Part shown: positions 1 to 64,000 of the stretch, piece after piece
Numbering within the stretch: the stretch's first letter is position 1
Layout: each line of letters begins with the position of its first letter
Source: Mesorhizobium sp.
GTDB taxonomy: Bacteria; Pseudomonadota; Alphaproteobacteria; Rhizobiales; Rhizobiaceae
Direction of reading: 5' to 3'
Assembly (NCBI GenBank): GCA_004020875.1
Contig: SAPZ01000016.1
Span: 78,338-142,337, forward strand
Length of the DNA stretch: 64,000 bases
Translations under genes and position numbers: made by a program
Notes under the pieces: model-generated
Told to the model about the DNA's origin: nothing
The model's input: the letters and a program-made list of their open reading frames with translations, nothing else
Databases searched by the model: none

Positions 1-846
1 GCCCGGCAGGCCTTCGGCCAGAGCCCGCTCCAGCGCCGCCGGCAGGTCGCTGCCCGACAGCTTGACGTTGCCGTGCTGGTCGCGCTCGAGCTTTTCCGGC
101 GGCACCAGGCTTTCGACCAGCGCCTTGCCATCAGCGGTGCTGACGCCTTCCGAGACGGCGACGATGCAGCGCTTGTGGCGATCCAGCTTTTCACGCACCT
201 CCTCGATGAAGCGCTCGGCCGAGAAGGCGCGCTCCGGCACATAGACCAGATGTGGGCCGCTGTCGGGATCGAGCTGCCAGGCGGCCGCGGCGGCGGTGAG
301 GAAGCCGGCATGCCGGCCCATGACGACGCCGACATAGATGCCCGGCAAAGCGCGGAAGTCGAGATCGACCGACAGGAACGCGCCGGCGACGAATTCGGCG
401 GCCGAGATGAAACCCGGCGTGTGGTCGTTCTCCTCGAGGTCGTTGTCGATGGTCTTGGGCGCATGGACGAAGGCGATCGAGCCGCCCGCGGCATCGGTCA
501 GGATCTGCTGCGTGCCCGAGGTGTCGTTGCCGCCAATATAGATGAAGGCATCGGCGCCGGCCTTTTTCAGGCCGTTGAGGATGACCTCGCAATAGGCTGC
601 GTCCGGCTTGTCTCGAGTCGAGCCAAGGGCGGCGCTCGGCGTGCCGGCGATCAGCCTCAGCCTGTCCTCGGGGATGGCGGAGAGATCCACATAATTGCCG
701 TCGCGGATGCCGCGCACGCCATGGATCGAACCCAGCACCCTGGCGCCGGGGTGACGCCTACGGATTTCCAGCGTGGCGCCGACGACCGTCTGGTTGATGA
801 CAGCGGTGGGGCCGCCGCCCTGCGCGATGACGAAGGTTCCAGCCAT
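1..846 (-). CDS. Pyrophosphate-type 6-phosphofructokinase, partial (3' end off window)
   Basis: Phosphofructokinase-family protein that phosphorylates fructose 6-phosphate to fructose 1,6-bisphosphate. It starts at ATG 846 behind GGGAGA, and 282 codons are present before the left edge cuts it. A glycine-rich GGGPT motif lies near residue 11, GGNDTS at 105-110 and PKTIDNDL at 130-137. In ATP-dependent enzymes the equivalents are GGDGS and GTIDND. The Asp at 108 and the Lys at 131 are the substitutions associated with pyrophosphate as phosphoryl donor, so I infer a reversible PPi-dependent enzyme. No neighbour in the window is clearly linked to it. The family is certain; the donor is inferred from two residues only. 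Confidence 0.88.
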   Translation of the reverse strand, partial: MAGTFVIAQGGGPTAVINQTVVGATLEIRRRHPGARVLGSIHGVRGIRDGNYVDLSAIPEDRLRLIAGTPSAALGSTRDKPDAAYCEVILNGLKKAGADAFIYIGGNDTSGTQQILTDAAGGSIAFVHAPKTIDNDLEENDHTPGFISAAEFVAGAFLSVDLDFRALPGIYVGVVMGRHAGFLTAAAAAWQLDPDSGPHLVYVPERAFSAERFIEEVREKLDRHKRCIVAVSEGVSTADGKALVESLVPPEKLERDQHGNVKLSGSDLPAALERALAEGLPG

Positions 847-932
847 GCCTTTTATCTCCCGAGGCGAAGGTTTTCACGGCACCTTCGCCTGTCTTGCGGC
901 ATCGCGCAACGGAAGAGTGGACTGACGAGCAA

Positions 933-1703
933 TCAGACCACGACGACCGGGTTCTTCTTGGACACGCGGCTGTAGAGGTCGATGATGTCCTGGTTGATCA
1001 GGCGCACGCAGCCCGAGGACATGGCCTGGCCGATGCTCCACCATTCGGGCGAGCCATGGATGCGGTAGCCGGTGTCCTTGCCGTTCTGGTAGATGTAGAG
1101 GGCGCGGGCGCCGAGCGGATTTGTGAGGCCGCCGGGCTGGCCGCCTTGCCACTTCACCAGTTCCGGCTTGCGCTGGATCATCTCCGGCGGCGGTGTCCAC
1201 ACCGGCCATTCGCGGCCATACTGGATGTTGGCGCGGCCCGACCAGCGGAAACCGTCCTTGCCGATGCCAACGCCGTAGCGGATGGCGTCGCCGCCCGGCT
1301 GCACCAGATAGAGCATTCGCTCCTCGAGATGCACGACGATGGTGCCGGGCGCCTCGCCGGTCTTGTCGACGACGATCTGGCGGCGGAACTGCGGCTTGAC
1401 CTTCTGCCACGGCACCGCCGGCACCTCGAAACCGCCATCAGTGAGCGAGGCGTACATGACGTCCGGGTCGGTGATGTTCTTGTCAACACTGATCGCCGGA
1501 CGCATCGGCGGCACGGAACCGGTGACGGTGTTATCGAGCTGCATTTGCGGCAGGTCGAGCGTGTCGGTCGTGCTGCAGCCGGCAAGGCCCAGCAGCGCCA
1601 TGGCGCCGACGCCGGAGAGCACGGCGCGGCGGGAAAGCTGAATTTCGGTATCGATTGCGGCGCCATTGGAAGGCGGCGTCAAACCTTGCGGCAACTCGCG
1701 CAT
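933..1703 (-). CDS. L,D-transpeptidase (YkuD/ErfK family) lipoprotein
   Basis: Periplasmic L,D-transpeptidase expected to make 3-3 peptidoglycan crosslinks or attach proteins to the wall. The start at ATG 1703 gives 256 residues. A twin-arginine-like SRRAVLSG precedes a hydrophobic stretch ending in the lipobox LAGC, so export and lipidation are likely. The YkuD catalytic motif is present, with His about residue 216 (RIHGSPEWW) and Cys about 232 (SSGCVRLIN). An in-frame extension to ATG 1769 is open, but its Arg-rich N-terminus looks non-coding and has no ribosome site. A GTAGGG lies upstream of 1703. It is a single gene with no obvious operon partner. Confidence 0.88.
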   Translation of the reverse strand: MRELPQGLTPPSNGAAIDTEIQLSRRAVLSGVGAMALLGLAGCSTTDTLDLPQMQLDNTVTGSVPPMRPAISVDKNITDPDVMYASLTDGGFEVPAVPWQKVKPQFRRQIVVDKTGEAPGTIVVHLEERMLYLVQPGGDAIRYGVGIGKDGFRWSGRANIQYGREWPVWTPPPEMIQRKPELVKWQGGQPGGLTNPLGARALYIYQNGKDTGYRIHGSPEWWSIGQAMSSGCVRLINQDIIDLYSRVSKKNPVVVV

Positions 1704-1934
1704 ACACCAAACCCTACGCTGCCGGCGGGAAGCACGGTCCGGCCGGATAACGGCATTTTCACCAGTCATGGTTGACAAAGCGTGAAAGCGCCGAACCCGA
1801 ACTTAACCCTAACCAAGGGTTGCTTGCTCGGCCCGCAGAGGCCCAGGGGCATGCGGAAGATTTTCCGCACAGCCTCTTTACATTCCCAACGGCCCCGGGA
1901 TTTATCCTGTTCTTTGCGCTCAAGGAGCAGGGAA

Positions 1935-2558
1935 ATGTCCTTCGAAAACTGGGCCGCCTTCGCCGCCGCCTCTTCCATCCTTCTCGTCATTCCGGGCCCG
2001 ACGATCCTTTTGGTCGTCTCCTATGCGCTGGGCCAAGGCTGGCGCACCGCGCTGCCGATGGCGGTGGGCGTGGCACTTGGCGACTTCACCGCGATGACGC
2101 TGTCGATGCTCGGCATCGGCGCGCTGCTCGCGGCTTCGGCCACGGTGTTCACCGTGCTCAAGGTGATCGGCGCCGGCTACCTGATCTACCTCGGCATAAA
2201 GCTGTTCCGCGCCGGCGGCGCGCTTAAAGCCGAGCCGCGCACCGACGCGGCCTCGGCGTCAAGAATGATGGCGCATGCCTGGCTGGTGACGGCGCTGAAC
2301 CCGAAGAGCATCACCTTCTTCGTTGCCTTCCTGCCGCAGTTCCTCGACCGGCACGCCGACTTCTGGACGCAGATGCTGGTCTTCGAGACGACTTTCCTGA
2401 CCTTGGCCTTCGCCAACGCCTTCGGCTATGCGCTGATTGCGTCGCGGGCCCGCGCGATCGTGCACAACCCGAGGGCCATCCGCATCTTCAACCGCGCCGG
2501 CGGCACGCTGCTGGCCGGCGCCGGCATCGCTACGGTGGCGCTGCGCTCCAGCAATTGA
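1935..2558 (+). CDS. LysE/RhtB family amino-acid exporter
   Basis: Inner-membrane efflux protein of the LysE/RhtB superfamily, 207 residues, the usual family length. Start ATG 1935 is set by an AAGGAG site nine bases upstream; the reading frame is open further upstream (to 1782) but that part has no membrane character. The N-terminus carries the family hallmark IPGPTILLVVSYALGQGW (about residues 19-36). Several further hydrophobic segments follow, with the GYLIYLGIKLFR motif near residue 76-87 and NPKSITFFVAFLPQF in the middle. The exported substrate (amino acid or analogue) cannot be told from sequence. It stands alone, transcribed away from the L,D-transpeptidase gene. Confidence 0.92.
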   Translation: MSFENWAAFAAASSILLVIPGPTILLVVSYALGQGWRTALPMAVGVALGDFTAMTLSMLGIGALLAASATVFTVLKVIGAGYLIYLGIKLFRAGGALKAEPRTDAASASRMMAHAWLVTALNPKSITFFVAFLPQFLDRHADFWTQMLVFETTFLTLAFANAFGYALIASRARAIVHNPRAIRIFNRAGGTLLAGAGIATVALRSSN

Positions 2559-2674
2559 GCCGGCGCGCAGCCCGGCAGGCCGGAAGCACTATCGACCACG
2601 ACTTGGCGGCTTGGATGGCGATGCCTTAGGATCGGGCTCCGGAGAGCCGATTTGCTAGCATCGAAGGACACCCA

Positions 2675-4000
2675 ATGGCGCTGAAGGACGCATTCGGCCT
2701 GGCTTACTCGGGCGCGACCGAAGCCGGGTTCTCATCCTACGCCCGCGCCGTGCACGAGCTGCAATGCTTCATCGGCGATCCGGTCGGCTCGATCGACCGC
2801 GCCATCGCCGATGACGCGGCCTTTGTCATGGCGCATGTGTTCAAAGGTTACCTGTTCGGCCTCGCAACCGAGCGGGACGCGACGGCGGTCGCCAGGTCAT
2901 GCCATCAGGCGGCGCTGCCCCTTGCCGCCACCGCGCGCGAAGCGGCGCATGTCGCGGCGCTTGGTCATCTTGCCGACGGACGCTGGCATGAGGCGGCGCG
3001 TATCCTGGAGGATATCGCGATCGTTAATCCGCGCGATGCGCTTGCGCTGCAGGTTGGGCATCAGATCGATTTCTTCACCGGCAATGCGCGCATGCTTCGC
3101 GACCGCATCGGCCGGGCACTGCCGGCTTGGCAGAAGGGCATGCCTGGCTACCACGCCGTTCTCGGCATGCAGGCTTTCGGGCTGGAGGAAATGGGCGACT
3201 ATGCCCGCGCCGAGTCCTTCGGCCGGCAAGCCATCGAGATCGAACCGCGCGACGGCTGGGCGCAGCACGCGGTGGCGCATGTCATGGAAATGCAAAGCCG
3301 GCAAAAAGACGGCATCGCCTGGATGCGCGCCAACCCGGAGGCCTGGTCGAAAGAGAGTTTTCTCCAGATCCACAATTGGTGGCACCTGGCGCTGTTCCAC
3401 TACGATCTCGGCGAAACCGACGAGGTGCTCAACCTCTACGATGGACCGATCTATGGGGCGCGCTCGACATGGGCGCTCAATATGGTCGATGCGTCGGCTA
3501 TCCTGTGGCGTCTCCATCTCGGCGGCGTCGATGTCGGCGACCGCTGGGCGGCACTCGCCGCCAACTGGATCCCGAAAGCCGCCGCCGGCAATTACGCCTT
3601 CAACGACGCGCACGCGATGATGGCCTTTGTCGGCGCCGGGCTGGAGGCACCGGCGAAGACGCTGCTCGAGGCGCAGCGCGAAGCGATGCGCGGCAGCGAC
3701 GACAACGCGGCCTTCACGCGCGATGTCGGCCATCCGCTGACGCTCGCGATCAAGGCCTTCGGCGAGGGAAAGTACGATGAGGCCGTGCGGCTGATCCGGC
3801 CGATACGCTCAATCGCGCATCGTTTTGGCGGCAGTCACGCGCAACGCGACGTGGTCGACCTGACCCTGATCGAGGCCGCGTTGCGCGCCGGCGACAAGGC
3901 GCTCGCGGGGGCGCTGACCGCGGAGCGGCAGCTCGCCCGGCCCGACAGCCCGCTGTCGGCGTTGTTCCTGCGGCGGGCATCCAATTTGTCTGAGAATTGA
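2675..4000 (+). CDS. TPR-repeat protein of the TTC38 type
   Basis: Protein of 441 residues without signal peptide, rich in helix-forming tetratricopeptide-like segments (for example GMQAFGLEEMGDYARAESFG and the following helices). Overall order and motifs such as HAVAHVMEMQ and NWWHLALFHYDLG resemble bacterial relatives of tetratricopeptide repeat protein 38. Members of this family have no established reaction; a soluble scaffold or unusual hydrolase are both possible. The start ATG 2675 has AAGGA eight bases upstream. It is followed by a hairpin and then xylB, so the link to xylose use is only positional. Function unknown. Confidence 0.8.
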   Translation: MALKDAFGLAYSGATEAGFSSYARAVHELQCFIGDPVGSIDRAIADDAAFVMAHVFKGYLFGLATERDATAVARSCHQAALPLAATAREAAHVAALGHLADGRWHEAARILEDIAIVNPRDALALQVGHQIDFFTGNARMLRDRIGRALPAWQKGMPGYHAVLGMQAFGLEEMGDYARAESFGRQAIEIEPRDGWAQHAVAHVMEMQSRQKDGIAWMRANPEAWSKESFLQIHNWWHLALFHYDLGETDEVLNLYDGPIYGARSTWALNMVDASAILWRLHLGGVDVGDRWAALAANWIPKAAAGNYAFNDAHAMMAFVGAGLEAPAKTLLEAQREAMRGSDDNAAFTRDVGHPLTLAIKAFGEGKYDEAVRLIRPIRSIAHRFGGSHAQRDVVDLTLIEAALRAGDKALAGALTAERQLARPDSPLSALFLRRASNLSEN

Positions 4001-4008
4001 CCCGGGAC

Positions 4009-4061
4009 GGATCTTGTCCTAAAAACTGGCCAAGCCAGATTTTTTCGAGATCCGAAAAAAT
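4009..4061. repeat. Overlapping inverted repeats before xylB
   Basis: Two structures share this 53-base gap. A long imperfect hairpin (4009-4053) pairs GGATCT with AGATCC and has an inner CTGGC-CAA-GCCAG stem. A perfect 9-bp inverted repeat follows, ATTTTTTCG (4039-4047) and CGAAAAAAT (4053-4061) with a 5-base spacer, placed 22-44 bases before the xylB start. The long form resembles widespread rhizobial palindromes and could end the TPR gene transcript; the short one is placed like an operator. Neither role is shown. Confidence 0.5.
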
Positions 4062-4082
4062 TAATGGCAATGGGAGGAAGTC

Positions 4083-5537
4083 ATGTATCTCGGCCTCGAC
4101 CTGGGCACCTCGGGCGTCAAGGCGCTGCTGATCGACGGCGGCCAGAAGGTAATCGGTTCCGGCCATGGCTCGCTCGATGTCTCGCGACCGCATCCCGGCT
4201 GGTCGGAGCAGGACCCGTCGCATTGGATCGAGGCCTGCGAAACGGCGATTGCCGAACTCAAGGCTTCGCACTCGAAAGAGCTTGCGGCGGTCGAAGGCAT
4301 CGGCCTTTCCGGCCAGATGCACGGCGCCACCCTGCTCGATCAATCGGACAAGGTGCTGCGCCCCTGCATCCTGTGGAACGATACGCGCAGCCATGTCGAG
4401 GCGGCGGCGCTCGATTCCGATCCGCGCTTCCGCAAGCTCACCGGCAACATCGTTTTCCCGGGCTTCACGGCGCCGAAGCTTGCCTGGGTGAAGAACAACG
4501 AGCCGGCAATCTTTGCCAGGGTGGCCAAAGTGCTCTTGCCGAAGGACTATCTGCGGCTCTGGCTGACCGGCGAGCATATTTCGGAAATGTCGGATTCGGC
4601 CGGCACGTCCTGGCTCGATGTCGGCAAGCGGCGCTGGGCGCCGGAACTGCTGGCGGCGACATCGCTCGACGAGGAGCACATGCCGTCGCTGGTCGAAGGC
4701 ACCGCCAAGGCCGGTGGGCTGCGCGGCGAGCTCGCTTCCAAATGGGGCATCGCGGCGGGCATCCCGGTTGCCGGCGGCGCCGGCGACAATGCGGCCTCGG
4801 CCTGCGGCATGGGCACGGTTGGCGCCGGGCACGCCTTCGTGTCGCTTGGCACGTCGGGCGTGCTGTTTGCGGCCAACGCCTCCTATTTGCCCAACCCGGA
4901 AAGCGCGGTGCACACCTTCTGCCACGCGCTGCCCAACACCTGGCATCAGATGGGCGTGATCCTGTCGGCCACCGATTCGCTCAACTGGCTGTCGGAAATC
5001 ACGGGAAAAAGCGCCGGCGACCTGACCGGCGAGCTCGGCGACAAGCTCAAGGCGCCGACGGGTGTCACCTTCCTGCCCTATCTTTCGGGCGAACGCACGC
5101 CGCACAATGACTCGGCCATTCGCGGCTCCTTCACCGGGCTGGCGCATCAATCGAGCCGGGCCGTGTTGACTCAGGCGGTGCTGGAAGGCGTCGCCTTCGC
5201 CTTCCGCGACAGTCTCGAAGCGCTGAAAACGGCCGGTACGACATTGAGCCGGGTCACCGCGATCGGCGGCGGCTCGCGCTCGCGCTACTGGCTGAAGGCG
5301 ATCGCCACCGCGCTGCAGGTGCCGGTCGATATTCCCGCCGACGGCGATTTCGGCGCGGCTTTCGGGGCGGCTCGGCTTGGGTTGATCGCCGCGACGGGGG
5401 CCGATCCGCTTGCGGTGTGCACCGCGCCGGCTACCGATGCGACGATCGAGCCGGATGCCGGGCATGGTGGAGCTTTCTCAGATGCCTATCAGAGGTATCG
5501 AGCGCTTTATCCGGCGATAAGGGCTGTAACTGAGTGA
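4083..5537 (+). CDS. xylB: Xylulokinase
   Basis: FGGY-family kinase that phosphorylates D-xylulose to xylulose 5-phosphate, the second step of the isomerase route for xylose. At 484 residues it equals the usual XylB length. The N-terminal phosphate-binding motif GLDLGTSGVKALL is at residues 4-16, WNDTRS lies near 97-102, and the second-domain glycine motif SLGTSGVLFAA and GGGSRSRYW are present. Start ATG 4083 has GGGAGGAAG just upstream. xylA follows about 670 bases later in the same direction, separated by a repeat element and an opposite-strand gene. No xylose transporter or XylR regulator is in the window. Confidence 0.96.
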   Translation: MYLGLDLGTSGVKALLIDGGQKVIGSGHGSLDVSRPHPGWSEQDPSHWIEACETAIAELKASHSKELAAVEGIGLSGQMHGATLLDQSDKVLRPCILWNDTRSHVEAAALDSDPRFRKLTGNIVFPGFTAPKLAWVKNNEPAIFARVAKVLLPKDYLRLWLTGEHISEMSDSAGTSWLDVGKRRWAPELLAATSLDEEHMPSLVEGTAKAGGLRGELASKWGIAAGIPVAGGAGDNAASACGMGTVGAGHAFVSLGTSGVLFAANASYLPNPESAVHTFCHALPNTWHQMGVILSATDSLNWLSEITGKSAGDLTGELGDKLKAPTGVTFLPYLSGERTPHNDSAIRGSFTGLAHQSSRAVLTQAVLEGVAFAFRDSLEALKTAGTTLSRVTAIGGGSRSRYWLKAIATALQVPVDIPADGDFGAAFGAARLGLIAATGADPLAVCTAPATDATIEPDAGHGGAFSDAYQRYRALYPAIRAVTE

Positions 5538-5542
5538 GCAGG

Positions 5543-5707
5543 CGCGAGGCCTCTGCCCTGCCGGGCATCTCTCCCGCAAGGGGGGAGATTAGCAGCTCCG
5601 GCGCAGCCGCACTATTGTCAACGCTGGCGATTGGCGAAGAGCTGGGTGACAGCCAATCTCCCCCCTTGCGGGGGAGATGGCCGGCAGGCCGGAGGGGGGT
5701 GCCTCGC
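5543..5707. repeat. Palindromic intergenic repeat, family A, copy 1
   Basis: About 165 bases between the converging ends of xylB and the NTF2-like gene. The left end reads CCTGCCGGGCATCTC followed by GGGGGGAGATT; the right end is nearly its reverse complement (AATCTCCCCCC ... GGCCGGCAGGCC). The core contains GGCGATTGGCGAA. Three further full copies are at 15888, 41760 and 60971; in the last two the core is in the opposite orientation. Confidence 0.85.
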
Positions 5708-5728
5708 GCCTCCCTTACCCGGCTACAC

Positions 5729-6091
5729 TCACTGCGCCGGCACCTTGTCCAAAAATCCGGTGACACTCTTCAACCGCCCGTTCTCGATGACGCCGATGTC
5801 GGTGCCTTCGATGACGGACTCAACACCTTCGGGTCCGAGATTCCACGAGAAACGTATCTTGTCGGCGAAACCGTCCGGCTCACCCTTCAGCCAAAAGCGG
5901 AAGCCGGCGAAGCGCTGCTGCACGCCGTCGATCAGTGCCGCGATGCCCTCATGGCCGTCGCCCTGCATGACCGGGTCGCGATAGCTGACATCGCTGGTGA
6001 AAGTCGCTTCGAGCAACGCCTTGCGGCGGGTCGCATCGCTCTCGTTCCAGGCAGCGATGTAGTTGCGGGCGATCATATTGAGGTCGGTCAT
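5729..6091 (-). CDS. NTF2-like/SnoaL-fold protein
   Basis: Small protein of 120 residues with the cone-shaped alpha/beta fold typical of nuclear transport factor 2-like polyketide-cyclase relatives. The pattern is an N-terminal helix ARNYIAAWNESD, then SDVSYRDPVMQGDG, GIAALIDGVQQRF and beta strands such as FRFWLKGEPDG. Such proteins are isomerases, binding proteins or enzymes of unknown substrate; no catalytic assignment is possible. I chose ATG 6091, seven bases after AAGGAG, over ATG 6097, which would sit one base from that site. It lies between xylB and xylA on the opposite strand and has no evident role in xylose metabolism. Confidence 0.82.
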   Translation of the reverse strand: MTDLNMIARNYIAAWNESDATRRKALLEATFTSDVSYRDPVMQGDGHEGIAALIDGVQQRFAGFRFWLKGEPDGFADKIRFSWNLGPEGVESVIEGTDIGVIENGRLKSVTGFLDKVPAQ

Positions 6092-6203
6092 TGTCATGCT
6101 CCTTCGTTGGATCGTTTCGACATGACCCTTTTCGCGCCGCCAACGAGCCAAACCAATTACGCCTGAGGTAATCGGGCGCATGCACCCGGAGAGGAAGGAA
6201 ACC

Positions 6204-7529
6204 ATGAGCAGCGGATTTTTCGGCGACATCAAGAAGATCAAATATGAGGGGCCGGATTCGACCAATCCGCTGGCCTATCGTTTCTACAACCCGGACGAGG
6301 TGGTGGCCGGCAAGCGGCTGGAAGATCATCTGCGCTTCGCCGTCGCCTACTGGCATTCCTTTGCCTGGCCGGGCGGCGACCCGTTCGGCGGCCAGACCTT
6401 CGACCGCCCCTGGTTCGCCAAGCCGGGCGGTATCGACACGATGGAACTGGCCAAGCTCAAGGCCGATGTCGCCTTCGAGATGTTCTCGCTGCTCGGAGCG
6501 CCCTATTTCTGCTTCCACGACGCCGACGTGCGCCCGGAAGGCAAGGATTTCTCCGAGAGCGCTGCGCGCCTCGACGAGATCACCGACTATTTTGCCGACA
6601 AAATGAAGAAGACCGGCGTCAAGCTGCTCTGGGGCACGGCGAACCTGTTCTCGCACCGCCGCTTCATGTCGGGCGCGGCCACCAACCCCGACCCGGATGT
6701 GTTCGCCTATGCGGCGGCGACGGTGAAGAAATGCATCGACGTCACCAAGAAGCTGAAGGGCGAGAATTATGTGCTGTGGGGAGGGCGCGAGGGCTATGAG
6801 ACCCTGCTCAACACCGACCTCGCCCGCGAGCAGGAGCAGGCCGGCCGCTTCCTCAACCTCGTTGTCGACTACAAGCACAAGATCGGTTTCAAGGGCACGA
6901 TCCTGATCGAGCCGAAGCCGCAGGAGCCGACCAAGCACCAGTACGACTATGACGTCGCCACGGTGTACGGCTTCCTCAAGCGCTTCGGGCTGGAGAAGGA
7001 GGTCAAGCTCAACATCGAGCAGGGCCACGCGATCCTGGCCGGCCATTCCTTCGAGCACGAACTGGCGCTGGCCAACGCGTTGGGCGTCTTCGGTTCGATC
7101 GACATGAACCGAAACGACTATCAGTCGGGTTGGGATACCGACCAGTTCCCCAACAATGTGCCGGAAATGGCGTTGGCCTATTACCAGGTGCTGCAGGGCG
7201 GCGGCTTCAAAACCGGTGGCACCAATTTCGACGCCAAGCTCCGGCGCCAGTCGCTCGACCCGGACGACCTCCTGATCGGCCATATCGGCGGCATGGATGC
7301 CTGCGCGCGCGGCCTGAAGGCAGCGGCGAAGATGATCGAGGACAAGGCGCTGTCCGGCCCGCTCGCCGAGCGCTATGCCGGCTGGAACACCGCCGAAGGC
7401 AAGGCCATGCTTTCGGGCAAGCGCACGCTGGAAGAGATCGCCGAACGCGTGGTGAAGAAGAAGATCGAGCCGCAGCCGCGCTCCGGCCGGCAGGAGCTGC
7501 TGGAAAATATCGTCAACAGGTATGTCTAA
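6204..7529 (+). CDS. xylA: Xylose isomerase
   Basis: Class II (long N-terminus) xylose isomerase of 441 residues that interconverts D-xylose and D-xylulose using two divalent metal ions. Catalytic His105 and Asp108 lie in [11 protein letters not shown], and metal ligands are seen in [10 protein letters not shown], the DMNRND segment and [27 protein letters not shown] is the family signature. The start ATG 6204 follows GAGGAAGGAAACC; an upstream in-frame ATG at 6180 would add eight residues with no better site. It works with the upstream xylB. A GC-rich hairpin follows the stop codon. Confidence 0.97.
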
Positions 7530-7538
7530 AGAACGGCA

Positions 7539-7577
7539 GCCTGCCTCGCGTCCCAGCTGTCGGGACGCTGGGCAGGC
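7539..7577 (+). terminator. Hairpin after xylA
   Basis: GCCTGCC and CGTCCC on the left pair with GGGACG and GGCAGGC on the right around a 7-base loop. There is no following T run, so it may be a 3'-end stabilising stem or a Rho-assisted end rather than a classical intrinsic terminator. Confidence 0.5.
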
Positions 7578-7728
7578 CTGAAAACTGCATTCGCGAGGGC
7601 GGAATCACGCGACAAAACTTTGCCCCGTACTGCCCCTCAATCACCTCGTTCTTGCCTTCAAACAGCCGTCACGGAACTCGTATAAACGTGGCTCCTGTGG
7701 CGGGTGAAGAAGAAGGAGGCGAACCGAT

Positions 7729-7932
7729 ATGCAGCACGAAAGCGAAATCGACGCCCTGCTCTCGTCCGGCGAAACCGGATCGATCATCGACCGGCTGATG
7801 GCACTGCCGCGGCCGACCGACGACGCGAAGACCGAATGGGATCGCGCCGTCAGCAACCGCTTTGAAATCCGTCTGGCGAGACAGATGCGCTCACAGATCG
7901 ACGGCGCCGGCGAGCGCAAGAGCGCCGCCTGA
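7729..7932 (+). CDS. Small conserved-type protein, function unknown
   Basis: Sixty-seven residues, starting at ATG 7729 behind a strong AAGGAGG site eight bases upstream, which is the main reason to believe it is translated. The sequence is charged and soluble: an acidic N-terminal half (SEIDALLSSGETGSIIDRLM) and a basic C-terminal helix (NRFEIRLARQMRSQI). It has no signal peptide, membrane segment or cysteine. I do not recognise a family. It ends 30 bases from the converging end of the AraC-type regulator. Confidence 0.65.
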   Translation: MQHESEIDALLSSGETGSIIDRLMALPRPTDDAKTEWDRAVSNRFEIRLARQMRSQIDGAGERKSAA

Positions 7933-7961
7933 GCGGCAGACCGCCGCTTAACTGGAAAGCG

Positions 7962-8942
7962 CTACCCTCGGCGAAGCCTGACCGGCGCCTCGCCGAAAGC
8001 TCTTGAAAATGCCCTGGAGAATGCCGCGGCGGACGAAAAGCCTGTCCGCTCGGCAATATCCGCCATGGCAATGCGCGTGTCGACCACCAGGCGGCGGGCG
8101 GCGCTGAGGCGCAGCCTGAGGTAGTAGGCGCCTGGCGTCTCGCCGATTGATTTGCGGAAGACGCTTTCCAAAGTACGCGCCGTCACGCCGGCGCGTTTGG
8201 CCACGGCGTCTATGGTGAGCGGCTGGTCGACATGCGCTTCCATCAGCCGGATAGCCTGGGCAAGCCTGGGATCATAGCCGTCGAGTCGGCCAAGCGAGAC
8301 CAGCGGCTGCGCATCTGTCGCGGCGCGCGCCTGATCGTAGATGAAGACGCTTGCCACATCGAGCGCGATCGCCATGCCGAGCCTGGTGCGGACCAGGTGC
8401 AGCATCAGGTCGAAGGTCGGCGAGGCGCCGCCCGACGTGAAGACCGGCCCGTCGATGACATAGCGGTCCGGCCGCACGTCGACGCCGGGAAAGGCGGCGG
8501 AGAAATCCTCCATGTCCTCCCAATGCGTGGTGGCACTGCGGCCTTCGAGCAGGCCGGCGCGCGCAACCAGCCAGGTGCCGGCCTCGACGCCGCCGCAGGC
8601 ACGCGCGGCACGCGCGGCGCGGCGCAAGCCGGCAAGCAGGGCCGAGGTGGCATAATTCTGCGTGCCGAAGCCGGCGACGACGACAAGCATGTCGGTCGCC
8701 TCGGCGGCGTCGAAGCGGCCACTGACGGCAACCGGCAGGCCGCAAGTGGTGACCGGCGCCTCGCCCGTGACCGAGACCAGCTTGAAATCGAACAGCGTCT
8801 CGCCGCAGATGCGGTTGGCGGCGCGCAGCGGGTCCACCGCCGAGGCCACGCACATGATCGACGAGCCCGAGAACACCAGGAATGTCACCTTGAGAGTTTC
8901 GCGCTCGGACCGAAAGATGGTCTGCTTTTCGTTTTTTATCAT
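7962..8942 (-). CDS. GlxA/CdhR-type AraC regulator of the carnitine operon
   Basis: Transcription factor of 326 residues with an N-terminal DJ-1/PfpI-like glutamine-amidotransferase-fold sensor domain (about residues 15-190, LVFSGSSIMCVASAVDPLRAAN and GGVEAGTWLVARAGLL) and a C-terminal AraC DNA-binding domain (about 225-326, ARTLESVFRKSIGETPGAYY and the second helix-turn-helix DIAERTGFSSAAAFSRAF). This architecture is that of GbdR and CdhR, activators of glycine betaine and carnitine catabolism in Pseudomonas. It is divergent from the carnitine genes, which supports that job. ATG 8942 is chosen because the upstream extension is the reverse of the neighbouring promoter and gene start. Effector assumed to be carnitine or a related quaternary amine. 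Confidence 0.88.
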   Translation of the reverse strand: MIKNEKQTIFRSERETLKVTFLVFSGSSIMCVASAVDPLRAANRICGETLFDFKLVSVTGEAPVTTCGLPVAVSGRFDAAEATDMLVVVAGFGTQNYATSALLAGLRRAARAARACGGVEAGTWLVARAGLLEGRSATTHWEDMEDFSAAFPGVDVRPDRYVIDGPVFTSGGASPTFDLMLHLVRTRLGMAIALDVASVFIYDQARAATDAQPLVSLGRLDGYDPRLAQAIRLMEAHVDQPLTIDAVAKRAGVTARTLESVFRKSIGETPGAYYLRLRLSAARRLVVDTRIAMADIAERTGFSSAAAFSRAFSRAFGEAPVRLRRG

Positions 8943-9066
8943 GAGAGCTTCGTAATACGCAAAACAGTTTCCAACAAGTCGGTCATTCTGAGTCCATCCC
9001 GTGCATAGCCCAACGGCTTCCGCTCTTGGCGGCATGCATGGCAGATCGAATCTGGGAGGATAAACC
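8943..9066. promoter_or_regulatory. Divergent promoter region, regulator / carnitine operon
   Basis: The 124 bases between the two start codons must hold both promoters. A GGGAGGA ribosome site lies just before 9067. I could not pick out a convincing operator for the AraC-type regulator by eye. Confidence 0.5.
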
Positions 9067-9990
9067 ATGCCGCTCGCGATGAACCGTGAGGTCTTCATTA
9101 CCTGTGCCGTGACCGGCTCCGGCGGCACGCAGGACCGCAGCCCGCATGTGCCGCGCTCGCCCAAGCAGATCGCCGATTCGGCGATCGACGCGGCCAAGGC
9201 GGGCGCCGCGATCGTGCACTGCCATGTGCGCGATCCCGAGACCGGCAAGCCGCGCCGCGACGTGCATCTCTACCGCGAAGTGACCGAACGCATCCGCGAC
9301 GCCAATGTAGATGTGGTGCTGAACCTCACCGCCGGCATGGGCGGCGACATGGTGTTCGGCTCGCCGGAAGCGCCGCTGCCGCTCAACGAAAAAGGCACCG
9401 ACATGGGCGGCGCCACCAATCGCATGGAGCATGTGCGCCAGTGCCTGCCGGAGATCTGCACGCTGGATTGCGGCACGATGAACTTCGCCGAGGCCGACTA
9501 TGTGATGACCAACACGCCCGGCATGCTGCGCGCCATGGGCGGCATGATGACGGCGCTGGGCGTGAAGCCGGAGATCGAGGCCTTCGACACCGGACATCTG
9601 TGGTTCGCTAAGCAACTGGTCGAGGAAAAGGTCCTCAACCCGGATGCGCTGGTGCAGCTCTGCATGGGCGTCCCATGGGGCGCGCCGGACGACCTCAACA
9701 CCTTCATGGCGATGGTCAACAACGTGCCCTCGACCTGGAACTGGTCGGCCTTTTCGATCGGCCGCAACCAGATGGCCTATGCGGCTGCGGCCGTGCTTGC
9801 CGGCGGCAATGTCCGCGTCGGGCTCGAGGACAATCTGTGGCTCGACAAGGGCGTTCTGGCGACCAACGCGCAGCTGGTCGAGCGCGCGGCGAGCATTGTC
9901 ACCAATCTCGGCGCCCGTATCCTCGGTCCGGAAGAAGTGCGCAAGAAGCTCAACCTCACCAAGCGGGCGCCCCTAGCTGCCGCAGCTTAA
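9067..9990 (+). CDS. 3-dehydrocarnitine cleavage enzyme (BKACE family)
   Basis: Beta-keto acid cleavage enzyme of 307 residues, a zinc TIM barrel that condenses 3-dehydrocarnitine with acetyl-CoA to give betainyl-CoA and acetoacetate. The family pattern is visible: FITCAVTGSGG at the N-terminus, the metal-binding HCHVRDPETGKP near residue 56-67, LNLTAG, and GVPWGAPDDL in the acyl-acceptor region. Its position as first gene of an operon with carnitine dehydrogenase fixes the likely substrate among BKACE members. The ribosome site is GGGAGGATAAACC. It acts in the cytoplasm right after carnitine dehydrogenase. Confidence 0.9.
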   Translation: MPLAMNREVFITCAVTGSGGTQDRSPHVPRSPKQIADSAIDAAKAGAAIVHCHVRDPETGKPRRDVHLYREVTERIRDANVDVVLNLTAGMGGDMVFGSPEAPLPLNEKGTDMGGATNRMEHVRQCLPEICTLDCGTMNFAEADYVMTNTPGMLRAMGGMMTALGVKPEIEAFDTGHLWFAKQLVEEKVLNPDALVQLCMGVPWGAPDDLNTFMAMVNNVPSTWNWSAFSIGRNQMAYAAAAVLAGGNVRVGLEDNLWLDKGVLATNAQLVERAASIVTNLGARILGPEEVRKKLNLTKRAPLAAAA

Positions 9991-10004
9991 GGCGGGAGTT
10001 GGCG

Positions 10005-10631
10005 ATGACTGATACCGTCAAGTTCACCGCGATGAAGGACGGCGACAAGGAAGACTACGAATTCCTGACCGCCCATGAGATCGACTATGCCGCCAAGACC
10101 GGCGACCGGCTGCTGGATGCGCTCGTGCAGCTGGATGAGGGCCTTTCCGGCTACAAGATCACCCGGCTCGGCCATTCGCTGCAGGCGGCGACGCGCGCGT
10201 GGCAGGACGGCGCCGACACCGACTGGATCGTCTCGGCGCTGCTGCATGACATCGGCGACATCTACGCGCCCTACAACCACGACGAATATGCGGCTGCGAT
10301 CCTGAAGCCCTTCGTGCGCGAGCAATGCACCTGTGTGGTGGAAAAGCACGGCGATTTCCAGCGGCTCTATTACGCGCATCACCTGGGCGGCAACCGGCAT
10401 GCCCGCGACCGCTTCGCCGGCCATCCCTATTTCGACGATTGCGACCAGTTCTGCGAACGCTGGGACCAGTCGAGCTTCGATCCCGACTACGAGACTTTGC
10501 CGGTCGACTTCTTCCGGCCCTTCGTGCTCGAAGTGTTCGCCCGCAAGGCCTACGACCCGGCAGTGATCCGCGCCGGCGAGCGCGTGGCCCTCACCAACCC
10601 CGAAACAGCCAAGACAAGAACCGGAGCCTGA
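10005..10631 (+). CDS. HD-domain protein in the carnitine operon
   Basis: Protein of 208 residues with an HD metal-binding domain. RLGHSLQAATRA supplies the first His, ALLHDIGD the His-Asp pair, and HGDFQRLYYAHHLGG and later acidic residues complete the set. The arrangement is closest to the PhnZ/TmpB group of mixed-valence diiron oxygenases rather than to classical nucleotide phosphohydrolases. The Tyr and Glu that PhnZ uses before the first His are not at the matching positions here, so the chemistry is open. The gene lies 14 bases after the BKACE gene and 2 bases before the dehydrogenase start, so it is firmly part of the operon. Confidence 0.8.
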   Translation: MTDTVKFTAMKDGDKEDYEFLTAHEIDYAAKTGDRLLDALVQLDEGLSGYKITRLGHSLQAATRAWQDGADTDWIVSALLHDIGDIYAPYNHDEYAAAILKPFVREQCTCVVEKHGDFQRLYYAHHLGGNRHARDRFAGHPYFDDCDQFCERWDQSSFDPDYETLPVDFFRPFVLEVFARKAYDPAVIRAGERVALTNPETAKTRTGA

Positions 10632-10633
10632 CC

Positions 10634-11776
10634 ATGAGCATCATCAACAAGGCTGCCGCCATAGGCGGCGGCGTCATCGGCGCCGGCTGGGTGGCGCGGC
10701 TGCTCTTGAATGGCATCGACGTCGCGATCTTCGATCCGGATCCGGAGGCGTCGCGCAAGGTCGGCGAGGTGATGAAGGGCGCGCGCCGCGCCTATAAGCA
10801 GATGCTGCCCGGCGGCCTGCCCAAGGAAGGCAAGCTGACCTTCGCCAAGACCATCGCCGAAGCGGTGGCCGACGCCGACTTCATCCAGGAAAGCGTGCCG
10901 GAGCGGCTCGACCTCAAGCACAAGGTATTGGCCGAGATCGACGCGCATGCGCCGGCCAACGCCATCGTCGGCTCGTCCACTTCCGGCATCAAGCCGACCG
11001 ACATGCAGGTGGCGATGAAGAAGCATCCGGAGCGGCTGGTGGTCGGCCACCCATTCAACCCGGTCTATCTCCTGCCGCTGGTCGAGATCGTCGGCGGCGA
11101 GCAGACGTTCCCGGAGGCGATCGAGGTCGCCAAGGAGCTCTATGCCTCGATCGGCATGAAGCCGGTGGTGGTGCGCAAGGAAATCGAAGCCTTCGTCGGC
11201 GACCGCCTGCTCGAAGCCGCATGGCGCGAGGCGCTGTGGCTGGTCAAGGACGGCATCTGCACCGTCGAGGAACTCGATGACATCATGCGCTATTCCTTCG
11301 GCCTGCGCTGGGCGCAGATGGGCATGTTCCAGGTCTACCGCGTCGCCGGCGGCGAGGCGGGCATGCGCCACTTCATGGCGCAGTTCGGGCCGTGCCTGAA
11401 ATGGCCCTGGACCAAGCTGATGGACGTGCCGGAGTTCAACGACGAACTGGTCGACCTGATCGCCACGCAGTCGGACGAGCAGGCGCATGGCCTGTCGATC
11501 CGTGAGCTCGAGCGCATCCGCGACGACAATCTGGTCGCGATCATGGAAGCGCTGTCGAAGCAGAACAAGGGCAAGGGCTGGGGCGCCGGCGCGCTGCACA
11601 AGGACTATACCAGGGAGCTCGCCAAGCTGGCGGCGAAGAAGGCCCCAGCTAAGGCTGTCGCAAAGGCCAAGGCGACAAAGCCTGCGAAGAAGGCAGCCAA
11701 GCCGGCAAAGGTTGAAAAGCCAGCAAAAGCCGGGAAGGCCGACAAGGCGAAGAAGAGCGGCAAGAAGAAGGGCTGA
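10634..11776 (+). CDS. lcdH: L-carnitine 3-dehydrogenase with lysine-rich tail
   Basis: NAD-dependent dehydrogenase of the 3-hydroxyacyl-CoA dehydrogenase fold that oxidises L-carnitine to 3-dehydrocarnitine. The Rossmann motif AAIGGGVIGAGWVA is at residues 7-20, with SSTSGI and the catalytic His region VVGHPFNPVYLLPLVE following, and a helical dimer domain to about residue 325. The last 53 residues (328-380) are odd: 20 lysines, with Ala and Pro, like a histone H1 tail. As I recall, the Sinorhizobium enzyme is about 500 residues long because a thioesterase domain follows; that domain is absent here. The ATG at 10634 is two bases after the upstream stop codon. Confidence 0.9.
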   Translation: MSIINKAAAIGGGVIGAGWVARLLLNGIDVAIFDPDPEASRKVGEVMKGARRAYKQMLPGGLPKEGKLTFAKTIAEAVADADFIQESVPERLDLKHKVLAEIDAHAPANAIVGSSTSGIKPTDMQVAMKKHPERLVVGHPFNPVYLLPLVEIVGGEQTFPEAIEVAKELYASIGMKPVVVRKEIEAFVGDRLLEAAWREALWLVKDGICTVEELDDIMRYSFGLRWAQMGMFQVYRVAGGEAGMRHFMAQFGPCLKWPWTKLMDVPEFNDELVDLIATQSDEQAHGLSIRELERIRDDNLVAIMEALSKQNKGKGWGAGALHKDYTRELAKLAAKKAPAKAVAKAKATKPAKKAAKPAKVEKPAKAGKADKAKKSGKKKG

Positions 11777-11780
11777 GGCG

Positions 11781-12944
11781 ATGCATTTCGGTCTTTCGGA
11801 AGAGCAGAAGCTCATCGTCGAGACGACGCGCGCCTTCGTCGAGAACGAGCTTTACCCGCATGAGCGTGAGGTGGAGCGCACCGGCGTGCTGCGCCGCGAG
11901 CTGATCGATGAGTTGAAGGGCAAGGCGATCGAAGCCGGGCTCTATGCCGCCAACATGCCGGCCGATGTCGGCGGGGCCGGCCTCGATACGGTGAGCTGGC
12001 TACTCTACGAGAAGGAGCTTGGCCGCGCCAATTACGCGCTGCATTGGACCTGCGTGGCGCGCCCATCCAACATCCTGCTCGCCGGCACGCCGGAGCAGCG
12101 CGAGAAATACCTCTTCCCCTGCATCCGTGGCGAGAAGTGGGATTGCCTGGCGATGACGGAACCCGGCGCCGGCTCCGACCTGCGCGGCATGAAGGCGACA
12201 GCCGTGCAGGACGGGTCCGACTGGGTGCTCAACGGCACCAAGCATTTCATCTCGCACGCCGACATTGCCGATTTCGCCATCGTCTTCATGGCCTCGGGCG
12301 AGGAGGATTCGCCGCGCGGCATGCGCAAGAAGATCACCGCCTTCTTCGTCGACAAGGGCACCAAGGGTTTTTCCGTGCGCGACGGCTACCGCAATGTCTC
12401 GCATCGCGGCTACACCAACTCGATTCTCGAATTCGACGACTGCCGGTTGCCGGCAAGCCAGGTGCTTGGCGAAGTGCACAAGGGCTTCGATGTCGCCAAT
12501 TCCTGGCTCGGTGCCACGCGTCTGCAAGTCGGCGCGACCTGCCTCGGCCGTGCCGAGCGGGCGCTGTCGCATGCCATCGAATATGCCGCGCAGCGCCAGC
12601 AGTTCGGCCAGCAGATCGGCAAGTTCCAGGGCGTCTCTTTCAAGCTCGCCGACATGGCGACGGAACTGAAGGCCGCCGACCTGATGGTGTTCGAAGCCGG
12701 CTGGAAGTACGATCAGGGCACCGTGACCGACCAGGACATGGCGATGGCCAAGCTCAAGGCCACCGAAATGCTCGCCTTCGTCGCCGACGAAGCCATCCAG
12801 ATCCATGGCGGCATGGGGCTGATGGACGACCTGCCGCTGGAGCGCATCTGGCGCGACGCCCGCGTCGAGCGCATCTGGGAAGGCACGTCGGAAATTCAGC
12901 GACATATTATTTCGCGGGCGCTGCTGCGTCCGTTCGGGGCTTAG
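11781..12944 (+). CDS. Acyl-CoA dehydrogenase (probable gamma-butyrobetainyl-CoA dehydrogenase)
   Basis: FAD-dependent acyl-CoA dehydrogenase of 387 residues. N-terminal helical domain LSEEQKLIVETTRAFVENEL, middle beta domain with the substrate/FAD motif CLAMTEPGAGSDL, and C-terminal helices with YAAQRQQFGQQIGKFQGV and the closing motifs QIHGGMGLMDD and WEGTSEIQRHIISR are all present. In this operon the expected step is gamma-butyrobetainyl-CoA to crotonobetainyl-CoA, as worked out for S. meliloti. It starts four bases after the dehydrogenase stop. Substrate assignment rests on context; a general short-chain acyl-CoA role cannot be excluded. Confidence 0.87.
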   Translation: MHFGLSEEQKLIVETTRAFVENELYPHEREVERTGVLRRELIDELKGKAIEAGLYAANMPADVGGAGLDTVSWLLYEKELGRANYALHWTCVARPSNILLAGTPEQREKYLFPCIRGEKWDCLAMTEPGAGSDLRGMKATAVQDGSDWVLNGTKHFISHADIADFAIVFMASGEEDSPRGMRKKITAFFVDKGTKGFSVRDGYRNVSHRGYTNSILEFDDCRLPASQVLGEVHKGFDVANSWLGATRLQVGATCLGRAERALSHAIEYAAQRQQFGQQIGKFQGVSFKLADMATELKAADLMVFEAGWKYDQGTVTDQDMAMAKLKATEMLAFVADEAIQIHGGMGLMDDLPLERIWRDARVERIWEGTSEIQRHIISRALLRPFGA

Positions 12945-12992
12945 AGCATGATGCGCCAGAGCCGGGATCCGGCTTTGGACGGGAACATGCTC
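12944..12992. repeat. Palindromic repeat inside the carnitine operon
   Basis: GAGCATG at 12944-12950 pairs with CATGCTC at 12986-12992, and an inner GCCGG-GAT-CCGGC stem sits between. It is a diverged member of the GAGCATGATCC type of rhizobial palindrome. It fills the gap between the dehydrogenase stop codon and the CoA ligase start, so it will form a hairpin in the operon mRNA. Confidence 0.75.
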
Positions 12993-13002
12993 AAACGAAA
13001 AG

Positions 13003-15087
13003 ATGACCATGCATAAACTCGAACGTCTCCTGCGCCCCAAATCGATCGCCGTGTTCGGCGGAGCGCAGGCCGCTGCCGTCGTGGCGCAGTCAATCAAGAT
13101 GGGCTTTGCCGGCGAAATCTGGCCGGTGCATCCGACCAAGGACGAGGTCGCCGGCCGCAAGGCGTACCGTTCCGTCGCCGACCTGCCGGGCGCGCCGGAC
13201 GCCGCCTTTGTCGGCGTCAACCGGCATCTCACCATCGACGTAATCAAGGCGCTGGCTGAGCGCGGTGCCGGCGGTGCCGTCTGCTTCGCGGCGGGCTTCC
13301 TGGAGACCGAGGCCTATGACGAGGACGGCGAGCGGCTGCAGGCCGAACTCGTCGCCGCCGCCGGCCAGATGCCGATCATCGGCCCGAACTGCTACGGCCT
13401 GATCAACTATGCCGACGGCGCCCTGCTGTGGCCCGACCAGCATGGCGGCATCCGCCTGGCCGAAGGCGGCAAGGGCGTCGCCATCATCACCCAATCGTCC
13501 AACATCGCCATCAACATGACGATGCAGAAGCGCGGCCTGCCGATCGCCTTCCTAATGACGGCGGGCAACCAGGCCCAGACCGGCCTTTCGGAAATGGCGC
13601 TCGGCCTGATCGAGGACGAGCGCGTCACTTCGCTCGGCCTGCATATCGAGGCCTTCGATTCGGTCGCGGGCTTCGAGAAGCTCGCGGCGCGGGCGCGCGA
13701 GCTGAAGAAGCCTATCGTCGCCATGAAGGTCGGGCGGTCCGAACAGGCAAGGCAGGCGACGGTGTCGCACACCGCCTCGCTCGCGGGCTCGGACGCCGCC
13801 TCCGGCGCTTTCCTGAAGCGGCTCGGCATAGCCCGCGTCGATTCCATCCCAGCCTTCATCGAGGCGCTGAAGCTCTTGCACATCACCGGCCCGTTGCCCG
13901 GCTACAAGTTGTCCTCGATGAGCTGCTCGGGCGGCGAGGCGTCCGTGATGGCCGACAGCGCCGAGGGGCGCTGGGTGCATTTCCCAACACTGACGGCCGA
14001 GCATCGCGCGCATGTCAAATCGACGCTCGGGCCGCTGGTGGCGGTCGCCAATCCGCTCGACTACCACACCTTCATCTGGAACAACGAGCCGGCGATGACC
14101 GCCACCTTCACGGCCATGGTGTCGGGCGGTTTCGACCTGAACATGCTGGTGCTCGACTTCCCGCGCCCCGACCGCTGCTCGGACGTCGACTGGTGGGCGA
14201 CGCTGCGCGCCTTCGAAGCGGCGCTGAAGACCAACAAGGCGCAAGGCGCGATCGTCTCCTCGCTGCCGGAGAACCTGCCGGAGGAATACACTGCAGGCCT
14301 GATGGCGCGCGGCATGGTGCCGTTGTTTGGCATTTCCGAAGCCATGGACGCCGCCCAGGCCGCCGCCTTCATCGGCTGGGCCTGGCGCGAGCCGCAGGCG
14401 CAGCCTGTCGACACAACTGCGGCAGGCGCGTCCGAAGTCAGGCGCGTGACGCCGGACGAGGCTGAAGCCAAGGAAAGGCTGATCAAGGCCGGCCTGCCGG
14501 TGCCGAAGGGCGAGCGCGCCTCCAATGCGGTCGAGGCGGTGATCTCGTCCATGACGCTGGGCTTCCCGGTGGCGCTAAAGGCGCTCGGCGTGACGCACAA
14601 GTCGGAAGTCGGCGCCGTCAGGCTGAACCTCAAGGATGCCGAATCCGTCAGTGCCGCCGCGCATGACCTTCTGCCGCTCGGCACCGGGCTCTATGCCGAG
14701 CGCATGGTGCGCGACGGCGTAGCCGAGCTGATCGTCGGCTTCACCCGCGACCCGATGTTCGGCGTGGTGATGACGCTCGGCACCGGCGGCGTGCTGGTCG
14801 AGCTGTTGCGCGACAGCGTGACGCTCATGCTGCCGGCGACGCGAGACGACATCGAGGCGGCATTGCGTGGGTTGAAGCTCTATCCTCTCCTCGAAGGCTA
14901 TCGCGGTCGGCCGAAGGCCGACGTGATGGCAGCCATCGACGCCATCGCCGGCATTGCCGACTTCGTGCAGAAGAACGAAGACGAGATCGAGGAACTCGAC
15001 ATCAACCCGCTGATCGTCTGCGCCGAAGGCAAGGGCGCCTGGATCGCGGACGCCCTGCTAGTGCTTGGAGAAAAGAAGAATGGCTGA
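13003..15087 (+). CDS. NDP-forming acyl-CoA ligase (probable gamma-butyrobetaine/carnitine-CoA ligase)
   Basis: Protein of 694 residues that fuses the two halves of NDP-forming acyl-CoA synthetases. Residues 1-450 hold the CoA-binding domain (LLRPKSIAVFGGAQ) and the succinyl-CoA-ligase-like domains with the phospho-acceptor His at about 256 (SHTASLAGSD). The ATP-grasp part occupies about 480-694 (GFPVALKALGVTHKSEVGAV, VMTLGTGGVLVELL, ELDINPLIVCAEG). It would activate gamma-butyrobetaine or crotonobetaine to the CoA ester using ATP. The start may be 13003 or the second ATG at 13009; neither has a strong ribosome site. It overlaps the next gene by 8 bases. Confidence 0.86.
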   Translation: MTMHKLERLLRPKSIAVFGGAQAAAVVAQSIKMGFAGEIWPVHPTKDEVAGRKAYRSVADLPGAPDAAFVGVNRHLTIDVIKALAERGAGGAVCFAAGFLETEAYDEDGERLQAELVAAAGQMPIIGPNCYGLINYADGALLWPDQHGGIRLAEGGKGVAIITQSSNIAINMTMQKRGLPIAFLMTAGNQAQTGLSEMALGLIEDERVTSLGLHIEAFDSVAGFEKLAARARELKKPIVAMKVGRSEQARQATVSHTASLAGSDAASGAFLKRLGIARVDSIPAFIEALKLLHITGPLPGYKLSSMSCSGGEASVMADSAEGRWVHFPTLTAEHRAHVKSTLGPLVAVANPLDYHTFIWNNEPAMTATFTAMVSGGFDLNMLVLDFPRPDRCSDVDWWATLRAFEAALKTNKAQGAIVSSLPENLPEEYTAGLMARGMVPLFGISEAMDAAQAAAFIGWAWREPQAQPVDTTAAGASEVRRVTPDEAEAKERLIKAGLPVPKGERASNAVEAVISSMTLGFPVALKALGVTHKSEVGAVRLNLKDAESVSAAAHDLLPLGTGLYAERMVRDGVAELIVGFTRDPMFGVVMTLGTGGVLVELLRDSVTLMLPATRDDIEAALRGLKLYPLLEGYRGRPKADVMAAIDAIAGIADFVQKNEDEIEELDINPLIVCAEGKGAWIADALLVLGEKKNG

Positions 15088-15862
15088 CGTCATCACCACC
15101 CGCCGCGAAGGCGCGATCCTCGAAGTCACGCTCGACCGGCCGAAGGCCAATGCAATCGACCTGAAGACATCGCGGCTGATGGGGGAGACCTTCAAGGCGT
15201 TCCGCGACGATCCGGAGCTGCGCGTCGCCATCGTCAAGACGGCCGGCGACAAGTTCTTCAGCGCCGGCTGGGACCTGAAGGCGGCGGCAGCCGGCGATGC
15301 GGTTGACGGCGACTATGGCGTCGGCGGCTTTGCCGGGCTGCAGGAGCTGCGCGACCTGAACAAACCGGTGATCGCCTGCGTCAACGGCATGGCGGTGGGC
15401 GGCGGCTTCGAGCTGGCGTTGTCCTGCGACCTCATCTACGCCTCGGACCATTCCTCTTTCGCGCTGCCCGAGATACGCGCCGGCACGCTGGCCGATGCCG
15501 CGACGATCAAGCTGCCGAAGCGCATTCCCTACCATATCGCGATGGACCTGTTGTTCACCGGCCGCTGGATGGATGTCACCGAGGCGCATCGCTGGGGCCT
15601 GGTCAACGAGGTGCTGCCCAAGGACAAGCTCGAGGAGCGCGTCTGGGAGATCGCGAGGCTTTTGGCCAGCGGCCCGCCGCTGGTCTTCGCCTCGATCAAG
15701 GAGACGGCGCGGGTGGCCGAGGCGTTGACCTTCCAGGACGCCATGAACAAGGTGACGCGCCGGCAGCTTCGGACGGTCGACATCCTCTACGGGTCGGAAG
15801 ATAATATGGAGGGGTTCCGGGCGTTCGCGGAGAAGCGCGATCCGGTTTGGAAGGGACGATAA
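15080..15862 (+). CDS. Enoyl-CoA hydratase (probable crotonobetainyl-CoA hydratase)
   Basis: Crotonase-superfamily protein of 260 residues. The oxyanion-hole segments are DKFFSAGWDLKAA and CVNGMAVGGGFELALSCDL, and LPEIRAGTLADAATIKLPKR carries the region of the second catalytic position. In this operon it should add water to crotonobetainyl-CoA to give L-carnitinyl-CoA, as CaiD does. ATG 15080 overlaps the ligase stop codon (ATGGCTGA) and has GGAG upstream, so the two are translationally coupled. This is the last gene of the carnitine operon before a repeat element. The specific substrate comes from gene context. Confidence 0.88.
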   Translation: MADVITTRREGAILEVTLDRPKANAIDLKTSRLMGETFKAFRDDPELRVAIVKTAGDKFFSAGWDLKAAAAGDAVDGDYGVGGFAGLQELRDLNKPVIACVNGMAVGGGFELALSCDLIYASDHSSFALPEIRAGTLADAATIKLPKRIPYHIAMDLLFTGRWMDVTEAHRWGLVNEVLPKDKLEERVWEIARLLASGPPLVFASIKETARVAEALTFQDAMNKVTRRQLRTVDILYGSEDNMEGFRAFAEKRDPVWKGR

Positions 15863-15887
15863 TCTCGCAGCAATGGCGTTCCTTCAC

Positions 15888-16046
15888 ACCCCCCTCTGCC
15901 CTGCCGGGCATCTCCCCCGCAAGGGGGGAGATTGGCAACTTCGTCGACGGCACTCCCTTTCCAACGTCGGCGATTGGCGAAAGTCGGGGCGACATCTGAT
16001 CTCCCCTCTTGCGGGGGAGATGTCCGGCAGAACAGAGGGGGGTGCC
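15888..16046. repeat. Palindromic intergenic repeat, family A, copy 2
   Basis: Ends CCCCCTCTGCCCTGCCGGGC and its near reverse complement near 16046 enclose the core GGCGATTGGCGAAAG in the same orientation as copy 1. The element reaches within about 32 bases of the esterase start, leaving almost no room for that gene to have its own promoter downstream of it. Confidence 0.85.
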
Positions 16047-16078
16047 TGGGCTCGACCTCTCCAGTTGGCCCAGCCATC

Positions 16079-17020
16079 ATGACCGACTACAAAACCCTCA
16101 TCGACGCCGAGACCTGGGCCTTCATCGAGAAGACCAACTCCTATTATCCGCCGGACACGATCGACTACACGATCACCCAGCAGCGCGCGATCTACGACCG
16201 GATGTGCCGGGAGTTCTTTGCTGGCTATCCGCAAGGCGTGACCGCCGAGACGACCGCCGTTGCCGCACCAACCAACAGCATCTCGATCCGCATCTACCGC
16301 AACGCCGTTCCGAACAAATCCGCGATGGTGCTCTATATCCATGGCGGCGGCTTCATCCTTGGCGGGCTGGACAGCCATGACGATGTCTGCGCCGAGCTTT
16401 GCGCCCGCACCGGCTTCGAGGTGGTTTCGCTCAACTACCGGCTGGCGCCGGAGCATCTGCATCCGGCCGCCTTCGACGACGCCATGGACGCCTTCGAATG
16501 GGCCGCCAAGACCTATGATCGCGCGATCGTGCTCTGCGGCGACAGCGCCGGCGGCAATCTTTGCGCCGCCGTCGCCCACGCTACGCGCGGTCATGAAAAG
16601 AAGCCGGCCGGCCAGGTGCTGATCTATCCGGGCCTCGGCGGCGACCACTCGAAGGGCTCTTACGTTACGCATGCCGAGGCGCCGATGCTGACCGTGCGCG
16701 ACCTCGACTTCTACAAGCATGTCCGCACCGGCGGCGTCGATATGACCGGCGACATCACGCTCTACCCGCTTGCCGATGCGGATTTCGCGAACCTGCCGCC
16801 GACCGTGCTGATCACCGCGCAATGCGACCCGCTGTCGTCCGACGGCGAAGCCTATCGCGACCGGGTCGTCGCGGCCGGCGGACGCGCCTTCTGGTTCGAG
16901 GAGCCCGGCCTCGTGCACGGTTATCTCCGAGCCAGGCACATTGTGGGCCGTGCGCGGACCAGCTTCACCCGCATCGTCGAGGCAGTTTCGGCGCTCGGTC
17001 ACGGCGACTGGATCTGGTAA
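16079..17020 (+). CDS. Alpha/beta hydrolase of the hormone-sensitive lipase group
   Basis: Esterase-like protein of 313 residues. The HSL-type oxyanion motif YIHGGGFILGG (about residues 82-92) and nucleophile elbow CGDSAGGNL identify the family; the catalytic Asp is in AQCDPLSSDGE and the His in GLVHGYLRAR. No signal peptide, so cytoplasmic. Natural substrate unknown; small carboxyl esters are typical. The frame is open upstream to 15932, but that extension is translated repeat DNA, so I use ATG 16079 (MTDYKTLID), although no clear ribosome site precedes it. It may be read through from the carnitine operon. Confidence 0.88.
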   Translation: MTDYKTLIDAETWAFIEKTNSYYPPDTIDYTITQQRAIYDRMCREFFAGYPQGVTAETTAVAAPTNSISIRIYRNAVPNKSAMVLYIHGGGFILGGLDSHDDVCAELCARTGFEVVSLNYRLAPEHLHPAAFDDAMDAFEWAAKTYDRAIVLCGDSAGGNLCAAVAHATRGHEKKPAGQVLIYPGLGGDHSKGSYVTHAEAPMLTVRDLDFYKHVRTGGVDMTGDITLYPLADADFANLPPTVLITAQCDPLSSDGEAYRDRVVAAGGRAFWFEEPGLVHGYLRARHIVGRARTSFTRIVEAVSALGHGDWIW

Positions 17021-17375
17021 CACCCCAGGGCGCTTTCCGCTCCGCTATCCTCCGATGAACCTTTCCGCTCCGGCCCGCGACTGATGGCCAGGCGCCGCGA
17101 TGATGCGGCCGGAAAGGAAAGCCGCCATGCCCAGAAATCCAGGGAATTCGCGGTCTCCGGGAACAGCGGGAGTCGACCGTGACCACCGCCTTCGGGACGA
17201 GGTCGACGCGCTGGGCTTCCGGCTGATTCCGTTGACCCTGCGGAAGAGCCGTCGTATCGTCGCGAAGAGGAAAGCAGACAATTCGATCGGGGAAGAACGT
17301 GCTGCAACGCCGCGCCTTGCCCTGGTTGGCGCGGCAGGAATGGACGTTTCTCCCAGCGGCTTCGGGGGGAGTACG
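17021..17375. other. Gap of 355 bases, nothing recognised
   Basis: The region between the esterase and the first secreted-protein gene. An in-frame extension of the downstream gene is open from 17100, but it encodes an Arg-rich, low-complexity sequence that would place the signal peptide 92 residues inside the protein, so I regard it as non-coding leader. A GGGGGGAG ribosome site ends the gap. No hairpin or promoter stands out. Confidence 0.5.
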
Positions 17376-19352
17376 ATGTCTGTCGTTCGCGGCTCGTTCC
17401 TGCGTTCTCACGGCGGCCGTTTGTGCCGCGCAATCGCGACAGGAAGCGGAATTCTCGCTTTGGCGCTGTCCGCCGGCCTCTTTCTCGGCGGCGCCGCGCA
17501 GGCGCAGGACACCCAGATCATCTATCCCGGCTCAATGGCGGTCACCGGCTTCCCCGGCACCATCATTCCCGATTTCGACCAGGGTCTGCCGCCTGGCGTC
17601 GACCCGGTCGACGAGACCTTCATCGACACGTCTCGCGCATCCTTGCGCATTTTCGACGTTTCGCATCTCGGCGGCCCAGCTTCGGGTCAGCTTGTCTTCA
17701 CGCCGCCTCCCTTCGAGGTGACGGCCGGGCAGATCGGCGAGGTGTTCGGCCTCGCCTATGACGACGGCGTGCGCGACGGCGTGCCCTCGGGCATTCCCAA
17801 CCTCTATGCGGCAGCGACCTCGCTGCACGGCATCGAGATCGTCACGCCGGATGCCGACAATGACGGAAGGCCGGAGCGGCAGCGCCGCGGCGCCGCGGGC
17901 GCGGTCTTCATGGACGGCCAGTTCGGCACTGAGAATGGCGGCGGTCCGGGCACGATCTGGAAGATCGACGGCATCACGGGTGCTGTCTCCAAATTCGCCG
18001 ACATCGACATCAACAGCGGGCCGGGCATCGGCAATCTCGCCTTCGATCCGGCCCATCGCGAATTCTTCGCGTCGGATCTCGACACGGGGCTCATTCACCG
18101 CATCGATATCGAGGGCAATCTGATCGACAGCTTCGATCATGGCGTCGCCGGGCGCCCTGCCCATGGGCTCGCTCCGGTCGCCGACGACGGCGTCGTTATG
18201 GACATCCAGGCTGCCGCTTTCGATAGCGAAGATCCCGCGACCTGGGGCTACACGCAGGATGCGCGCCGGGTCTGGGCCGTGACCTATCATGGCGGCCGGC
18301 TCTACTATTCCGTCGGCGAGAAGGCCGAAATCTGGTCGGTCGGCATTGCGAGCGACGGAGGCTTTGCCGGCGATCCGCGCTGGGAGCTTACAGTCAAGGC
18401 GGACCAGGACTACGCCGTCACCGACATCGTCTTCGACAACGAGGGCTTCATGTATCTCGCCCAGCGCGGCCCGGTCGAAAACCGCTACGACTACAGCCGC
18501 TTCGCCTCCTCCGGAAAAGGCGAGCTGATCCGCTACCGGCGCGAGGAGCCGGACGATCCGGCGACGGAATCGGCCTGGGTCGAGGTTCCAGAGGAATATG
18601 CGGTCGGCTTCCCCCAGGGCAATCGCCAGTCGGCCGGCGGCGTCGACCTGCAATATCGCTACGATGCCGAAGGCGATCTCGATACGTCCGTCTGCACCGA
18701 CACCATCGTCAACACCGGCGACAAATTGCGCGACAATCCCGAACTTGCCGAGCGGCTCGGCGCCGGCGGACCGCTTGCCGTTCATGGCGTGCAGGTGACG
18801 CCAAGCGCACTGGCCAAGCCGGCAAACGTCCCGCCGTTCGGCTCGTGGTTCGTCGACTTCGACGGCTATTTCGATGACCCGGACGTCCAAGGCCATGTCG
18901 GCGACGTCAAGGTCTGGCACCCCTGTGAGGGCCGCGCCGGCTATTACGAGGAAATTCCCGGTGGCTATCTGCCTCCGTTCTATCCGCCCGACTTCCCGCC
19001 GCCCCGCAATCTGCCGCCCTGCGTCGATGTCGAGGACGTGCACTTCTACTGCACGCCGCGCGGGCTGCGGGCCGAACTCACTCTCCATGACCACGCCGGC
19101 TTCGGCGGCGATTCGATCAAGGCGCAGTCCAGGACGCCCGGCATCGGGGTGACCACCCCCATGTCGCATGTCCCGGGCAAGCCTTACACGGTCGACATCA
19201 CCGGCCACAATCCGGGCGACACCGTCAATGTCGGGCTCTGCTTCTACCGCAAGTCAGACCAGGACAAGGGTGGCTACTACCCTTGCTGCAAGATGACGCT
19301 GCCGCTCAGGACGCCAGCCGTCGACTGCGAAGCGCCGAGGACGGACAGATGA
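17376..19352 (+). CDS. Secreted propeller-like protein with C-terminal Cys domain, function unknown
   Basis: Protein of 658 residues, exported: basic n-region, hydrophobic core SGILALALSAGLFLGGA and cleavage site AQA-QD near residue 44. The middle (about 60-470) has repeating strand patterns with phrases such as GIGNLAFDPAHREFFASDLD and AVTDIVFDNEGFMYLAQRG, as in NHL or SMP-30-like beta propellers. A proline-rich linker (PPFYPPDFPPPRNLPP) leads to a final 100-residue domain with paired cysteines (CVDVEDVHFYC, PGDTVNVGLCFYRK, YYPCCKMTLPL). A related domain is in the next gene, which begins at or just after this stop codon. Start ATG 17376 follows GGGGGGAG. I do not recognise the family. Confidence 0.75.
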   Translation: MSVVRGSFLRSHGGRLCRAIATGSGILALALSAGLFLGGAAQAQDTQIIYPGSMAVTGFPGTIIPDFDQGLPPGVDPVDETFIDTSRASLRIFDVSHLGGPASGQLVFTPPPFEVTAGQIGEVFGLAYDDGVRDGVPSGIPNLYAAATSLHGIEIVTPDADNDGRPERQRRGAAGAVFMDGQFGTENGGGPGTIWKIDGITGAVSKFADIDINSGPGIGNLAFDPAHREFFASDLDTGLIHRIDIEGNLIDSFDHGVAGRPAHGLAPVADDGVVMDIQAAAFDSEDPATWGYTQDARRVWAVTYHGGRLYYSVGEKAEIWSVGIASDGGFAGDPRWELTVKADQDYAVTDIVFDNEGFMYLAQRGPVENRYDYSRFASSGKGELIRYRREEPDDPATESAWVEVPEEYAVGFPQGNRQSAGGVDLQYRYDAEGDLDTSVCTDTIVNTGDKLRDNPELAERLGAGGPLAVHGVQVTPSALAKPANVPPFGSWFVDFDGYFDDPDVQGHVGDVKVWHPCEGRAGYYEEIPGGYLPPFYPPDFPPPRNLPPCVDVEDVHFYCTPRGLRAELTLHDHAGFGGDSIKAQSRTPGIGVTTPMSHVPGKPYTVDITGHNPGDTVNVGLCFYRKSDQDKGGYYPCCKMTLPLRTPAVDCEAPRTDR

Positions 19353-19405
19353 GCGATCTCGCCCATTCCCGCTTCGCCTCGCGCAAAACCATCATGGAGA
19401 CGATC

Positions 19406-22400
19406 ATGAAACCCCTGTCATATGCCAGGCGCGGCGCGCGCTGGCTGATGGCGGCCGGTATCGCGGTCGCCATGATGCCGGCCCTGCCGGTGCTCGCCCA
19501 GGACCAGGCTCCTGCCACGACCAATCAGGCCGCCAATCCGGCACGCGGCATCAATGCGGAACTCGCGCGTATCGTGCCGTTCTTCACCAAGAAAGGTGGC
19601 CAGAGAAGCTGCGATACGGTCGAGTATGTCCTGACCTTCGGCATCCACGGCGACCCGCAGGACTTCGACCGGCCAAGCGTGGCTGCCTTGCTCAAGGCGA
19701 CAAGGCTCGATTTCAAGGACCAGCTGCCGCACGGCTTGCAGATCGTCGGCGTCAATGTCGCCGGCGACGGCACCAGCGCCTCCGGCGGACCGCTGCCCGC
19801 TGCTTCAATCAGCACGTCGGCCGGCCCGAACGACACGGCGAACATCTCCAACTTCCGCATCAGCGCTGCCAACCTCGATGGCGTCGGCGCCGCCAACGAA
19901 CGCGTCATCACCTTCCGCATCACCGCCAAGATAGACCATGCGACCTTCCCCGTGCCGGCGGCGGTCGACAACCAGGGTGAGATCAAGGTCTCGCTGCGTG
20001 GCGGACCGGCAACGACCATCCCTTCGCAGGATCCGGACAAGCCAGACGACGGCGATTTCCTCACCGGGGTGAAAACCTCGATCAAGATCGACCCGACCAA
20101 ATGCAACCCGCCGCCTCCGCCTCCCGGCAAGGAATGCTTCAAGGTCGAACGCGGCACGGTCGATTGCGTACCCGGCGGCGGCGCCTTCATCTACCACATG
20201 CCGGTCGGACCCGAGATGGGCGGCAAATGGGTGCAGGTGGCGACGACCACTCCCGGCATCAGCATCGTTCCCGACACGCAGAAGGTTCCGGTCGGCGGCG
20301 GCGTGCTGAACTGGAAGATCATCGGCGCCTCCCCGGGCGAGACCATCCACCTCATCGTCACCGGCATCGAGACCTATGCCGGCCCGAAGGAGGGTTGGGG
20401 GCTCTGCTGCACGCAGGTCATCGACATCGTCATCCCGCGTGACCTGAGATGCCCGCCGAAGGACAAGGAGCCGGACCTAAAGGTCGAGAAACATGCCGAT
20501 GTGCCACGCTGCACGATGGCCGGCGGCTGCGACTTCACCATCGCCGTCACCAATGTCGGCGACGCGCCCTATAACGGCAAGATCGTGCTCGACGAGGTGA
20601 CGTTGCCGGCCAACTCCGTGCTGACTTCCGGGCCGAATGTGCCCTGGGTCTGCGTGCCCGGCACGACACCGATGACTTGCACCTATCCGGCGACGACGCT
20701 CAACCCCGGCGCCTCCGTCAACCTCAAGCTCGGCTTCAAGCCGGCGGGCGGCTGGCAGGGCAGCGTGCTGCGCAACTGCGCCGCCTATGACTACCAAGCC
20801 AGCGGCAAGCCGCTGTTCGGCAGCCAGCAGGACGACCGCGGCTGCGCTTCGATCCCCATCTGCCGCCGTGGCGATCGCGATCCGCAGTGCAACCCGCCGG
20901 TCGAGAAGAAGGTCGACCTGATCCTGAAGAAGCGCGCCCGCACCCCGGTCTGCACGCCGGAGGGCGTCTGCTCCTTCGTGATCGACATCATCAACAACGG
21001 CACTGGCACCTATAACGGGCCGCTGACGGTGATCGACACCTATCCGGGCGGCGCGCCGACCTCGTCGACCTTCGGGCCGAGCCCGCCATGGGCGTGCGGA
21101 CCGAACGGGCCCGGCCAATTCCGTTGCGACAATGCCGGCATCTCGCTGCCTCCGGGTGCCTCGACGCCGATCGTCGTCAAGGCGGTGATGCCGGCAAACT
21201 ACCGGCCGGACACGGTCGAGAACTGCGCCGAGGTGAAAGGCATTCCCGGCGAGGTCGACCTCGCCAACAACAAGGCTTGCGCCACCGAGCGCATCCGCCA
21301 TCCGAATGGCGGTCAGCCTGGCCTGCGCATCACCAAGACCTGCGGCGGCGATCAGCTCGTGGGTGCTGGGATGGTTTCCTGCCGGATCACCGTCAGCAAT
21401 GCCGGCACCGCGACCCCGACTGGCCCAGTGCGCGTGAGCGATGCCGCGACGCTGGTGTCGAGCGGAGCGCCGGTGCAAGTCCAGACAGTCACCCCTGACG
21501 GTGCGGACTGGGCTTGCGGATCGGTGCCTGCCAACACGCTGTCTTGCCAGATTCCCGGCGCCGTGATGACGCCCGGAACCAGCCGGCACTTCGACGTGAC
21601 GGTGAGCGGCAATGGCGCGTTCGAGAACTGCGCGCGCGGCAGCTTCGGGCCGGCGCCGGGTGACGACATCGTTTACCCGATCGGCCAGGCCTGCGAGAAG
21701 GGCGGCGGCGCCTCCACCATCCGTGTGGAGAAGACCGGCGACGCCGAATGCCGGCCGGGACAACCATGCTCTTTCGAGATCACCATCACGAACGATGGGC
21801 CGAACCCCTTCTCCGGTCCCCTCCGCATCGGCGATGCGATCGGCGTGGAGGGTCTCGGCCGGCTGGATGGCGTTCAGATCACCTCGATCGATCCGCCTTT
21901 CGGCTGCTCGCCGGAGCCGACGACGCTGCCCGCGTCCTGCATCGCCAACCTGAAGCTGGGAGCCGGCGAAAGCCACAGCCACAACGTCACCGTGACCCTT
22001 CCCCAGGATGGGCGGCTTGCCGCTCTTCAGGGAACGGTCAGCGGCCAGAACTGCGTCGGCGTGCTTCCTCCGAATACGCCGGTGCAAGGCGGCGGCGACG
22101 TGCTGTCGCGCGACCTGACCAACGTCCAGGGCGATCGCGGCAAGGCTTATGCGTGCCACCCCTTCACCATCAGGCATGAGGTGAAGAATCAGTGCTCGTT
22201 CGGACTGGTGATGAACTCGGCCGGCCGTTGCGTCTGCCCGGAGGGCACCACCTTCCGCAATGGCCAGTGTTCGAGCAGCGGGGGGACGTCCGGCGGAGGC
22301 ACCAAACTTCTGCCGCTGCCCCCACCGCCCCGCTGTGTCCTGCTGCAGGGCCAGATCCGGACGGCGGACGGACGCTGTGTCTGCCCGCGCGGGACCGATC

Positions 22401-23203
22401 TCGAGAACGGCAAATGCGTGCGGAGCGACATACCGGAAGAGCCGCAGTGTACGCTGCGTCCAGGCCAATACCGCGACCAGGACGGCAATTGCGTCTGTCG
22501 CCGTGGCGAGCTGGTGAACGGTGTGTGCCAGGTCGTCCCGCCTCGATGCACGATCCGTGGCGCGGTGCCGACTTCCAACGGCAATGGCTGCACCTGCCCG
22601 GACGGCACGCATCTCGACCGCATTGCCAAGGCTTGCGTGCCCGACAGACAGCCGCCGGTCCAGTGCGGCATCCGCGGTCAGGTCCGAAACGGTGACGGCG
22701 ATTGCGTCTGCCCGAGCGGTACGGAGGTGCGTGGCGGCGCCTGCCGGCCGATCGTGTCGAGGCAATGCCCGATCCGAGGCCAGGTGCGCGACGCCAACGG
22801 CAATTGCGCCTGCCCGGACGGCCTGGAAGTGCGCGGCAAGGCCTGCCAACGGCCGAAGCCGAGCCAGGAGCAGTGCACCATTCGCGGCCAGGTCCACAAC
22901 AAACGGGGCGACTGCGTCTGCCCTCGCGGGACCGAGGTTCGCAACGGCGCCTGCCGCAAGCCGCAGGTGGAATGCGCGCCGGGTGCGGAGTTCATCGACG
23001 GACAGTGCCAGCCAGTCTTCACCCGGCGGCGTTGCCCGGCCGGCATGACCGGGCGGTTCCCTGACTGCACGCCTATCCGCAGGCAGCCGGGTATCGAGAT
23101 CAACCCCGGCATCCTGCTCAATCCGAACGTGTTGCAGCAACTGGTGCCGCAGCGCCAGCCGCGGCGCATGTTGCAGGACCCGACAGGCGCGAACATCCAG
23201 TAG
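19406..23203 (+). CDS. Large secreted DUF11/cysteine-repeat protein, function unknown
   Basis: Protein of 1265 residues from ATG 19406, which has GGAGA upstream and gives a clean signal peptide (ARRGARWLMAAGIAVAMMPA, cleavage near LAQ-DQ). ATG 19349 overlaps the upstream stop as ATGA and is an alternative adding 19 residues. Order: an N-terminal domain (about 35-230), a Cys domain like the end of the preceding protein (about 235-350, PPPPPGKECFKVERG to LCCTQVIDIVIP), four DUF11 Ig-like repeats (starting near 355, 501, 640 and 772), and seven full plus two short Cys-rich repeats (about 930-1220). The short tail is Pro/Arg/Gln-rich. It is probably a surface or extracellular protein with many disulfides. 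A strong terminator follows. Confidence 0.8.
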   Translation: MKPLSYARRGARWLMAAGIAVAMMPALPVLAQDQAPATTNQAANPARGINAELARIVPFFTKKGGQRSCDTVEYVLTFGIHGDPQDFDRPSVAALLKATRLDFKDQLPHGLQIVGVNVAGDGTSASGGPLPAASISTSAGPNDTANISNFRISAANLDGVGAANERVITFRITAKIDHATFPVPAAVDNQGEIKVSLRGGPATTIPSQDPDKPDDGDFLTGVKTSIKIDPTKCNPPPPPPGKECFKVERGTVDCVPGGGAFIYHMPVGPEMGGKWVQVATTTPGISIVPDTQKVPVGGGVLNWKIIGASPGETIHLIVTGIETYAGPKEGWGLCCTQVIDIVIPRDLRCPPKDKEPDLKVEKHADVPRCTMAGGCDFTIAVTNVGDAPYNGKIVLDEVTLPANSVLTSGPNVPWVCVPGTTPMTCTYPATTLNPGASVNLKLGFKPAGGWQGSVLRNCAAYDYQASGKPLFGSQQDDRGCASIPICRRGDRDPQCNPPVEKKVDLILKKRARTPVCTPEGVCSFVIDIINNGTGTYNGPLTVIDTYPGGAPTSSTFGPSPPWACGPNGPGQFRCDNAGISLPPGASTPIVVKAVMPANYRPDTVENCAEVKGIPGEVDLANNKACATERIRHPNGGQPGLRITKTCGGDQLVGAGMVSCRITVSNAGTATPTGPVRVSDAATLVSSGAPVQVQTVTPDGADWACGSVPANTLSCQIPGAVMTPGTSRHFDVTVSGNGAFENCARGSFGPAPGDDIVYPIGQACEKGGGASTIRVEKTGDAECRPGQPCSFEITITNDGPNPFSGPLRIGDAIGVEGLGRLDGVQITSIDPPFGCSPEPTTLPASCIANLKLGAGESHSHNVTVTLPQDGRLAALQGTVSGQNCVGVLPPNTPVQGGGDVLSRDLTNVQGDRGKAYACHPFTIRHEVKNQCSFGLVMNSAGRCVCPEGTTFRNGQCSSSGGTSGGGTKLLPLPPPPRCVLLQGQIRTADGRCVCPRGTDLENGKCVRSDIPEEPQCTLRPGQYRDQDGNCVCRRGELVNGVCQVVPPRCTIRGAVPTSNGNGCTCPDGTHLDRIAKACVPDRQPPVQCGIRGQVRNGDGDCVCPSGTEVRGGACRPIVSRQCPIRGQVRDANGNCACPDGLEVRGKACQRPKPSQEQCTIRGQVHNKRGDCVCPRGTEVRNGACRKPQVECAPGAEFIDGQCQPVFTRRRCPAGMTGRFPDCTPIRRQPGIEINPGILLNPNVLQQLVPQRQPRRMLQDPTGANIQ
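22193..23063 (+). repeat. Tandem cysteine-rich coding repeats
   Basis: Within the large secreted protein, seven units of 26-30 residues share the pattern Cys, an arm often reading IRGQVR, then GxCxCPxGTxxxxGxC (for example GDCVCPSGTEVRGGAC). Two degenerate units (CAPGAEFIDGQC and CPAGMTGRFPDC) follow. Units 4-7 are the most alike, which suggests recent duplication. The spacing is EGF-like but with four cysteines per unit instead of six. Confidence 0.85.
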
Positions 23204-23233
23204 CATCAAGCCGCAGTTTGCCGACTGAACGAG

Positions 23234-23265
23234 AACCCGCCGGAGCGATCCGGCGGGTTTCTTTT
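23234..23265 (+). terminator. Intrinsic terminator after the secreted-protein pair
   Basis: Perfect 11-bp stem AACCCGCCGGA / TCCGGCGGGTT with loop GCGA, followed by TCTTTT. This is the best intrinsic terminator in the window and closes the two-gene unit. Confidence 0.93.
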
Positions 23266-23390
23266 CCACATCACAGCAGGCGAGCGATGCGCCCGTCTGA
23301 AAACATGCTTCCCCTTGGCCGGTTCATGGTCTAGGCAATCGCCCTGACAGGCGCGCGGCCGCGCGCAGGACTGCCGGGAGAATTTGCGCC

Positions 23391-24068
23391 ATGAGCAAGA
23401 AGACCCTGATCGCGCCGTCGGTGCTGGCGTCGGATTTTTCCAAGCTGGGCGATGAGGTCGAGGCAGTCGCGGCGGCGGGCGCCGACTGGATCCATCTCGA
23501 CGTGATGGATGGCCATTTCGTGCCCAACATCACCTTCGGCCCACCGGTGATCAACGCGATCCGCAACCGCACCAAGGCCTTCTTCGACTGCCATCTGATG
23601 ATAGCGCCGGCCGATCCTTATCTGGCGGCCTTCGCCGAAGCCGGCTGCGATGGCATGACAGTGCACGCCGAAGCCGGGCCGCATCTCGACCGCTCTCTGC
23701 AGACCATCAAGAGCCTCGGCAAGAAAGCCGGCGTCTCGCTGAACCCGGCGACGCCGGAGACGGCGATCGAGTATGTGCTCGACCGGCTGGACCTGATCCT
23801 GATCATGACCGTCAATCCGGGTTTCGGCGGACAGGCCTTCATCCCGGCGATCGTCGAGAAGGTGAAGCGGGTGAAGGCGCTGATCGGCAGCCGGCCGATC
23901 CACATCGAGATCGATGGCGGCGTCTCGGCCGAGACGGCGCCACTTGTGACCGCGGCCGGCGCCAATGTGCTGGTGGCGGGCGCCGCTGTCTTCAAGGGCG
24001 GCAGCGTCGAAGCCTATCGGGCAAATATCGAAGCAATCAGAGGGGCCGGCGACAAGGCCGCCAGTTAA
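23391..24068 (+). CDS. rpe: Ribulose-phosphate 3-epimerase
   Basis: Cytoplasmic TIM-barrel enzyme of 225 residues that interconverts ribulose 5-phosphate and xylulose 5-phosphate in the pentose phosphate and Calvin pathways. Family motifs are complete: [16 protein letters not shown] with the catalytic Asp region, [19 protein letters not shown] with metal-binding His and Asp, [23 protein letters not shown] and [12 protein letters not shown]. The start ATG 23391 follows GGGAGAATTTGCGCC. It is monocistronic: a terminator lies before it and a 250-base AT-richer gap after it. It links the xylose products of xylAB to central metabolism but is a housekeeping gene. Confidence 0.97.
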
Positions 24069-24257
24069 ACCTATGCCCGTCAGACCTCACGCGAGAGTTG
24101 CACAATCGCCCCGACGGTTGAGCGACTGTTGAATAGATGAGGCTGTGCAGGAACATCCGCTTTTCCTCCAAATTGTACTTTATCCAATAAATAGACGGTT
24201 CGCCCCGCTTTTAAGTCCAATATCATCATCTTCCGCTTGAGGCGTCGTTGCCTCGCT

Positions 24258-24266
24258 GTATGATAC
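24258..24266. promoter_or_regulatory. GTATGATAC palindrome upstream of the GntR gene
   Basis: Perfect 9-base palindrome GTAT-G-ATAC within an AT-rich stretch (24110-24270) whose base composition differs from its surroundings. FCD-type GntR proteins bind short palindromes of this kind, so it could be an autoregulatory operator. Weak evidence on its own. Confidence 0.3.
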
Positions 24267-24293
24267 GTTTACGAGAATTGCTTCGCCGAGGGG

Positions 24294-24309
24294 CCCTGGC
24301 GCGCCAGGG
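24294..24309. promoter_or_regulatory. 16-bp perfect palindrome before the GntR start
   Basis: CCCTGGCGCGCCAGGG reads identically on both strands and ends two bases before the AAGGAG ribosome site of the GntR gene. It could be an operator or an RNA hairpin limiting translation. Confidence 0.4.
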
Positions 24310-24322
24310 GCAAGGAGTTCGA

Positions 24323-25060
24323 TTGACAAGCGGAAACATCGAGCCAAGCGTCGCCAAGGGCGTCAAAAGTACGCTTGCCAGCGCGGTTTACCAGCAACTC
24401 CGTGACGATCTGCTGCGCGGAGCTCTGGAAGTCGAGACGAAGTTGCGCGTCGAATGGGTCGTTTCGCGTTATGGCGCTGGCGCTTCACCGGTACGCGAGG
24501 CGCTCAACCGCTTGGCCGCCGAGGGGCTGCTCGGCCGCCACGACCAGCGCGGCTTTTTCCTGATGCCGGTCAGCGCCGCGGAATTGGAAGAATTGACGCG
24601 GACACGGTGCTGGCTGGAGGAAAGGGCGCTGCGCGAATCCATTGCTCATCGCACGGCCGAATCGGAAGAACAGCTGGTGCTGGCCCTCCACCGCTTGGCC
24701 CGCGCGGAGCGCCGCCTGCCGGAAGATCCCTCGACCAACAATCCTGAATGGGAGAAGCTGCACCGGGCTTTCCACCGGGCACTGATCTCGGCATGCAGGT
24801 CGCACTGGCTGATCGGCTTTTGCGACCAGCTTTCCGACCAGGCCTCGCGCTACCGGCTGATCTCGCAAGACGCGCCAGGAATGGGGCGCGACGATCTCGG
24901 CGAGCACCGCATCATTGCCGAGCGCACCCTGGACGGCGATGCCGACGGCGCGGTCGAGGCGCTTCTCAATCACTACCGCCTCACAGCGGCTCTGTGCATG
25001 GAAGGCCTCGCCCAGGGCTATGACCCGAGAGCCGGCAAGTCGCAACGCCGTCGCAAATAG
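24323..25060 (+). CDS. GntR-family (FCD) transcriptional regulator
   Basis: Regulator of about 245 residues with an N-terminal winged helix (LASAVYQQLRDDLLRGAL, then GASPVREALNRLAAEGLLGR) and a helical FCD effector domain with its metal-binding His set (EKLHRAFHRALISACRSHWL, GEHRIIAERTLDGD, LLNHYRLT). The likely start is the TTG at 24323, five bases after AAGGAG; in-frame ATGs at 24248 and 24260 lack such a site and would include the palindrome in coding sequence. It precedes the malonyl-CoA synthetase gene by 107 bases in the same direction. MatR, the malonate regulator of rhizobia, is also a GntR protein, so malonate sensing is plausible. Confidence 0.85.
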   Translation: MTSGNIEPSVAKGVKSTLASAVYQQLRDDLLRGALEVETKLRVEWVVSRYGAGASPVREALNRLAAEGLLGRHDQRGFFLMPVSAAELEELTRTRCWLEERALRESIAHRTAESEEQLVLALHRLARAERRLPEDPSTNNPEWEKLHRAFHRALISACRSHWLIGFCDQLSDQASRYRLISQDAPGMGRDDLGEHRIIAERTLDGDADGAVEALLNHYRLTAALCMEGLAQGYDPRAGKSQRRRK

Positions 25061-25167
25061 CGGATTGGCAAACCACGCGGCTTTTTGCTCCGGCCGCCAA
25101 ATCTGATATTCGCTCAGGCAAGCGCAACGCATGGGCCATTCGGCTTCAGCGCGGCTGAGAGAGATGC

Positions 25168-26691
25168 ATGACCAATCACCTGTTCGATGCCTTCCGTTCC
25201 CGCATGCCGGCGCCCGGCCGGCTGCTGATGGAGACGGATGACGGCCGGTCGATCACCTACGGCGACATGCTGGCAAAGTCGGCGCAGCTGGCGCATGCCC
25301 TGGCGCAGGCCGGCGTCGAGCCCGGCGACCGCGTCGCGGTCCAGGTCGAGAAGAGCCCGGAGGCGGCGCTGCTCTATCTCGCTTCGTTGCGCGCCGGCGC
25401 GGTCTTCCTTCCGCTCAACACCGCCTACACGCTGCCGGAACTCGACTATTTCTTCCGCGACGCCGAGCCGAGGCTGATTATATGCGATCCGGACCGGCTT
25501 GCCGGCGTCGAGCCGCTTGCCGCGTCGATCGGCGCCACGGTGCTCACGCTTGGCCGCGACGGACAAGGGACCTTGGCCAGCCAGGCTTCGCGGCAGGCGA
25601 CGGAATTCAGCGATGTCGCGCGCGGGCCAGACGACCTCGCCGCCATCCTCTACACCTCCGGCACCACTGGTCGTTCGAAGGGCGCGATGCTCACCCACGA
25701 GAATCTTGCGTCCAATGCCCGCGTGCTGGTCGAGCAGTGGCGCTTCGGCGCCGACGATGTGCTGATCCACGCGCTGCCGATCTTCCACACGCACGGGCTG
25801 TTCGTCGCCACCAACGTCGTCCTGATGGCCGGCGCGAAAATGTTGTTCGAACAGAAATTCGACCCAGCGCGGATCCTGTCGCTTTTGCCGCGCGCGACGG
25901 CTTTGATGGGCGTGCCGACCTTCTATGTGCGGCTGTTGCAGCAGGAGGGCCTGACGCGCGAGACAACGAAGACGATCCGGGTCTTCATCTCCGGCTCGGC
26001 GCCGCTGCTCGCCGAGACACACAATGCCTGGCGCGAGCGCACCGGCCACGCCATCCTCGAGCGCTACGGCATGACCGAGACCAACATGAACACCTCCAAC
26101 CCCTATGACGGCGAGCGGCGCGCCGGCACGGTCGGCTTCCCCTTGCCCGGGGTCTCGCTGCGCATCACCGATCCTGAGACGGCCAAGCCGCTGGCCCAGG
26201 ACGAGATCGGGATGATTGAGGTCAAAGGCCCCAACGTCTTTGCCGGCTATTGGCGCATGCCCGAGAAGACCAAGGCCGAATTCCGCGACGACTGCTTCTT
26301 CATCACCGGTGATCTCGGGCTGATCGATGCCGACGGCTATGTGCACATCGTCGGACGCGGCAAGGACCTGATCATATCCGGCGGCTACAACGTCTATCCA
26401 AAGGAGATCGAGAGCGAGATCGACATGCTCGACGGCGTCAGCGAAAGCGCGGTGATTGGCGTCGCTCATCCGGATTTCGGCGAAGGCGTGACCGCGGTGG
26501 TGGTCCGCAAGCCGGGATCGGCGATCGGCGCCGCCGACATTGCTGGCGCCATCGCCGGCCGGCTGGCGAAATACAAGCACCCGAAGCAGGTGATCTTCGT
26601 CGACGAACTGCCGCGCAACACGATGGGCAAGGTGCAGAAGAACGTGCTGCGCGAGACGTATAAGGATATTTATGCCGGCAAAGCTGGCTAA
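25168..26691 (+). CDS. matB: Malonyl-CoA synthetase
   Basis: Adenylate-forming ligase of 507 residues that converts malonate, CoA and ATP to malonyl-CoA. The phosphate loop YTSGTTGRSKGAML, the A5 motif YGMTETNMNTSNPY, the hinge ITGDLGLIDADGYVHIVGR and the C-terminal catalytic Lys at residue 488 (PRNTMGKVQKNVL) are all present. Length and these sequences match rhizobial MatB rather than acetyl-CoA synthetases. The malonyl-CoA decarboxylase (matA) and malonate carrier (matC) usually found beside it are not here, so malonyl-CoA may feed biosynthesis or the partners are elsewhere. ATG 25168 follows GAGAGAGATGC. Confidence 0.9.
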   Translation: MTNHLFDAFRSRMPAPGRLLMETDDGRSITYGDMLAKSAQLAHALAQAGVEPGDRVAVQVEKSPEAALLYLASLRAGAVFLPLNTAYTLPELDYFFRDAEPRLIICDPDRLAGVEPLAASIGATVLTLGRDGQGTLASQASRQATEFSDVARGPDDLAAILYTSGTTGRSKGAMLTHENLASNARVLVEQWRFGADDVLIHALPIFHTHGLFVATNVVLMAGAKMLFEQKFDPARILSLLPRATALMGVPTFYVRLLQQEGLTRETTKTIRVFISGSAPLLAETHNAWRERTGHAILERYGMTETNMNTSNPYDGERRAGTVGFPLPGVSLRITDPETAKPLAQDEIGMIEVKGPNVFAGYWRMPEKTKAEFRDDCFFITGDLGLIDADGYVHIVGRGKDLIISGGYNVYPKEIESEIDMLDGVSESAVIGVAHPDFGEGVTAVVVRKPGSAIGAADIAGAIAGRLAKYKHPKQVIFVDELPRNTMGKVQKNVLRETYKDIYAGKAG

Positions 26692-26741
26692 CAATTATCG
26701 AGCGGCGAACCTCGGGTATTTAGCCGAGACGGCCATCAGGT

Positions 26742-26896
26742 GGTCATCCTAGGGCGGAGCAAGGAGCGAAGCGACGCGCGCAGACCCTAGGATCCATGCC
26801 GTGACGCTAACGCGCCGCTAACATTGCAGAATTCCGCACCGGTGCACTCTACGTCACAGGTCACGGAATCGATCCTCGGGTCAAGCCCGAGGATGA
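26742..26896. repeat. Composite palindromic repeat, family B
   Basis: Three nested inverted repeats: CCTAGGGC with ACCCTAGG around GCAAGGAGCGAAGCGACG (26748-26790), GATCCATGCCGTGAC (26791-26805) with GTCACGGAATCGATC (26861-26875), and TCCTCGGG with CCCGAGGA around TCAAG. It fills the gap between the converging matB and nagA genes. This kind of element is common between genes in Rhizobiales. Confidence 0.75.
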
Positions 26897-26966
26897 CGAC
26901 GCGCTAAAGGCTTCGGCCAACCGCGAACGTTTGCGGGTTTCCTGACTGACGATGGGATCGAGAGGC

Positions 26967-28127
26967 CTACGCGCCAAAAACCTTGTTGCCGCCGATCCAG
27001 ACGTTCTTCACATCCAGCCCCTCCGACAGCCCAACGATGTCGGCGGCGGTACCGTTGGCGAAACGCCCGAGCCGGTGCGCCTGGCCGATTGCCTCGGCCG
27101 GATAGAGCGAGGCCATGCGCAACGCCTCGTCGAGATCGAGCCCGATGCCGCGATGGACGAAGCGGATGGCGGAGATCATGTCGAGGTCGGCGCCCGCCAG
27201 CGTGCCGTCGGCGAGCCTGAGGCTGCCGTCCTTGCGGTAGATGATGCGGCTGTTCAGCATGAACGACGTCATGTCGGTGCCGATCGTCGCCATGGCGTCG
27301 GTTACCAGCACGATTTTGCCGGGCCCCTGCTTGCCGCGCAGCGCAAGGACCATCGTCGCCGGATGGACATGAATGCCGTCGGCGATGATGCCTGCATACA
27401 AGCCGCCAGTGTCGATCGCCGCGCCCGCCAGGCCCGGTTCGCGGTTGCCGATCTGGCTCATGGCATTGAACAGATGCGTGACCACCGTAGCGCCGGCTTC
27501 GGCGTAGGCTCTGGCCGTGGCGTAATTCGTATCGGTATGGCCGAGGCTGACGACAACGCCGGCCTTGGCCAGCGCCGTGACACGGGCCGGTTCGACCGAT
27601 TCGGGCGCGATCGTGGTGAGCAGCACCGGCAGGTCCTTGCGCGCCGAGATAAGCGCCGCCTGGTCGGCATCGGTCATCGGCCGGATCAGCGCCGGATCGT
27701 GCGCGCCTTTGCGGGCCAGGGAAAGATGCGGACCTTCCAGATGCAGGCCGAGGAAGCCAGGCACCTTTGCCCGGTTGGCCTCGGCGCCGGCAGCGACGGC
27801 GGCGGCGGTGATCGCCGGCGTGTCGGTGATCAGCGTCACCAGCAGCGCCGTGGTGCCGAATGGCGCATGCGCCCGGCAGATGGTCTCGATCGAGGCGACG
27901 TCGGGATGGTCGTTGAGCATGACGCCGCCGCCGCCATTGACCTGAATGTCGACGAAGCCCGGCACCAGCAGGCCGCCTCCAGCCTCGACCGCCGGAACGC
28001 CGGACGGAATGGCGCCGGCGGGCAGAATGGCCTCGACCACGTCTCCCTTTACGACAAGGGCAGCGTTGTCATGCCAGTCGGCGCCGTCAAAAATGCGGGC
28101 GCCAGTGAGTGCGAAACGATTGCTCAT
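26967..28127 (-). CDS. nagA: N-acetylglucosamine-6-phosphate deacetylase
   Basis: Amidohydrolase-superfamily enzyme of 386 residues that removes acetate from GlcNAc-6-P to give GlcN-6-P. LLVPGFVDIQVNGGGGVML is the family N-terminal metal/substrate segment; GLHLEGPHLSLARKGAHDP carries the metal-binding Glu, VVSLGHTDTNYATA and VTHLFNAMSQIG the two His, and VLVTDAMATIG the catalytic Asp. It is the last gene of a leftward operon (kinase, regulator, isomerase, deacetylase) and overlaps the isomerase gene by ATGA. Substrate GlcNAc-6-P is supplied by the kinase of the same operon or by MurQ across the divide. Confidence 0.95.
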   Translation of the reverse strand: MSNRFALTGARIFDGADWHDNAALVVKGDVVEAILPAGAIPSGVPAVEAGGGLLVPGFVDIQVNGGGGVMLNDHPDVASIETICRAHAPFGTTALLVTLITDTPAITAAAVAAGAEANRAKVPGFLGLHLEGPHLSLARKGAHDPALIRPMTDADQAALISARKDLPVLLTTIAPESVEPARVTALAKAGVVVSLGHTDTNYATARAYAEAGATVVTHLFNAMSQIGNREPGLAGAAIDTGGLYAGIIADGIHVHPATMVLALRGKQGPGKIVLVTDAMATIGTDMTSFMLNSRIIYRKDGSLRLADGTLAGADLDMISAIRFVHRGIGLDLDEALRMASLYPAEAIGQAHRLGRFANGTAADIVGLSEGLDVKNVWIGGNKVFGA

Positions 28128-29155
28128 ACGGTTTCCGTCACCTTACGCAGGTTGCGCGGCGTGTCGGGGTCGAGGCCGCGATGACGCGCGAAGGCCTCGA
28201 CGAAGCCGTAGAAGGACACGATCAGCGGCAGCGGATCGGTCAGCGGATGGCCGGTGGCCACATGCGGCAGAAGCCTCGCGGCCTTGGCCTTGTCGGAGGT
28301 GACGAAGGCGGCGGCGCCCTTGGCCGTCAGGCTGTCGGCCGCCTCGGCGACCGACGGTTCGGACGCATCACGGGCGGCGAGCGCCAGGACCGGAAAACCA
28401 GGCCCGACCAGCGCCAGCGGGCCATGCATGACCTCGGCCGCGCTGTAGGCCTCGGCATGCATGGCGCAGGTTTCCTTGAATTTCAGCGCCGCTTCGCTGG
28501 CGATCGCGAAGGATGGGCCACGGCCAAGGATGAAGAGCGACTGCGGATCCTCTAGGGCGCCGGCGAGCGCCATCCAGTCGCAGGCGATCGCCTTCTCAAA
28601 ATGAGCCGGCAGGCCGGCGAGCGCCTTCAGCAACGGCTTGTCATCGGTCGCATGCGCCATGAGCGCCAGGCCGGCGACGGCGGAATTGACGAAGGTCTTG
28701 GTGGCCGCGACGGAGCGTTCCGGCCCGGCAAGAATGTCGATGGCGTAATCGGAAGCCCGCGCGAGCGGCGAGTCGGCGGTATTGGTGATGGCCACGGTGA
28801 GCGCGCCGCCCGCGCGGGCCGTTTCGGCCATGGCGACGATGTCCGGGCTCTTGCCCGACTGCGAGACTGCCAGGCAGGCGGAGCCGCGGAGTCTCAGCTT
28901 GGCGCCGTAGATGGACGCGATGGAGGGCCCGACCGAGGCGACCGCCAGGCCTGCCGTCAGCTCGACCGCATATTTCATAAAGGTCGCGGCATGGTCGGAC
29001 GAGCCGCGCGCGACGGTGACGACGAACTGCGGATCGCGCTCGCGCAAGCCGCGACCGGCCTCGGCCAAAGCCGAAGCCGAGCCGTCGAGAAGGCGGGCGG
29101 CGGCTTCAGGGATCTCGTCGATCTCGCGCCGCATATGGGTGGTGTTGGCGCTCAT
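28124..29155 (-). CDS. SIS-domain glucosamine-6-phosphate deaminase (NagB-II type)
   Basis: Protein of 343 residues with two SIS sugar-phosphate domains. Near the N-terminus THMRREIDEIPEAAARLL is the typical lead-in of the GlmS-isomerase-like AgaS/NagB-II group. The first SIS domain has TVARGSSDHAATFMKYAVEL and CLAVSQSGKSPDIVA; the second has ILGRGPSFAIASEAALKFKE. It lacks the glutaminase domain of GlmS, so it should act as a deaminase/isomerase taking GlcN-6-P to fructose 6-phosphate and ammonia. It lies between nagR-like regulator and nagA with 4-base overlaps on both sides. No classical NagB is in the window. Confidence 0.9.
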   Translation of the reverse strand: MSANTTHMRREIDEIPEAAARLLDGSASALAEAGRGLRERDPQFVVTVARGSSDHAATFMKYAVELTAGLAVASVGPSIASIYGAKLRLRGSACLAVSQSGKSPDIVAMAETARAGGALTVAITNTADSPLARASDYAIDILAGPERSVAATKTFVNSAVAGLALMAHATDDKPLLKALAGLPAHFEKAIACDWMALAGALEDPQSLFILGRGPSFAIASEAALKFKETCAMHAEAYSAAEVMHGPLALVGPGFPVLALAARDASEPSVAEAADSLTAKGAAAFVTSDKAKAARLLPHVATGHPLTDPLPLIVSFYGFVEAFARHRGLDPDTPRNLRKVTETV

Positions 29156-29931
29156 GGCCGGATCTCCTCTCCCGGCCCGGTCAGCCGGAGTTCGGCGACG
29201 AAATCATAGGCGTCGCCCCTGTAGACCGAGCGGGTGAACTCGATCACCTTGCCGCTCGCCAGATAGGAAATGCGCTCGATCTGCAAGCCGGCAACCCCCG
29301 GGGGCACTTCCAGGAGGCGCGCATCGGCATCGCCGAGATTGGTTGCCGAGATGCGCTGCACGGCGCGGACCGGGCGATTGCCGGTCGTGCCCAGTGCCGC
29401 GTAGAGCGAGGAGCCGATCGCTTCGGGATCGGGCAGGACGCTGGCCGAAAGCGCCGCGCGCTCGATCGCCAGCGGCGTGTCGTTGGCAATACGCAGGCGC
29501 GCGACGCGCGCCACCAGTTCGGTCGAGGACAGCCCCAGCACCATCATCTCGTCCGGCGACGGCGCATAGAGGCCACGGTCGAGCCAGACGGAGCGTACGT
29601 TCATGCCGCGGCGCGCCATGTCCTCGGTGAAGGAGGTGAGCCGCGACAGCGACTGCTCGACGCGTTCCATGCGCGGAGCGACGAACGTGCCGGAGCCGTG
29701 GCGCTGGACGAGGATGCCGCCCTTGACCAGGTCCTGCACCGCCTTGCGCACGGTGACCCGCGAAATATCGGCCTTGCTGGCGATATCGCGCTCGGACGGC
29801 AGGGCATCGCCCGGGCCGATCAGGCCGCGATTGACGGCTTCCTCGATGCTGCGCCTGAGCTGCAGATAGAGCGGCGCGCCGCTCTGTGAGGATTCTTTCA
29901 ACATGGCGAAGATCTGGTCGGCGGCGCTCAT
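29152..29931 (-). CDS. GntR/HutC regulator of amino-sugar genes (NagQ/NagR-like)
   Basis: Repressor-type protein of 259 residues: GntR winged helix at about 15-85 (YLQLRRSIEEAVNRGLIG, ALPSERDIASKADISRVTVR, GSGTFVAPR) and a UTRA effector domain at about 105-255 (TELVARVARLRIANDTPLAIE, ISYLASGKVIEFTRSVYRGD). UTRA domains of this clade bind GlcN-6-P or GlcNAc-6-P. It is embedded in the amino-sugar operon, overlapping its neighbours by ATGA on each side. The TGGTATT direct repeats in front of both divergent operons are its probable targets, so it likely controls its own operon and the murQ-transporter operon. Confidence 0.9.
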   Translation of the reverse strand: MSAADQIFAMLKESSQSGAPLYLQLRRSIEEAVNRGLIGPGDALPSERDIASKADISRVTVRKAVQDLVKGGILVQRHGSGTFVAPRMERVEQSLSRLTSFTEDMARRGMNVRSVWLDRGLYAPSPDEMMVLGLSSTELVARVARLRIANDTPLAIERAALSASVLPDPEAIGSSLYAALGTTGNRPVRAVQRISATNLGDADARLLEVPPGVAGLQIERISYLASGKVIEFTRSVYRGDAYDFVAELRLTGPGEEIRP

Positions 29932-30809
29932 CGCGTCGCCCCCGGGCCTTTGGCGAAGAGACGCACGGCCATCTGCACGGCACCGCCCAGCGCATCGTCA
30001 AGCGGAGCTTTGAGCAGCGCCTGATAGCGCGCCGACAGCCGCGGCGCGTAAAGCGGCGCCAGCCCGCCGAGCAGACAGAGCGGAGCGTCGTCGGCAAGAT
30101 CGAGCGCGCCGAGCGAGGCCTCGACGTCAGCCACCGCCTTGGCGAGGATAAAATTGGCGACGAGATCGCCCTTTTCGGCGTGCTCGAAGACCTTCGGCGC
30201 GAAGCCACCGAAATCGCCGGGCTTGGCGTTGGTGGTGAATTCGACCACGTCTTCGGGATTGTTGCGAAAGACGGCGAGCATGGCATCGGTCAGCGGCGAG
30301 CCCGGACGAATGCCATCATAGGCAAGCAGCGTCTGCTCCAGCAGGTCGCGGCCGATGCGGGCGCCGCTGCCCTGGTCACCGACCTGGAAACCCCAGCCGC
30401 CGATGGCACGCGACTTGCCCTCTTTACGTGCCATATAGGCGGTGCCGGTGCCCAGGATGGCCATGGCGCCGTCACCGGAACCGACCGCGCCCTCGAGCGC
30501 GATTTCGGCATCGGTTTCGACGCGGCTGAGGCTGAAAGGCAGGATCGCCTCGAGCTGCTGCCGGTAGGTGCCGACATTGGCGCCAGCGAGGCCGAGAATG
30601 GCCGGCGTTTGCGGGATCAGCTCCGGATCGGCGCCGGCAGCAAGGAAAGCCTGCCTGGCCGCTTCTACGATGTTGGCGCGCGCGCCGGTGAGATCGGTGC
30701 GGATGTTGGCGGCGCCGCTCTTGGCGCGGCCGACGACAGCGCCGTCGACGGTCGCAAGGGCCGCCCTGCAGCTGGTGCCGCCGCCATCGATGCCAAGCAC
30801 GAATTTCAC
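29928..30809 (-). CDS. BadF/BadG-type N-acetylglucosamine kinase
   Basis: ASKHA-fold kinase of 293 residues. The first phosphate loop LGIDGGGTSCRAAL (residues 4-17), the second ILGTGTAYMA, the substrate region GGWGFQVGDQGSGARIGRDLL and the adenosine motif LLGGLAPLYAP identify an N-acetylglucosamine kinase-like member. It would give GlcNAc-6-P from imported or recycled GlcNAc. I place the start at GTG 30809 because a strong GAGGAG site sits seven bases upstream; the ATG at 30851 would read through an operator repeat. It is first in the leftward operon. Confidence 0.9.
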   Translation of the reverse strand: MKFVLGIDGGGTSCRAALATVDGAVVGRAKSGAANIRTDLTGARANIVEAARQAFLAAGADPELIPQTPAILGLAGANVGTYRQQLEAILPFSLSRVETDAEIALEGAVGSGDGAMAILGTGTAYMARKEGKSRAIGGWGFQVGDQGSGARIGRDLLEQTLLAYDGIRPGSPLTDAMLAVFRNNPEDVVEFTTNAKPGDFGGFAPKVFEHAEKGDLVANFILAKAVADVEASLGALDLADDAPLCLLGGLAPLYAPRLSARYQALLKAPLDDALGGAVQMAVRLFAKGPGATR

Positions 30810-30832
30810 GCGATTTCTCCTCGGGTCTGGAT

Positions 30833-30852
30833 AATACCAATAAAATACCAAT
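30833..30852 (-). promoter_or_regulatory. TGGTATT direct-repeat operator, kinase side
   Basis: On this strand two ATTGGTAT units (30845-30852 and 30834-30841) are exactly 11 bp apart, one helical turn. The pair ends 24 bases from the kinase GTG. It matches the pair in front of murQ and resembles the TGGTATT-N4-TGGTATT box described, as I recall, for the GntR regulator NagQ in Xanthomonas. Confidence 0.7.
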
Positions 30853-30967
30853 AGCCAAGAGTTAATTTCGGTTCAAAAAAGATTAAGCCATATTTTATTG
30901 AAAAATCATGGTAATTTGCCGACAAGGGAATTCCTCTTCCTGAAATTCGTTAATGCGTGTGGACAAG

Positions 30968-30985
30968 TGGTATTTTTTTGGTATT
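30968..30985 (+). promoter_or_regulatory. TGGTATT direct-repeat operator, murQ side
   Basis: TGGTATT at 30968-30974 and again at 30979-30985, separated by TTTT, 11-bp period. It ends 25 bases before the murQ ATG, the mirror image of the arrangement on the kinase side. An AT-rich stretch (30858-30910) between the two operators probably holds the divergent promoters. Confidence 0.72.
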
Positions 30986-31010
30986 GTTCGATTAGGTCGG
31001 AGGAAAATGG

Positions 31011-31919
31011 ATGGCCGAGACGCGCACGGAAGCGCTCCACCAGAATGCCGAGGGGCTGGATATCCAAGCCCCGGAAGCCATTCTGGCGTTCCTGGCCAAC
31101 GCCCAGATCGAGGCCGCCAAGGCCGTGCACGGCGCCATTCCGGCGATCGCCGCCGCAGCCGATCTCATCGCGAAGCAGCTGAAGAGCGGCGGCAGGCTCG
31201 CCTATGCGGCGGCCGGCAGCTCCGGCCTGATGGCCGTGGCCGACGCGCTGGAACTGCCCGGCACGTTCGGCATTGCACGCGATCGCATCGCCATCCTGAT
31301 TGCGGGCGGCGACGACGCCTTCCGCACGCTGGCAGGCGGACCGGAGGATGACACCGACGAAGCTTCTGCGGCTGTTGCCGCGGCCGCTATCGGCAAGAGA
31401 GACTGCCTGATCGCAATCTCCGCCAGCGGTTCCACACCTTACGCCGTTCGGGCGCTCGAAGACGCGCGCGGCCGCGGCGCGGCGACGATCGCGATCGCCA
31501 ACAACCGGGGCGCCGCGCTGTTCAAGCAGGCCGACGTCGCCATCCTGCTGGAAACGCCTCCCGAGCTGATCGCCGGCTCGACGCGCATGGGCGCCGGCAC
31601 CGCGCAGAAGATCGCGCTCAACATGCTGTCGACGCTGACCGCCATTCATCTCGGCCATGTCCATGACGGCTACATGGTCAATCTCACCGCCGACAACATC
31701 AAGCTGCGCGACCGCGCCGTGCGCATGGTCGCGGCCATCAGCGGCAAGAGCCGCGACGACGCCGCCCGCCTGCTCGAGGAGAGCGGCGGCGTGGTCAAGA
31801 CCGCCATTCTGCTCGCCGCGGGCGCCGCCAGCGCCGACGCGGCCGAGAAGATACTGGAAGGAACCGGCCAGAAGCTTCGGCCGGCGCTTTCCGAGATCGA
31901 GGGGAGCAAGGGGCGCTGA
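31011..31919 (+). CDS. murQ: N-acetylmuramic acid 6-phosphate etherase
   Basis: SIS-domain lyase of 302 residues that cleaves the lactyl ether of MurNAc-6-P to GlcNAc-6-P and D-lactate. AETRTEALHQNAEGLD is the family N-terminal motif; GGRLAYAAAGSSGLMAV, GGDDAFRTLAGGPEDD with the catalytic acidic residues, ISASGSTPYAVRALE and the paired STRMGAGTAQKIALNMLST complete it. The ribosome site is GGAGGAAA. MurQ delivers GlcNAc-6-P to the divergent nagA and deaminase genes. Its place as first gene of the transporter operon suggests peptidoglycan-derived sugars are recycled or imported. Confidence 0.95.
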   Translation: MAETRTEALHQNAEGLDIQAPEAILAFLANAQIEAAKAVHGAIPAIAAAADLIAKQLKSGGRLAYAAAGSSGLMAVADALELPGTFGIARDRIAILIAGGDDAFRTLAGGPEDDTDEASAAVAAAAIGKRDCLIAISASGSTPYAVRALEDARGRGAATIAIANNRGAALFKQADVAILLETPPELIAGSTRMGAGTAQKIALNMLSTLTAIHLGHVHDGYMVNLTADNIKLRDRAVRMVAAISGKSRDDAARLLEESGGVVKTAILLAAGAASADAAEKILEGTGQKLRPALSEIEGSKGR

Positions 31920-31972
31920 GCCCCTGTTCTCATCAAAACCGAACCTGAAAAAGGTCAACAGGGAGACTGAAG

Positions 31973-33232
31973 ATGAAGACCAAACTACTGACGGCCCTTC
32001 TGCTCGGCACCAGCATCCTCGGCACCACCGGGATGGCTCTGGCCGAGGACGTGACCCTCAACATCGAAAGCTGGCGCGGCGACGACCTGACCATCTGGAA
32101 GGACAAGCTGATCCCGGCCTTCGAAGCAAAGAACCCCGGCATCAAGGTGGTGTTCGCGCCTTCGGCCCCGACCGAGTATGACGCGGCGCTGGGCGCCAAG
32201 CTCGCCGCCGGCTCGGCCGGCGACCTGATCACCTGCCGCCCCTTCGACAAGTCGCTCGAGCTGTTCAAGAAGGGCAACCTCGCCGACATCTCCTCGCTGC
32301 CCGGCATGGACAACTTCTCGCCGGTCGCCAAGGCCGCCTGGCAGACCGACGACGGCAAGTCGAGCTTTTGTGTGCCGATGGCTTCGGTCATCCACGGCTT
32401 CATCTACAACAAGGACGCCTTCGAGAAGCTCGGCCTCAAGGTGCCGACGACGCGCGACGAGTTCTTCGCCGTGCTCGACAAGATCAAGGCCGACGGCACC
32501 TACATTCCGATGGCGATGGGCACGAAGGACCTCTGGGAAGCCGCGACCATGGGCTACCAGAATATCGGCCCGAACTACTGGAAGGGCGAGGAAGGCCGCC
32601 AGGCGCTGATCAAGGGCGAGCAGAAGCTGACCGATCCGCAGTGGGTCGAGCCCTACAAGGAACTGGCCAAGTGGAAGCCCTATCTCGGCGACGGCTTCGA
32701 GGCGCAGACCTATCCGGACAGCCAGAACCTGTTCACGCTCGGCCGCGCCGCGATCTACCCGGCCGGCTCATGGGAGATCGGCCTGTTCAACACCCAGGCA
32801 CAGTTCAAGATGGGCGCGTTCCCGCCGCCGGTGCAGAAGGCCGGCGACACCTGCTACATCTCCGACCATACCGATATCGGCATGGGCCTGAACGCGGCAT
32901 CGAAGCATCCGGAAGAGGCCAAGAAGTTCCTCTCATGGGTGGCTTCGCCGGACTTCGCCACCATCTATGCCAACGCGCTGCCGGGCTTCTTCAGCCTGAA
33001 CTCGACGCCGGTGAAGATGGAAGACCCGCTGGCGCAGGAATTCGTCTCCTGGCGCGGCAAATGCAAGTCGACGATCCGCTCGACCTACCAGATCCTGTCG
33101 CGCGGCACGCCGAACCTCGAAAACGAGACCTGGGTTGAATCGGCCAATGTGATCAACGGTACCGACACCCCGGAAGCCGCGGCCAAGAAGCTGCAGGACG
33201 GTCTCGACAGCTGGTACAAGCCGGCGAAGTAA
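31973..33232 (+). CDS. Sugar ABC transporter substrate-binding protein (CUT1)
   Basis: Periplasmic binding protein of 419 residues, family 1 (maltose-type). Signal peptide of about 24 residues ends ALA-ED. The mature part starts VTLNIESWRGDDLTIWKDKL and shows the two-lobe pattern with YDAALGAKLAAGSAGDLITC, SVIHGFIYNKDAFEKLGLKVP and the hinge-region ITGs of the class; TYQILSRGTPNLENETW is near the C-terminus. Position between murQ and two permeases, under the TGGTATT operator, suggests GlcNAc, chitooligosaccharide or muropeptide sugar as ligand, but that is inference. A GGGAGAC ribosome site precedes it. Confidence 0.92.
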   Translation: MKTKLLTALLLGTSILGTTGMALAEDVTLNIESWRGDDLTIWKDKLIPAFEAKNPGIKVVFAPSAPTEYDAALGAKLAAGSAGDLITCRPFDKSLELFKKGNLADISSLPGMDNFSPVAKAAWQTDDGKSSFCVPMASVIHGFIYNKDAFEKLGLKVPTTRDEFFAVLDKIKADGTYIPMAMGTKDLWEAATMGYQNIGPNYWKGEEGRQALIKGEQKLTDPQWVEPYKELAKWKPYLGDGFEAQTYPDSQNLFTLGRAAIYPAGSWEIGLFNTQAQFKMGAFPPPVQKAGDTCYISDHTDIGMGLNAASKHPEEAKKFLSWVASPDFATIYANALPGFFSLNSTPVKMEDPLAQEFVSWRGKCKSTIRSTYQILSRGTPNLENETWVESANVINGTDTPEAAAKKLQDGLDSWYKPAK

Positions 33233-33246
33233 GAGAATCGAAGAGC

Positions 33247-33278
33247 GATGCCGGCCGGGCGCGTGCCCGGCCGGCATC
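33247..33278 (+). terminator. Perfect 14-bp stem-loop after the binding-protein gene
   Basis: GATGCCGGCCGGGC and GCCCGGCCGGCATC pair around GCGT. There is no T run, and the permease genes follow, so it more likely stabilises the binding-protein mRNA or reduces read-through than ends transcription. The rest of the 227-base gap shows nothing else. Confidence 0.75.
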
Positions 33279-33459
33279 CAGACGCATCCAGATGGCGATT
33301 GTCGGCGCAGCCTCCCGGTCTTACCCTCGATCCCGCGGGAAAGACGGAGCCGATCTGTCGCTGGCCTTGTCCTTCCCCTGAGGGGACAGCCAGGCCATGC
33401 ATCGAGGCATCAGCTAGCATCACCGAACTGGAACCCAGAGACGGCGGGGAACCGAACTC

Positions 33460-34404
33460 ATGGATACCGAAACCATGGCTGCAGAAACGCGAGCGAAAAG
33501 ACCGATCCGCTGGCATGTCGGCGTCTTCCTGGCGCCGGCGGTGCTGGTCTACACCGCCTTCATGATCCTGCCGCTGTTCGGCACGCTGCAGCTCTCGCTG
33601 TTCCGCAACATCGAACAGTCCCAGGTCTTTGTCGGACTCGGTAATTTCCGCACGCTGTTCGGCGACCCGAACTGGTCGGTGAATTTCTGGAATGCGCTGA
33701 GGAACAATGTCTGGTTCTTCATCATCCACATGCTGGTGCAGAACCCGATCGGCATCCTTCTGGCGGCGCTGCTTTCCAGCCCCAGGTTGCGGTTCACCGC
33801 CTTCTACCGCACAGCGATCTTCGTGCCGACGATCCTGTCCTTCGTCATCGTCGGCTTCGCCTGGAAACTGATCCTGTCGCCGATCTGGGGCGTGGCGCCG
33901 CATCTGATGGATTTCGTCGGCTTGAAGAGCTTCTTCACGCCATGGCTCGGCAAGGAGCAATATGCGCTGACCGCGCTCAGCCTGGTGTCGGTGTGGCAGT
34001 TCGTCGGCATCCCGATGATGCTGATCTACGCGGCGCTGCTGTCGATCCCCGACGAGGTGATCGAGGCGGCCGAATGCGACGGCGTCACCGGCATGGCGCA
34101 GTTCTGGAAGATCAAGCTACCGCTGATCCTGCCTTCGATCGGCATCATCTCGATCCTGACCTTCGTCGGCAATTTCAACGCCTTCGACCTGATATACACG
34201 GCGCAGGGCGCGCTCGCCGGGCCGAACTATTCGACCGACATCCTCGGCACTTTCCTCTACCGCGCCTTCTTCGGCTTTCAGCTGCAGGTCGGCGATCCCA
34301 ATATGGGCGCGGCGATCGCCACCATCATGTTCCTGATCATCCTCGCCGGCGTCTGCGTCTACCTGTTCCTCGTGCAGACGCGCCTGCGTCGCTACCAGTT
34401 CTGA
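33460..34404 (+). CDS. Sugar ABC transporter permease 1 (CUT1)
   Basis: Inner-membrane permease of 314 residues with about six hydrophobic segments, the first at 25-45 (GVFLAPAVLVYTAFMILPLF). The cytoplasmic EAA loop that contacts the ATPase reads EAAECDGVTGMAQFWKIKLP (about residues 203-222), matching EAA-x3-G-x9-I-x-LP. It pairs with the following permease. Start ATG 33460; the ATG at 33475 is also possible. The gene follows the binding protein after a stem-loop gap and belongs to the murQ operon. Confidence 0.92.
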   Translation: MDTETMAAETRAKRPIRWHVGVFLAPAVLVYTAFMILPLFGTLQLSLFRNIEQSQVFVGLGNFRTLFGDPNWSVNFWNALRNNVWFFIIHMLVQNPIGILLAALLSSPRLRFTAFYRTAIFVPTILSFVIVGFAWKLILSPIWGVAPHLMDFVGLKSFFTPWLGKEQYALTALSLVSVWQFVGIPMMLIYAALLSIPDEVIEAAECDGVTGMAQFWKIKLPLILPSIGIISILTFVGNFNAFDLIYTAQGALAGPNYSTDILGTFLYRAFFGFQLQVGDPNMGAAIATIMFLIILAGVCVYLFLVQTRLRRYQF

Positions 34405-34412
34405 GGCGCGCC

Positions 34413-35252
34413 ATGAGCACAGCTACCCGTTCGCTTCCCCGCACCATCGGCGCGCACGCCATCCTTATTACCTACACGATGATCGCGCTGTTCCCGGTCG
34501 TCCTGGTGGTGATGAATTCGTTCAAGTCGCGCGCAGGCATCTTCGGGGCGCCACTGACGCCGCCGACGCCGAAGACCTTCGACCTGATCGGCTACACCAC
34601 CGTGTTCGGCCAGGGCGATTTCGTCCACTATTTCCAGAACAGCCTCGTCGTCACCGTGCTCTCGCTGTTCTTCGTGCTTTTGTTCGGCGCGATGGCCGCC
34701 TTCGCGCTGTCGGAATACCGCTTCCGCGGCAATACGCTGATGGGGCTCTACCTGGCGCTCGGCATCATGATCCCCATCCGCCTCGGCACGGTGGCCATCC
34801 TGCAACTGATGGTGGCGACGGGGCTGGTCAACACGCTCGCGGCGCTGATCCTGGTCTACACCGCGCAAGGCCTGCCGCTGGCGATCTTCATCCTGTCGGA
34901 ATTCATGAAGCAGGTGTCCGACGATTTGAAGAATGCGGGACGCATAGACGGGCTGTCGGAATACACGATCTTCTTCCGGCTCGTGCTGCCGCTGGTGCGG
35001 CCGGCCATGGCGACGGTCGCCGTCTTCACCATGATCCCTATCTGGAACGATCTGTGGTTCCCGCTGATCCTGGCGCCGTCAGAAGAGACCAAGACGGTGA
35101 CGCTCGGCGCGCAGCTCTTCCTCGGCCAGTTCGTCACCAACTGGAACGCGATCCTGGCAGCGCTGTCGCTGGCGATCCTGCCAGTGCTGATCCTCTATGT
35201 CATCTTCTCGCGGCAGCTGATCCGCGGCATCACCTCGGGAGCCGTCAAGTGA
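34413..35252 (+). CDS. Sugar ABC transporter permease 2 (CUT1)
   Basis: Second permease, 279 residues, MalG-like. Six hydrophobic segments, starting with HAILITYTMIALFPVVLVVM; the EAA-type loop is LKNAGRIDGLSEYTIFFRLV (starting about residue 170). It starts eight bases after the permease 1 stop. Its own stop codon overlaps the GTG start of the oxidoreductase (GTGA), so the proteins are made in a coupled way. It should form the transmembrane heterodimer with permease 1. Confidence 0.92.
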   Translation: MSTATRSLPRTIGAHAILITYTMIALFPVVLVVMNSFKSRAGIFGAPLTPPTPKTFDLIGYTTVFGQGDFVHYFQNSLVVTVLSLFFVLLFGAMAAFALSEYRFRGNTLMGLYLALGIMIPIRLGTVAILQLMVATGLVNTLAALILVYTAQGLPLAIFILSEFMKQVSDDLKNAGRIDGLSEYTIFFRLVLPLVRPAMATVAVFTMIPIWNDLWFPLILAPSEETKTVTLGAQLFLGQFVTNWNAILAALSLAILPVLILYVIFSRQLIRGITSGAVK

Positions 35253-36310
35253 GTTCGCAAAAACCCCTTCGCGTCGTCGTCGCCGGGCTCGGCAATATGG
35301 GCCGCAGCCATGCGCTGGCGTATCACACCAATCCGGGCTTCGAGATAGCCGCGCTCGTCAACCGTTCCGACGTGCCGCTGCCGGAGGGGCTCGGCGGCTA
35401 CGGCATACGGCGCTCGTTCGAGGACGTGTTGCGCGACGAGAAGCCGGATGTGGCTGCGATCGCCACCTATTCCGACAGCCACGCCGATTATGCGGTCAGG
35501 GCCTTCGAGGCCGGCTGCCATGTCTTCGTCGAAAAGCCGCTGGCGACGACGGTTGCCGACGCGCAGCGCGTCGTCGACGCCGCCAAGGCCAACGGCAGGA
35601 AGCTGGTGATCGGCTATATCCTGCGCCACCATCCGTCCTGGATCCGGCTGATCGCCGAGGCACGCAAGCTCGGCGGCCCATATGTCTTTCGCATGAACCT
35701 CAACCAGCAGTCTTCCGGCCACACCTGGGAGACGCACAAGCAACTGATGCAGACGACCTCGCCGATCGTCGACTGCGGCGTGCATTATCTCGACGTGATG
35801 CTGCAGATCACCGATGCGAAGCCCGTAGAGGTGCGCGGCATGGGCGTGCGGCTCAGCGACGAGGTGGCGCCGTCGATGTACAATTATGGGCACCTGCAGG
35901 TGCTGTTCGAGGACGGCTCGGTCGGCTGGTACGAAGCCGGCTGGGGACCGATGATCTCAGAGACAGCTTTCTTCGTGAAGGACGTGATGTCGCCCAAGGG
36001 CTGCGTGTCGATCGTCATGAAGGAAGGTGTGAAGTCCGACGATATCGACACCCACACCAAGACCTCGACCATCCGGCTGCACAGCGCGGCGACGGGTCCG
36101 GACGGCAGCTTCGCCAAGGAAGACCAACTGCTGTCGATGGAGGGCGAGCCGGGCCACCAGGAGCTGTGCGACCTGGAGCAGGCCTTCCTGCTCAAGGCCA
36201 TCCGCGAAGACATCGACCTCACCCGCCACATGGACGATGCCGTGAAGTCGCTCGCCGTCTGCCTTGCAGCCGATGAGAGCGTGCGCAGCGGCAACGTCGT
36301 CAAACTCTAG
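35249..36310 (+). CDS. Gfo/Idh/MocA-family oxidoreductase
   Basis: NAD(P)-dependent sugar-type dehydrogenase of 353 residues. The Rossmann motif [17 protein letters not shown] is at about 9-25, [11 protein letters not shown] is the family EKP motif, and [19 protein letters not shown] carries the usual DxGxH catalytic segment. Start is GTG 35249, overlapping the permease stop by four bases; no ATG is available nearby. Embedded inside the ABC transporter operon between permease and ATPase genes, it probably oxidises the imported sugar or a derivative. Exact substrate unknown. Confidence 0.9.
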
Positions 36311-36324
36311 AACAGGAAGAAGCC

Positions 36325-37323
36325 GTGGGCTCGCTGAAGATCGAGAATGTGAAGAAGGCTTTCGGGCCGGTCGAGGTCCTGAAGGGCATCGACCTTCAGG
36401 TCAATGACGGCGAGTTCGTCGTCTTCGTCGGCCCGTCCGGCTGCGGAAAATCGACGCTGCTGCGCGTGATCGCCGGGCTGGAGGATTCGACCTCGGGCCG
36501 TGTGCTGATCGACGGCGCGGACGTTTCGGTCACGCCGCCGGCCAAACGCGGAATAGCCATGGTATTCCAGACCTATGCGCTCTATCCGCATCTGACGGTG
36601 AAGAACAACATGGCGCTGGGCCTCAAGCAGGCCGGCACACCGACGGCCGAGATCGAGCGCCGCATCAAGATCGCGTCCGCCATGCTGTCGCTCGAGCCCT
36701 ATCTCGAACGCCGGCCGGCGGAGCTGTCGGGCGGCCAGCGACAGCGCGTTGCCATCGGCCGCGCCGTGGTGCGCGAGCCGAAGCTTTTTCTCTTTGACGA
36801 ACCGCTGTCGAACCTGGACGCGGCGCTGCGCGTCAACACCCGCCTGGAGATCGCGCAACTACACCGGCGGCTGAAGGCGACGATGATCTACGTCACCCAC
36901 GACCAGGTCGAGGCTATGACGCTGGCCGACAAGATCGTGGTGCTCAACGCCGGCCGGATCGAGCAGATCGGCAGCCCGATGGAGCTCTACAATGCGCCGG
37001 CCAACGAATTCGTCGCCGGCTTCATCGGCTCGCCGAAAATGAATTTCATCGACGGCGCGCGGCTCGGCGAGACGGCGAAGACCGTCGGGGTGCGGCCGGA
37101 GCATCTGACGGTGGATGCCAATTCCGGTGCCTGGAAAGGCACGGTGGTACATGCCGAGCATCTCGGCGCCGACACCAACGTCTATCTCGACTGCGAGAAG
37201 GCCGGGCTGATCACCGTGCGCATTTTTGGCGTCTACAATGCCGAGCCGGGGGCAACGCTCTACGTGACCCCGGATGCGGCGAAGACGTACCGGTTTGGAG
37301 CGGATGGGAAGGTGCTGAGGTAG
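36325..37323 (+). CDS. Sugar ABC transporter ATP-binding protein (UgpC/MsmK-like)
   Basis: CUT1 ATPase of 332 residues. Walker [10 protein letters not shown] at about 37-45, Q loop [18 protein letters not shown], signature [14 protein letters not shown], Walker [13 protein letters not shown] and switch His in [15 protein letters not shown]. The C-terminal 110 residues form an OB-type regulatory domain ([10 protein letters not shown]). It energises the two permeases above. Start is GTG 36325 behind GGAAGAAG; it is the last gene of the operon and converges on the FAH-family gene. Confidence 0.94.
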
Positions 37324-37331
37324 ATTGGCGC

Positions 37332-37360
37332 GACCTTCCCTTCTCCCGCCAGGGGAGGTC
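37332..37360. terminator. Bidirectional hairpin between converging genes
   Basis: GACCTTCCC pairs with GGGGAGGTC (one G-T pair) around an 11-base loop in the 42-base gap between two converging stop codons. No long T run on either side. Confidence 0.4.
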
Positions 37361-37365
37361 GGCGC

Positions 37366-38211
37366 TTACTCGTCCGCCTTGAACGTCTGCTTCTGCTGAC
37401 CCATGCCTTCGATGCCGAGCTCGACGACGTCGCCGGCCTTCAGGAACACCGGCGGCTTCATGCCCAGCCCGACGCCGGGCGGGGTGCCGGTGGAGATGAT
37501 GTCGCCGGGATGCAGCGACATGAACTGGCTGAGGTAAGAGACCAGATACTTCACGCCAAAGACCATGGTCTTGGTCGAGCCGTTCTGCATGGTCTTGCCG
37601 TTGACGGTCAGCCACATCTTCAGGTTCTGCGGATCGGCGACCTCGTCCTTGGTCACCAGCCATGGGCCGATCGGTCCGAACGTGTCGCAGGACTTGCCCT
37701 TGGTCCACTGACCCTGGCGTTCGGCCTGGAAGGCGCGTTCGGACACATCGTGCGAGACGCAGTAGCCGGCAACATAATCCAGCGCGTCGTCCTCTGAGAC
37801 ATACTTCGCCGTCTTGCCGATCACCACGCCAAGCTCGACTTCCCAGTCGGTCTTGACCGAGCCGCGCGGGATCAGAACGTCGTCATCCGGCCCGACGATG
37901 GCCGAGCTTGCCTTCATGAAGATGATCGGTTCCGGCGGCACGGTGGCGCCGGTCTCGGCGGCGTGATCGGAATAGTTCAGGCCGATGCAGATGAACTTGC
38001 CGGTGCCGGCCACGCAGGCGCCCATGCGCGGCTTGCCGGAAACCGCGGGCAGCGACCTCGGATCGATCTTGGAGAGCATCTCCAGCGAGGCCGGATGAAG
38101 TGCCGTGCCGGCGATATCGGCGACATGAGCGGAAAGGTCGCGGATATTTCCATCCGCATCAAGCAGGCCGGGCTTCTCACTGCCAGCTTCGCCATAACGC
38201 AACAATTTCAT
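37366..38211 (-). CDS. Fumarylacetoacetate-hydrolase family protein
   Basis: FAH-fold hydrolase of 281 residues. The metal-binding catalytic region is clear: FICIGLNYSDHAAETGA, PEPIIFMKASSAIVGP, DWEVELGVVIGKTAKYV and the closing LHPGDIISTGTPPGVGLG. This clade includes ureidoglycolate-lyase-like proteins and 2,4-diketo-3-deoxy-L-fuconate hydrolase. The SDR gene upstream in the same direction resembles 2-keto-3-deoxy-L-fuconate dehydrogenase, which would make the substrate of such a hydrolase, so a deoxysugar-acid ending in pyruvate and lactate is my best inference. I use ATG 38211, preceded by GGAG. Confidence 0.87.
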   Translation of the reverse strand: MKLLRYGEAGSEKPGLLDADGNIRDLSAHVADIAGTALHPASLEMLSKIDPRSLPAVSGKPRMGACVAGTGKFICIGLNYSDHAAETGATVPPEPIIFMKASSAIVGPDDDVLIPRGSVKTDWEVELGVVIGKTAKYVSEDDALDYVAGYCVSHDVSERAFQAERQGQWTKGKSCDTFGPIGPWLVTKDEVADPQNLKMWLTVNGKTMQNGSTKTMVFGVKYLVSYLSQFMSLHPGDIISTGTPPGVGLGMKPPVFLKAGDVVELGIEGMGQQKQTFKADE

Positions 38212-38382
38212 CTCAACATTCTCCACCTTGCGGCCTGTGGCCGTTTTCACAAATTCCCGTCAAAGCCAGCAGACCGTAGTCGCCGACCACAGGGGCGGCA
38301 AGCGAGCCTTGCTGCCATGCCGACCAAATCGTCGAGATTTTCAGACGTTTCGATCCGACCTCGCCGATATCCGAGCCTTTCG

Positions 38383-39114
38383 TCAGATCGACCAGCCGCC
38401 GTCGATGTTGTAGGCCTGACCCGACGTGTAGGTGGCGCCGGCCAGATAAACGGCGAGATCGGCGATCTCCTCAGGCTTACCCAGCCGGCCCATCGGCTGG
38501 CGGGCGATGAAGGCCGCACGGGCCGCCTCATAGTCGCCCTGCGCATGCATACGGTCCTGCAGCGACGGGCTTTCGACCGTGCCCGGGCAAATGGCGTTGC
38601 AGCGAATGCCCTTCGCAACATAATCGGCGGCGACCGCTTTGGTCAGGCCGACGACAGCGGCCTTGGTCAGTCCGTAGACGAACCGGTTCGGCACGCCCTT
38701 CTGCGAGCTTGCCAGCGAGGCCATGTTGATGATCGAGCCGTCTCCGCGCTCCAGCATGCTCGGCAGCACGGCGCGGATGGTGCGGATCATCGAGCGGACA
38801 TTGAGGTTGATCGCGAAGTCGAGATCCTCGTCCTTCATCTCCAGAATGGAGCCGCCATGGACGAAGCCCGCGCAGTTGAACAGGACGTCGACGCGGCCGA
38901 TCTCGGCGAAGGCGGAAGCGACGGCCGGGTCGTTCAGCACATCGAGCTTGCGGGTCTTGATGCCGGGCGTCTTGCCCAGCTCCGCCAGCAAAGGCTCATT
39001 GATATCGGTGGCGTGCACCGTGGCGCCCGCCTTGGCGAAGGCCAGCGCGCTTGCCCGTCCGATGCCTTGCGCCGCGGCTGTGATCACAACAACCTTGCCC
39101 GCCAGATCCGCCAT
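38383..39114 (-). CDS. Short-chain dehydrogenase/reductase
   Basis: Classical SDR of 243 residues. The cofactor motif VVVITAAAQGIGRASALAF has Ala where Gly is usual, NCAGFVHGG matches the NNAG segment, INMASLASSQ supplies the catalytic Ser, and YGLTKAAVVGLTKA the Tyr and Lys. ATDIN after the second strand (Asp at its end) predicts NAD. IRCNAICPGTVESPSLQDRM resembles 2-keto-3-deoxy-L-fuconate dehydrogenase and BDH2-type enzymes. It lies 170 bases upstream of the FAH-family gene on the same strand. No fuconate dehydratase or fucose dehydrogenase is in the window, so the full pathway is not shown. Confidence 0.88.
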   Translation of the reverse strand: MADLAGKVVVITAAAQGIGRASALAFAKAGATVHATDINEPLLAELGKTPGIKTRKLDVLNDPAVASAFAEIGRVDVLFNCAGFVHGGSILEMKDEDLDFAINLNVRSMIRTIRAVLPSMLERGDGSIINMASLASSQKGVPNRFVYGLTKAAVVGLTKAVAADYVAKGIRCNAICPGTVESPSLQDRMHAQGDYEAARAAFIARQPMGRLGKPEEIADLAVYLAGATYTSGQAYNIDGGWSI

Positions 39115-39334
39115 GTTCTTCTCCTCGCCTGCCTGAACTGTCCGCCTCTAATCAATGGCCAGCCCGGCGTGGTGTGCCAGACAACCGGCGTCGTGCGGTC
39201 AGATTTCTGCTTCACTGATAAAGATGTTTTTTCTGGTTAAAGAACACAAAAGCGAGCGTCAAGCCCGAAGGCGATCACCTTCGCGACAGCCCGCGAAATG
39301 CCTCCGGCGCGCGGCGCGCCTCAGGCGGGAGGCC

Positions 39335-41710
39335 TCAGTCGCCGTAGGGTACCCAGACGTTCTTGACCTCGATGGCGCGGCGCAGGACGGCCTCGCCGGC
39401 TGCCTCGCTCGACGACCAGTCGAGCGTGCGGCCATTGCCGGTCCAGACGCGCTTGAGGTTGCCGATCGAGTCCGCTTCCGCCTTGGCGCAGGTGTCCGCA
39501 TCGGCGAACAGCCAGAGCCCGTCGACATCGTCATGCTTGGCCAGCACGCCGGCGAGCTCGGCGCTGCGGCCGGTGACGATGTTGATGGCGCCGGCAGGCA
39601 AGTCGGAATATTCGATCACCTGATAGAGATCGGTGGCTAAAAGCGGATGCCTTTCCGACGGAACCGCAATCACTGTGTTGCCCATGGCCAGCGCCGGCGC
39701 CACCAGCGAGACGAAGTTGAGCAGCGGCTGGTTGTCCGGCGCGACGATGCCGACGACGCCGACGGGCTCATGCAGCGCCAATGTCACGACACGGGCCGGC
39801 GGCTGATGGACACGGCCCTCGAACTTGTCGGCGAGGCCAGCATAGAGGAACAGCCGCTCGATCGACTGGTCGACCTCCTCGCGCGCCGCCTTAGCCGTAA
39901 CGCCCGTCAGCTGAACAAGGCGCGCGGCGAACTCGTCGGCGCGGCCGGACAAGTTCTCGGCGAAATAATAGAGAACCTGGCTGCGGTTATAGGCGGTCGC
40001 GTCCGGCCAGGCCTTGCAGGCGCGGGCTGCGGCCACGGCATCGCGGATATCCTTGCGGTTGCCGAGACCGACTTCACCGGCAAACTTGCCCTTGGCGGTG
40101 GCGACAGCCAGAGAATAGTTGCCGTCCGGCCGCGCCTGCTTGCCGCCGATGAACAGTTTTGCGGTACGGTCGATGGCTGTGCCGTCGGCCTGCTCGACCG
40201 GCTGGGCGGAACCGGGGGCCGACGGCTTGATGGCCGGCCCGGCGTGCAGCTTCGCCGCCAGATATTCGAACATGCCCTCGCGTCCGCCCTCACGGCCGAA
40301 GCCGCTTTCGCGATAGCCGCCGAAGCCGCAAGCGGCGTCGAACATGTTGGTGCCGTTGACCCACACCACGCCGGCCTTCAATTGCGGCGCGACATGCAGC
40401 GCCAGATTGACGTTCTCGCTCCACACGGAAGCGGCAAGGCCGTAGCGCGTGTTGTTGGCAAGCTCGATCGCTTCCTCGGTGTTGCGGAAGGTCATGGTCG
40501 CCAGCACCGGGCCGAACACCTCTTCCTGCGCGAGAATGTTAGCCGGCGAAACAGACGTCGCCAGCGTCGGCAGGTGATAGTAGCCGGAGGACGGCAAGGT
40601 AGCGTCGGGCTGCCAGCAGACGGCTCCTTGCTTGGCGCCCTCGGCGATCAGGCCCTTGACACGGTCGAGCTGGGTTCGGTCGACCAGCGGGCCGATATCG
40701 GTGTTCTTGTCGAGCGGGTTGCCGACGCGCAGCCGACTCATCCTGACCTTGACCTTGGCGATGAAGGCCTCGGCGATGCCCTCCTGCACAAGGAGGCGCG
40801 AGCCGGCGCAGCAGACCTGGCCCTGGTTGAACCAGATGCCGTCGACCAGACCCTCGACGGCGCTGTCGAGATCGGCATCCTCGAAAACGACAAAGGCCGA
40901 CTTGCCGCCAAGCTCCAGCGACAGTTTTTTCCCGGACCCGGCCGTCGCCTTGCGGATGATCTTGCCGACTTCCGAAGAGCCGGTGAAGGCGATCTTCTGC
41001 ACGCCGGGATGATTGACGATGGCTGCGCCCGCCTCAGGCCCGCCCTGGACGATGTTGACGACGCCTTTCGGCACGCCGGCCCGCTCGCAGATCTCTGCGA
41101 ACAGAATGGCGGTGAGCGGCGTGAACTCGGCAGGCTTCAGCACCACGGTGCAGCCGGCGGCCAGCGCCGGCGCGATCTTCCAGGCCAGCATCAGCAGCGG
41201 GAAGTTCCACGGGATGACCTGGCCCACGACGCCGACCGGCTTGTGGTCGGGAAAATCCTTCTCCAGCGTCTGAGCCCAGCCGGCATGATGGATGAAATGG
41301 CGGATCGCCAGCGGCACGTCGATGTCGCGGCTCTCGCGAATCGGCTTGCCATTGTCGATCGATTCCAGCACGGCAAACAGGCGCTGATGGCGCTGCATGG
41401 CGCGGCCGATGGCGTAGAGGATTTTTGCGCGGGCGTAACCTGGGCTGGCGCTCCATTTGGGCAGCGCCTTGGCGGCCGCCGTGACCGCGGCATCGATATC
41501 GGCGGCGCCGGCATCCGATATCCTGGCCAGCAGCTTGCCGGAGGACGGCTCGCTGGTCTCGAAGGTCTTGCCGCCGGCCGCCGCTTTCCAGGCGCCGTCG
41601 ATGAACAGAGCCTTGGAGAAATCGCGCCCGGCGAGCCAGGCATCGGCCTCGTTGCGGGCTTCCGGTGCCGGGCCGTATTCCATGGCGTGATAGCGTTCGA
41701 GGATGTTCAT
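39335..41710 (-). CDS. Double-domain aldehyde dehydrogenase (ALDH16 type)
   Basis: Protein of 791 residues made of two ALDH units. The first (about 30-490) is complete: VIPWNFPLLMLAWK, AFTGSSEVGK, general base Glu266 in LELGGK, catalytic Cys300 in FNQGQVCCAGSR, and QEEVFGPVLATM. The second (about 515-791) keeps the fold (EPVGVVGIVAPDNQPLLNFV) but shows no catalytic Cys; the matching place reads WTGNGRTLDW. This is the arrangement of ALDH16 proteins, in which only the N-terminal unit carries the reaction residues. It sits upstream of nothing but is beside deoC, whose acetaldehyde product is a natural substrate; the two are separated by a repeat. Confidence 0.93.
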   Translation of the reverse strand: MNILERYHAMEYGPAPEARNEADAWLAGRDFSKALFIDGAWKAAAGGKTFETSEPSSGKLLARISDAGAADIDAAVTAAAKALPKWSASPGYARAKILYAIGRAMQRHQRLFAVLESIDNGKPIRESRDIDVPLAIRHFIHHAGWAQTLEKDFPDHKPVGVVGQVIPWNFPLLMLAWKIAPALAAGCTVVLKPAEFTPLTAILFAEICERAGVPKGVVNIVQGGPEAGAAIVNHPGVQKIAFTGSSEVGKIIRKATAGSGKKLSLELGGKSAFVVFEDADLDSAVEGLVDGIWFNQGQVCCAGSRLLVQEGIAEAFIAKVKVRMSRLRVGNPLDKNTDIGPLVDRTQLDRVKGLIAEGAKQGAVCWQPDATLPSSGYYHLPTLATSVSPANILAQEEVFGPVLATMTFRNTEEAIELANNTRYGLAASVWSENVNLALHVAPQLKAGVVWVNGTNMFDAACGFGGYRESGFGREGGREGMFEYLAAKLHAGPAIKPSAPGSAQPVEQADGTAIDRTAKLFIGGKQARPDGNYSLAVATAKGKFAGEVGLGNRKDIRDAVAAARACKAWPDATAYNRSQVLYYFAENLSGRADEFAARLVQLTGVTAKAAREEVDQSIERLFLYAGLADKFEGRVHQPPARVVTLALHEPVGVVGIVAPDNQPLLNFVSLVAPALAMGNTVIAVPSERHPLLATDLYQVIEYSDLPAGAINIVTGRSAELAGVLAKHDDVDGLWLFADADTCAKAEADSIGNLKRVWTGNGRTLDWSSSEAAGEAVLRRAIEVKNVWVPYGD

Positions 41711-41759
41711 GGGGCGCTCCTTCGGGAGGAGATTTCAGGACAAGTAGGTGCTCTACGGC

Positions 41760-41926
41760 GCCCCCCTCTGTCCTGCCGGACATCTCCCCCACTTGTGGGG
41801 AGATTGGCCGCCATCGGCGATTTCGCCAATCGCCAGCGTTGCAGGACTGAAGCGGACAAAGGCGGAAGCTGATCTCCCCCCTTGTGGGGGAGATGTCCGG
41901 CAGGACAGAGGGGGGCGCGAAGGAAC
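41760..41926. repeat. Palindromic intergenic repeat, family A, copy 3
   Basis: CCCCCTCTGTCCTGCCGGAC at the left end and its near reverse complement ending at 41926. The core TTCGCCAATCGCCAGCG is the reverse complement of the core in copies 1 and 2. It separates the deoC stop from the ALDH start on the same strand. Confidence 0.85.
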
Positions 41927-41951
41927 TCGGCGTTCAAGGCCTTCACTCGCC

Positions 41952-42998
41952 TCACGCCATCGCGTGGCGATGGTTGGCCGAGTAATGGCCGGTCAAATGA
42001 TGCTCGAGCTGGCGTTCGATGTCGGTGAGCAGGCTGGAGGCGCCGAAGCGGAACAGGTCTGGCTCCAGCCACGGCCGGCCGAGCTCCTCCTTCATCAGCA
42101 CCAGCCAGTCGAGCGCGACCTTGGCGGTGGAAATGCCGCCGGCCGGCTTGAAGCCGATGAGATAACCAGTTTCCTCGAAATAGGCGCGAATGGCGCGCAC
42201 CATGGTGAGACCGACGGGGAGCGTGGCGTTGACGCTCTCCTTGCCGGTCGAGGTCTTGATGAAATCGGCGCCCGCCATCATCGCTACCATGGAGGCGAGC
42301 ATCACGTTGCGCAAAGTGGCGAGGTCGCCGGTGCCGAGGATGACTTTCAGATGCGCATCGCCGCAAGCGGCGCGCATGGCGACGATCTCGTTGAACAGCT
42401 CGCGCCATTTGGCGCCGTAGACTAGGCCGCGCGGGATCACGACGTCGATCTCGTTTGCGCCGTCCTTTACGGAAGCCTCGATCTCCTGCAGGCGCGTCGA
42501 CAGCGGCGCAAGGCCGTGCGGGAAGGCGGTGGAGACGGCGGCGACATGGATGCCGGTGCCGCGCAGCGCGTCGACCGCGGTGGCGACGAAGGGATGATAA
42601 ACGCAGACTGCCGCCGGGCGGATGGTTTCACCTGATATGCCGAGACCCTCGACGATGTCGCGGCGCAGCGGATTGATCGCCTTGGCGCAGAGCCGGCGCA
42701 CGCGCTCGTCCGTGTCATTGGAATTCAGCGTGGTGAGATCCATGCAGGCGATGGCCCGCAGGAGCCAGGCGGCCTGATTGTCGGCCTTGATCGAGCGCCG
42801 CTTGGTCAGCGTCGCGACGCGGCGCTCCAGCGCTGAGCGGTTGACGCTGCGTACCGATTCCAGGAAGCCGAGATCGAGCTTCATGCCGGGATTGCGGGCA
42901 ATGCCGTGTTCCAGCGGCAGCGGCGTGTTGGCGGCGGCGCGCGACGGCAGCGGCATCACCTTGGAAGCGCCAGCGCCTGCTTCGCGGATCGTGCTCAT
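41952..42998 (-). CDS. deoC: Deoxyribose-phosphate aldolase
   Basis: Class I aldolase of 348 residues that splits 2-deoxyribose 5-phosphate to glyceraldehyde 3-phosphate and acetaldehyde. The Schiff-base Lys is in GADFIKTSTGKESVNA, with ACMDLTTLNSNDTDERV and KVILGTGDL holding the other active-site residues and IGFKPAGGIST the phosphate site. It is longer than the 250-residue E. coli enzyme because of an N-terminal extension of about 80 residues, as in the eukaryote-like DeoC group. ATG 42998 is preferred; 43013 is in frame too. The adjacent aldehyde dehydrogenase gene suggests acetaldehyde is oxidised to acetate next. Confidence 0.94.
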   Translation of the reverse strand: MSTIREAGAGASKVMPLPSRAAANTPLPLEHGIARNPGMKLDLGFLESVRSVNRSALERRVATLTKRRSIKADNQAAWLLRAIACMDLTTLNSNDTDERVRRLCAKAINPLRRDIVEGLGISGETIRPAAVCVYHPFVATAVDALRGTGIHVAAVSTAFPHGLAPLSTRLQEIEASVKDGANEIDVVIPRGLVYGAKWRELFNEIVAMRAACGDAHLKVILGTGDLATLRNVMLASMVAMMAGADFIKTSTGKESVNATLPVGLTMVRAIRAYFEETGYLIGFKPAGGISTAKVALDWLVLMKEELGRPWLEPDLFRFGASSLLTDIERQLEHHLTGHYSANHRHAMA

Positions 42999-43139
42999 CT
43001 CCTGCCCTTTCATTCAGCTGATTACGCCGAAGGATAGCCCGTGAAGCGATGCTTCACGAGTCTTTCAAAGGCTCATAGCGGAAAAAGGCAGCAAAAGCAG
43101 CCGATTTTTGACCGCATGGTCAAAACGGAATGGCGTGCC

Positions 43140-43967
43140 TCAGCCGACGAAGGCGCGCTCGACGACGAAGCTTGCCGGATTGCTCAAGGAGCCTTCCTGG
43201 AAGCCGAGGCTTTCGGCGAGTTCCTTGACGTCCTTAAGCATATGCATCGAGCCGCAGATCATGATGCGGTCGGTCTCGGGATTGAGCTTCTCGATCCCGA
43301 GGTCGGAATAGAACTTGCCCGAGCCGATCAGCGCGGTGATGCGGCCCATGCGCGCCGACTCCTCGCGGGTCGTCGAATTGTAGAGCGTGACGCGGCCGGC
43401 GGTCAGCTCGCCGATCAGAGGATCGCTTTCGAGCGCCGCCACCAGTTCCTGGCCGTAAGTGAGCTCGGCAATGTCGCGGCAGGTGTGGGTGAGGATCACC
43501 TGGTCGAACTTCTCATAGGTGTCGGGATCGCGCAGCAGGCTGGCGAAGGGCGCGATGCCGGTGCCGGTCGAGATCATGAACACACGCTTGGCGGGCGTCA
43601 GCGCGTCGAGCACCAGCGTGCCGGTCGCCTTCTGGCGCATGATGACGGTGTCGCCGACCTGGATCTTCTGCAGCTCGGAGGTCAGCGGGCCGTCCGGCAC
43701 CTTGATAGAGAAGAATTCCAGCTCGTCGTCCCAGGCGGGGCTGGCGACCGAATAAGCGCGGAAGATCGGCTTCTCGGCATTGGGCAGGCCGATCATGACG
43801 AACTCGCCGGAGCGGAAGCGCAGCGACTGCGGGCGGGTGATGCGGAAGGAGAACAGCCGGTCGGTGTAATGCTTCACCGACACCACAGTCTCGGCGTAGA
43901 CATTGGCCGGGATCGGGAACTGCAGCGGCCTTGCGCCGGCGGTGTTCAACGCGGATGTCGTGTTCAT
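43140..43967 (-). CDS. fpr: Ferredoxin/flavodoxin-NADP reductase
   Basis: FAD enzyme of 275 residues moving electrons between NADPH and ferredoxin or flavodoxin. RAYSVASPAWDD is the FAD-binding RxYS motif, ISTGTGIAPFASLLRD the NADP pyrophosphate loop, ILTHTCRDIAELTYGQEL the ribose-binding part, and the chain ends in the short family tail FVVERAFVG. ATG 43967 is used, since the 14-residue extension to 44009 has no support. It is divergent from hyuA, with a MarR-type operator candidate between. It is usually a housekeeping gene, but here it could supply reduced ferredoxin to the reductase at 49988-51529. Confidence 0.93.
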   Translation of the reverse strand: MNTTSALNTAGARPLQFPIPANVYAETVVSVKHYTDRLFSFRITRPQSLRFRSGEFVMIGLPNAEKPIFRAYSVASPAWDDELEFFSIKVPDGPLTSELQKIQVGDTVIMRQKATGTLVLDALTPAKRVFMISTGTGIAPFASLLRDPDTYEKFDQVILTHTCRDIAELTYGQELVAALESDPLIGELTAGRVTLYNSTTREESARMGRITALIGSGKFYSDLGIEKLNPETDRIMICGSMHMLKDVKELAESLGFQEGSLSNPASFVVERAFVG

Positions 43968-44089
43968 CAAACCCAACTTTCCGGCCCAGACGCGAGGCCC
44001 TGGCGCCAAATTGCTCCCTGCGCCTCCGAACGTCGGTTCCGACGCGCTTACCGCACACTGCCAACAGTAGGCCCTTGTGTTGGAAAGTT

Positions 44090-44106
44090 ATTAGTATACA
44101 AACGAT
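44090..44106. promoter_or_regulatory. Candidate MarR operator, site 1
   Basis: ATTAGTATACAAACGAT has the palindromic core TTnGTATACnAA. The same 17-base frame with four changes is at 55265-55281 before the hydroxylase operon. It lies 79 bases upstream of the hyuA ATG used here, or 46 from the earlier ATG at 44152. Confidence 0.55.
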
Positions 44107-44184
44107 CTTGCGGTCAAGATCGAGGCGTAAAACGCGTTTCCAAACTAGGACATGTCCGTAGTTTTAGCATTTCGGGTTTCGACA

Positions 44185-46257
44185 ATGGATGAGAAATTTT
44201 CGGCGTCGGCGGGAAATGTTGTCGCAGGCATCGATGTCGGCGGGACCTTCACCGACCTGCTCCTGATCGACGGCAAGGCGGGTGGCAAGGTCCATATCGC
44301 CAAGACACCGACCACGGTGGAAAACCAGGCCTTCGGCGTGGTCGCCGCGCTCGGCGCGACCGGCTTTCCGATCGGCGGCATCGACCTCATCGTGCACGGC
44401 ACGACGACCACCACCAACGCCGTGCTGGAACGCCGCCTGGCGCGGACCGGCATGATCACCACGCGCGGCTTTCGCGATGTGATCGAGCTTGGCCGCCGCA
44501 CAAGGCCGCAGGCCTATGGCATGACCGGCACTTTTGTCCCTGTCATCCCCCGGGACCTACGGCTCGAAGTGTCGGAAAGGGTCGAGGCTTCGGGCACGGT
44601 GCGCATTCCCCTCGACGAAACCGAGATGCGCGATGCGGTGAAGAAGCTGCTCGACGCCGGCTGCGAATCCCTCGTCATCCATTTCCTGCATTCCTATGCC
44701 AACCCGTCGCATGAGCGGCGCGCCGCCGAGATCGCTGCGGAGCTCTGGCCGAACGGGCACGTCACCACCGGACATGCGCTGCTTTCGGAAGCGCGCGAGT
44801 TCGAACGCGGCGTGACGGCGGCGGTCAACGCCTCGGTGCAGCCGATCCTCGAGCGCTATGTCGAGCGGCTGCGCAAGGAGCTTGGCGCGAAAGGCTACGC
44901 GCGCGACTTCCTGATCATGAACGGTAATGGCGGCATGATCTCGGCCCGCTTCGTCACGTTGGAATCGGCAAAGACGGTGATGTCCGGCCCGGCCTCCGGC
45001 GTCATCGCTGCCGCCTATACGGGCAAGCGTGCAGGCTTCGGCAACCTCGTCACCTACGACATGGGAGGCACTTCGACCGATGTGGCGCTGATCCGCAACG
45101 CCGAGCCGGCCGTCTCCAACGAGATCGAGATCGAATATGCGATGCCGATCCATGTGCCAATGGTGGCCGTGCATACGGTCGGCGCCGGCGGCGGCTCGAT
45201 AGCGCGCGTCGATGCGGCCGGGCTGATCCAGATCGGCCCGGAAAGCGCCGGCGCCAATCCAGGCCCGATCTGCTACGGGCGCGGCGGCGAGGAGCCGACC
45301 ATCACCGACGCCAATCTGGTGCTCGGACGCCTTGCGCCGAAAAAGCTGCTCGCGGTTGACAACCCGGTCACCGTCGAGCGCGTCACCGGCATTTTCGAGG
45401 ACAAGATCGGCAAGCGCACCGGCCTCTCCGGCGTCGAAGCGGCGGGCGCTGTGCTCAGGCTCGGCAACATGAAGATGGCCGGCGCGATCCGCATGGTCTC
45501 GGTCTCGCGTGGCCACGACCCACGCGATTTCGCGCTGTTCGCCTTTGGCGGCGCCGGGCCGCTGCACGCGACGGCACTTGCCCGCGAACTCGGCCTACCC
45601 AGAGTGTTGGTGCCGGCGCGCCCGGGCATCACCAACGCGCTCGGCTGCGTCGTCGCGGACCTGCGCCACGACTTCGTCAACACAATCAATCAGCCCGTCA
45701 AGCTACTCGACGAAGCTGCCCTTCGTGAGGTGCTGGAACGGCATCGTAACGAAGGCGAGGCGCTGATCGCCAAGGAAGCGGTGAAGCCGGACGCGATCCG
45801 CGTCACGCATTCCGCCGACATGCAGTTCGTCGGCCAGACGCATATCATCAACGTGCCGCTGCCCTCCTCTTCGGTTTCACGAGAAACGCTGCAGCTTCTG
45901 TTCGAAAAAGCCTATTTCGCTCGCTTCAAGGTCGAGCTGCCGGAAATCCGCGCCAACCTCGTCAACCTCAACACCTCGGTCACCGGCGTGCGGCCGCAGA
46001 TCGACCTGTCGCGGCTGATCGACCCCGCGGGCCGCGCGGCGGCGCTTGACGAGGCGCGGCGCGAGATCCGGCCGGTCTGGTATCACGGCACCTGGCACGA
46101 CACGCCAGTCTATGCCCGCGAAAAGCTGCCGCTCGACGCCGTGATCGAAGGGCCGGCGATCCTGGAACAGATGGACGCCACCACGGTGCTCGAACCCGGC
46201 GACCGGGCGCGCTCGGACGCGGACGGCAACATCATCATCGACATCGGCGAGGCTTGA
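44185..46257 (+). CDS. Hydantoinase/oxoprolinase A-type subunit
   Basis: Protein of 690 residues from ATG 44185 (44152 is an alternative adding 11 residues). It belongs to the HyuA/acetone carboxylase beta family: ATP-binding ASKHA fold with VVAGIDVGGTFTDLLLIDG at the N-terminus, HGTTTTTNAVLERR, NGNGGMISA, TYDMGGTSTDVALI and AHTVGAGGGSIA-like VHTVGAGGGSIARVDAAG. With HyuB such subunits hydrolyse cyclic amides at the cost of ATP. The partner gene starts one base after its stop. In this neighbourhood the lactam could be a reduced 6-oxonicotinate, which is inference. It is the first gene of a rightward pair. Confidence 0.92.
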   Translation: MDEKFSASAGNVVAGIDVGGTFTDLLLIDGKAGGKVHIAKTPTTVENQAFGVVAALGATGFPIGGIDLIVHGTTTTTNAVLERRLARTGMITTRGFRDVIELGRRTRPQAYGMTGTFVPVIPRDLRLEVSERVEASGTVRIPLDETEMRDAVKKLLDAGCESLVIHFLHSYANPSHERRAAEIAAELWPNGHVTTGHALLSEAREFERGVTAAVNASVQPILERYVERLRKELGAKGYARDFLIMNGNGGMISARFVTLESAKTVMSGPASGVIAAAYTGKRAGFGNLVTYDMGGTSTDVALIRNAEPAVSNEIEIEYAMPIHVPMVAVHTVGAGGGSIARVDAAGLIQIGPESAGANPGPICYGRGGEEPTITDANLVLGRLAPKKLLAVDNPVTVERVTGIFEDKIGKRTGLSGVEAAGAVLRLGNMKMAGAIRMVSVSRGHDPRDFALFAFGGAGPLHATALARELGLPRVLVPARPGITNALGCVVADLRHDFVNTINQPVKLLDEAALREVLERHRNEGEALIAKEAVKPDAIRVTHSADMQFVGQTHIINVPLPSSSVSRETLQLLFEKAYFARFKVELPEIRANLVNLNTSVTGVRPQIDLSRLIDPAGRAAALDEARREIRPVWYHGTWHDTPVYAREKLPLDAVIEGPAILEQMDATTVLEPGDRARSDADGNIIIDIGEA

Positions 46258-46258
46258 G

Positions 46259-47947
46259 ATGGCAAAGCTCGACACGATCACGCTTTCGGTATTGCAGGCC
46301 GCCTTGCAGCAGGTCTGCGACGAGATGGACCTGACCTTCTCCCGCGCCGCCTTCTCGCCGGTCATCGCCGAAGCCAATGACCGCTCGGACGGCATCTACT
46401 CGGCCGTCGACGGCTCGCTGATCGCGCAAGGCAGCCAGGGCCTGCCGGTGTTCGTCGGCGTCATGCAATATTCGACCAGGACGGTGATCGAGATGATCGC
46501 CGATGGCCGCTGCCTCGCGCCGGAACAAGGCGACATCTACATCGTCAATGACCCCTATCTCGGCGGCACGCATCTGATGGACGTTCGCTTCGTCATGCCG
46601 GTCTATCGGGACGGCAAGATCTTTTGCTGGCTGTCCAACACCGGACATTGGCCGGATATCGGCGGCTCGGTGCCGGGCGGGTTCTCGGCGTCGGCTACCG
46701 CAGTCGAGCAGGAAGGGCTGCGGCTGCCGCCGGTGAAACTGTTCAAGAAGGGCGTGCTCGATCCCGAGATCTACGCCATCATCTGCTCGAACATCCGCGT
46801 TGCCGACCAGCGGATCGGCGACATCCGCGCGCAGGCGGCGGCGCTGCTGATCGGCCAGGACAGGCTCAATGAAATCCTGGATCGTTACGGTGACGAAACC
46901 GTCATTGAGGCGATTGCGGAACTGCGGCGCCGTGCCGCCGAGCAGATGCGCGCCTCGATCGCCGCCATACCGGACGGTGTCTATCGCTCGCAGGCCTTCG
47001 TCGATTCCGACGGGGTGGTGAACGAGCCGCTGACCATCAATCTCGCCGTCGAGAAGAAGGGCGATACGCTGACCTTCGATTTCTCCGGCTCGTCGAAACC
47101 CTGCGCCGGGCCGATGAACAGCGTGCTGGCGACGACCCTGTCGTCCGTCTACCTCGCGATGCGCCATATTTTTCCGGAGGTGCCAATCAGCGCCGGCGCC
47201 TTCGAACCGCTGATCGTCAAGCGGCCGGAGGGCACTTTCCTCGACGCCAAATACCCGCGCCCGGTGTCGGGCTGCGCGGCGGAGGTGTCGCAGCGCATCG
47301 CGGAAGCCGTGTTCGCGGGTATGGTGCAGGCATTGCCCGAAAAGGTGACGGCGGCGCCCGCCGGCTCCAGCGGCAATTTCGCGCTCGGCGGCAACGATCC
47401 GGCGCGTGGCCGCGACTATGTCATGTACCAGATCTCCGGCGGCGGTTATGGCGGCAATGCCGGCCATGACGGCTTGAGCAATGGCTGCTCGACCATCGGC
47501 ATTTCGAAGTCGCCACCGGTCGAGATCATGGAGCAGGCCTTTCCGGTGCTCTACCGCCACTATGCGCTGCGCGAGGGCTCGGGGGGCGCCGGCAAACATC
47601 GCGGCGGCTTCGGGCTTGCTTACGAGGTCGAGATCTTGCGCGGCGAGGCGCGCGCGTCCTTCGTGATGGATCACGGCCGCTTCGGCCCGCAGGGCGCGCT
47701 CGGCGGCAAGGATGGCATGCCGAACAGCGTGACCGTGTTCCGGGGCGGCGAAGCGCATGTACCGCCGCATCTGTCCAAGGAGCAGGACATCGCGCTCAAG
47801 GCCGGTGATCGCGTGCGCGTCGGCACGCCCGGCGGCGGCGGCTATGGCGATCCCGCAGAGCGTGACGCGCGGTTGGTCGCGGAGGATGTCAGGCTTGGGT
47901 ACTATACGGCAGAGCAGGCCAAGGAGATGTTTGGGGTGGATTTGTAG
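46259..47947 (+). CDS. Hydantoinase/oxoprolinase B-type subunit
   Basis: HyuB-family protein of 562 residues. Family segments seen in order: ALQQVCDEMDLTFSRAAFSP near the N-terminus, GDIYIVNDPYLGGTHLMDVR (metal-ligand region), FCWLSNTGHWPDIGGSVPGG, and the glycine-rich C-terminal GSGGAGKHRGGFGL and VGTPGGGGYGDP. It forms the catalytic complex with the A subunit encoded one base upstream. Length is typical. The gene ends before a perfect hairpin that separates it from the converging MarR gene. Confidence 0.92.
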   Translation: MAKLDTITLSVLQAALQQVCDEMDLTFSRAAFSPVIAEANDRSDGIYSAVDGSLIAQGSQGLPVFVGVMQYSTRTVIEMIADGRCLAPEQGDIYIVNDPYLGGTHLMDVRFVMPVYRDGKIFCWLSNTGHWPDIGGSVPGGFSASATAVEQEGLRLPPVKLFKKGVLDPEIYAIICSNIRVADQRIGDIRAQAAALLIGQDRLNEILDRYGDETVIEAIAELRRRAAEQMRASIAAIPDGVYRSQAFVDSDGVVNEPLTINLAVEKKGDTLTFDFSGSSKPCAGPMNSVLATTLSSVYLAMRHIFPEVPISAGAFEPLIVKRPEGTFLDAKYPRPVSGCAAEVSQRIAEAVFAGMVQALPEKVTAAPAGSSGNFALGGNDPARGRDYVMYQISGGGYGGNAGHDGLSNGCSTIGISKSPPVEIMEQAFPVLYRHYALREGSGGAGKHRGGFGLAYEVEILRGEARASFVMDHGRFGPQGALGGKDGMPNSVTVFRGGEAHVPPHLSKEQDIALKAGDRVRVGTPGGGGYGDPAERDARLVAEDVRLGYYTAEQAKEMFGVDL

Positions 47948-47996
47948 GGGACTGACGTGGGGAATAGGCCAAATACCTAGGTCGAGCTCCCGCCAA

Positions 47997-48027
47997 CCCC
48001 CCTCTGCCCTGCCGGGCAGAGGGGGTG
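47997..48027. terminator. Short family-A palindrome acting as hairpin
   Basis: CCCCCTCTGCCC and GGGCAGAGGGGG form a perfect 12-bp stem with loop TGCC between two converging genes. The sequence equals one outer end of the family A repeat joined to the other, with the 130-base core missing, so it looks like a deletion derivative that may work as a two-way terminator. Confidence 0.7.
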
Positions 48028-48068
48028 CTGTCCCGCCAGCGTCTATCACTCTGTCGAAAGCAATCCTT

Positions 48069-48530
48069 CTAAGCCAGCTTAGCCAGCAGCCGCAAAAACG
48101 TCGCGGCTTCCTTGGTGGTGAGCGGCGCCAGCGTTTCCTCGGTGATGGCTCGCGCCAGAGGGATCAGCCGCTCGATCGCCTCGCGGCCTTCCGACGTCAG
48201 ATTGACCAGCAGCCGCCTCTTGTCGACTTCGTGCTTGGAGACCTCGACCAGGCCACGCGCCTTCAGCCGGTCGATGACGCCTTTCACGGTGGCGGCGTCC
48301 ATCGCGATCAGCGTTCCGAGCTGATTCTGCGAGGTTTCGCCGATGTCGTAGAGCTTGGCCAAAGCGGCGAATTGCGGCGGCGTCAGGTCGCCGATTTGCG
48401 AAGCGAAGATCGAGACATGGCGCTGATGCGCCTTGCGCAGGATGAAGCCGACCTGATCCTGCAGATGGTAGTTGTTCTCGTCGCCGTCTTCGGCCTCGAC
48501 CAGGCGCAGCAGATTGTCCTCGCCGCTCAT
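48069..48530 (-). CDS. MarR-family regulator
   Basis: Winged-helix regulator of 153 residues. DQVGFILRKAHQRHVSIFAS is the dimerisation helix, LTPPQFAALAKLYD and TSQNQLGTLIAMDAATVKGVIDRL the helix-turn-helix with recognition helix, and HEVDKRRLLVNLTSEGREA the wing. It is the last gene of the hydroxylase operon and its ATG overlaps the upstream stop (ATGA), so the operon makes its own regulator. MarR proteins bind TTnGTATACnAA-like palindromes; such elements are at 44090 and 55265. The ligand is probably an aromatic or N-heterocyclic acid. Confidence 0.92.
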   Translation of the reverse strand: MSGEDNLLRLVEAEDGDENNYHLQDQVGFILRKAHQRHVSIFASQIGDLTPPQFAALAKLYDIGETSQNQLGTLIAMDAATVKGVIDRLKARGLVEVSKHEVDKRRLLVNLTSEGREAIERLIPLARAITEETLAPLTTKEAATFLRLLAKLA

Positions 48531-49111
48531 CTGAGGCCATCCCATGCCTTGATGTCTTCCGCCGCCAGCCCGCCCATGCGGTTGTGGACGCGCGGACCGC
48601 AGGTCATGGCGAGGCAGAACAGGACCTCGTCGGGGCGCGGGCCGTCGCTGATGCCGACCTCCATGGCGTCGAAATGGCTGCGCACATAGGCGGCGTTGAT
48701 GTGGCCGAGCGGCACGTCGAGCCTTGAGCCGAAAGCGCCGACCTTCTTGGCCGACGGCACGATGGCCTTAGCATCGCCGAGCCGCTCGCGCATGGCGTAC
48801 CCGCCCGGCACATGCCAGAGCGCGCCGTGCTCCAACTCGCCGGCGGTGCCAACGATGGCGCCCTTGCCGTAGCCGTCGATCTTTTTCACATCGCCGCCGA
48901 GCGCCGCGATCAGCCTGTCGGAGAGCAGGAGACCCAGCGGCTTCAGATCTTCCATCGCACCCTGCAAATCCTCTACGTAACGACCCGCGAACGGGTTCTT
49001 GACCACGGCAAGAGCTGCGGCACGCAGGCGCGGTTGCTTGGCCATGGGGCCGCCATCGTGGAAAATCTCCTCGGTCAGCACCGCGACCTTGCGGATCGGA
49101 AACTCAGGCAT
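48527..49111 (-). CDS. AA_synth-family protein (DUF1185)
   Basis: Protein of 194 residues of the family labelled amino acid synthesis, for which no reaction is established. Recognisable stretches are IRKVAVLTEEIFHDGGP at the N-terminus, AALAVVKNPFAGRYVEDL, KGAIVGTAGELEHGALWH and VPLGHINAAYVRSHFDAMEV. No signal peptide. The ATG at 49111 has GGGAGGAA seven bases upstream and overlaps the preceding gene by 8 bases. Members often sit beside UPF0280 genes and heterocycle-degradation enzymes, as here. It might act on the ring-opened product; I cannot say more. Confidence 0.85.
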   Translation of the reverse strand: MPEFPIRKVAVLTEEIFHDGGPMAKQPRLRAAALAVVKNPFAGRYVEDLQGAMEDLKPLGLLLSDRLIAALGGDVKKIDGYGKGAIVGTAGELEHGALWHVPGGYAMRERLGDAKAIVPSAKKVGAFGSRLDVPLGHINAAYVRSHFDAMEVGISDGPRPDEVLFCLAMTCGPRVHNRMGGLAAEDIKAWDGLR

Positions 49112-49991
49112 GGGCAAATTCCTCCCTTTCATGCTTGTTGGGCGCGGCGAGCGCTATCGCGCCGCTGACGCGGGCTTCGCCCGCCAGAAACAACGCCGAG
49201 GCGACGATCAGGCCGCGCCGGCGAAAATCTTCGGCGACGGCGAGGCCCTTGTCCAGCGCCTGGGCAATATCGCCTGGCGCGAGCGCACCGACGCTCTGCG
49301 TCACCAGGCGATCGCCGAGATCGCTGTCAGGCGCCAGATCGCGCGCCGAAGCTCGTGCGATGGCCGGATGTCCAGGCAGGTCAACGGCGTTGGCAATCAG
49401 CGTCGCCGCCGCGTCGGCTTCCGCGCCGGTGCGCGCAAGAACGGTGACGGCATCGGCTATCCCTAAGGAAAACGACCGGCCACGCCAGCCGCTGGTGGCG
49501 ACGCCGCGCACGCCATCCTCGGCGCAAACGGTGACGCGATCGGCCATGCCATTCCCGGTGCCGGCGATCGCCACCGTCATCGACTGGCCAACGCCAAGAT
49601 GCAGAGCGCAGTCGCCGCCATTGTTGACGTAGGCCCGTTCGAGCCGGCGACCGGAAAGCAGAGCATCGAGAATTTCGTCGGCTACCGAACCGGCAACGGC
49701 GGCCATCGGCGTGATGAAGCATTCCGCCAATGGCATGACGGCCGCTTCCATGCGGCGCGCCGTTGGGCCGGCAAAATCGCGCGGCGCCAGGAAGAAGGCG
49801 GGCAAGCGCAATTCGGGCAGTTCCTCGACCACCTCGATCAGGATCGTCTGAAAACGGGTGACCGCCTGCTCGTAAGCGGCGCGGCATTCATCGGGCTCGC
49901 CAAAGGTCTCGACGATCAGATCGATCGGCCCGTGATTGAGATGGAGCCGCCGGCCGTCGGCAAGCCAATGCGCCTGCGGGCCGTTCATCAC
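49104..49991 (-). CDS. UPF0280-family (ApbE-like) protein
   Basis: Protein of 295 residues of the UPF0280 family, distantly related to the FMN transferase ApbE. AYVNNGGDCALHLGVGQSM is the strongest family segment; SVADEILDALLSGRRLE and GVATSGWRGRSFSLGIADAV follow, the last resembling the ApbE threonine/serine region. It might attach flavin to a protein partner such as the reductase encoded upstream, but this is speculation. Overlap with the reductase stop by ATGA shows coupling. Function not established in the family. Confidence 0.82.
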   Translation of the reverse strand: MMNGPQAHWLADGRRLHLNHGPIDLIVETFGEPDECRAAYEQAVTRFQTILIEVVEELPELRLPAFFLAPRDFAGPTARRMEAAVMPLAECFITPMAAVAGSVADEILDALLSGRRLERAYVNNGGDCALHLGVGQSMTVAIAGTGNGMADRVTVCAEDGVRGVATSGWRGRSFSLGIADAVTVLARTGAEADAAATLIANAVDLPGHPAIARASARDLAPDSDLGDRLVTQSVGALAPGDIAQALDKGLAVAEDFRRRGLIVASALFLAGEARVSGAIALAAPNKHEREEFAHA

Positions 49992-51529
49992 CCGACACCG
50001 TTCGCGGCCGCGCGCCGCAGCTGCGCCAGCAGCGGCCAGGGGTTGTCGACCGGCGCGCCGGTGCCGCGGCGCGGGTTGAGATACTCGCCGCCCTTGGCGA
50101 GGATATCCTCTACGCTGCGTATCTCATTCTCATAGCCGCCGAGCCGGACATAGTCGTCGCGGCGCATGGTGAATTCGATCGGCGCCACGAGCGCTGGAGT
50201 CGGCACGTAGCCGAAGGCGCCTTCCGGCACGCGGGTGACGTCGACCATCAGCGTGATCCCGCCGCCCGGCCAGACATAGACCGGGGCGCCGCCGACGGTG
50301 ACGTAAGTCTTCAGGCCCTGAACCGAGCGCGTGAGGTTGACGGGGTTTTCGGTGACGCCGGCGCGCAGCGAGCCGCCGGCGCCGCCGACGAAGAGAACCG
50401 TGCAGAGCGCCGGCTCGCAATTGTCCTCGATCAGGCCGACCGACTTTTGCAGCCGCTCGGGAAATGGCTTCTGGACCGGCTTCAACTCGTCGTCCAGCTC
50501 GTAATAGGCGAACTGCTCGCCGGTGGTCGACACCATCAGCAGCGACAGCCCGGGACGCGCGCCCTTCTTGGCGTTCCAGTCGCCGAGGATCGACAGCGGG
50601 TCGGAGATCGTGGTGCCTCCCCAGCCGAGGCCGGGCTCCGACACCTTGAAGTAGCGGCCGGGCGTCGAGCGACGGCCGATGATCTTTATACCGGTATCCT
50701 CCCAGCCCAGCACCTTGCCGGCCTGATGCTCGGAGACGACGCCGGTGATGTGGTCGTCGACCACCACCACCTCGTCGACCAGCCCGCGCCATTGCGTGGC
50801 GAACATGCCGATGGTGGCCGAGCCGCAGCCGACACGCATGCGGTGCTCGACCTTCCCGTCGATGACCGGCGGTTTGCCGGCTTCGACGACGACCGTCGCG
50901 CCGCCATCGATGGTGAGCTCGACCGGCTTGCGGTTACACAGATTGAGCAGCGCGTCGCAAGTCGCGCGCCCCTCAGCCTTGGAGCCTCCGGTCAGGTGAT
51001 GGACGCCGCCAAGCGACAGCATCTGCGAACCATATTCGCCGGTTGTCACATGGCCGATCGCCTCGCCTTCCGAGCGCACGATCGCCGTCTCGTCGCCGAT
51101 GTGGCGGTCGGTGTCGATCTTCACCTTGACGCCGCAATAGGAGAAGATGCCTTCGGTGACGACGGTGACGAGGTCGACGCCCTCGACCTCCTGGCTGACG
51201 ATGAAGGGCGCCGGCTTGTAGTCGGGATAGGTGGTGCCGGCGCCGATGGCAGTCACGAAGCGGCGGCCGGTGTTGACCAGTTCGCCGCTCCACGCTTCGC
51301 CCTCGGCGACGAAAGGCACGACCGCGCCGGCGGTCTCGGCCGCATGGTCGAGAATAGTCAGCGGGTCCATGCGCACGATTCGGCCGCCGATATTGCCGTA
51401 GCGGTCGCAGGCGCCGGTGCGCCCGTCAGCGATGTAGCACATGACCGGACAGGCATCGCAGCGGATCTTCTCCGCCACCTGCTTTTCGCCGGGATCATGG
51501 GTTTCGAAACGTTCGGCAAGCTCGCTCAT
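49988..51529 (-). CDS. 6-hydroxynicotinate reductase-like iron-sulfur protein
   Basis: Protein of 513 residues resembling proteins annotated as 6-hydroxynicotinate reductase, which use reduced ferredoxin to reduce 6-hydroxynicotinate to 6-oxo-1,4,5,6-tetrahydronicotinate. A cysteine cluster at residues 24, 27, 31 and 41 (CDACPVMC, then C after GRTGA) could hold an Fe-S centre. Later segments GIFSYCGVKVKIDTDRH, GCGSATIGMFATQW and GLGWGGTTISDPLSILGDW are conserved-looking but unassigned. It overlaps the hydroxylase gene upstream by ATGA and the UPF0280 gene downstream. Electron supply may come from fpr. Substrate is inferred from the neighbouring molybdenum hydroxylase and nicotinamidase. Confidence 0.8.
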   Translation of the reverse strand: MSELAERFETHDPGEKQVAEKIRCDACPVMCYIADGRTGACDRYGNIGGRIVRMDPLTILDHAAETAGAVVPFVAEGEAWSGELVNTGRRFVTAIGAGTTYPDYKPAPFIVSQEVEGVDLVTVVTEGIFSYCGVKVKIDTDRHIGDETAIVRSEGEAIGHVTTGEYGSQMLSLGGVHHLTGGSKAEGRATCDALLNLCNRKPVELTIDGGATVVVEAGKPPVIDGKVEHRMRVGCGSATIGMFATQWRGLVDEVVVVDDHITGVVSEHQAGKVLGWEDTGIKIIGRRSTPGRYFKVSEPGLGWGGTTISDPLSILGDWNAKKGARPGLSLLMVSTTGEQFAYYELDDELKPVQKPFPERLQKSVGLIEDNCEPALCTVLFVGGAGGSLRAGVTENPVNLTRSVQGLKTYVTVGGAPVYVWPGGGITLMVDVTRVPEGAFGYVPTPALVAPIEFTMRRDDYVRLGGYENEIRSVEDILAKGGEYLNPRRGTGAPVDNPWPLLAQLRRAAANGVG

Positions 51530-54309
51530 CGGCGCGCCTCCTTCTCGCGGATCGCCGCCAGGATGCGGCTCGGCGTCGCCGGCACCTTGGTGACCAGGAC
51601 GCCGGTGGCATGGCGGATGGCGTTGAGGATCGCCGGCGCGGTGGGGATCAGCACATGCTCGCCAAGGCCCTTGGCGCCGAATGGTCCTTCCGGATCCGGA
51701 ACCTCGACGAGTATGTGCTCGACCGGCGGCACGTCGCCGATAGTGGGGATGAGGTAATCGTGCAGGTTCTCGGTGCGGCCGGGGATGTATTCCTCCATCA
51801 GCGCCATGCCGATGCCCTGCGCGATGCCGCCCTCGATCTGGCCTTCGACCAGCACCGGGTTGATCGCCTTGCCGACATCATGCGCGGCGGTGATCTTGAT
51901 CAGCTTCACGGTGCCCAGCTTGAGGTCGACCTCGAGCTCGGCGATCTGCGCGCCATAGCCATAGACCGCGTAGGGCTTGCCCTGGCCCTTGGCGTCGAGC
52001 GGCAGCGTCGGCGGGTCGTAGGTCTCTTCCGCGACGAACACCAGGCCGTCGGCATCGGCCTTCAATGCCGCCAGTTCAATGCGCCGCGCGGCGTCGCCTT
52101 CACGGATGGAGAGGCTGCCGCCGTGGAGCGCGATCGTCGCTTCGCCCGAAACATTGGCGAAGCGCAGGATCTTCTCACGCAATGAGCGACCTGCCTTCTC
52201 CGCCGCCTTGCCCGTTACAAAAGTCTGGCGCGAGGCGGATGTTTTGCCGGCGTCGGGCGTGATGGCGGTGTCGGCGCCCTTCAGCTTGAACGTGTCCAGC
52301 GGCAGGCCGAGCGCGTCGGCGCAGATCTGGGTGATCACCGTGTTGGAGCCCTGGCCGATATCGACCGCGCCCTGATGCAGGATCACCTCGCCCGAAGCCG
52401 AGATGCCGACCTTGATGGTCGAAGGATTGGGCAGCGAAGTGTTGCCGCAGCCATACCAGCAGGAGGCGACGCCAACGCCGCGCTTGCTTGCTGCGTTGGC
52501 GGCGTTGAACGCTTCCGCCTCGGCCAGCGCACGCGCCCAATGCGGCTGAAGCCGCTCCAGGCATTCGCCGATGCCGACACCCGATTCCAGGCGCTGACCG
52601 GTGACCGTCTCGCAGCCGTCGCGCAGGCAGTTCTTCAGGCGGAAATCGAGCCGGTCGATGCCGAGTTTTGCGGCAAGCTCATCATAAAGCGTTTCCTGCA
52701 TGATGGTGGCCTGCGGCACGCCGAAGCCGCGGAAGGCGCCGGCGATCGGGCCATTGGTGTGGATGGCGTAGCCGGTGGCGCGATAGTTCGGCGTAGCATA
52801 AGGGCCGGAGGCATGCACAGGCACGCGGTTCGCGACGGTCGGCCCCCAGCTTGCATAAGCCCCGGTGTTGAAATCGCCTTCAAACACCATGCCGGTGATC
52901 CGGCCTTCGGCATCAGCGCCGATGGTCGCCTTCATCTCGGCCGGATGGCGCTTGGTGGTCGACATCATCGATTCATTACGGGTGTAGGCGAGCGCCGCCG
53001 GCCGGCCGGTCTTCATCGCCACAAGGCCGATGAGCGGCTGCAGCGAGACATCGAGCTTCGAGCCGAAGCCGCCGCCGGTGGCGGTCGGCACGATGCGCAC
53101 CTTGTCGACGGGCAGGCCAAGCACCTTGGCCGTGTCGTCGCGGTCCATATAGGGCGCCTGGGTACAGGCGACGACGACCAGCGTGTCGCCATCCATATAA
53201 GCGTAGCCGGCTTCCGGCTCGATATAGGCGTGCTCGACGAAGGAAGTCTCGATTGAGCCGGAGACAGTAGCAGCAGCGCCCGCGAGCGCTACTTCAGGAT
53301 CGCCGTGTTCGACATAGCCGGAGGTCAGCAGGTTTGCCGGGCGGTGCTGGTGGATCAGCGTCGCCCCTTCGGCTTTCGCCTCGCGCGGCTGAAGCATATG
53401 CGGCAGTTCGGTCCAGGTGACCGGAAAATCCGTCAGGTCGAGATCGAGGATCGCCTCGCGCTCTCCCGCCACCAGCGCCACAGCCTCGCCGCGCAGGCGG
53501 ACAAACCCTTCGGCGAGCGCCGGCTGATCGGCGAAAGGACCGATGACGCCGAAGCAGTTCTTGCCGGGAATATCGGCGGCGATGAAGATTCCGGCGATAC
53601 CGGGATGCGCTTTGGTCCAGGCATCGAGATCGCCGAAGCTGAAGCCGGCATGATAATGCGGCGAACGGACCACCAGCACAGACAACGCATCGGCCGGAAA
53701 GGAGTCGCCACCGAACTTCTCGCCGCCGGTGACTTTCGGCACGCCGTCAAGGCGGATCGGCGAAGCACCGACCGCGTGCCCCACGTCCGGCAGGCGAAGA
53801 TCGATGCCGTTCATATGCCGTGAGGCTTGCATCACAGCCGCGACGATCTTCCGGTAGCCGGTGCAGCGGCAGAGCACGCCGCCCAGCGCGTCCTGTGTGT
53901 CGGCTTCGTTGGGTGTCGGGTTGCGCTCCAAAAGCGCGGTGGCCGCGACCAGCAGGCCGGGCGTGCAGATGCCGCATTGCGCGGCGCCATGTTCGAGGAA
54001 GGAGGCCTGCAGGGCGGAGAGCCTGCCATCGGCAAGGCCTTCGACGGTGGTGACGGAAGCCCCGGTCACAGATGCCGCCGGCACAAGGCAGGCGCAGACG
54101 GGATTGCCGTCGACCAGCACGGTACAGGCGCCGCAATCCCCGGCATCGCAGCCGACCTTGGTTCCGGTGAGCCGCAACTCGTCGCGCAGCACTTGCGACA
54201 GGCGCCGCACCGGCGGAACCGAGACGCTGACAGCCGCGCCATTCAGATCGAAGGCAATGTCGGCGCGATCCATACCGGAATGGGCCATGCCTGGTCGGAT
54301 CATGGTCAT
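51526..54309 (-). CDS. Molybdenum hydroxylase, fused [2Fe-2S] and Mo subunits
   Basis: Protein of 927 residues joining the small and large subunits of a xanthine dehydrogenase-family enzyme. Residues 15-165 hold two [2Fe-2S] sites (KVGCDAGDCGACTVLVDG, QCGICTPG with CRCTGY). From about 180 the molybdopterin domains follow: TATGGGFGSKLDVSLQPL, AFRGFGVPQA, DIGQGSNTVITQICA and the catalytic Glu at 884 in GAKGLGEHVL. The FAD subunit is a separate upstream gene, overlapping by ATGA. A hydroxylation next to a ring nitrogen, such as nicotinate to 6-hydroxynicotinate, is the expected reaction. Order of domains differs from three-gene enzymes, a natural fusion. Confidence 0.92.
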   Translation of the reverse strand: MTMIRPGMAHSGMDRADIAFDLNGAAVSVSVPPVRRLSQVLRDELRLTGTKVGCDAGDCGACTVLVDGNPVCACLVPAASVTGASVTTVEGLADGRLSALQASFLEHGAAQCGICTPGLLVAATALLERNPTPNEADTQDALGGVLCRCTGYRKIVAAVMQASRHMNGIDLRLPDVGHAVGASPIRLDGVPKVTGGEKFGGDSFPADALSVLVVRSPHYHAGFSFGDLDAWTKAHPGIAGIFIAADIPGKNCFGVIGPFADQPALAEGFVRLRGEAVALVAGEREAILDLDLTDFPVTWTELPHMLQPREAKAEGATLIHQHRPANLLTSGYVEHGDPEVALAGAAATVSGSIETSFVEHAYIEPEAGYAYMDGDTLVVVACTQAPYMDRDDTAKVLGLPVDKVRIVPTATGGGFGSKLDVSLQPLIGLVAMKTGRPAALAYTRNESMMSTTKRHPAEMKATIGADAEGRITGMVFEGDFNTGAYASWGPTVANRVPVHASGPYATPNYRATGYAIHTNGPIAGAFRGFGVPQATIMQETLYDELAAKLGIDRLDFRLKNCLRDGCETVTGQRLESGVGIGECLERLQPHWARALAEAEAFNAANAASKRGVGVASCWYGCGNTSLPNPSTIKVGISASGEVILHQGAVDIGQGSNTVITQICADALGLPLDTFKLKGADTAITPDAGKTSASRQTFVTGKAAEKAGRSLREKILRFANVSGEATIALHGGSLSIREGDAARRIELAALKADADGLVFVAEETYDPPTLPLDAKGQGKPYAVYGYGAQIAELEVDLKLGTVKLIKITAAHDVGKAINPVLVEGQIEGGIAQGIGMALMEEYIPGRTENLHDYLIPTIGDVPPVEHILVEVPDPEGPFGAKGLGEHVLIPTAPAILNAIRHATGVLVTKVPATPSRILAAIREKEARR

Positions 54310-55163
54310 GCGGCCACCTTGCCTCTATCGAGCCCGATTGCCTGGCGCACGGCCCGGACGACGATCTCGCGCGCCGCTTGCTCCCGATACTCGGCGCTGC
54401 CGCGCACATCGGCGATCGGCGACAGTTCATCCATGGGCGCGGACAGCACCGCGTCGGCAAGCGCCTCATCGATCCGATGCCCGCACAACGCCGCCTCGAC
54501 GCCGACGAGGCGGCGGGCGACCGCCGAGCAGGAGCCGACCGCGATCGCCATATCGGCAATCACGCCTTCCTCGACCACGAGTCGCGCCGCCGCCATGGCG
54601 ATCGAGATGACGAGATAACGACGAGCGCCGAGCTTGACGAAGGCCGAGGTGCCGACGGCCGAACGCTTCGGGACGCGGATGGCGGTGACCATCTCGCCCG
54701 GCTGCAGCGCCGTGCGGCGATTGCCGAGGATGAACGCGCCGAGCGGCAGATGGCGGATGGCCGCAGCCGAGCGCAACTCGACATCGGCATCGAGCGTCAG
54801 CAGCGCCGGAACGCCGTCGGCGGCCGGCGAGGCGTTGCAGAGATTGCCGGCGATCGAGGCGACATTCTGGATCTGGACCGAGCCGACCTCGCGTGCGGCG
54901 GCCTTCAGCGCGTCGAAGGCAGGCGGCAGCTTGTGACGGACAATATCGGTCCAGGTGGTGCGGGCGCCGATCCGCCAATTCTCGTCGGTCTCGGCGATGC
55001 CGCGCAGTTCGGCGAGACCGTTGATGTCGAGGATGCTGTCGCGAAAAGGTTTCGCGCCCTGGGCGGGGTAGAAATCGGTGCCGCCGGCGAGAATGCGCCA
55101 GCGATCCTCGCCAAGCAGAGTGAGCGCCTCGTCGACCGTGGTGGGTTTCGCGTAACGGATCAC
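54306..55163 (-). CDS. Molybdenum hydroxylase FAD-binding subunit
   Basis: FAD-binding protein of 285 residues, family CoxM/medium subunit. The flavin motif ILAGGTDFYPAQGAKPF is at about 24-40, IQNVASIAGNLCNASPAADG at about 91-110 and SAFVKLGARRYLVISIAMAA in the middle. I place the start at GTG 55163 (VIRYAKPTTVDEAL, the usual family beginning), eight bases after GGAAGG; ATG at 55199 would add 12 residues. It takes electrons from the Fe-S domains of the fused subunit to an acceptor. It is first in the six-gene leftward operon. Confidence 0.9.
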   Translation of the reverse strand: MIRYAKPTTVDEALTLLGEDRWRILAGGTDFYPAQGAKPFRDSILDINGLAELRGIAETDENWRIGARTTWTDIVRHKLPPAFDALKAAAREVGSVQIQNVASIAGNLCNASPAADGVPALLTLDADVELRSAAAIRHLPLGAFILGNRRTALQPGEMVTAIRVPKRSAVGTSAFVKLGARRYLVISIAMAAARLVVEEGVIADMAIAVGSCSAVARRLVGVEAALCGHRIDEALADAVLSAPMDELSPIADVRGSAEYREQAAREIVVRAVRQAIGLDRGKVAA

Positions 55164-55264
55164 GCTCTGCCTTCCAGAACCTTCCCAGAAACGGACCATT
55201 CCCACTTGGCCCTCCCAAAGCACTTGGCTTCGGGCTTTCTGCCGGTTTCACACCGTTCAAATTC

Positions 55265-55281
55265 ATTCGTATGCAAATGAT
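55265..55281. promoter_or_regulatory. Candidate MarR operator, site 2
   Basis: ATTCGTATGCAAATGAT lies about 100 bases upstream of the FAD-subunit GTG in the 310-base divergent gap before pncA. It matches site 1 at 13 of 17 positions with the same centre. The rest of this gap (55164-55473) shows a GAGGGAAG ribosome site near 55460 and nothing else I recognise. Confidence 0.55.
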
Positions 55282-55473
55282 ATCAGGCGGACTGGAATTG
55301 TCAAAGCAAGACTTCGTGCCGCTGGGGCGGCGTGCCGGCCTGAACGCATTGCTGTGGCCTTGGAGGTTGACGCCGCCGGCCATCTGGTCAAGGCTCCGTG
55401 TCCGGTCGCGTCAGCGGCTTTTGGACTGGAGCCCCAAGCCGAAACGAAGGGGCCCAAACGAGAGGGAAGCCGC

Positions 55474-56088
55474 ATGGCCGACGAAGCGCTCATCGTCATC
55501 GACCTGCAGAACGATTTTTGTCCAGGCGGCGCGCTGGCAGTTGCCGGCGGCGACGAGATCGTGCCTTTGGTCAACGACCTGATCCGGCGGACAGATCATG
55601 TGATCCTGACGCAGGACTGGCACCCGGCCGGCCATTCGAGCTTCGCCTCCAGCCATCCGGGCAAACTGCCCTTCGAAACCATCGAGATGCCCTATGGGTC
55701 GCAGACCTTGTGGCCGGACCATTGCATCCAGGGCAGCCTCGGTTCCGATTTCCATTCCGGGTTGGCATGGACCAAGGCCGAACTGGTGATCCGCAAAGGG
55801 TTTCGCACAGCGATCGACTCCTATTCGGCGTTCTTCGAGAACGACCACACGACGCAGACCGGCCTTGGCGGCTACCTCAAGGAACGCGACATCGACACGA
55901 TCACGCTGGTTGGGCTGGCCACCGATTTCTGTGTGGCCTTCTCGGCGCTCGACGCGGTGAAGCATGGTTTCAAAACGACCGTGCGGCTCGACGCCTGCCG
56001 CGGCATCGACCTCGCCGGCTCGGTCGAGGCCATGCTGCAGCGCATGCGCGAAGCCGGCGTGACGCTCGAAGATCACTCGGCGGATTGA
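55474..56088 (+). CDS. pncA: Nicotinamidase
   Basis: Cysteine hydrolase of 204 residues that converts nicotinamide to nicotinate and ammonia. Catalytic Asp10 in ALIVIDLQNDFCPGGALAV, metal-binding DWHPAGHSSFAS, WPDHCIQGSLGSDFH, the Lys in LVIRKGFR and nucleophile Cys in VGLATDFCVAFSALDAV are all seen. ATG 55474 follows AGAGGGAAGCCGC. PncA serves NAD salvage in most bacteria, but its place divergent from a molybdenum hydroxylase and a 6-hydroxynicotinate reductase-like gene suggests it also feeds nicotinate to that pathway. Confidence 0.95.
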   Translation: MADEALIVIDLQNDFCPGGALAVAGGDEIVPLVNDLIRRTDHVILTQDWHPAGHSSFASSHPGKLPFETIEMPYGSQTLWPDHCIQGSLGSDFHSGLAWTKAELVIRKGFRTAIDSYSAFFENDHTTQTGLGGYLKERDIDTITLVGLATDFCVAFSALDAVKHGFKTTVRLDACRGIDLAGSVEAMLQRMREAGVTLEDHSAD

Positions 56089-56095
56089 CGCCCCG

Positions 56096-57544
56096 GTGAG
56101 GCAGCGAGGGGGCTTCACGACATTCGCGAAAGTGCTGGCGGCAGGCATGGCTGCCGCACTCGTTCTTGGTTGTCCGGTATCGGCCTTTGCTGCCGAAATT
56201 CACGAACTGCCCGGCGCCGCGATGTCGCTCTGGTGGGGACTGCCCTTTGCCGGCCTGCTGCTGTCGATCGCGACCGGACCGCTGCTCTTTCATCACGTTT
56301 GGGAACATCATTACGGCAAGATCGCCGCCGGCTGGGCGGCGCTGGCGGTCGTCCCGCTGGCAGTCGCCTTCGGCATTCCGACGGCAGGCGAAGCGGTGCT
56401 GCACACGCTGCTGACCGAATACATGTCCTTCATCATCCTGCTGTTCGCGCTCTACACAATCTCGGGCGGCATCCTGCTTGCCGGCAACATCCATGGTACC
56501 CCCCTCGTCAATGCCGGCCTGCTTTCGATCGGCGCCTTGCTTGCCTCGATCATCGGCACGACCGGCGCCTCAATGATCCTGATCCGGCCGATGCTGCGCG
56601 CCAACGACAACCGGCCGTTCAACGCGCATGTGGTGATCTTCTTCATCTTCCTGGTCTCCAACATCGGCGGCTCGCTGACGCCGCTCGGCGACCCGCCTCT
56701 GTTCGTCGGCTTCCTGCGCGGCGTCGATTTCTTCTGGACGACGGTGCACATCCTGCCCGACACGCTCTTCGTCGGCGGCCTGGTGTTGGCTGTCTTTCTC
56801 GCGATCGACATCATCCTGCACCGCCGTGAGGCTGGCATGCCCAAGATCAAGGATCCGACACCCGACACAAAGGTGCGCCTGCGCGGGCTGGCCAACCTGC
56901 CGCTGCTCGCCGGCGTGATCGGCGCGATCCTGCTTTCGGCGAGTTGGAGGCCGGGAATCGGGGTTTCGGTGCTGGGTGTCGGACTCGAGCTGCAGAACCT
57001 GGTGCGCGACGCCTTCATCCTGGCGCTGGCCTTCTTGTCCCTGAAAGTCTCGTACAAGAGCCACAGGCAAGCGAACGGCTTCACCTGGGGGCCGATCGCC
57101 GAGGTGGCGAATTTGTTTGTCGGCATCTTCATCTGCATCGTGCCTGTCATCGCCATCCTGCGAGCCGGCCATGACGGCGCGCTGGCGCCGCTGGTGGCAT
57201 TGGTCACATCCGCCGACGGCCAGCCCAACGATCTCGCCTATTTCTGGCTGACCGGGGCGCTGTCTTCCTTCCTCGACAATGCGCCGACATATCTGGTGTT
57301 CTTCGAGCTCGCCGGTGGTGATGCGCGGCATCTCATGACGGAGGCCGCCTCGACGCTTGCGGCGATCTCGGCCGGGGCGGTTTTCATGGGCGCCAACACC
57401 TATATCGGCAACGCGCCGAACTTCATGGTCTTCGCCATTGCCAGGCACCGTGGCTTCAAGATGCCGGGCTTCTTCGGTTACATGGCGTGGTCGGGCCTGG
57501 TGCTGATCCCGGCCTTTTTGATTGCCGGCTTTTTGTTTTTTTAG
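56096..57544 (+). CDS. Sodium:proton antiporter/anion permease-like membrane protein
   Basis: Membrane protein of 482 residues with an apparent cleavable signal (LVLGCPVSAFAAE) and about twelve hydrophobic segments. Sequences such as FFIFLVSNIGGSLTPLGDPP, LTGALSSFLDNAPTYLVFFE and GANTYIGNAPNFMVFAIA are the paired motifs of the citrate/Na+:H+ (NhaD-like, ion transporter superfamily) group. It could be a cation antiporter or a carboxylate carrier. The start is GTG 56096, seven bases after the pncA stop, with a weak ribosome site; ATG 56147 is possible but would shorten the signal. Likely co-transcribed with pncA. Confidence 0.88.
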   Translation: MRQRGGFTTFAKVLAAGMAAALVLGCPVSAFAAEIHELPGAAMSLWWGLPFAGLLLSIATGPLLFHHVWEHHYGKIAAGWAALAVVPLAVAFGIPTAGEAVLHTLLTEYMSFIILLFALYTISGGILLAGNIHGTPLVNAGLLSIGALLASIIGTTGASMILIRPMLRANDNRPFNAHVVIFFIFLVSNIGGSLTPLGDPPLFVGFLRGVDFFWTTVHILPDTLFVGGLVLAVFLAIDIILHRREAGMPKIKDPTPDTKVRLRGLANLPLLAGVIGAILLSASWRPGIGVSVLGVGLELQNLVRDAFILALAFLSLKVSYKSHRQANGFTWGPIAEVANLFVGIFICIVPVIAILRAGHDGALAPLVALVTSADGQPNDLAYFWLTGALSSFLDNAPTYLVFFELAGGDARHLMTEAASTLAAISAGAVFMGANTYIGNAPNFMVFAIARHRGFKMPGFFGYMAWSGLVLIPAFLIAGFLFF

Positions 57545-57563
57545 CTGAAGCGGTGCAGAGCGT

Positions 57564-57660
57564 TACCTCCCCTTGTGGGGAGGTCGGACCGAAGGTCCGG
57601 GTGGGGGTCGGCGCCGCCCCTCCCCGCTGCTTCGCTGCGACCCTCCCAACAAAGGGGTAA
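57564..57660. repeat. Palindromic intergenic repeat, family C
   Basis: ACCTCCCC-TTGT-GGGGAGGT is followed by CGGACC-GAA-GGTCCG and a right arm ending AAAGGGGTAA that pairs with the starting TTACC. It sits between the converging antiporter and ABC ATPase genes and could end both transcripts. Confidence 0.75.
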
Positions 57661-57663
57661 TCC

Positions 57664-58392
57664 TCAGCCTACCCCCACATAGCGCCGCACCGCGGATGGG
57701 TCGGCGCGCAATGCCTCGACATCGATCGTCTCGCGGTTGCGGCCGTTCTCGATGAACGAGACGCGGTCGGCGACCGACAGCACGGCGTCAACGCGCTGCT
57801 CGACCAGAATGGTCGAGACGCCAAGCTCGCGCAGCTTCGCCACCGTCTCGCGGATCCTGGCGATCATCGACGGCATCAGGCCCTCGGTCGGCTCGTCCAG
57901 CAACAGCACCTGCGGTTCGAGGCAGAGCGCGCGGGCCATGGCCAGCATCTGCTGCTCGCCACCGGAGAGCGTGCCGGATCGCTGCTTCAGCCGCTCGCGC
58001 AGCAGCGGGAAGAGATCGAGCACGTTCTCGCGCGTCTGCCTGCCCTTGCGGCGCGCCATCAGGCCCATCTCGATGTTCTCCGCCACCGTCATCTCGGCAA
58101 ACAGGCGCCTGCCCTGCGGCACATAGGCGACGCCGGCCTTGGGTACATCATGCGCGGCGAGCCCGGTCAGTTCCTTGCTGTCAAGCCTGATCGAGCCGGC
58201 CGCCGCAGGCACCAGCCCCATGATCGCCTTCAGCGTCGTCGTCTTGCCGGCGCCGTTGCGGCCGAACAGGCACAGCACCTCGCCCTTGTTGAGGACGAGG
58301 TCGAGGCCATACAGCACCTGGACCTCGCCATAGAAGCAGTCAAGGCCGGCAATGGTGAGCAATTCGTCATCGGTTCTAATGGCGTCAGCCAT
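57664..58392 (-). CDS. ABC transporter ATP-binding protein (LivF type)
   Basis: ATPase of 242 residues of the branched-chain amino-acid/amide ABC class. Walker A GRNGAGKTTTLKAIMG, signature LSGGEQQMLAMARAL, Walker B VLLLDEPTEGL and VEQRVDAVLSVADRV. The phrase GLDCFYGEVQVLYGLDL is typical for LivF. ATG 58392 overlaps the LivG-type stop by eight bases. Last gene of a leftward cluster of five (binding protein, two permeases, two ATPases). The distal end of the operon is next to the pncA-antiporter unit. Confidence 0.94.
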   Translation of the reverse strand: MADAIRTDDELLTIAGLDCFYGEVQVLYGLDLVLNKGEVLCLFGRNGAGKTTTLKAIMGLVPAAAGSIRLDSKELTGLAAHDVPKAGVAYVPQGRRLFAEMTVAENIEMGLMARRKGRQTRENVLDLFPLLRERLKQRSGTLSGGEQQMLAMARALCLEPQVLLLDEPTEGLMPSMIARIRETVAKLRELGVSTILVEQRVDAVLSVADRVSFIENGRNRETIDVEALRADPSAVRRYVGVG

Positions 58393-59113
58393 GGGTCGCC
58401 CCGAGATAGGCATCCTGCACCTCGGTATTGGCGCGGATCTCACCCGGCGTGCCCTCGGCGAGGATCTTTCCCGAATTGAAAACGGTGATGCGATCGGCGA
58501 GTCCCATGACGACCGGCATATTGTGCTCGATCAGAAGAACCGTCGCGTCCTTGGCGATCCCGCGCACCAGCGTGATGAAATTGTCGATCTCGCTATCGGC
58601 CAGCCCCTGTGTGGGCTCATCTAGGATCAGCAGGCGCGGCTTCAGCGCCAGGCCCATCGCCACTTCGAGCAGGCGCTGATGGCCGTAGGAAAGATGCGCG
58701 GCCAGCGTGGCGGCGCGGTCGGCAAGCCCGGTGCGCTCCAGCGCCGCCATGACGCCGGTCCTGACCTGTCCCTTGGTGCGGCCGTCCGTCAGCGTGCGCT
58801 GCACCGGCAGCGCGACATTGTCGAAGACCGTGAGGTTGGCGAAGACGCTGGTGATCTGGAACGTGTAGGCGACGCCGAGCCTGACCCTTTGGTAGGCCGG
58901 CATGCCCGTGATGTCGACCCCGTTGAAGACAACGACACCCGACGATGGCCGGATGCGGCCGCTGAGCAGACTGACGAAAGTCGTCTTACCGGCGCCGTTG
59001 GGGCCGATCACGGCGCGGATCTCGCCCGGCATCAGCGCGAAGTCGACGCCGTCGACGGCGCGCAGGCCGCCGAACTGGCGCGAAAGGCCCTTGGTGGTGA
59101 GCAGCGGCGTCAT
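58385..59113 (-). CDS. ABC transporter ATP-binding protein (LivG type)
   Basis: ATPase of 242 residues. Walker A GPNGAGKTTFVSLLSG near residues 38-53, Q-loop VAYTFQITSVFANLTVFDN, signature LSYGHQRLLEVAMGLALKPR and Walker B LLILDEPTQGLADSE; LLIEHNMPVVMGLADR carries the switch His and the LivG-specific C-terminal AYLGA segment. It uses ATG 59113, overlapping the permease stop as ATGA; ATG 59122 is an alternative three codons longer. It pairs with the LivF-type ATPase. Confidence 0.94.
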   Translation of the reverse strand: MTPLLTTKGLSRQFGGLRAVDGVDFALMPGEIRAVIGPNGAGKTTFVSLLSGRIRPSSGVVVFNGVDITGMPAYQRVRLGVAYTFQITSVFANLTVFDNVALPVQRTLTDGRTKGQVRTGVMAALERTGLADRAATLAAHLSYGHQRLLEVAMGLALKPRLLILDEPTQGLADSEIDNFITLVRGIAKDATVLLIEHNMPVVMGLADRITVFNSGKILAEGTPGEIRANTEVQDAYLGATHG

Positions 59114-60072
59114 GGCAGCCATCCCAACCAGCGCTCGCGGATGCTGCCCATAATACCTTTCGGTGCAAACAGGACGAGCAGGATGAGCGCCACGCCGACG
59201 ATCAGGAGATAGGCCGAGGTGAAGCCGCTGGTTATGTCGGTGACATAATACATGAACAGGGTGCCGATGAGCGGTCCGAGCGTGGTCGCAGCGCCCCCCA
59301 GCAGCACCCAGAGCAGCGGCAGGATCGAATATTGGATCGATGCGAAATTCGATCCGACATAGCCGAACAGCAGCGCATAGGCGGCGCCGGATGCCGCGCA
59401 GATGGCGCCGGAGGTGATGACAGCGATGAGCTTGCTCGTCACGGTGTCATAGCCAAGCATCTTTGTCCGTTCCTCGTTCTCGCGAATGGCGACCAGCACT
59501 CGGCCAAAGCGGGAGCGGACGATGGCCAAAGTGATAAGCAGCACGACCGAGAACAGCGCCAGCGCGCCCATGTAGCGCACCGTCGGGTTGGTCAGGTCGA
59601 GCGAGACGCCGCCGATCGCGATCGCCCTCGATGCCTGCTGGATGACAAGGCCCTGGTCGCCGCCGGTCCAGGCGGCGAAATAGAGGATGAGCAGATAGAA
59701 GACCTGGGCGAACATCATGGTGACGATCATGAACGCCACGCCCGAGGTGCGGAGCGCCAGCAGGCCGATGGCAAGAGCGAGCAGCGCGCCGGAAACGATG
59801 CCGGCCAGGAAAGCTTCCGGCACGCCCCAGCCGAGGTGGTAGACGGTCAAGCCCGCGCCATAGAGGCCGGCCGAGAAGAACATGGCGTGACCGAGGCTGA
59901 GCAGGCCGACATAGCCGAACAGCAGATTGTAGCCCATGGCGAAGACGGCAAGCGCCATGATGCGGGCAAACAGGCCCTGGTGATAATCCGGCAGAACGAA
60001 GTTCAACGCGAACAGAAGCGCGATGACCACGATGTGCAGGGCATAAGTCTTTGCCGGCGAAGCATCCCTCAT
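59110..60072 (-). CDS. ABC transporter permease (LivM type)
   Basis: Permease of 320 residues with about nine or ten hydrophobic segments. LARIMALAVFAMGYNLLFGYVGLLSLGHAMFF is the family N-terminal region (split here by helices), and the cytoplasmic loop SRFGRVLVAIRENEERTKMLGYD contacts the ATPases. A long in-frame extension upstream lies inside the LivH-type gene and is rejected; ATG 60072 overlaps that gene's stop as ATGA. Chain ends in LFAPKGIMGSIRERWLGWLP. Confidence 0.93.
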   Translation of the reverse strand: MRDASPAKTYALHIVVIALLFALNFVLPDYHQGLFARIMALAVFAMGYNLLFGYVGLLSLGHAMFFSAGLYGAGLTVYHLGWGVPEAFLAGIVSGALLALAIGLLALRTSGVAFMIVTMMFAQVFYLLILYFAAWTGGDQGLVIQQASRAIAIGGVSLDLTNPTVRYMGALALFSVVLLITLAIVRSRFGRVLVAIRENEERTKMLGYDTVTSKLIAVITSGAICAASGAAYALLFGYVGSNFASIQYSILPLLWVLLGGAATTLGPLIGTLFMYYVTDITSGFTSAYLLIVGVALILLVLFAPKGIMGSIRERWLGWLP

Positions 60073-60950
60073 CGCGGCGCGGTTCCGAACAGGCCCTGCG
60101 GCCGGAACACCAGCACCATGGCGACAACCAGCGTGGCGATGATCTTGGCGAGCGTCGGCGAGAAGAACATCGAGATGATGCCGTCGGAGAGGCCGATCAG
60201 GACGGCCGCGACCACGGTGCCGCGGAGCGAGCCGAGGCCGCCGATGATGACCACGATGAAGGAGAGCAGCAGCGGGTCCTGTCCCATCAGATAATGCGCC
60301 TGGCTGATCGGCACGATCAGAACCGCGGCGATCGCGGCCAGCATGGCGCCTATGGCGAAGACCCCGGCATAGACGCGCTCGACCGGAATGCCGAAGGCCT
60401 GCGCCGTCTCGCGATCGTATTGGGTGGCGCGCATGATCAGTCCGATCTTGGTGCGCGTCAGCACCAGCCAGGTGATCAAGAGCAGGATGGCGGAAGCGGC
60501 AACCACCGACAGCTTGTAGCCGGAATAGCCGAACCACGGCAGAAGGATGCGATAGCTGAAGGGCGGCTCAACCGGGCGCGCCTCCGGCCCGTAAAAGGTG
60601 AGCGCCAGTTGTTGGATGATGTAGAGCATGCCGATGGTGGCGACGATGGTGCTTTCGGGGTTGTAGTTCAGCCGCCGCAGCACCAGCCACTCGGCGAGAA
60701 ACGCGACCAGCCCGACGAGCAGGGGCGCGATCACAAGTGCTGTGGCAAAGCCGATGGCCGGATGGCCGGAAATCGCCGTCGAGATCGCCCAGGCGAGCAC
60801 CGCGCCCAGCATGAAGAACTCGCCATGGGCGACATTGACGATGCGCATGACGCCGAACACCAGCGACAGGCCGAGCGCCGTCAGCGCCAGCACGGCGGAG
60901 GTGACCAGGCCTTCGAGGGCGGCGAGGAGAAGATGGGGGCCGAAATGCAT
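60069..60950 (-). CDS. ABC transporter permease (LivH type)
   Basis: Permease of 293 residues. SAVLALTALGLSLVFGVMRIVNVAHGEFFMLG is the typical LivH beginning (residues 18-50), MRATQYDRETAQAFGIPVER the cytoplasmic loop, and GGLGSLRGTVVAAVLIGL a conserved late segment. VFRPQGLFGTAPR ends the chain. It heads the coupled four-gene block of permeases and ATPases; a family A repeat separates it from the binding-protein gene upstream. Substrate class: amino acids, amides or aromatic acids. Confidence 0.94.
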   Translation of the reverse strand: MHFGPHLLLAALEGLVTSAVLALTALGLSLVFGVMRIVNVAHGEFFMLGAVLAWAISTAISGHPAIGFATALVIAPLLVGLVAFLAEWLVLRRLNYNPESTIVATIGMLYIIQQLALTFYGPEARPVEPPFSYRILLPWFGYSGYKLSVVAASAILLLITWLVLTRTKIGLIMRATQYDRETAQAFGIPVERVYAGVFAIGAMLAAIAAVLIVPISQAHYLMGQDPLLLSFIVVIIGGLGSLRGTVVAAVLIGLSDGIISMFFSPTLAKIIATLVVAMVLVFRPQGLFGTAPR

Positions 60951-60970
60951 TGGCTAGGCACCGAGGGATG

Positions 60971-61143
60971 CGCGAGGCACCCGCCTCTGCCCTGCCGGGC
61001 ATCTCCCCCGCAAGGGGGGAGATTGGAGGTCATCGCAGGCTTCGCAAATCGCCAACGTCGCCAGATAGGCGCCGGCGCGCGAACTGCTGATCTCCCCCCT
61101 TGCGGGGGAGATGGCCGGCAGGCCAGAGGGGGGTGCCTTGGCG
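60971..61143. repeat. Palindromic intergenic repeat, family A, copy 4
   Basis: Left end CCTGCCGGGCATCTCCCCC, right end the near reverse complement CATGG-free GGGGGAGATGGCCGGCAGG. Core CTTCGCAAATCGCCAACG is in the orientation of copy 3. It lies within the transporter operon between the binding protein stop and the LivH-type start, so the mRNA would carry a long hairpin that may set relative expression. Confidence 0.85.
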
Positions 61144-61168
61144 TTCACCTTTGCAGGAGCAGCTAAAC

Positions 61169-62473
61169 TCACAGCGCCTGCGTCGTGTAATCCCCTTCCG
61201 GCTCGTAGAGGCCGTCCTCGATCTTGGTCTTGTGGACGACCTTGAGCTTGCCGCCTTCGACCTTGGAGATGTTCTGGATGCCGAAACACTGGTGGATCTT
61301 GCCGTTGAAGGTTTTCGGCCCCTGCGGATGCTCCGGCCCTTCTGCGAATTCCTTCAGCGCCTCGGTCGCCTCGACCAGCTTGGCGCGGTCTTCGGGTCCC
61401 TTGTAGCCGGCATCTTCCATCGCCTTCTTGACGACATAGAGCGTTTCCCAGCAGCCGAACATGTGCGAGGCGGTGGAAATGTCCTTGGGATCGCCGACCG
61501 CGGCGCCGTTGTCGTCGATGCCGACGGCGGCGCGGTAGGCTTTCTGCGCGGCGGAATCGTCGGGCTGCGCGTAGCGGGGCGAGCCTTCCCAGAAATGGCT
61601 GCCGTCGAGGAACTCGAGGCCGGGGCTGTTGATGTCGACGGCTTCTAGCGAATCCATGAAGCCGAAGAGCTGCGGCCGCTGCGAGCCGTAGAACTCGCCG
61701 AGCTCCTTGACGAAGGTGAGCACCGCAGGGCCGACCATGACGTGGTAGATCACCTCGGTCTCGGCCGGGATCTGCGGGAAGTATTTGGTGAAGGAGCTCT
61801 CCGTCGGCGGGATGGCGATCTGCGCGATGACGTTGGCGCCTTGCGCCTTCAGCGCCGGCGGCAGGTAGTCGCGATGATCGTAGCCGAAGGCGAAGTCGGG
61901 GAAGATCTGCGTCACCTTCTTGCCGGCGTTCGCCGCGATCCACGGCGCCATGGACTGGATCTGGCTCTTCACGTCGGTGATGCCGGGCTGGAAGACGTAG
62001 CGGTTGAGCTTGGTGGAGGCGACGTGGTGGCCTTCGCTGACCACGAAATAGGGGATCTTGTTCTCGCCGGCGGCGGGCGCGGAGCCGATCACCACATGCG
62101 AGAACAAGGTGCCGAAGACGATGTCGGTCTTGTGCTGCTTGGCGAATTTGTTGACCACCTCGGCGCCGCGCGCCGGGTCGGTGCCGTCATCCTCGATCAC
62201 CAGCTCGACCTTGCGGCCGTTGATGCCGCCGGCGTCGTTGATCGCCTTGACGGCGGCAGCACTCGTCTTCTCGTACCAGCGGCCATAAGCGGCGCCGATG
62301 CCGGTGCGGTGCGACTGGAAACCAATCTTGATCGGTGCCGAGCTCTGCGCTTGGCTGTAGCGCACGAAACCGGGCGCCAGCGCAAGGCCGGCGCCAGCGG
62401 CCATGCCTTTCAACGCCGTGCGGCGCGAAAGCGATTTTTTGGAGAGGTCGAAGAATCCGTTCTTGTCAGCCAT
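61169..62473 (-). CDS. ABC transporter substrate-binding protein (LIV/amide type)
   Basis: Periplasmic binding protein of 434 residues. A twin-arginine-type signal (SLSRRTALKGMAAGAGLALA) is followed by IKIGFQSHRTGIGAAYGRWYE, the ligand-binding opening of this family; VKAINDAGGINGRKVELVIEDD and FPDFAFGYDHRDYLPPALKA are characteristic. Tat export is unusual enough to note for this class but occurs. It supplies the permease and ATPase genes downstream. Ligand unknown; given the surroundings it may be nicotinate, another pyridine or a related amide. A short hairpin and a weak operator-like element precede it. Confidence 0.93.
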   Translation of the reverse strand: MADKNGFFDLSKKSLSRRTALKGMAAGAGLALAPGFVRYSQAQSSAPIKIGFQSHRTGIGAAYGRWYEKTSAAAVKAINDAGGINGRKVELVIEDDGTDPARGAEVVNKFAKQHKTDIVFGTLFSHVVIGSAPAAGENKIPYFVVSEGHHVASTKLNRYVFQPGITDVKSQIQSMAPWIAANAGKKVTQIFPDFAFGYDHRDYLPPALKAQGANVIAQIAIPPTESSFTKYFPQIPAETEVIYHVMVGPAVLTFVKELGEFYGSQRPQLFGFMDSLEAVDINSPGLEFLDGSHFWEGSPRYAQPDDSAAQKAYRAAVGIDDNGAAVGDPKDISTASHMFGCWETLYVVKKAMEDAGYKGPEDRAKLVEATEALKEFAEGPEHPQGPKTFNGKIHQCFGIQNISKVEGGKLKVVHKTKIEDGLYEPEGDYTTQAL

Positions 62474-62522
62474 GTCCGTTCCCCTGTTTTTCAGTCTTGA
62501 CCAGCGATAAGGCGGCTAATCC

Positions 62523-62565
62523 ATCCCCGTTTTGGGGATTGGAAAATTGCATGTGTACAAACTAA
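62523..62565 (-). promoter_or_regulatory. Upstream region of the transporter operon: hairpin and weak operator-like site
   Basis: ATCCCC-GTTTT-GGGGAT (62523-62539) forms a small hairpin in the leader. GCATGTGTACAAACTAA (62549-62565) matches the MarR candidate site 1 at 10 of 17 positions, with an exact GTnTACAAAC half. If real it would add the transporter to the same regulon; the match is modest. Confidence 0.35.
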
Positions 62566-62628
62566 ATCACCAAAGCTTTGACCTGGCAAGCGAGCTTTAC
62601 CCGACGGCAGCGGAGGCACGCTCTTGTG

Positions 62629-64000
62629 TCATCCGGCGGTCGGCGTGGCAAGCAACCAAAGGCCGAAGATCGTGTAGGCGATCATCAGCAAGGCGAGCGG
62701 CAATTGACTGAGCGCTGCGCGCGATGGCTGCCTACAGAGCCGCCAGGCAAGGCCGTGCGCGACAAGCACCGCCAGCACATGGCCGGCGATGATGACGCCG
62801 GCCTGCAAGTTCCATAGCCACCAGGCCGACTCAGCGCCGGCCACGACGCCTGCTTCGACCATCATGTTTGCGGTGCCGAACAGGTTCCAGCCAAGCGCGA
62901 ACGGATCGGAGAGCGCGACCAGCGCATACTGACCGTCGACCAGAAGCACGGTGAGGTAATGCGCGACGTGATAGGCAAGCGCGATGGGCACGATCGACCA
63001 GACCAGCAGGCCGGCATTGGCGCCGAAAGAGCGGTCGTCGCCGGCAAGACGTTGGCCGAGAAAGACGGCCAGCGCGAACACTGCTGCCAGCAAGACGAAG
63101 GTGAGCGCAAGGCCGAAGCTGCCGATGCCGATCAGCGCGGTGCGGCCGGGAAATTCCAGCGGGTTGACCCCGAACAGGCCGAGCCAGAAGAAGGTTTTCG
63201 ACAGTCCGTCGAAGGATACCGACGACAGCGCCAGCAACAGGAAAGCCGTGCCGCTTAGAGGCAAGGGGTCGACCGCCAGCAGCTTGGCGCCGGGCCAGCA
63301 AAGTCCGAGCCGGCCATCGACACGTTCGAATGGCGCGAAGCGGGCGACCATGGCGAAGAAGACGCTCAGGAATTCGCCGCGCTTGCTCCAGGCATCGTAG
63401 CCGAACACAAGCATGGCGATGAAGCTCGCCAGCCAGTAGAGACCGGCGGCAAAGGCGAGGTGGGCCGGGTCGTCGGGCGCGGGATCGATCAGCTCGAACC
63501 AGGCGAAGGCGAAGAACAGGACGAAGGCCGGCCAGTAGTCGAGCCAGTTGGGCAGGCGCGATCGGTTTGCATCGTCCGCAGAAAGGCCGAAGACGCGAGA
63601 CGCGACACGCCACGGCCCGTACCACGGGTTGAGCCATGACCAGAGATCGCCGAGCAAGCCCTGCAGCAGGGTGAAGCCGGCCCAGAGCAGCGTCCAGATC
63701 ACCAGCGGCAGCGGGTTGGAGAGCGGGTCGCGGCTGCCGAGAAAGCCGGCGGCGATGAGAAGTATGAAGCCGGCAAAGGAAATCAGGCTGACGAGGGTGC
63801 GCGGAGCGTCGCCGAAGGCGAGCAGTGTCAGGCGCCCGCGCCAGAAACGGTCGAGGACAGCGGCCGGCAGCAGCGCCAGGACGAGGAAGCTGACGGCCAC
63901 GGCCAGCGCGCCGCCGGCGAGGTAGTAGCCGGTGGGGAGCAGCAGGACGTGGCCGTCAGCTTCCTCGTCCTGGCGCTGCTGCCGGCCGCTGTCCTCGACC
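62629..64000 (-). CDS. Multi-pass membrane protein, function unknown, 5' end uncertain
   Basis: At least 423 residues from GTG 63900 to the stop at 62629, with an open frame continuing to the right edge. About ten hydrophobic segments (AVSFLVLALLPAAVLDRF, VSLISFAGFILLIAAGFLG, VIWTLLWAGFTLLQGLLGDL, and others), no recognised catalytic motif; WSWLNPWYGPWRVASR is a distinctive loop. The upstream in-frame stretch VLLLPTGYYLAGGALAVAV looks like genuine protein, so the true start is probably beyond 63948. The last 52 bases, however, are an exact inverted copy of 63849-63900, which makes the N-terminal codons there suspect. Confidence 0.7.
   Translation of the reverse strand, partial: VEDSGRQQRQDEEADGHVLLLPTGYYLAGGALAVAVSFLVLALLPAAVLDRFWRGRLTLLAFGDAPRTLVSLISFAGFILLIAAGFLGSRDPLSNPLPLVIWTLLWAGFTLLQGLLGDLWSWLNPWYGPWRVASRVFGLSADDANRSRLPNWLDYWPAFVLFFAFAWFELIDPAPDDPAHLAFAAGLYWLASFIAMLVFGYDAWSKRGEFLSVFFAMVARFAPFERVDGRLGLCWPGAKLLAVDPLPLSGTAFLLLALSSVSFDGLSKTFFWLGLFGVNPLEFPGRTALIGIGSFGLALTFVLLAAVFALAVFLGQRLAGDDRSFGANAGLLVWSIVPIALAYHVAHYLTVLLVDGQYALVALSDPFALGWNLFGTANMMVEAGVVAGAESAWWLWNLQAGVIIAGHVLAVLVAHGLAWRLCRQPSRAALSQLPLALLMIAYTIFGLWLLATPTAG
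63849..64000. repeat. Perfect 52-bp inverted repeat with 48-base spacer at window edge
   Basis: Bases 63849-63900 and 63949-64000 are exact reverse complements (for example CGAGGACAGCGGCCGGCAGC in the left arm and GCTGCCGGCCGCTGTCCTCG in the right). The arm may continue past the window. Both arms read as coding sequence of the same membrane protein in opposite directions, which is not expected of a natural gene. Confidence 0.9.

Follow-up and report, generated by a model that had tools for sequence, protein, structure and literature searches.

A reductive nicotinate locus in Mesorhizobium with a proposed ATP-dependent HyuAB pair in place of enamidase

Introduction

The question raised by this locus is which enzyme would open the reduced pyridine ring when a soil bacterium breaks down nicotinate (vitamin B3). 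The DNA analysed, hereafter the window, is a stretch of 64,000 nucleotides from Mesorhizobium sp. (contig SAPZ01000016.1). From its sequence, an initial annotation had tentatively assigned ring opening to a HyuAB pair within a candidate complete pathway from nicotinamide. We consider it probable (roughly 0.7) that HyuAB would open the reduced ring in an ATP-driven reaction, replacing enamidase. If true, an ATP-using enzyme pair takes the place of the known enamidase in vitamin B3 breakdown. An ATP-dependent lactamase acting on a reduced pyridone would also broaden the range of its superfamily, with possible use on N-heterocycle pollutants.

Results

All of the genes first listed are present between positions 43,140 and 62,473, in the places assigned to them (Table 1). 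The clustering of a nicotinamidase, a molybdenum hydroxylase with its FAD subunit, a 6-hydroxynicotinate reductase (HNR)-like protein, HyuAB, a ferredoxin-NADP reductase (FNR), a MarR regulator, and a LIV-type importer was confirmed by family matches throughout, except for the 513-aa HNR-like protein; the list had missed one member, the CitMHS_2 carrier. Third-position GC is of the coding type for every named frame except the over-long LivM frame. The nicotinamidase scores above its NCBIfam cut-off (NF008623, 216.5 versus 174 bits). The FNR-like protein falls below every NCBIfam equivalog cut-off (the best is NF008178, 138.6 versus 390 bits), and the molybdenum hydroxylase, recognised by its domain matches and adjoining HNR, is far under all of them.

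Table 1. Features of the nicotinate locus (positions in the window)
Feature	Coordinates	Strand	Evidence
FNR-like ferredoxin/flavodoxin-NADP reductase	43140..44009	-	FAD_binding_6 + NAD_binding_1
Operator 1, FNR/HyuA intergenic	44087..44106	.	0 mismatches to ATTMGTATRCAAAYGAT; matrix score 30.3
HyuA, ATP-binding subunit of proposed lactamase	44152..46257	+	Hydantoinase_A/N/C; Hydantoinase_A E 1.3e-88
HyuB, metal subunit of proposed lactamase	46259..47947	+	Hydantoinase_B, E 2e-158
MarR-family regulator	48069..48545	-	PF01047, E 1.7e-12
AA_synth (DUF1185), paralogue 1	48527..49132	-	PF06684, E 8.7e-70
UPF0280 (COG2122), ApbE-like fold	49104..49991	-	NF003322 above cut-off; Foldseek 2o34, then ApbE/FmnB
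HNR homologue, 513 aa	49988..51529	-	identity to annotated relatives; 8 invariant Cys
Molybdenum hydroxylase, fused 2Fe-2S + Mo subunit, 927 aa	51526..54309	-	MoCoBD_1, MoCoBD_2, Fer2, Fer2_2
Molybdenum hydroxylase FAD subunit	54306..55223	-	FAD_binding_5, CO_deh_flav_C
Operator 2, FAD subunit/nicotinamidase intergenic	55262..55281	.	0 mismatches; matrix score 33.7
Nicotinamidase	55354..56088	+	NF008623 above cut-off
CitMHS_2 carrier	56096..57544	+	PF16980, E 1.6e-188
LivF-type ATPase, importer	57664..58443	-	family match
LivG-type ATPase, importer	58385..59122	-	family match
LivM-type permease, importer	59110..60096 (start uncertain; listed frame to 60537)	-	BPD_transp_2, residues 190-455 of long frame
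LivH-type permease, importer	60069..60950	-	family match
Periplasmic binding protein, importer	61169..62473	-	Peripla_BP_6
Operator 3 (weaker), upstream of importer binding protein	62546..62565	.	matrix score 11.6

The HNR-like protein has no Pfam match at E 0.001 and is assigned by its relatives, plasmid-borne proteins that public records label 6-hydroxynicotinate reductase and with which it shares 62-70% identity. Eight cysteines are invariant in 33 aligned sequences, and the predicted structure (mean pLDDT 74.8) has no PDB fold match at E 0.001 or better. A relationship to DUF39 was considered because COG2122 accompanies DUF39 in other systems; it was rejected, with no supporting Pfam or PDB sequence match and GCV_T_C (E 0.008) as the sole Pfam match.

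The gene content fits the step order first suggested, and the locus is proposed to form one regulon for reductive nicotinamide and nicotinate breakdown, of which we infer every substrate and reaction. Nicotinamidase would convert nicotinamide to nicotinate, the molybdenum hydroxylase would convert this to 6-hydroxynicotinate, and HNR, with the FNR-like protein as its putative electron donor, would reduce 6-hydroxynicotinate to the lactam 1,4,5,6-tetrahydro-6-oxonicotinate. HyuA would then use ATP to activate the lactam and HyuB would hydrolyse the ring amide, the pair standing in for the enamidase with which other bacteria do this without ATP. The ring-opened product, 2-(aminomethylene)glutarate, would pass through 2-formylglutarate to glutarate semialdehyde with loss of CO2, and AA_synth may carry out one of these steps. 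"Complete" was too strong a word for this pathway because no steps leading 2-formylglutarate into central metabolism could be traced in the window.

HyuAB has the features of the hydantoinase/oxoprolinase group: both Pfam subunits, the ATP motifs DVGGTFTD (residue 28), DMGGTSTD (303), and GANPGP (367) of HyuA, matching the reference motifs DxGGTxTD, DxGGT, and GxxPGP (PMC8453981), and the metal tetrad D-H-D-H of HyuB (D41, H105, D108, and H130, conserved in the alignment with CapB, 6yra_B). The scores of 498 and 317.9 bits are far below the cut-offs of the caprolactamase equivalogs NF050156 and NF050157 (1000 bits each), and therefore the substrate is not fixed by family. Its relative OplAB is described as opening the six-membered delta-valerolactam in an ATP-dependent reaction (excerpt of PMC11033972).

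Two lines of evidence strongly support HyuAB as the ring-opener suggested by the initial annotation. First, HyuB and enamidase nearly exclude each other, which supports HyuAB as the ring-opener. Among 297 genomes of the order, 74 with HNR and 223 without, close HyuB orthologues (at least 69% identity) were found in 30 of the former and 1 of the latter, and enamidase (at least 63%) in 42 and 6, respectively. The HNR genomes divide into 27 with HyuB only, 39 with enamidase only, 3 with both, and 5 with neither (Fisher p 5e-12, kinship ignored). The alternative ring-opener elsewhere proved to be a genuine homologue of enamidase (2vun, E 2.3e-109); none was found in the genome carrying the window, where amidohydrolase matches are weak (the best has E 9.9e-6 over 54 residues). 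Enamidase is thus missing in 32 of the 74 sampled HNR genomes, which would otherwise have no known ring-opener, and 27 of these have HyuAB. The HNR tree, which covers 61 of the 74 genomes, shows only 5 changes of HyuB; across 7 independent enamidase contrasts, HyuB moves in the opposite direction in 3.4 on average, shows no difference in 3.6, and moves with enamidase in 0 (median p 0.25). AA_synth is also absent from three of the five genomes with neither enzyme (G064, G159, and G245, 96-97% complete). HyuB proteins at 55-60% identity (G189, G131, G245, G064, G159, and G038) were excluded from the strong set because HNR is missing from two of these six genomes and the five fetched loci (L229-L231, L242, and L243) have no other cluster gene adjoining HyuAB. 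Locus L242 carries a second, weaker HyuB. The phylum-wide set holds 32 HNR genomes, 13 of them newly added, and a scan of genome contigs gave at least 588 confirmed matches, the best 80 of 588 looking alphaproteobacterial bar one Acidobacteriaceae MAG.

Second, a palindromic operator is common to the HyuA and hydroxylase/nicotinamidase promoters, which also supports HyuAB as the ring-opener. With up to 2 mismatches, the 17-bp operator has exactly two sites in the 6.66-Mb genome, at the FNR/HyuA and hydroxylase/nicotinamidase promoters, compared to 0 for the reversed operator. The FNR/HyuA site is kept with 0 or 1 mismatch in five related genomes in which HyuAB is found at a distance of ~72 or 97 kb or on a separate contig. 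A matrix built from Mesorhizobium-group loci only was applied to 125 other loci (including at least three contigs present twice: L047/L161, L053/L164, and L165/L219), with reversed sequence as the null. At the 99.9% level, sites were found upstream of HyuA in 16 of 29 cases, enamidase in 11 of 26, and the FAD subunit in 44 of 72; 13 HyuA and 15 enamidase genes had none, and the operon-internal genes (UPF0280, both AA_synth paralogues, Mo, HyuB, LivF, and LivH) together had 0 of 471. Outside the three operators, the best remaining score in the window is 1.3. The MarR protein is proposed to act on this operator and may thereby control all units.

Testable roles can also be suggested for UPF0280/COG2122 and AA_synth (DUF1185), families without an assigned reaction for which the cluster provides a defined pathway for assay. 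UPF0280, found in 71 of the 74 HNR genomes (NF003322, 390.7 bits versus a cut-off of 290), is proposed to attach the flavin of HNR covalently. Its model has an ApbE-like fold by Foldseek (E 2e-5 to 1e-3, TM-scores only 0.33-0.52), and among the rows at E 0.001 or better 2o34 comes first, every other match being a flavin transferase of the ApbE, FmnB, or Ftp kind (30 of 32 rows). In a profile alignment with true ApbE, at a probability of only 28%, its ATSG and ADxxxT segments have counterparts; D193 and T197 of ADxxxT, a metal-binding segment in ApbE, are invariant in 26 of 26. The HNR of Eubacterium barkeri is also reported, in the 2006 work of Alhapel, to carry a covalent flavin. Inspection of the HNR alignment by eye gave no convincing flavin target motif. 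It is quite possible, however, at a little short of even odds, that UPF0280 instead assists HNR in Fe-S or persulfide chemistry, a role that the eight invariant cysteines of HNR would suit. UPF0280 has no Pfam ApbE match, and a gap lies opposite the ApbE HxxDP loop in the profile alignment. Excerpts of PMC5764234 further state that homocysteine synthesis requires COG2122 with DUF39 and NIL/ferredoxin proteins, that COG2122 homology stops short of the ApbE flavin-binding region, and that others have suggested a persulfide role.

AA_synth (PF06684, 234.2 bits versus a cut-off of 27; solved relatives 3byq and 2qtp) is proposed to act on the ring-opened product. Homologues were sorted only by identity to the window protein into paralogue 1 (at least 57%) and paralogue 2 (44-50%), excluding four at 53-54% (G171, G035, G270, and G194) and all at 43% or less. 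Paralogue 1 is present in 29 of 30 HyuB genomes and also in 27 of 42 enamidase genomes, and an exclusive partnership with HyuAB was rejected for this reason; paralogue 2 tracks enamidase (41 of 42). This last association, the chorismate-mutase-like fold of AA_synth (excerpt of PMC2954203), and the enamine hydrolase that would be needed after HyuAB make it possible, if somewhat doubtful, that AA_synth, instead of being a decarboxylase, hydrolyses the enamine or assists the ring-opener as a non-catalytic partner. But the E. barkeri enamidase is described as releasing ammonia too (excerpt of PMC9304392), which would leave paralogue 2 without this task beside enamidase. The homologue TgnF is also said to stimulate succinate semialdehyde oxidation (excerpt of PMC7913881), consistent with a step downstream of ring opening.

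Discussion

An ordinary hydantoinase or 5-oxoprolinase could be a mere neighbour of these genes, with AA_synth or an unrecognised hydrolase opening the ring. The best solved relative of HyuA is indeed an N-methylhydantoinase (7hk5, E 1.2e-124), and in several Mesorhizobium-group genomes FNR-HyuAB lies apart from HNR, alongside DeoC. This reading is nonetheless improbable given the near-exclusion with enamidase, the identical operator, the lack of close HyuB in 222 of 223 genomes without HNR, and, in other families such as that of L085, the position of HyuAB directly next to FAD-Mo-HNR. It is likewise improbable that the locus as a whole serves to break down a different pyridine acid, with HNR and HyuAB acting on a relative of 6-hydroxynicotinate: family scores do not give the substrate of the hydroxylase, but its operator-bearing promoter is shared with a nicotinamidase equivalog, related records annotate the HNR homologues as 6-hydroxynicotinate reductase, and Bradyrhizobiaceae SG-6C, with a related cluster, degrades nicotinate and 6-hydroxynicotinate (excerpt of PMC3511419).

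A joint reading of an aerobic nicotinate branch, which we consider unlikely as a whole, would make HyuAB an ATP-dependent enamide lactamase that displaced enamidase several times, UPF0280 a cytosolic flavin transferase dedicated to HNR, with its COG2122 relatives by extension modifying redox partners in homocysteine synthesis, and the DUF1185 proteins formyl-dicarboxylate decarboxylases, acting on 2-formylglutarate here and on 2-formylsuccinate in trigonelline breakdown, with one paralogue per ring-opener.

The cluster itself is already known: the Mo hydroxylase and HNR core belongs to a cluster recognised in Azorhizobium caulinodans and SG-6C, the latter degrading 6-chloronicotinate by a related route, and excerpts of that report make no mention of hydantoinase (PMC3511419). 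Compared to that cluster as excerpted, the window has HyuAB for enamidase, plus FNR, the nicotinamidase, and the CitMHS_2 carrier. In the nicotinate fermentation of E. barkeri, HNR likewise reduces its substrate to a tetrahydro-oxo lactam (42% identity is reported for the SG-6C homologue). Its ring is reportedly opened without ATP by a bifunctional enamidase (Alhapel's 2006 work), a type absent from the window genome. The 2-formylglutarate of that organism reportedly undergoes reduction. The COG2122 protein of homocysteine synthesis (excerpt of PMC5764234; 2o34) shares family, fold, and an iron-sulfur redox partner with UPF0280, whose partner here is HNR in a catabolic operon, and the search for a relative of DUF39 gave none. 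TgnF of trigonelline breakdown is, by its description, likewise a DUF1185 protein in a nicotinate-derivative pathway ending in a semialdehyde, which differs in substrate (excerpt of PMC7913881). Finally, CapAB (6YRA, PMC8453981) and OplAB (PMC11033972), as excerpted, resemble HyuAB in both subunits, the ATP motifs, and the metal ligands, whereas the proposed substrate of HyuAB is an enamide bearing a carboxyl group.

Layout of the locus

All of the genes that the initial annotation had assembled into a nicotinate degradation locus were confirmed in the window, and the cluster also holds a CitMHS_2 carrier additional to that list. On the minus strand, the genes for the FAD subunit and the fused 2Fe-2S/Mo subunit of the molybdenum hydroxylase, the 6-hydroxynicotinate reductase homologue (HNR), UPF0280, an AA_synth (DUF1185) protein, and MarR overlap end to end. 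The nicotinamidase and CitMHS_2 genes are divergent from this series, the ferredoxin-NADP reductase-like gene (FNR) is divergent from the pair for the proposed ATP-dependent lactamase, HyuAB, and the importer genes form a separate unit. The HNR is up to 97% identical to Mesorhizobium records, the closest named ones among the best 80 of 588 matches.

Positions of the cluster, its flanking genes, and a hydroxylase of another type
Feature	Position	Observation
Window	C13:78338-142337	On contig C13 of a 6.66-Mb genome
Cluster	43140-62473	
DeoC (deoxyribose-phosphate aldolase)	41952-43013	Adjoins FNR-HyuAB even where this block lies away from HNR (L232-L234)
423-aa protein	62629-63900	Long hydrophobic stretches, without Pfam match; in several HNR loci, relatives (43-51% identity) lie close to the importer
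Hydroxylase of another type	L066:4931-9039	HNR locus whose hydroxylase combines a large Mo subunit, bearing cytochrome c domains, and a small 2Fe-2S subunit; similar pairs clustered in several other loci

Enamidase and its probable replacement, HyuAB, in HNR genomes

In a sample of 297 genomes from the order, HNR was found in 74, and its neighborhoods contained HyuAB in some loci and an amidohydrolase in others. The latter is a true homologue of enamidase, the ATP-free ring-opener of other bacteria (2vun, E 2.3e-109). With cuts set at natural gaps in identity to the query (HyuB, strong at ≥69% and the rest ≤60%; enamidase, strong at ≥63% and the rest ≤45%), HyuB without enamidase was seen in 27 of the HNR genomes, enamidase without HyuB in 39, both genes in 3, and neither in 5 (Fisher p 5e-12). 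No enamidase was found in the window's genome. Among the 223 genomes lacking HNR, strong enamidase occurred in six and strong HyuB in one, G185 (240 contigs, 93% complete), where UPF0280 is also present. Two genomes with neither, G032 and G246, are fragmented assemblies (770 and 480 contigs, respectively). Three near-complete genomes, G245, G159, and G064 (loci L079, L080, and L082), have HNR without strong HyuB, enamidase, or AA_synth.

On an HNR tree that took in 61 of the 74 genomes, HyuB changed 5 times and enamidase 8 times. Across 7 independent enamidase contrasts, HyuB differed in the opposite direction in 3.4 on average, in the same direction in 0, and not at all in 3.6 (median p 0.25); the contrasts point in the expected direction but are too few for significance.

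In other families, HyuA-HyuB-FAD-Mo-HNR-MarR-UPF0280-AA_synth are contiguous, for example, at L085. A phylum-wide sample had HNR in 32 of 398 genomes, and among 13 newly fetched loci, five had HyuA near HNR (L217, L218, L219, L223, and L227) and another five had enamidase there (L216, L224, L225, L226, and L228). The HNR match of L217 (genome G310) consists of two adjacent pieces, and the gene may be split. HNR homologues were also found on plasmids (26 records, H1-H20 among them, including 12 from Sulfitobacter and 4 from Rhizobium), and the pathway may therefore move between bacteria.

A shared operator

The palindromic sequence ATTMGTATRCAAAYGAT is common to the promoter regions between FNR and HyuA and between the FAD subunit and nicotinamidase. 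When as many as 3 mismatches are allowed, the window contains two copies (0.17 expected); with no more than 2 mismatches, the whole genome has exactly two, both in this cluster (reversed control, 0). A third, weaker site (score 11.6; next best place, 1.3) lies upstream of the importer's binding protein (SBP) gene. Five Mesorhizobium-group genomes carry HyuAB at a distance of ~72 or ~97 kb from HNR or on a separate contig, and in these loci (L232-L236) the operator is kept between FNR and HyuA with 0 or 1 mismatch. We infer that MarR is the protein that binds it.

A palindromic matrix was built on 66 sites (24 distinct) of the Mesorhizobium group and applied to 125 other loci; reversed sequence supplied the thresholds. 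Upstream windows exceeded the 99.9% level for the FAD subunit (44/72), HyuA (16/29), enamidase (11/26), FNR (11/23), SBP (11/28), MarR (26/70), HNR (22/108), and nicotinamidase (1/10). In these 125 loci, none did so for the usually operon-internal genes UPF0280 (0/101), AA_synth group 1 (0/81), AA_synth group 2 (0/46), Mo (0/74), HyuB (0/25), LivF (0/79), and LivH (0/65). At the 99% level, 13 of 26 enamidase windows passed compared to 2 of 26 reversed, and 16 of 29 HyuA windows compared to 1 of 29. Several HyuA genes lacking a site come after importer genes (e.g., L165, L167, and L183) and may be internal. The enamidase site was present at 99.9% in 11 of 19 copies in HNR loci compared to 0 of 7 stand-alone copies (p 0.01), which include those of the three genomes with both ring-openers (L237-L239); one stand-alone copy, L244, passed the 99% level. 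The same operator thus marks HyuA in one group of genomes and enamidase in another, the pattern that a common function of the two would predict.

Stand-alone modules of enamidase, AA_synth 1, and AA_synth 2 (L244-L246 and L237-L240) have neither a nearby HNR nor a 99.9%-level operator, and the one at L245 neighbors a PanE/ApbA-like reductase, an isochorismatase, and a nucleoside hydrolase. We read these modules as a putative further feeder into the same chemistry.

UPF0280

UPF0280 was present in 71 of the 74 HNR genomes compared to 1 of the 223 others (G185); in the three HNR genomes without a match (G120, G183, and G224), HNR is at a contig end or the assembly is fragmented. The structural model (mean pLDDT 90.8) had 2o34 as its top match, and another 30 of the 32 matches at E ≤0.001 were ApbE, FmnB, or Ftp (TM-scores 0.33-0.52). 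A profile alignment to ApbE of relatives (14 loci given, 7 of which gave a protein) paired the ATSG and ADxxxT segments and left the ApbE HxxDP loop without a counterpart, at E 6e-4 and a probability of only 28%. The HNR of Eubacterium barkeri reportedly carries a covalent flavin. We read UPF0280 as a candidate ApbE-type enzyme that would act on HNR. Statements on COG2122, the family of UPF0280, in PMC5764234 count against this reading: the homology seemingly stops short of the ApbE flavin-binding region, and a persulfide role is mentioned.

AA_synth and later steps

AA_synth proteins split by identity into two groups. Group 2, which often adjoins enamidase, was present in 41 of the 42 HNR genomes that carry enamidase compared to 2 of 32 other HNR genomes (p 3e-17), and 6 of 7 independent contrasts went in the same direction as enamidase and 0 in the opposite one (median p 0.03; range, 0.03 to 0.06). 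Group 1 was found in 29 of 30 HyuB genomes compared to 25 of 44 other HNR genomes. At E 1e-30, AA_synth was absent from five HNR genomes (G032, G064, G120, G159, and G245). The window's genome has a second AA_synth protein on contig C28 (L248), 40% identical to the window copy.

The family fold is chorismate-mutase-like (PMC2954203). One homologue, TgnF of trigonelline breakdown, reportedly stimulates the oxidation of succinate semialdehyde, and for another, HcdD, attempts to detect such stimulation failed (PMC7913881). Because ring opening should give a formyl-dicarboxylate, which would then have to lose CO2, our best guess is that AA_synth is a formyl-acid decarboxylase or an enamine hydrolase. 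Nine loci, all from a single genus (g23), have a class III CoA-transferase close to HNR-HyuAB. The only one scanned, from L090, is nearest to succinate--glutarate CoA-transferase at 224.5/750 bits, far below the cut-off, and such a gene would fit a pathway in which glutarate is formed at a later step.

Comparison with known systems

HNR and its cluster have been recognized in Azorhizobium and Bradyrhizobiaceae through similarity to E. barkeri, the SG-6C and E. barkeri HNRs being 42% identical (PMC3511419). In E. barkeri, a bifunctional enamidase opens the reduced ring and deaminates it to 2-formylglutarate (PMC9304392). The literature searched, whose scope leaves out most subscription journals, contained no joint mention of hydantoinase and 6-hydroxynicotinic acid and none of UPF0280, alone or with nicotinate; priority therefore cannot be claimed.

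The best solved relative of HyuB is the caprolactamase subunit CapB (6yra_B, E 1.3e-76), whose metal ligands D41, H99, D102, and H124 align with D41, H105, D108, and H130 of HyuB. HyuA, closest to N-methylhydantoinase and next to CapA among solved structures, has both phosphate motifs and GxxPGP as defined in PMC8453981. The mechanism suggested for this family has ATP activating the lactim and the metal subunit hydrolyzing the ring (PMC8453981), and OplAB opens the six-membered valerolactam in an ATP-dependent manner (PMC11033972). HyuAB scores far below the caprolactamase cut-offs and thus represents another branch than CapAB.
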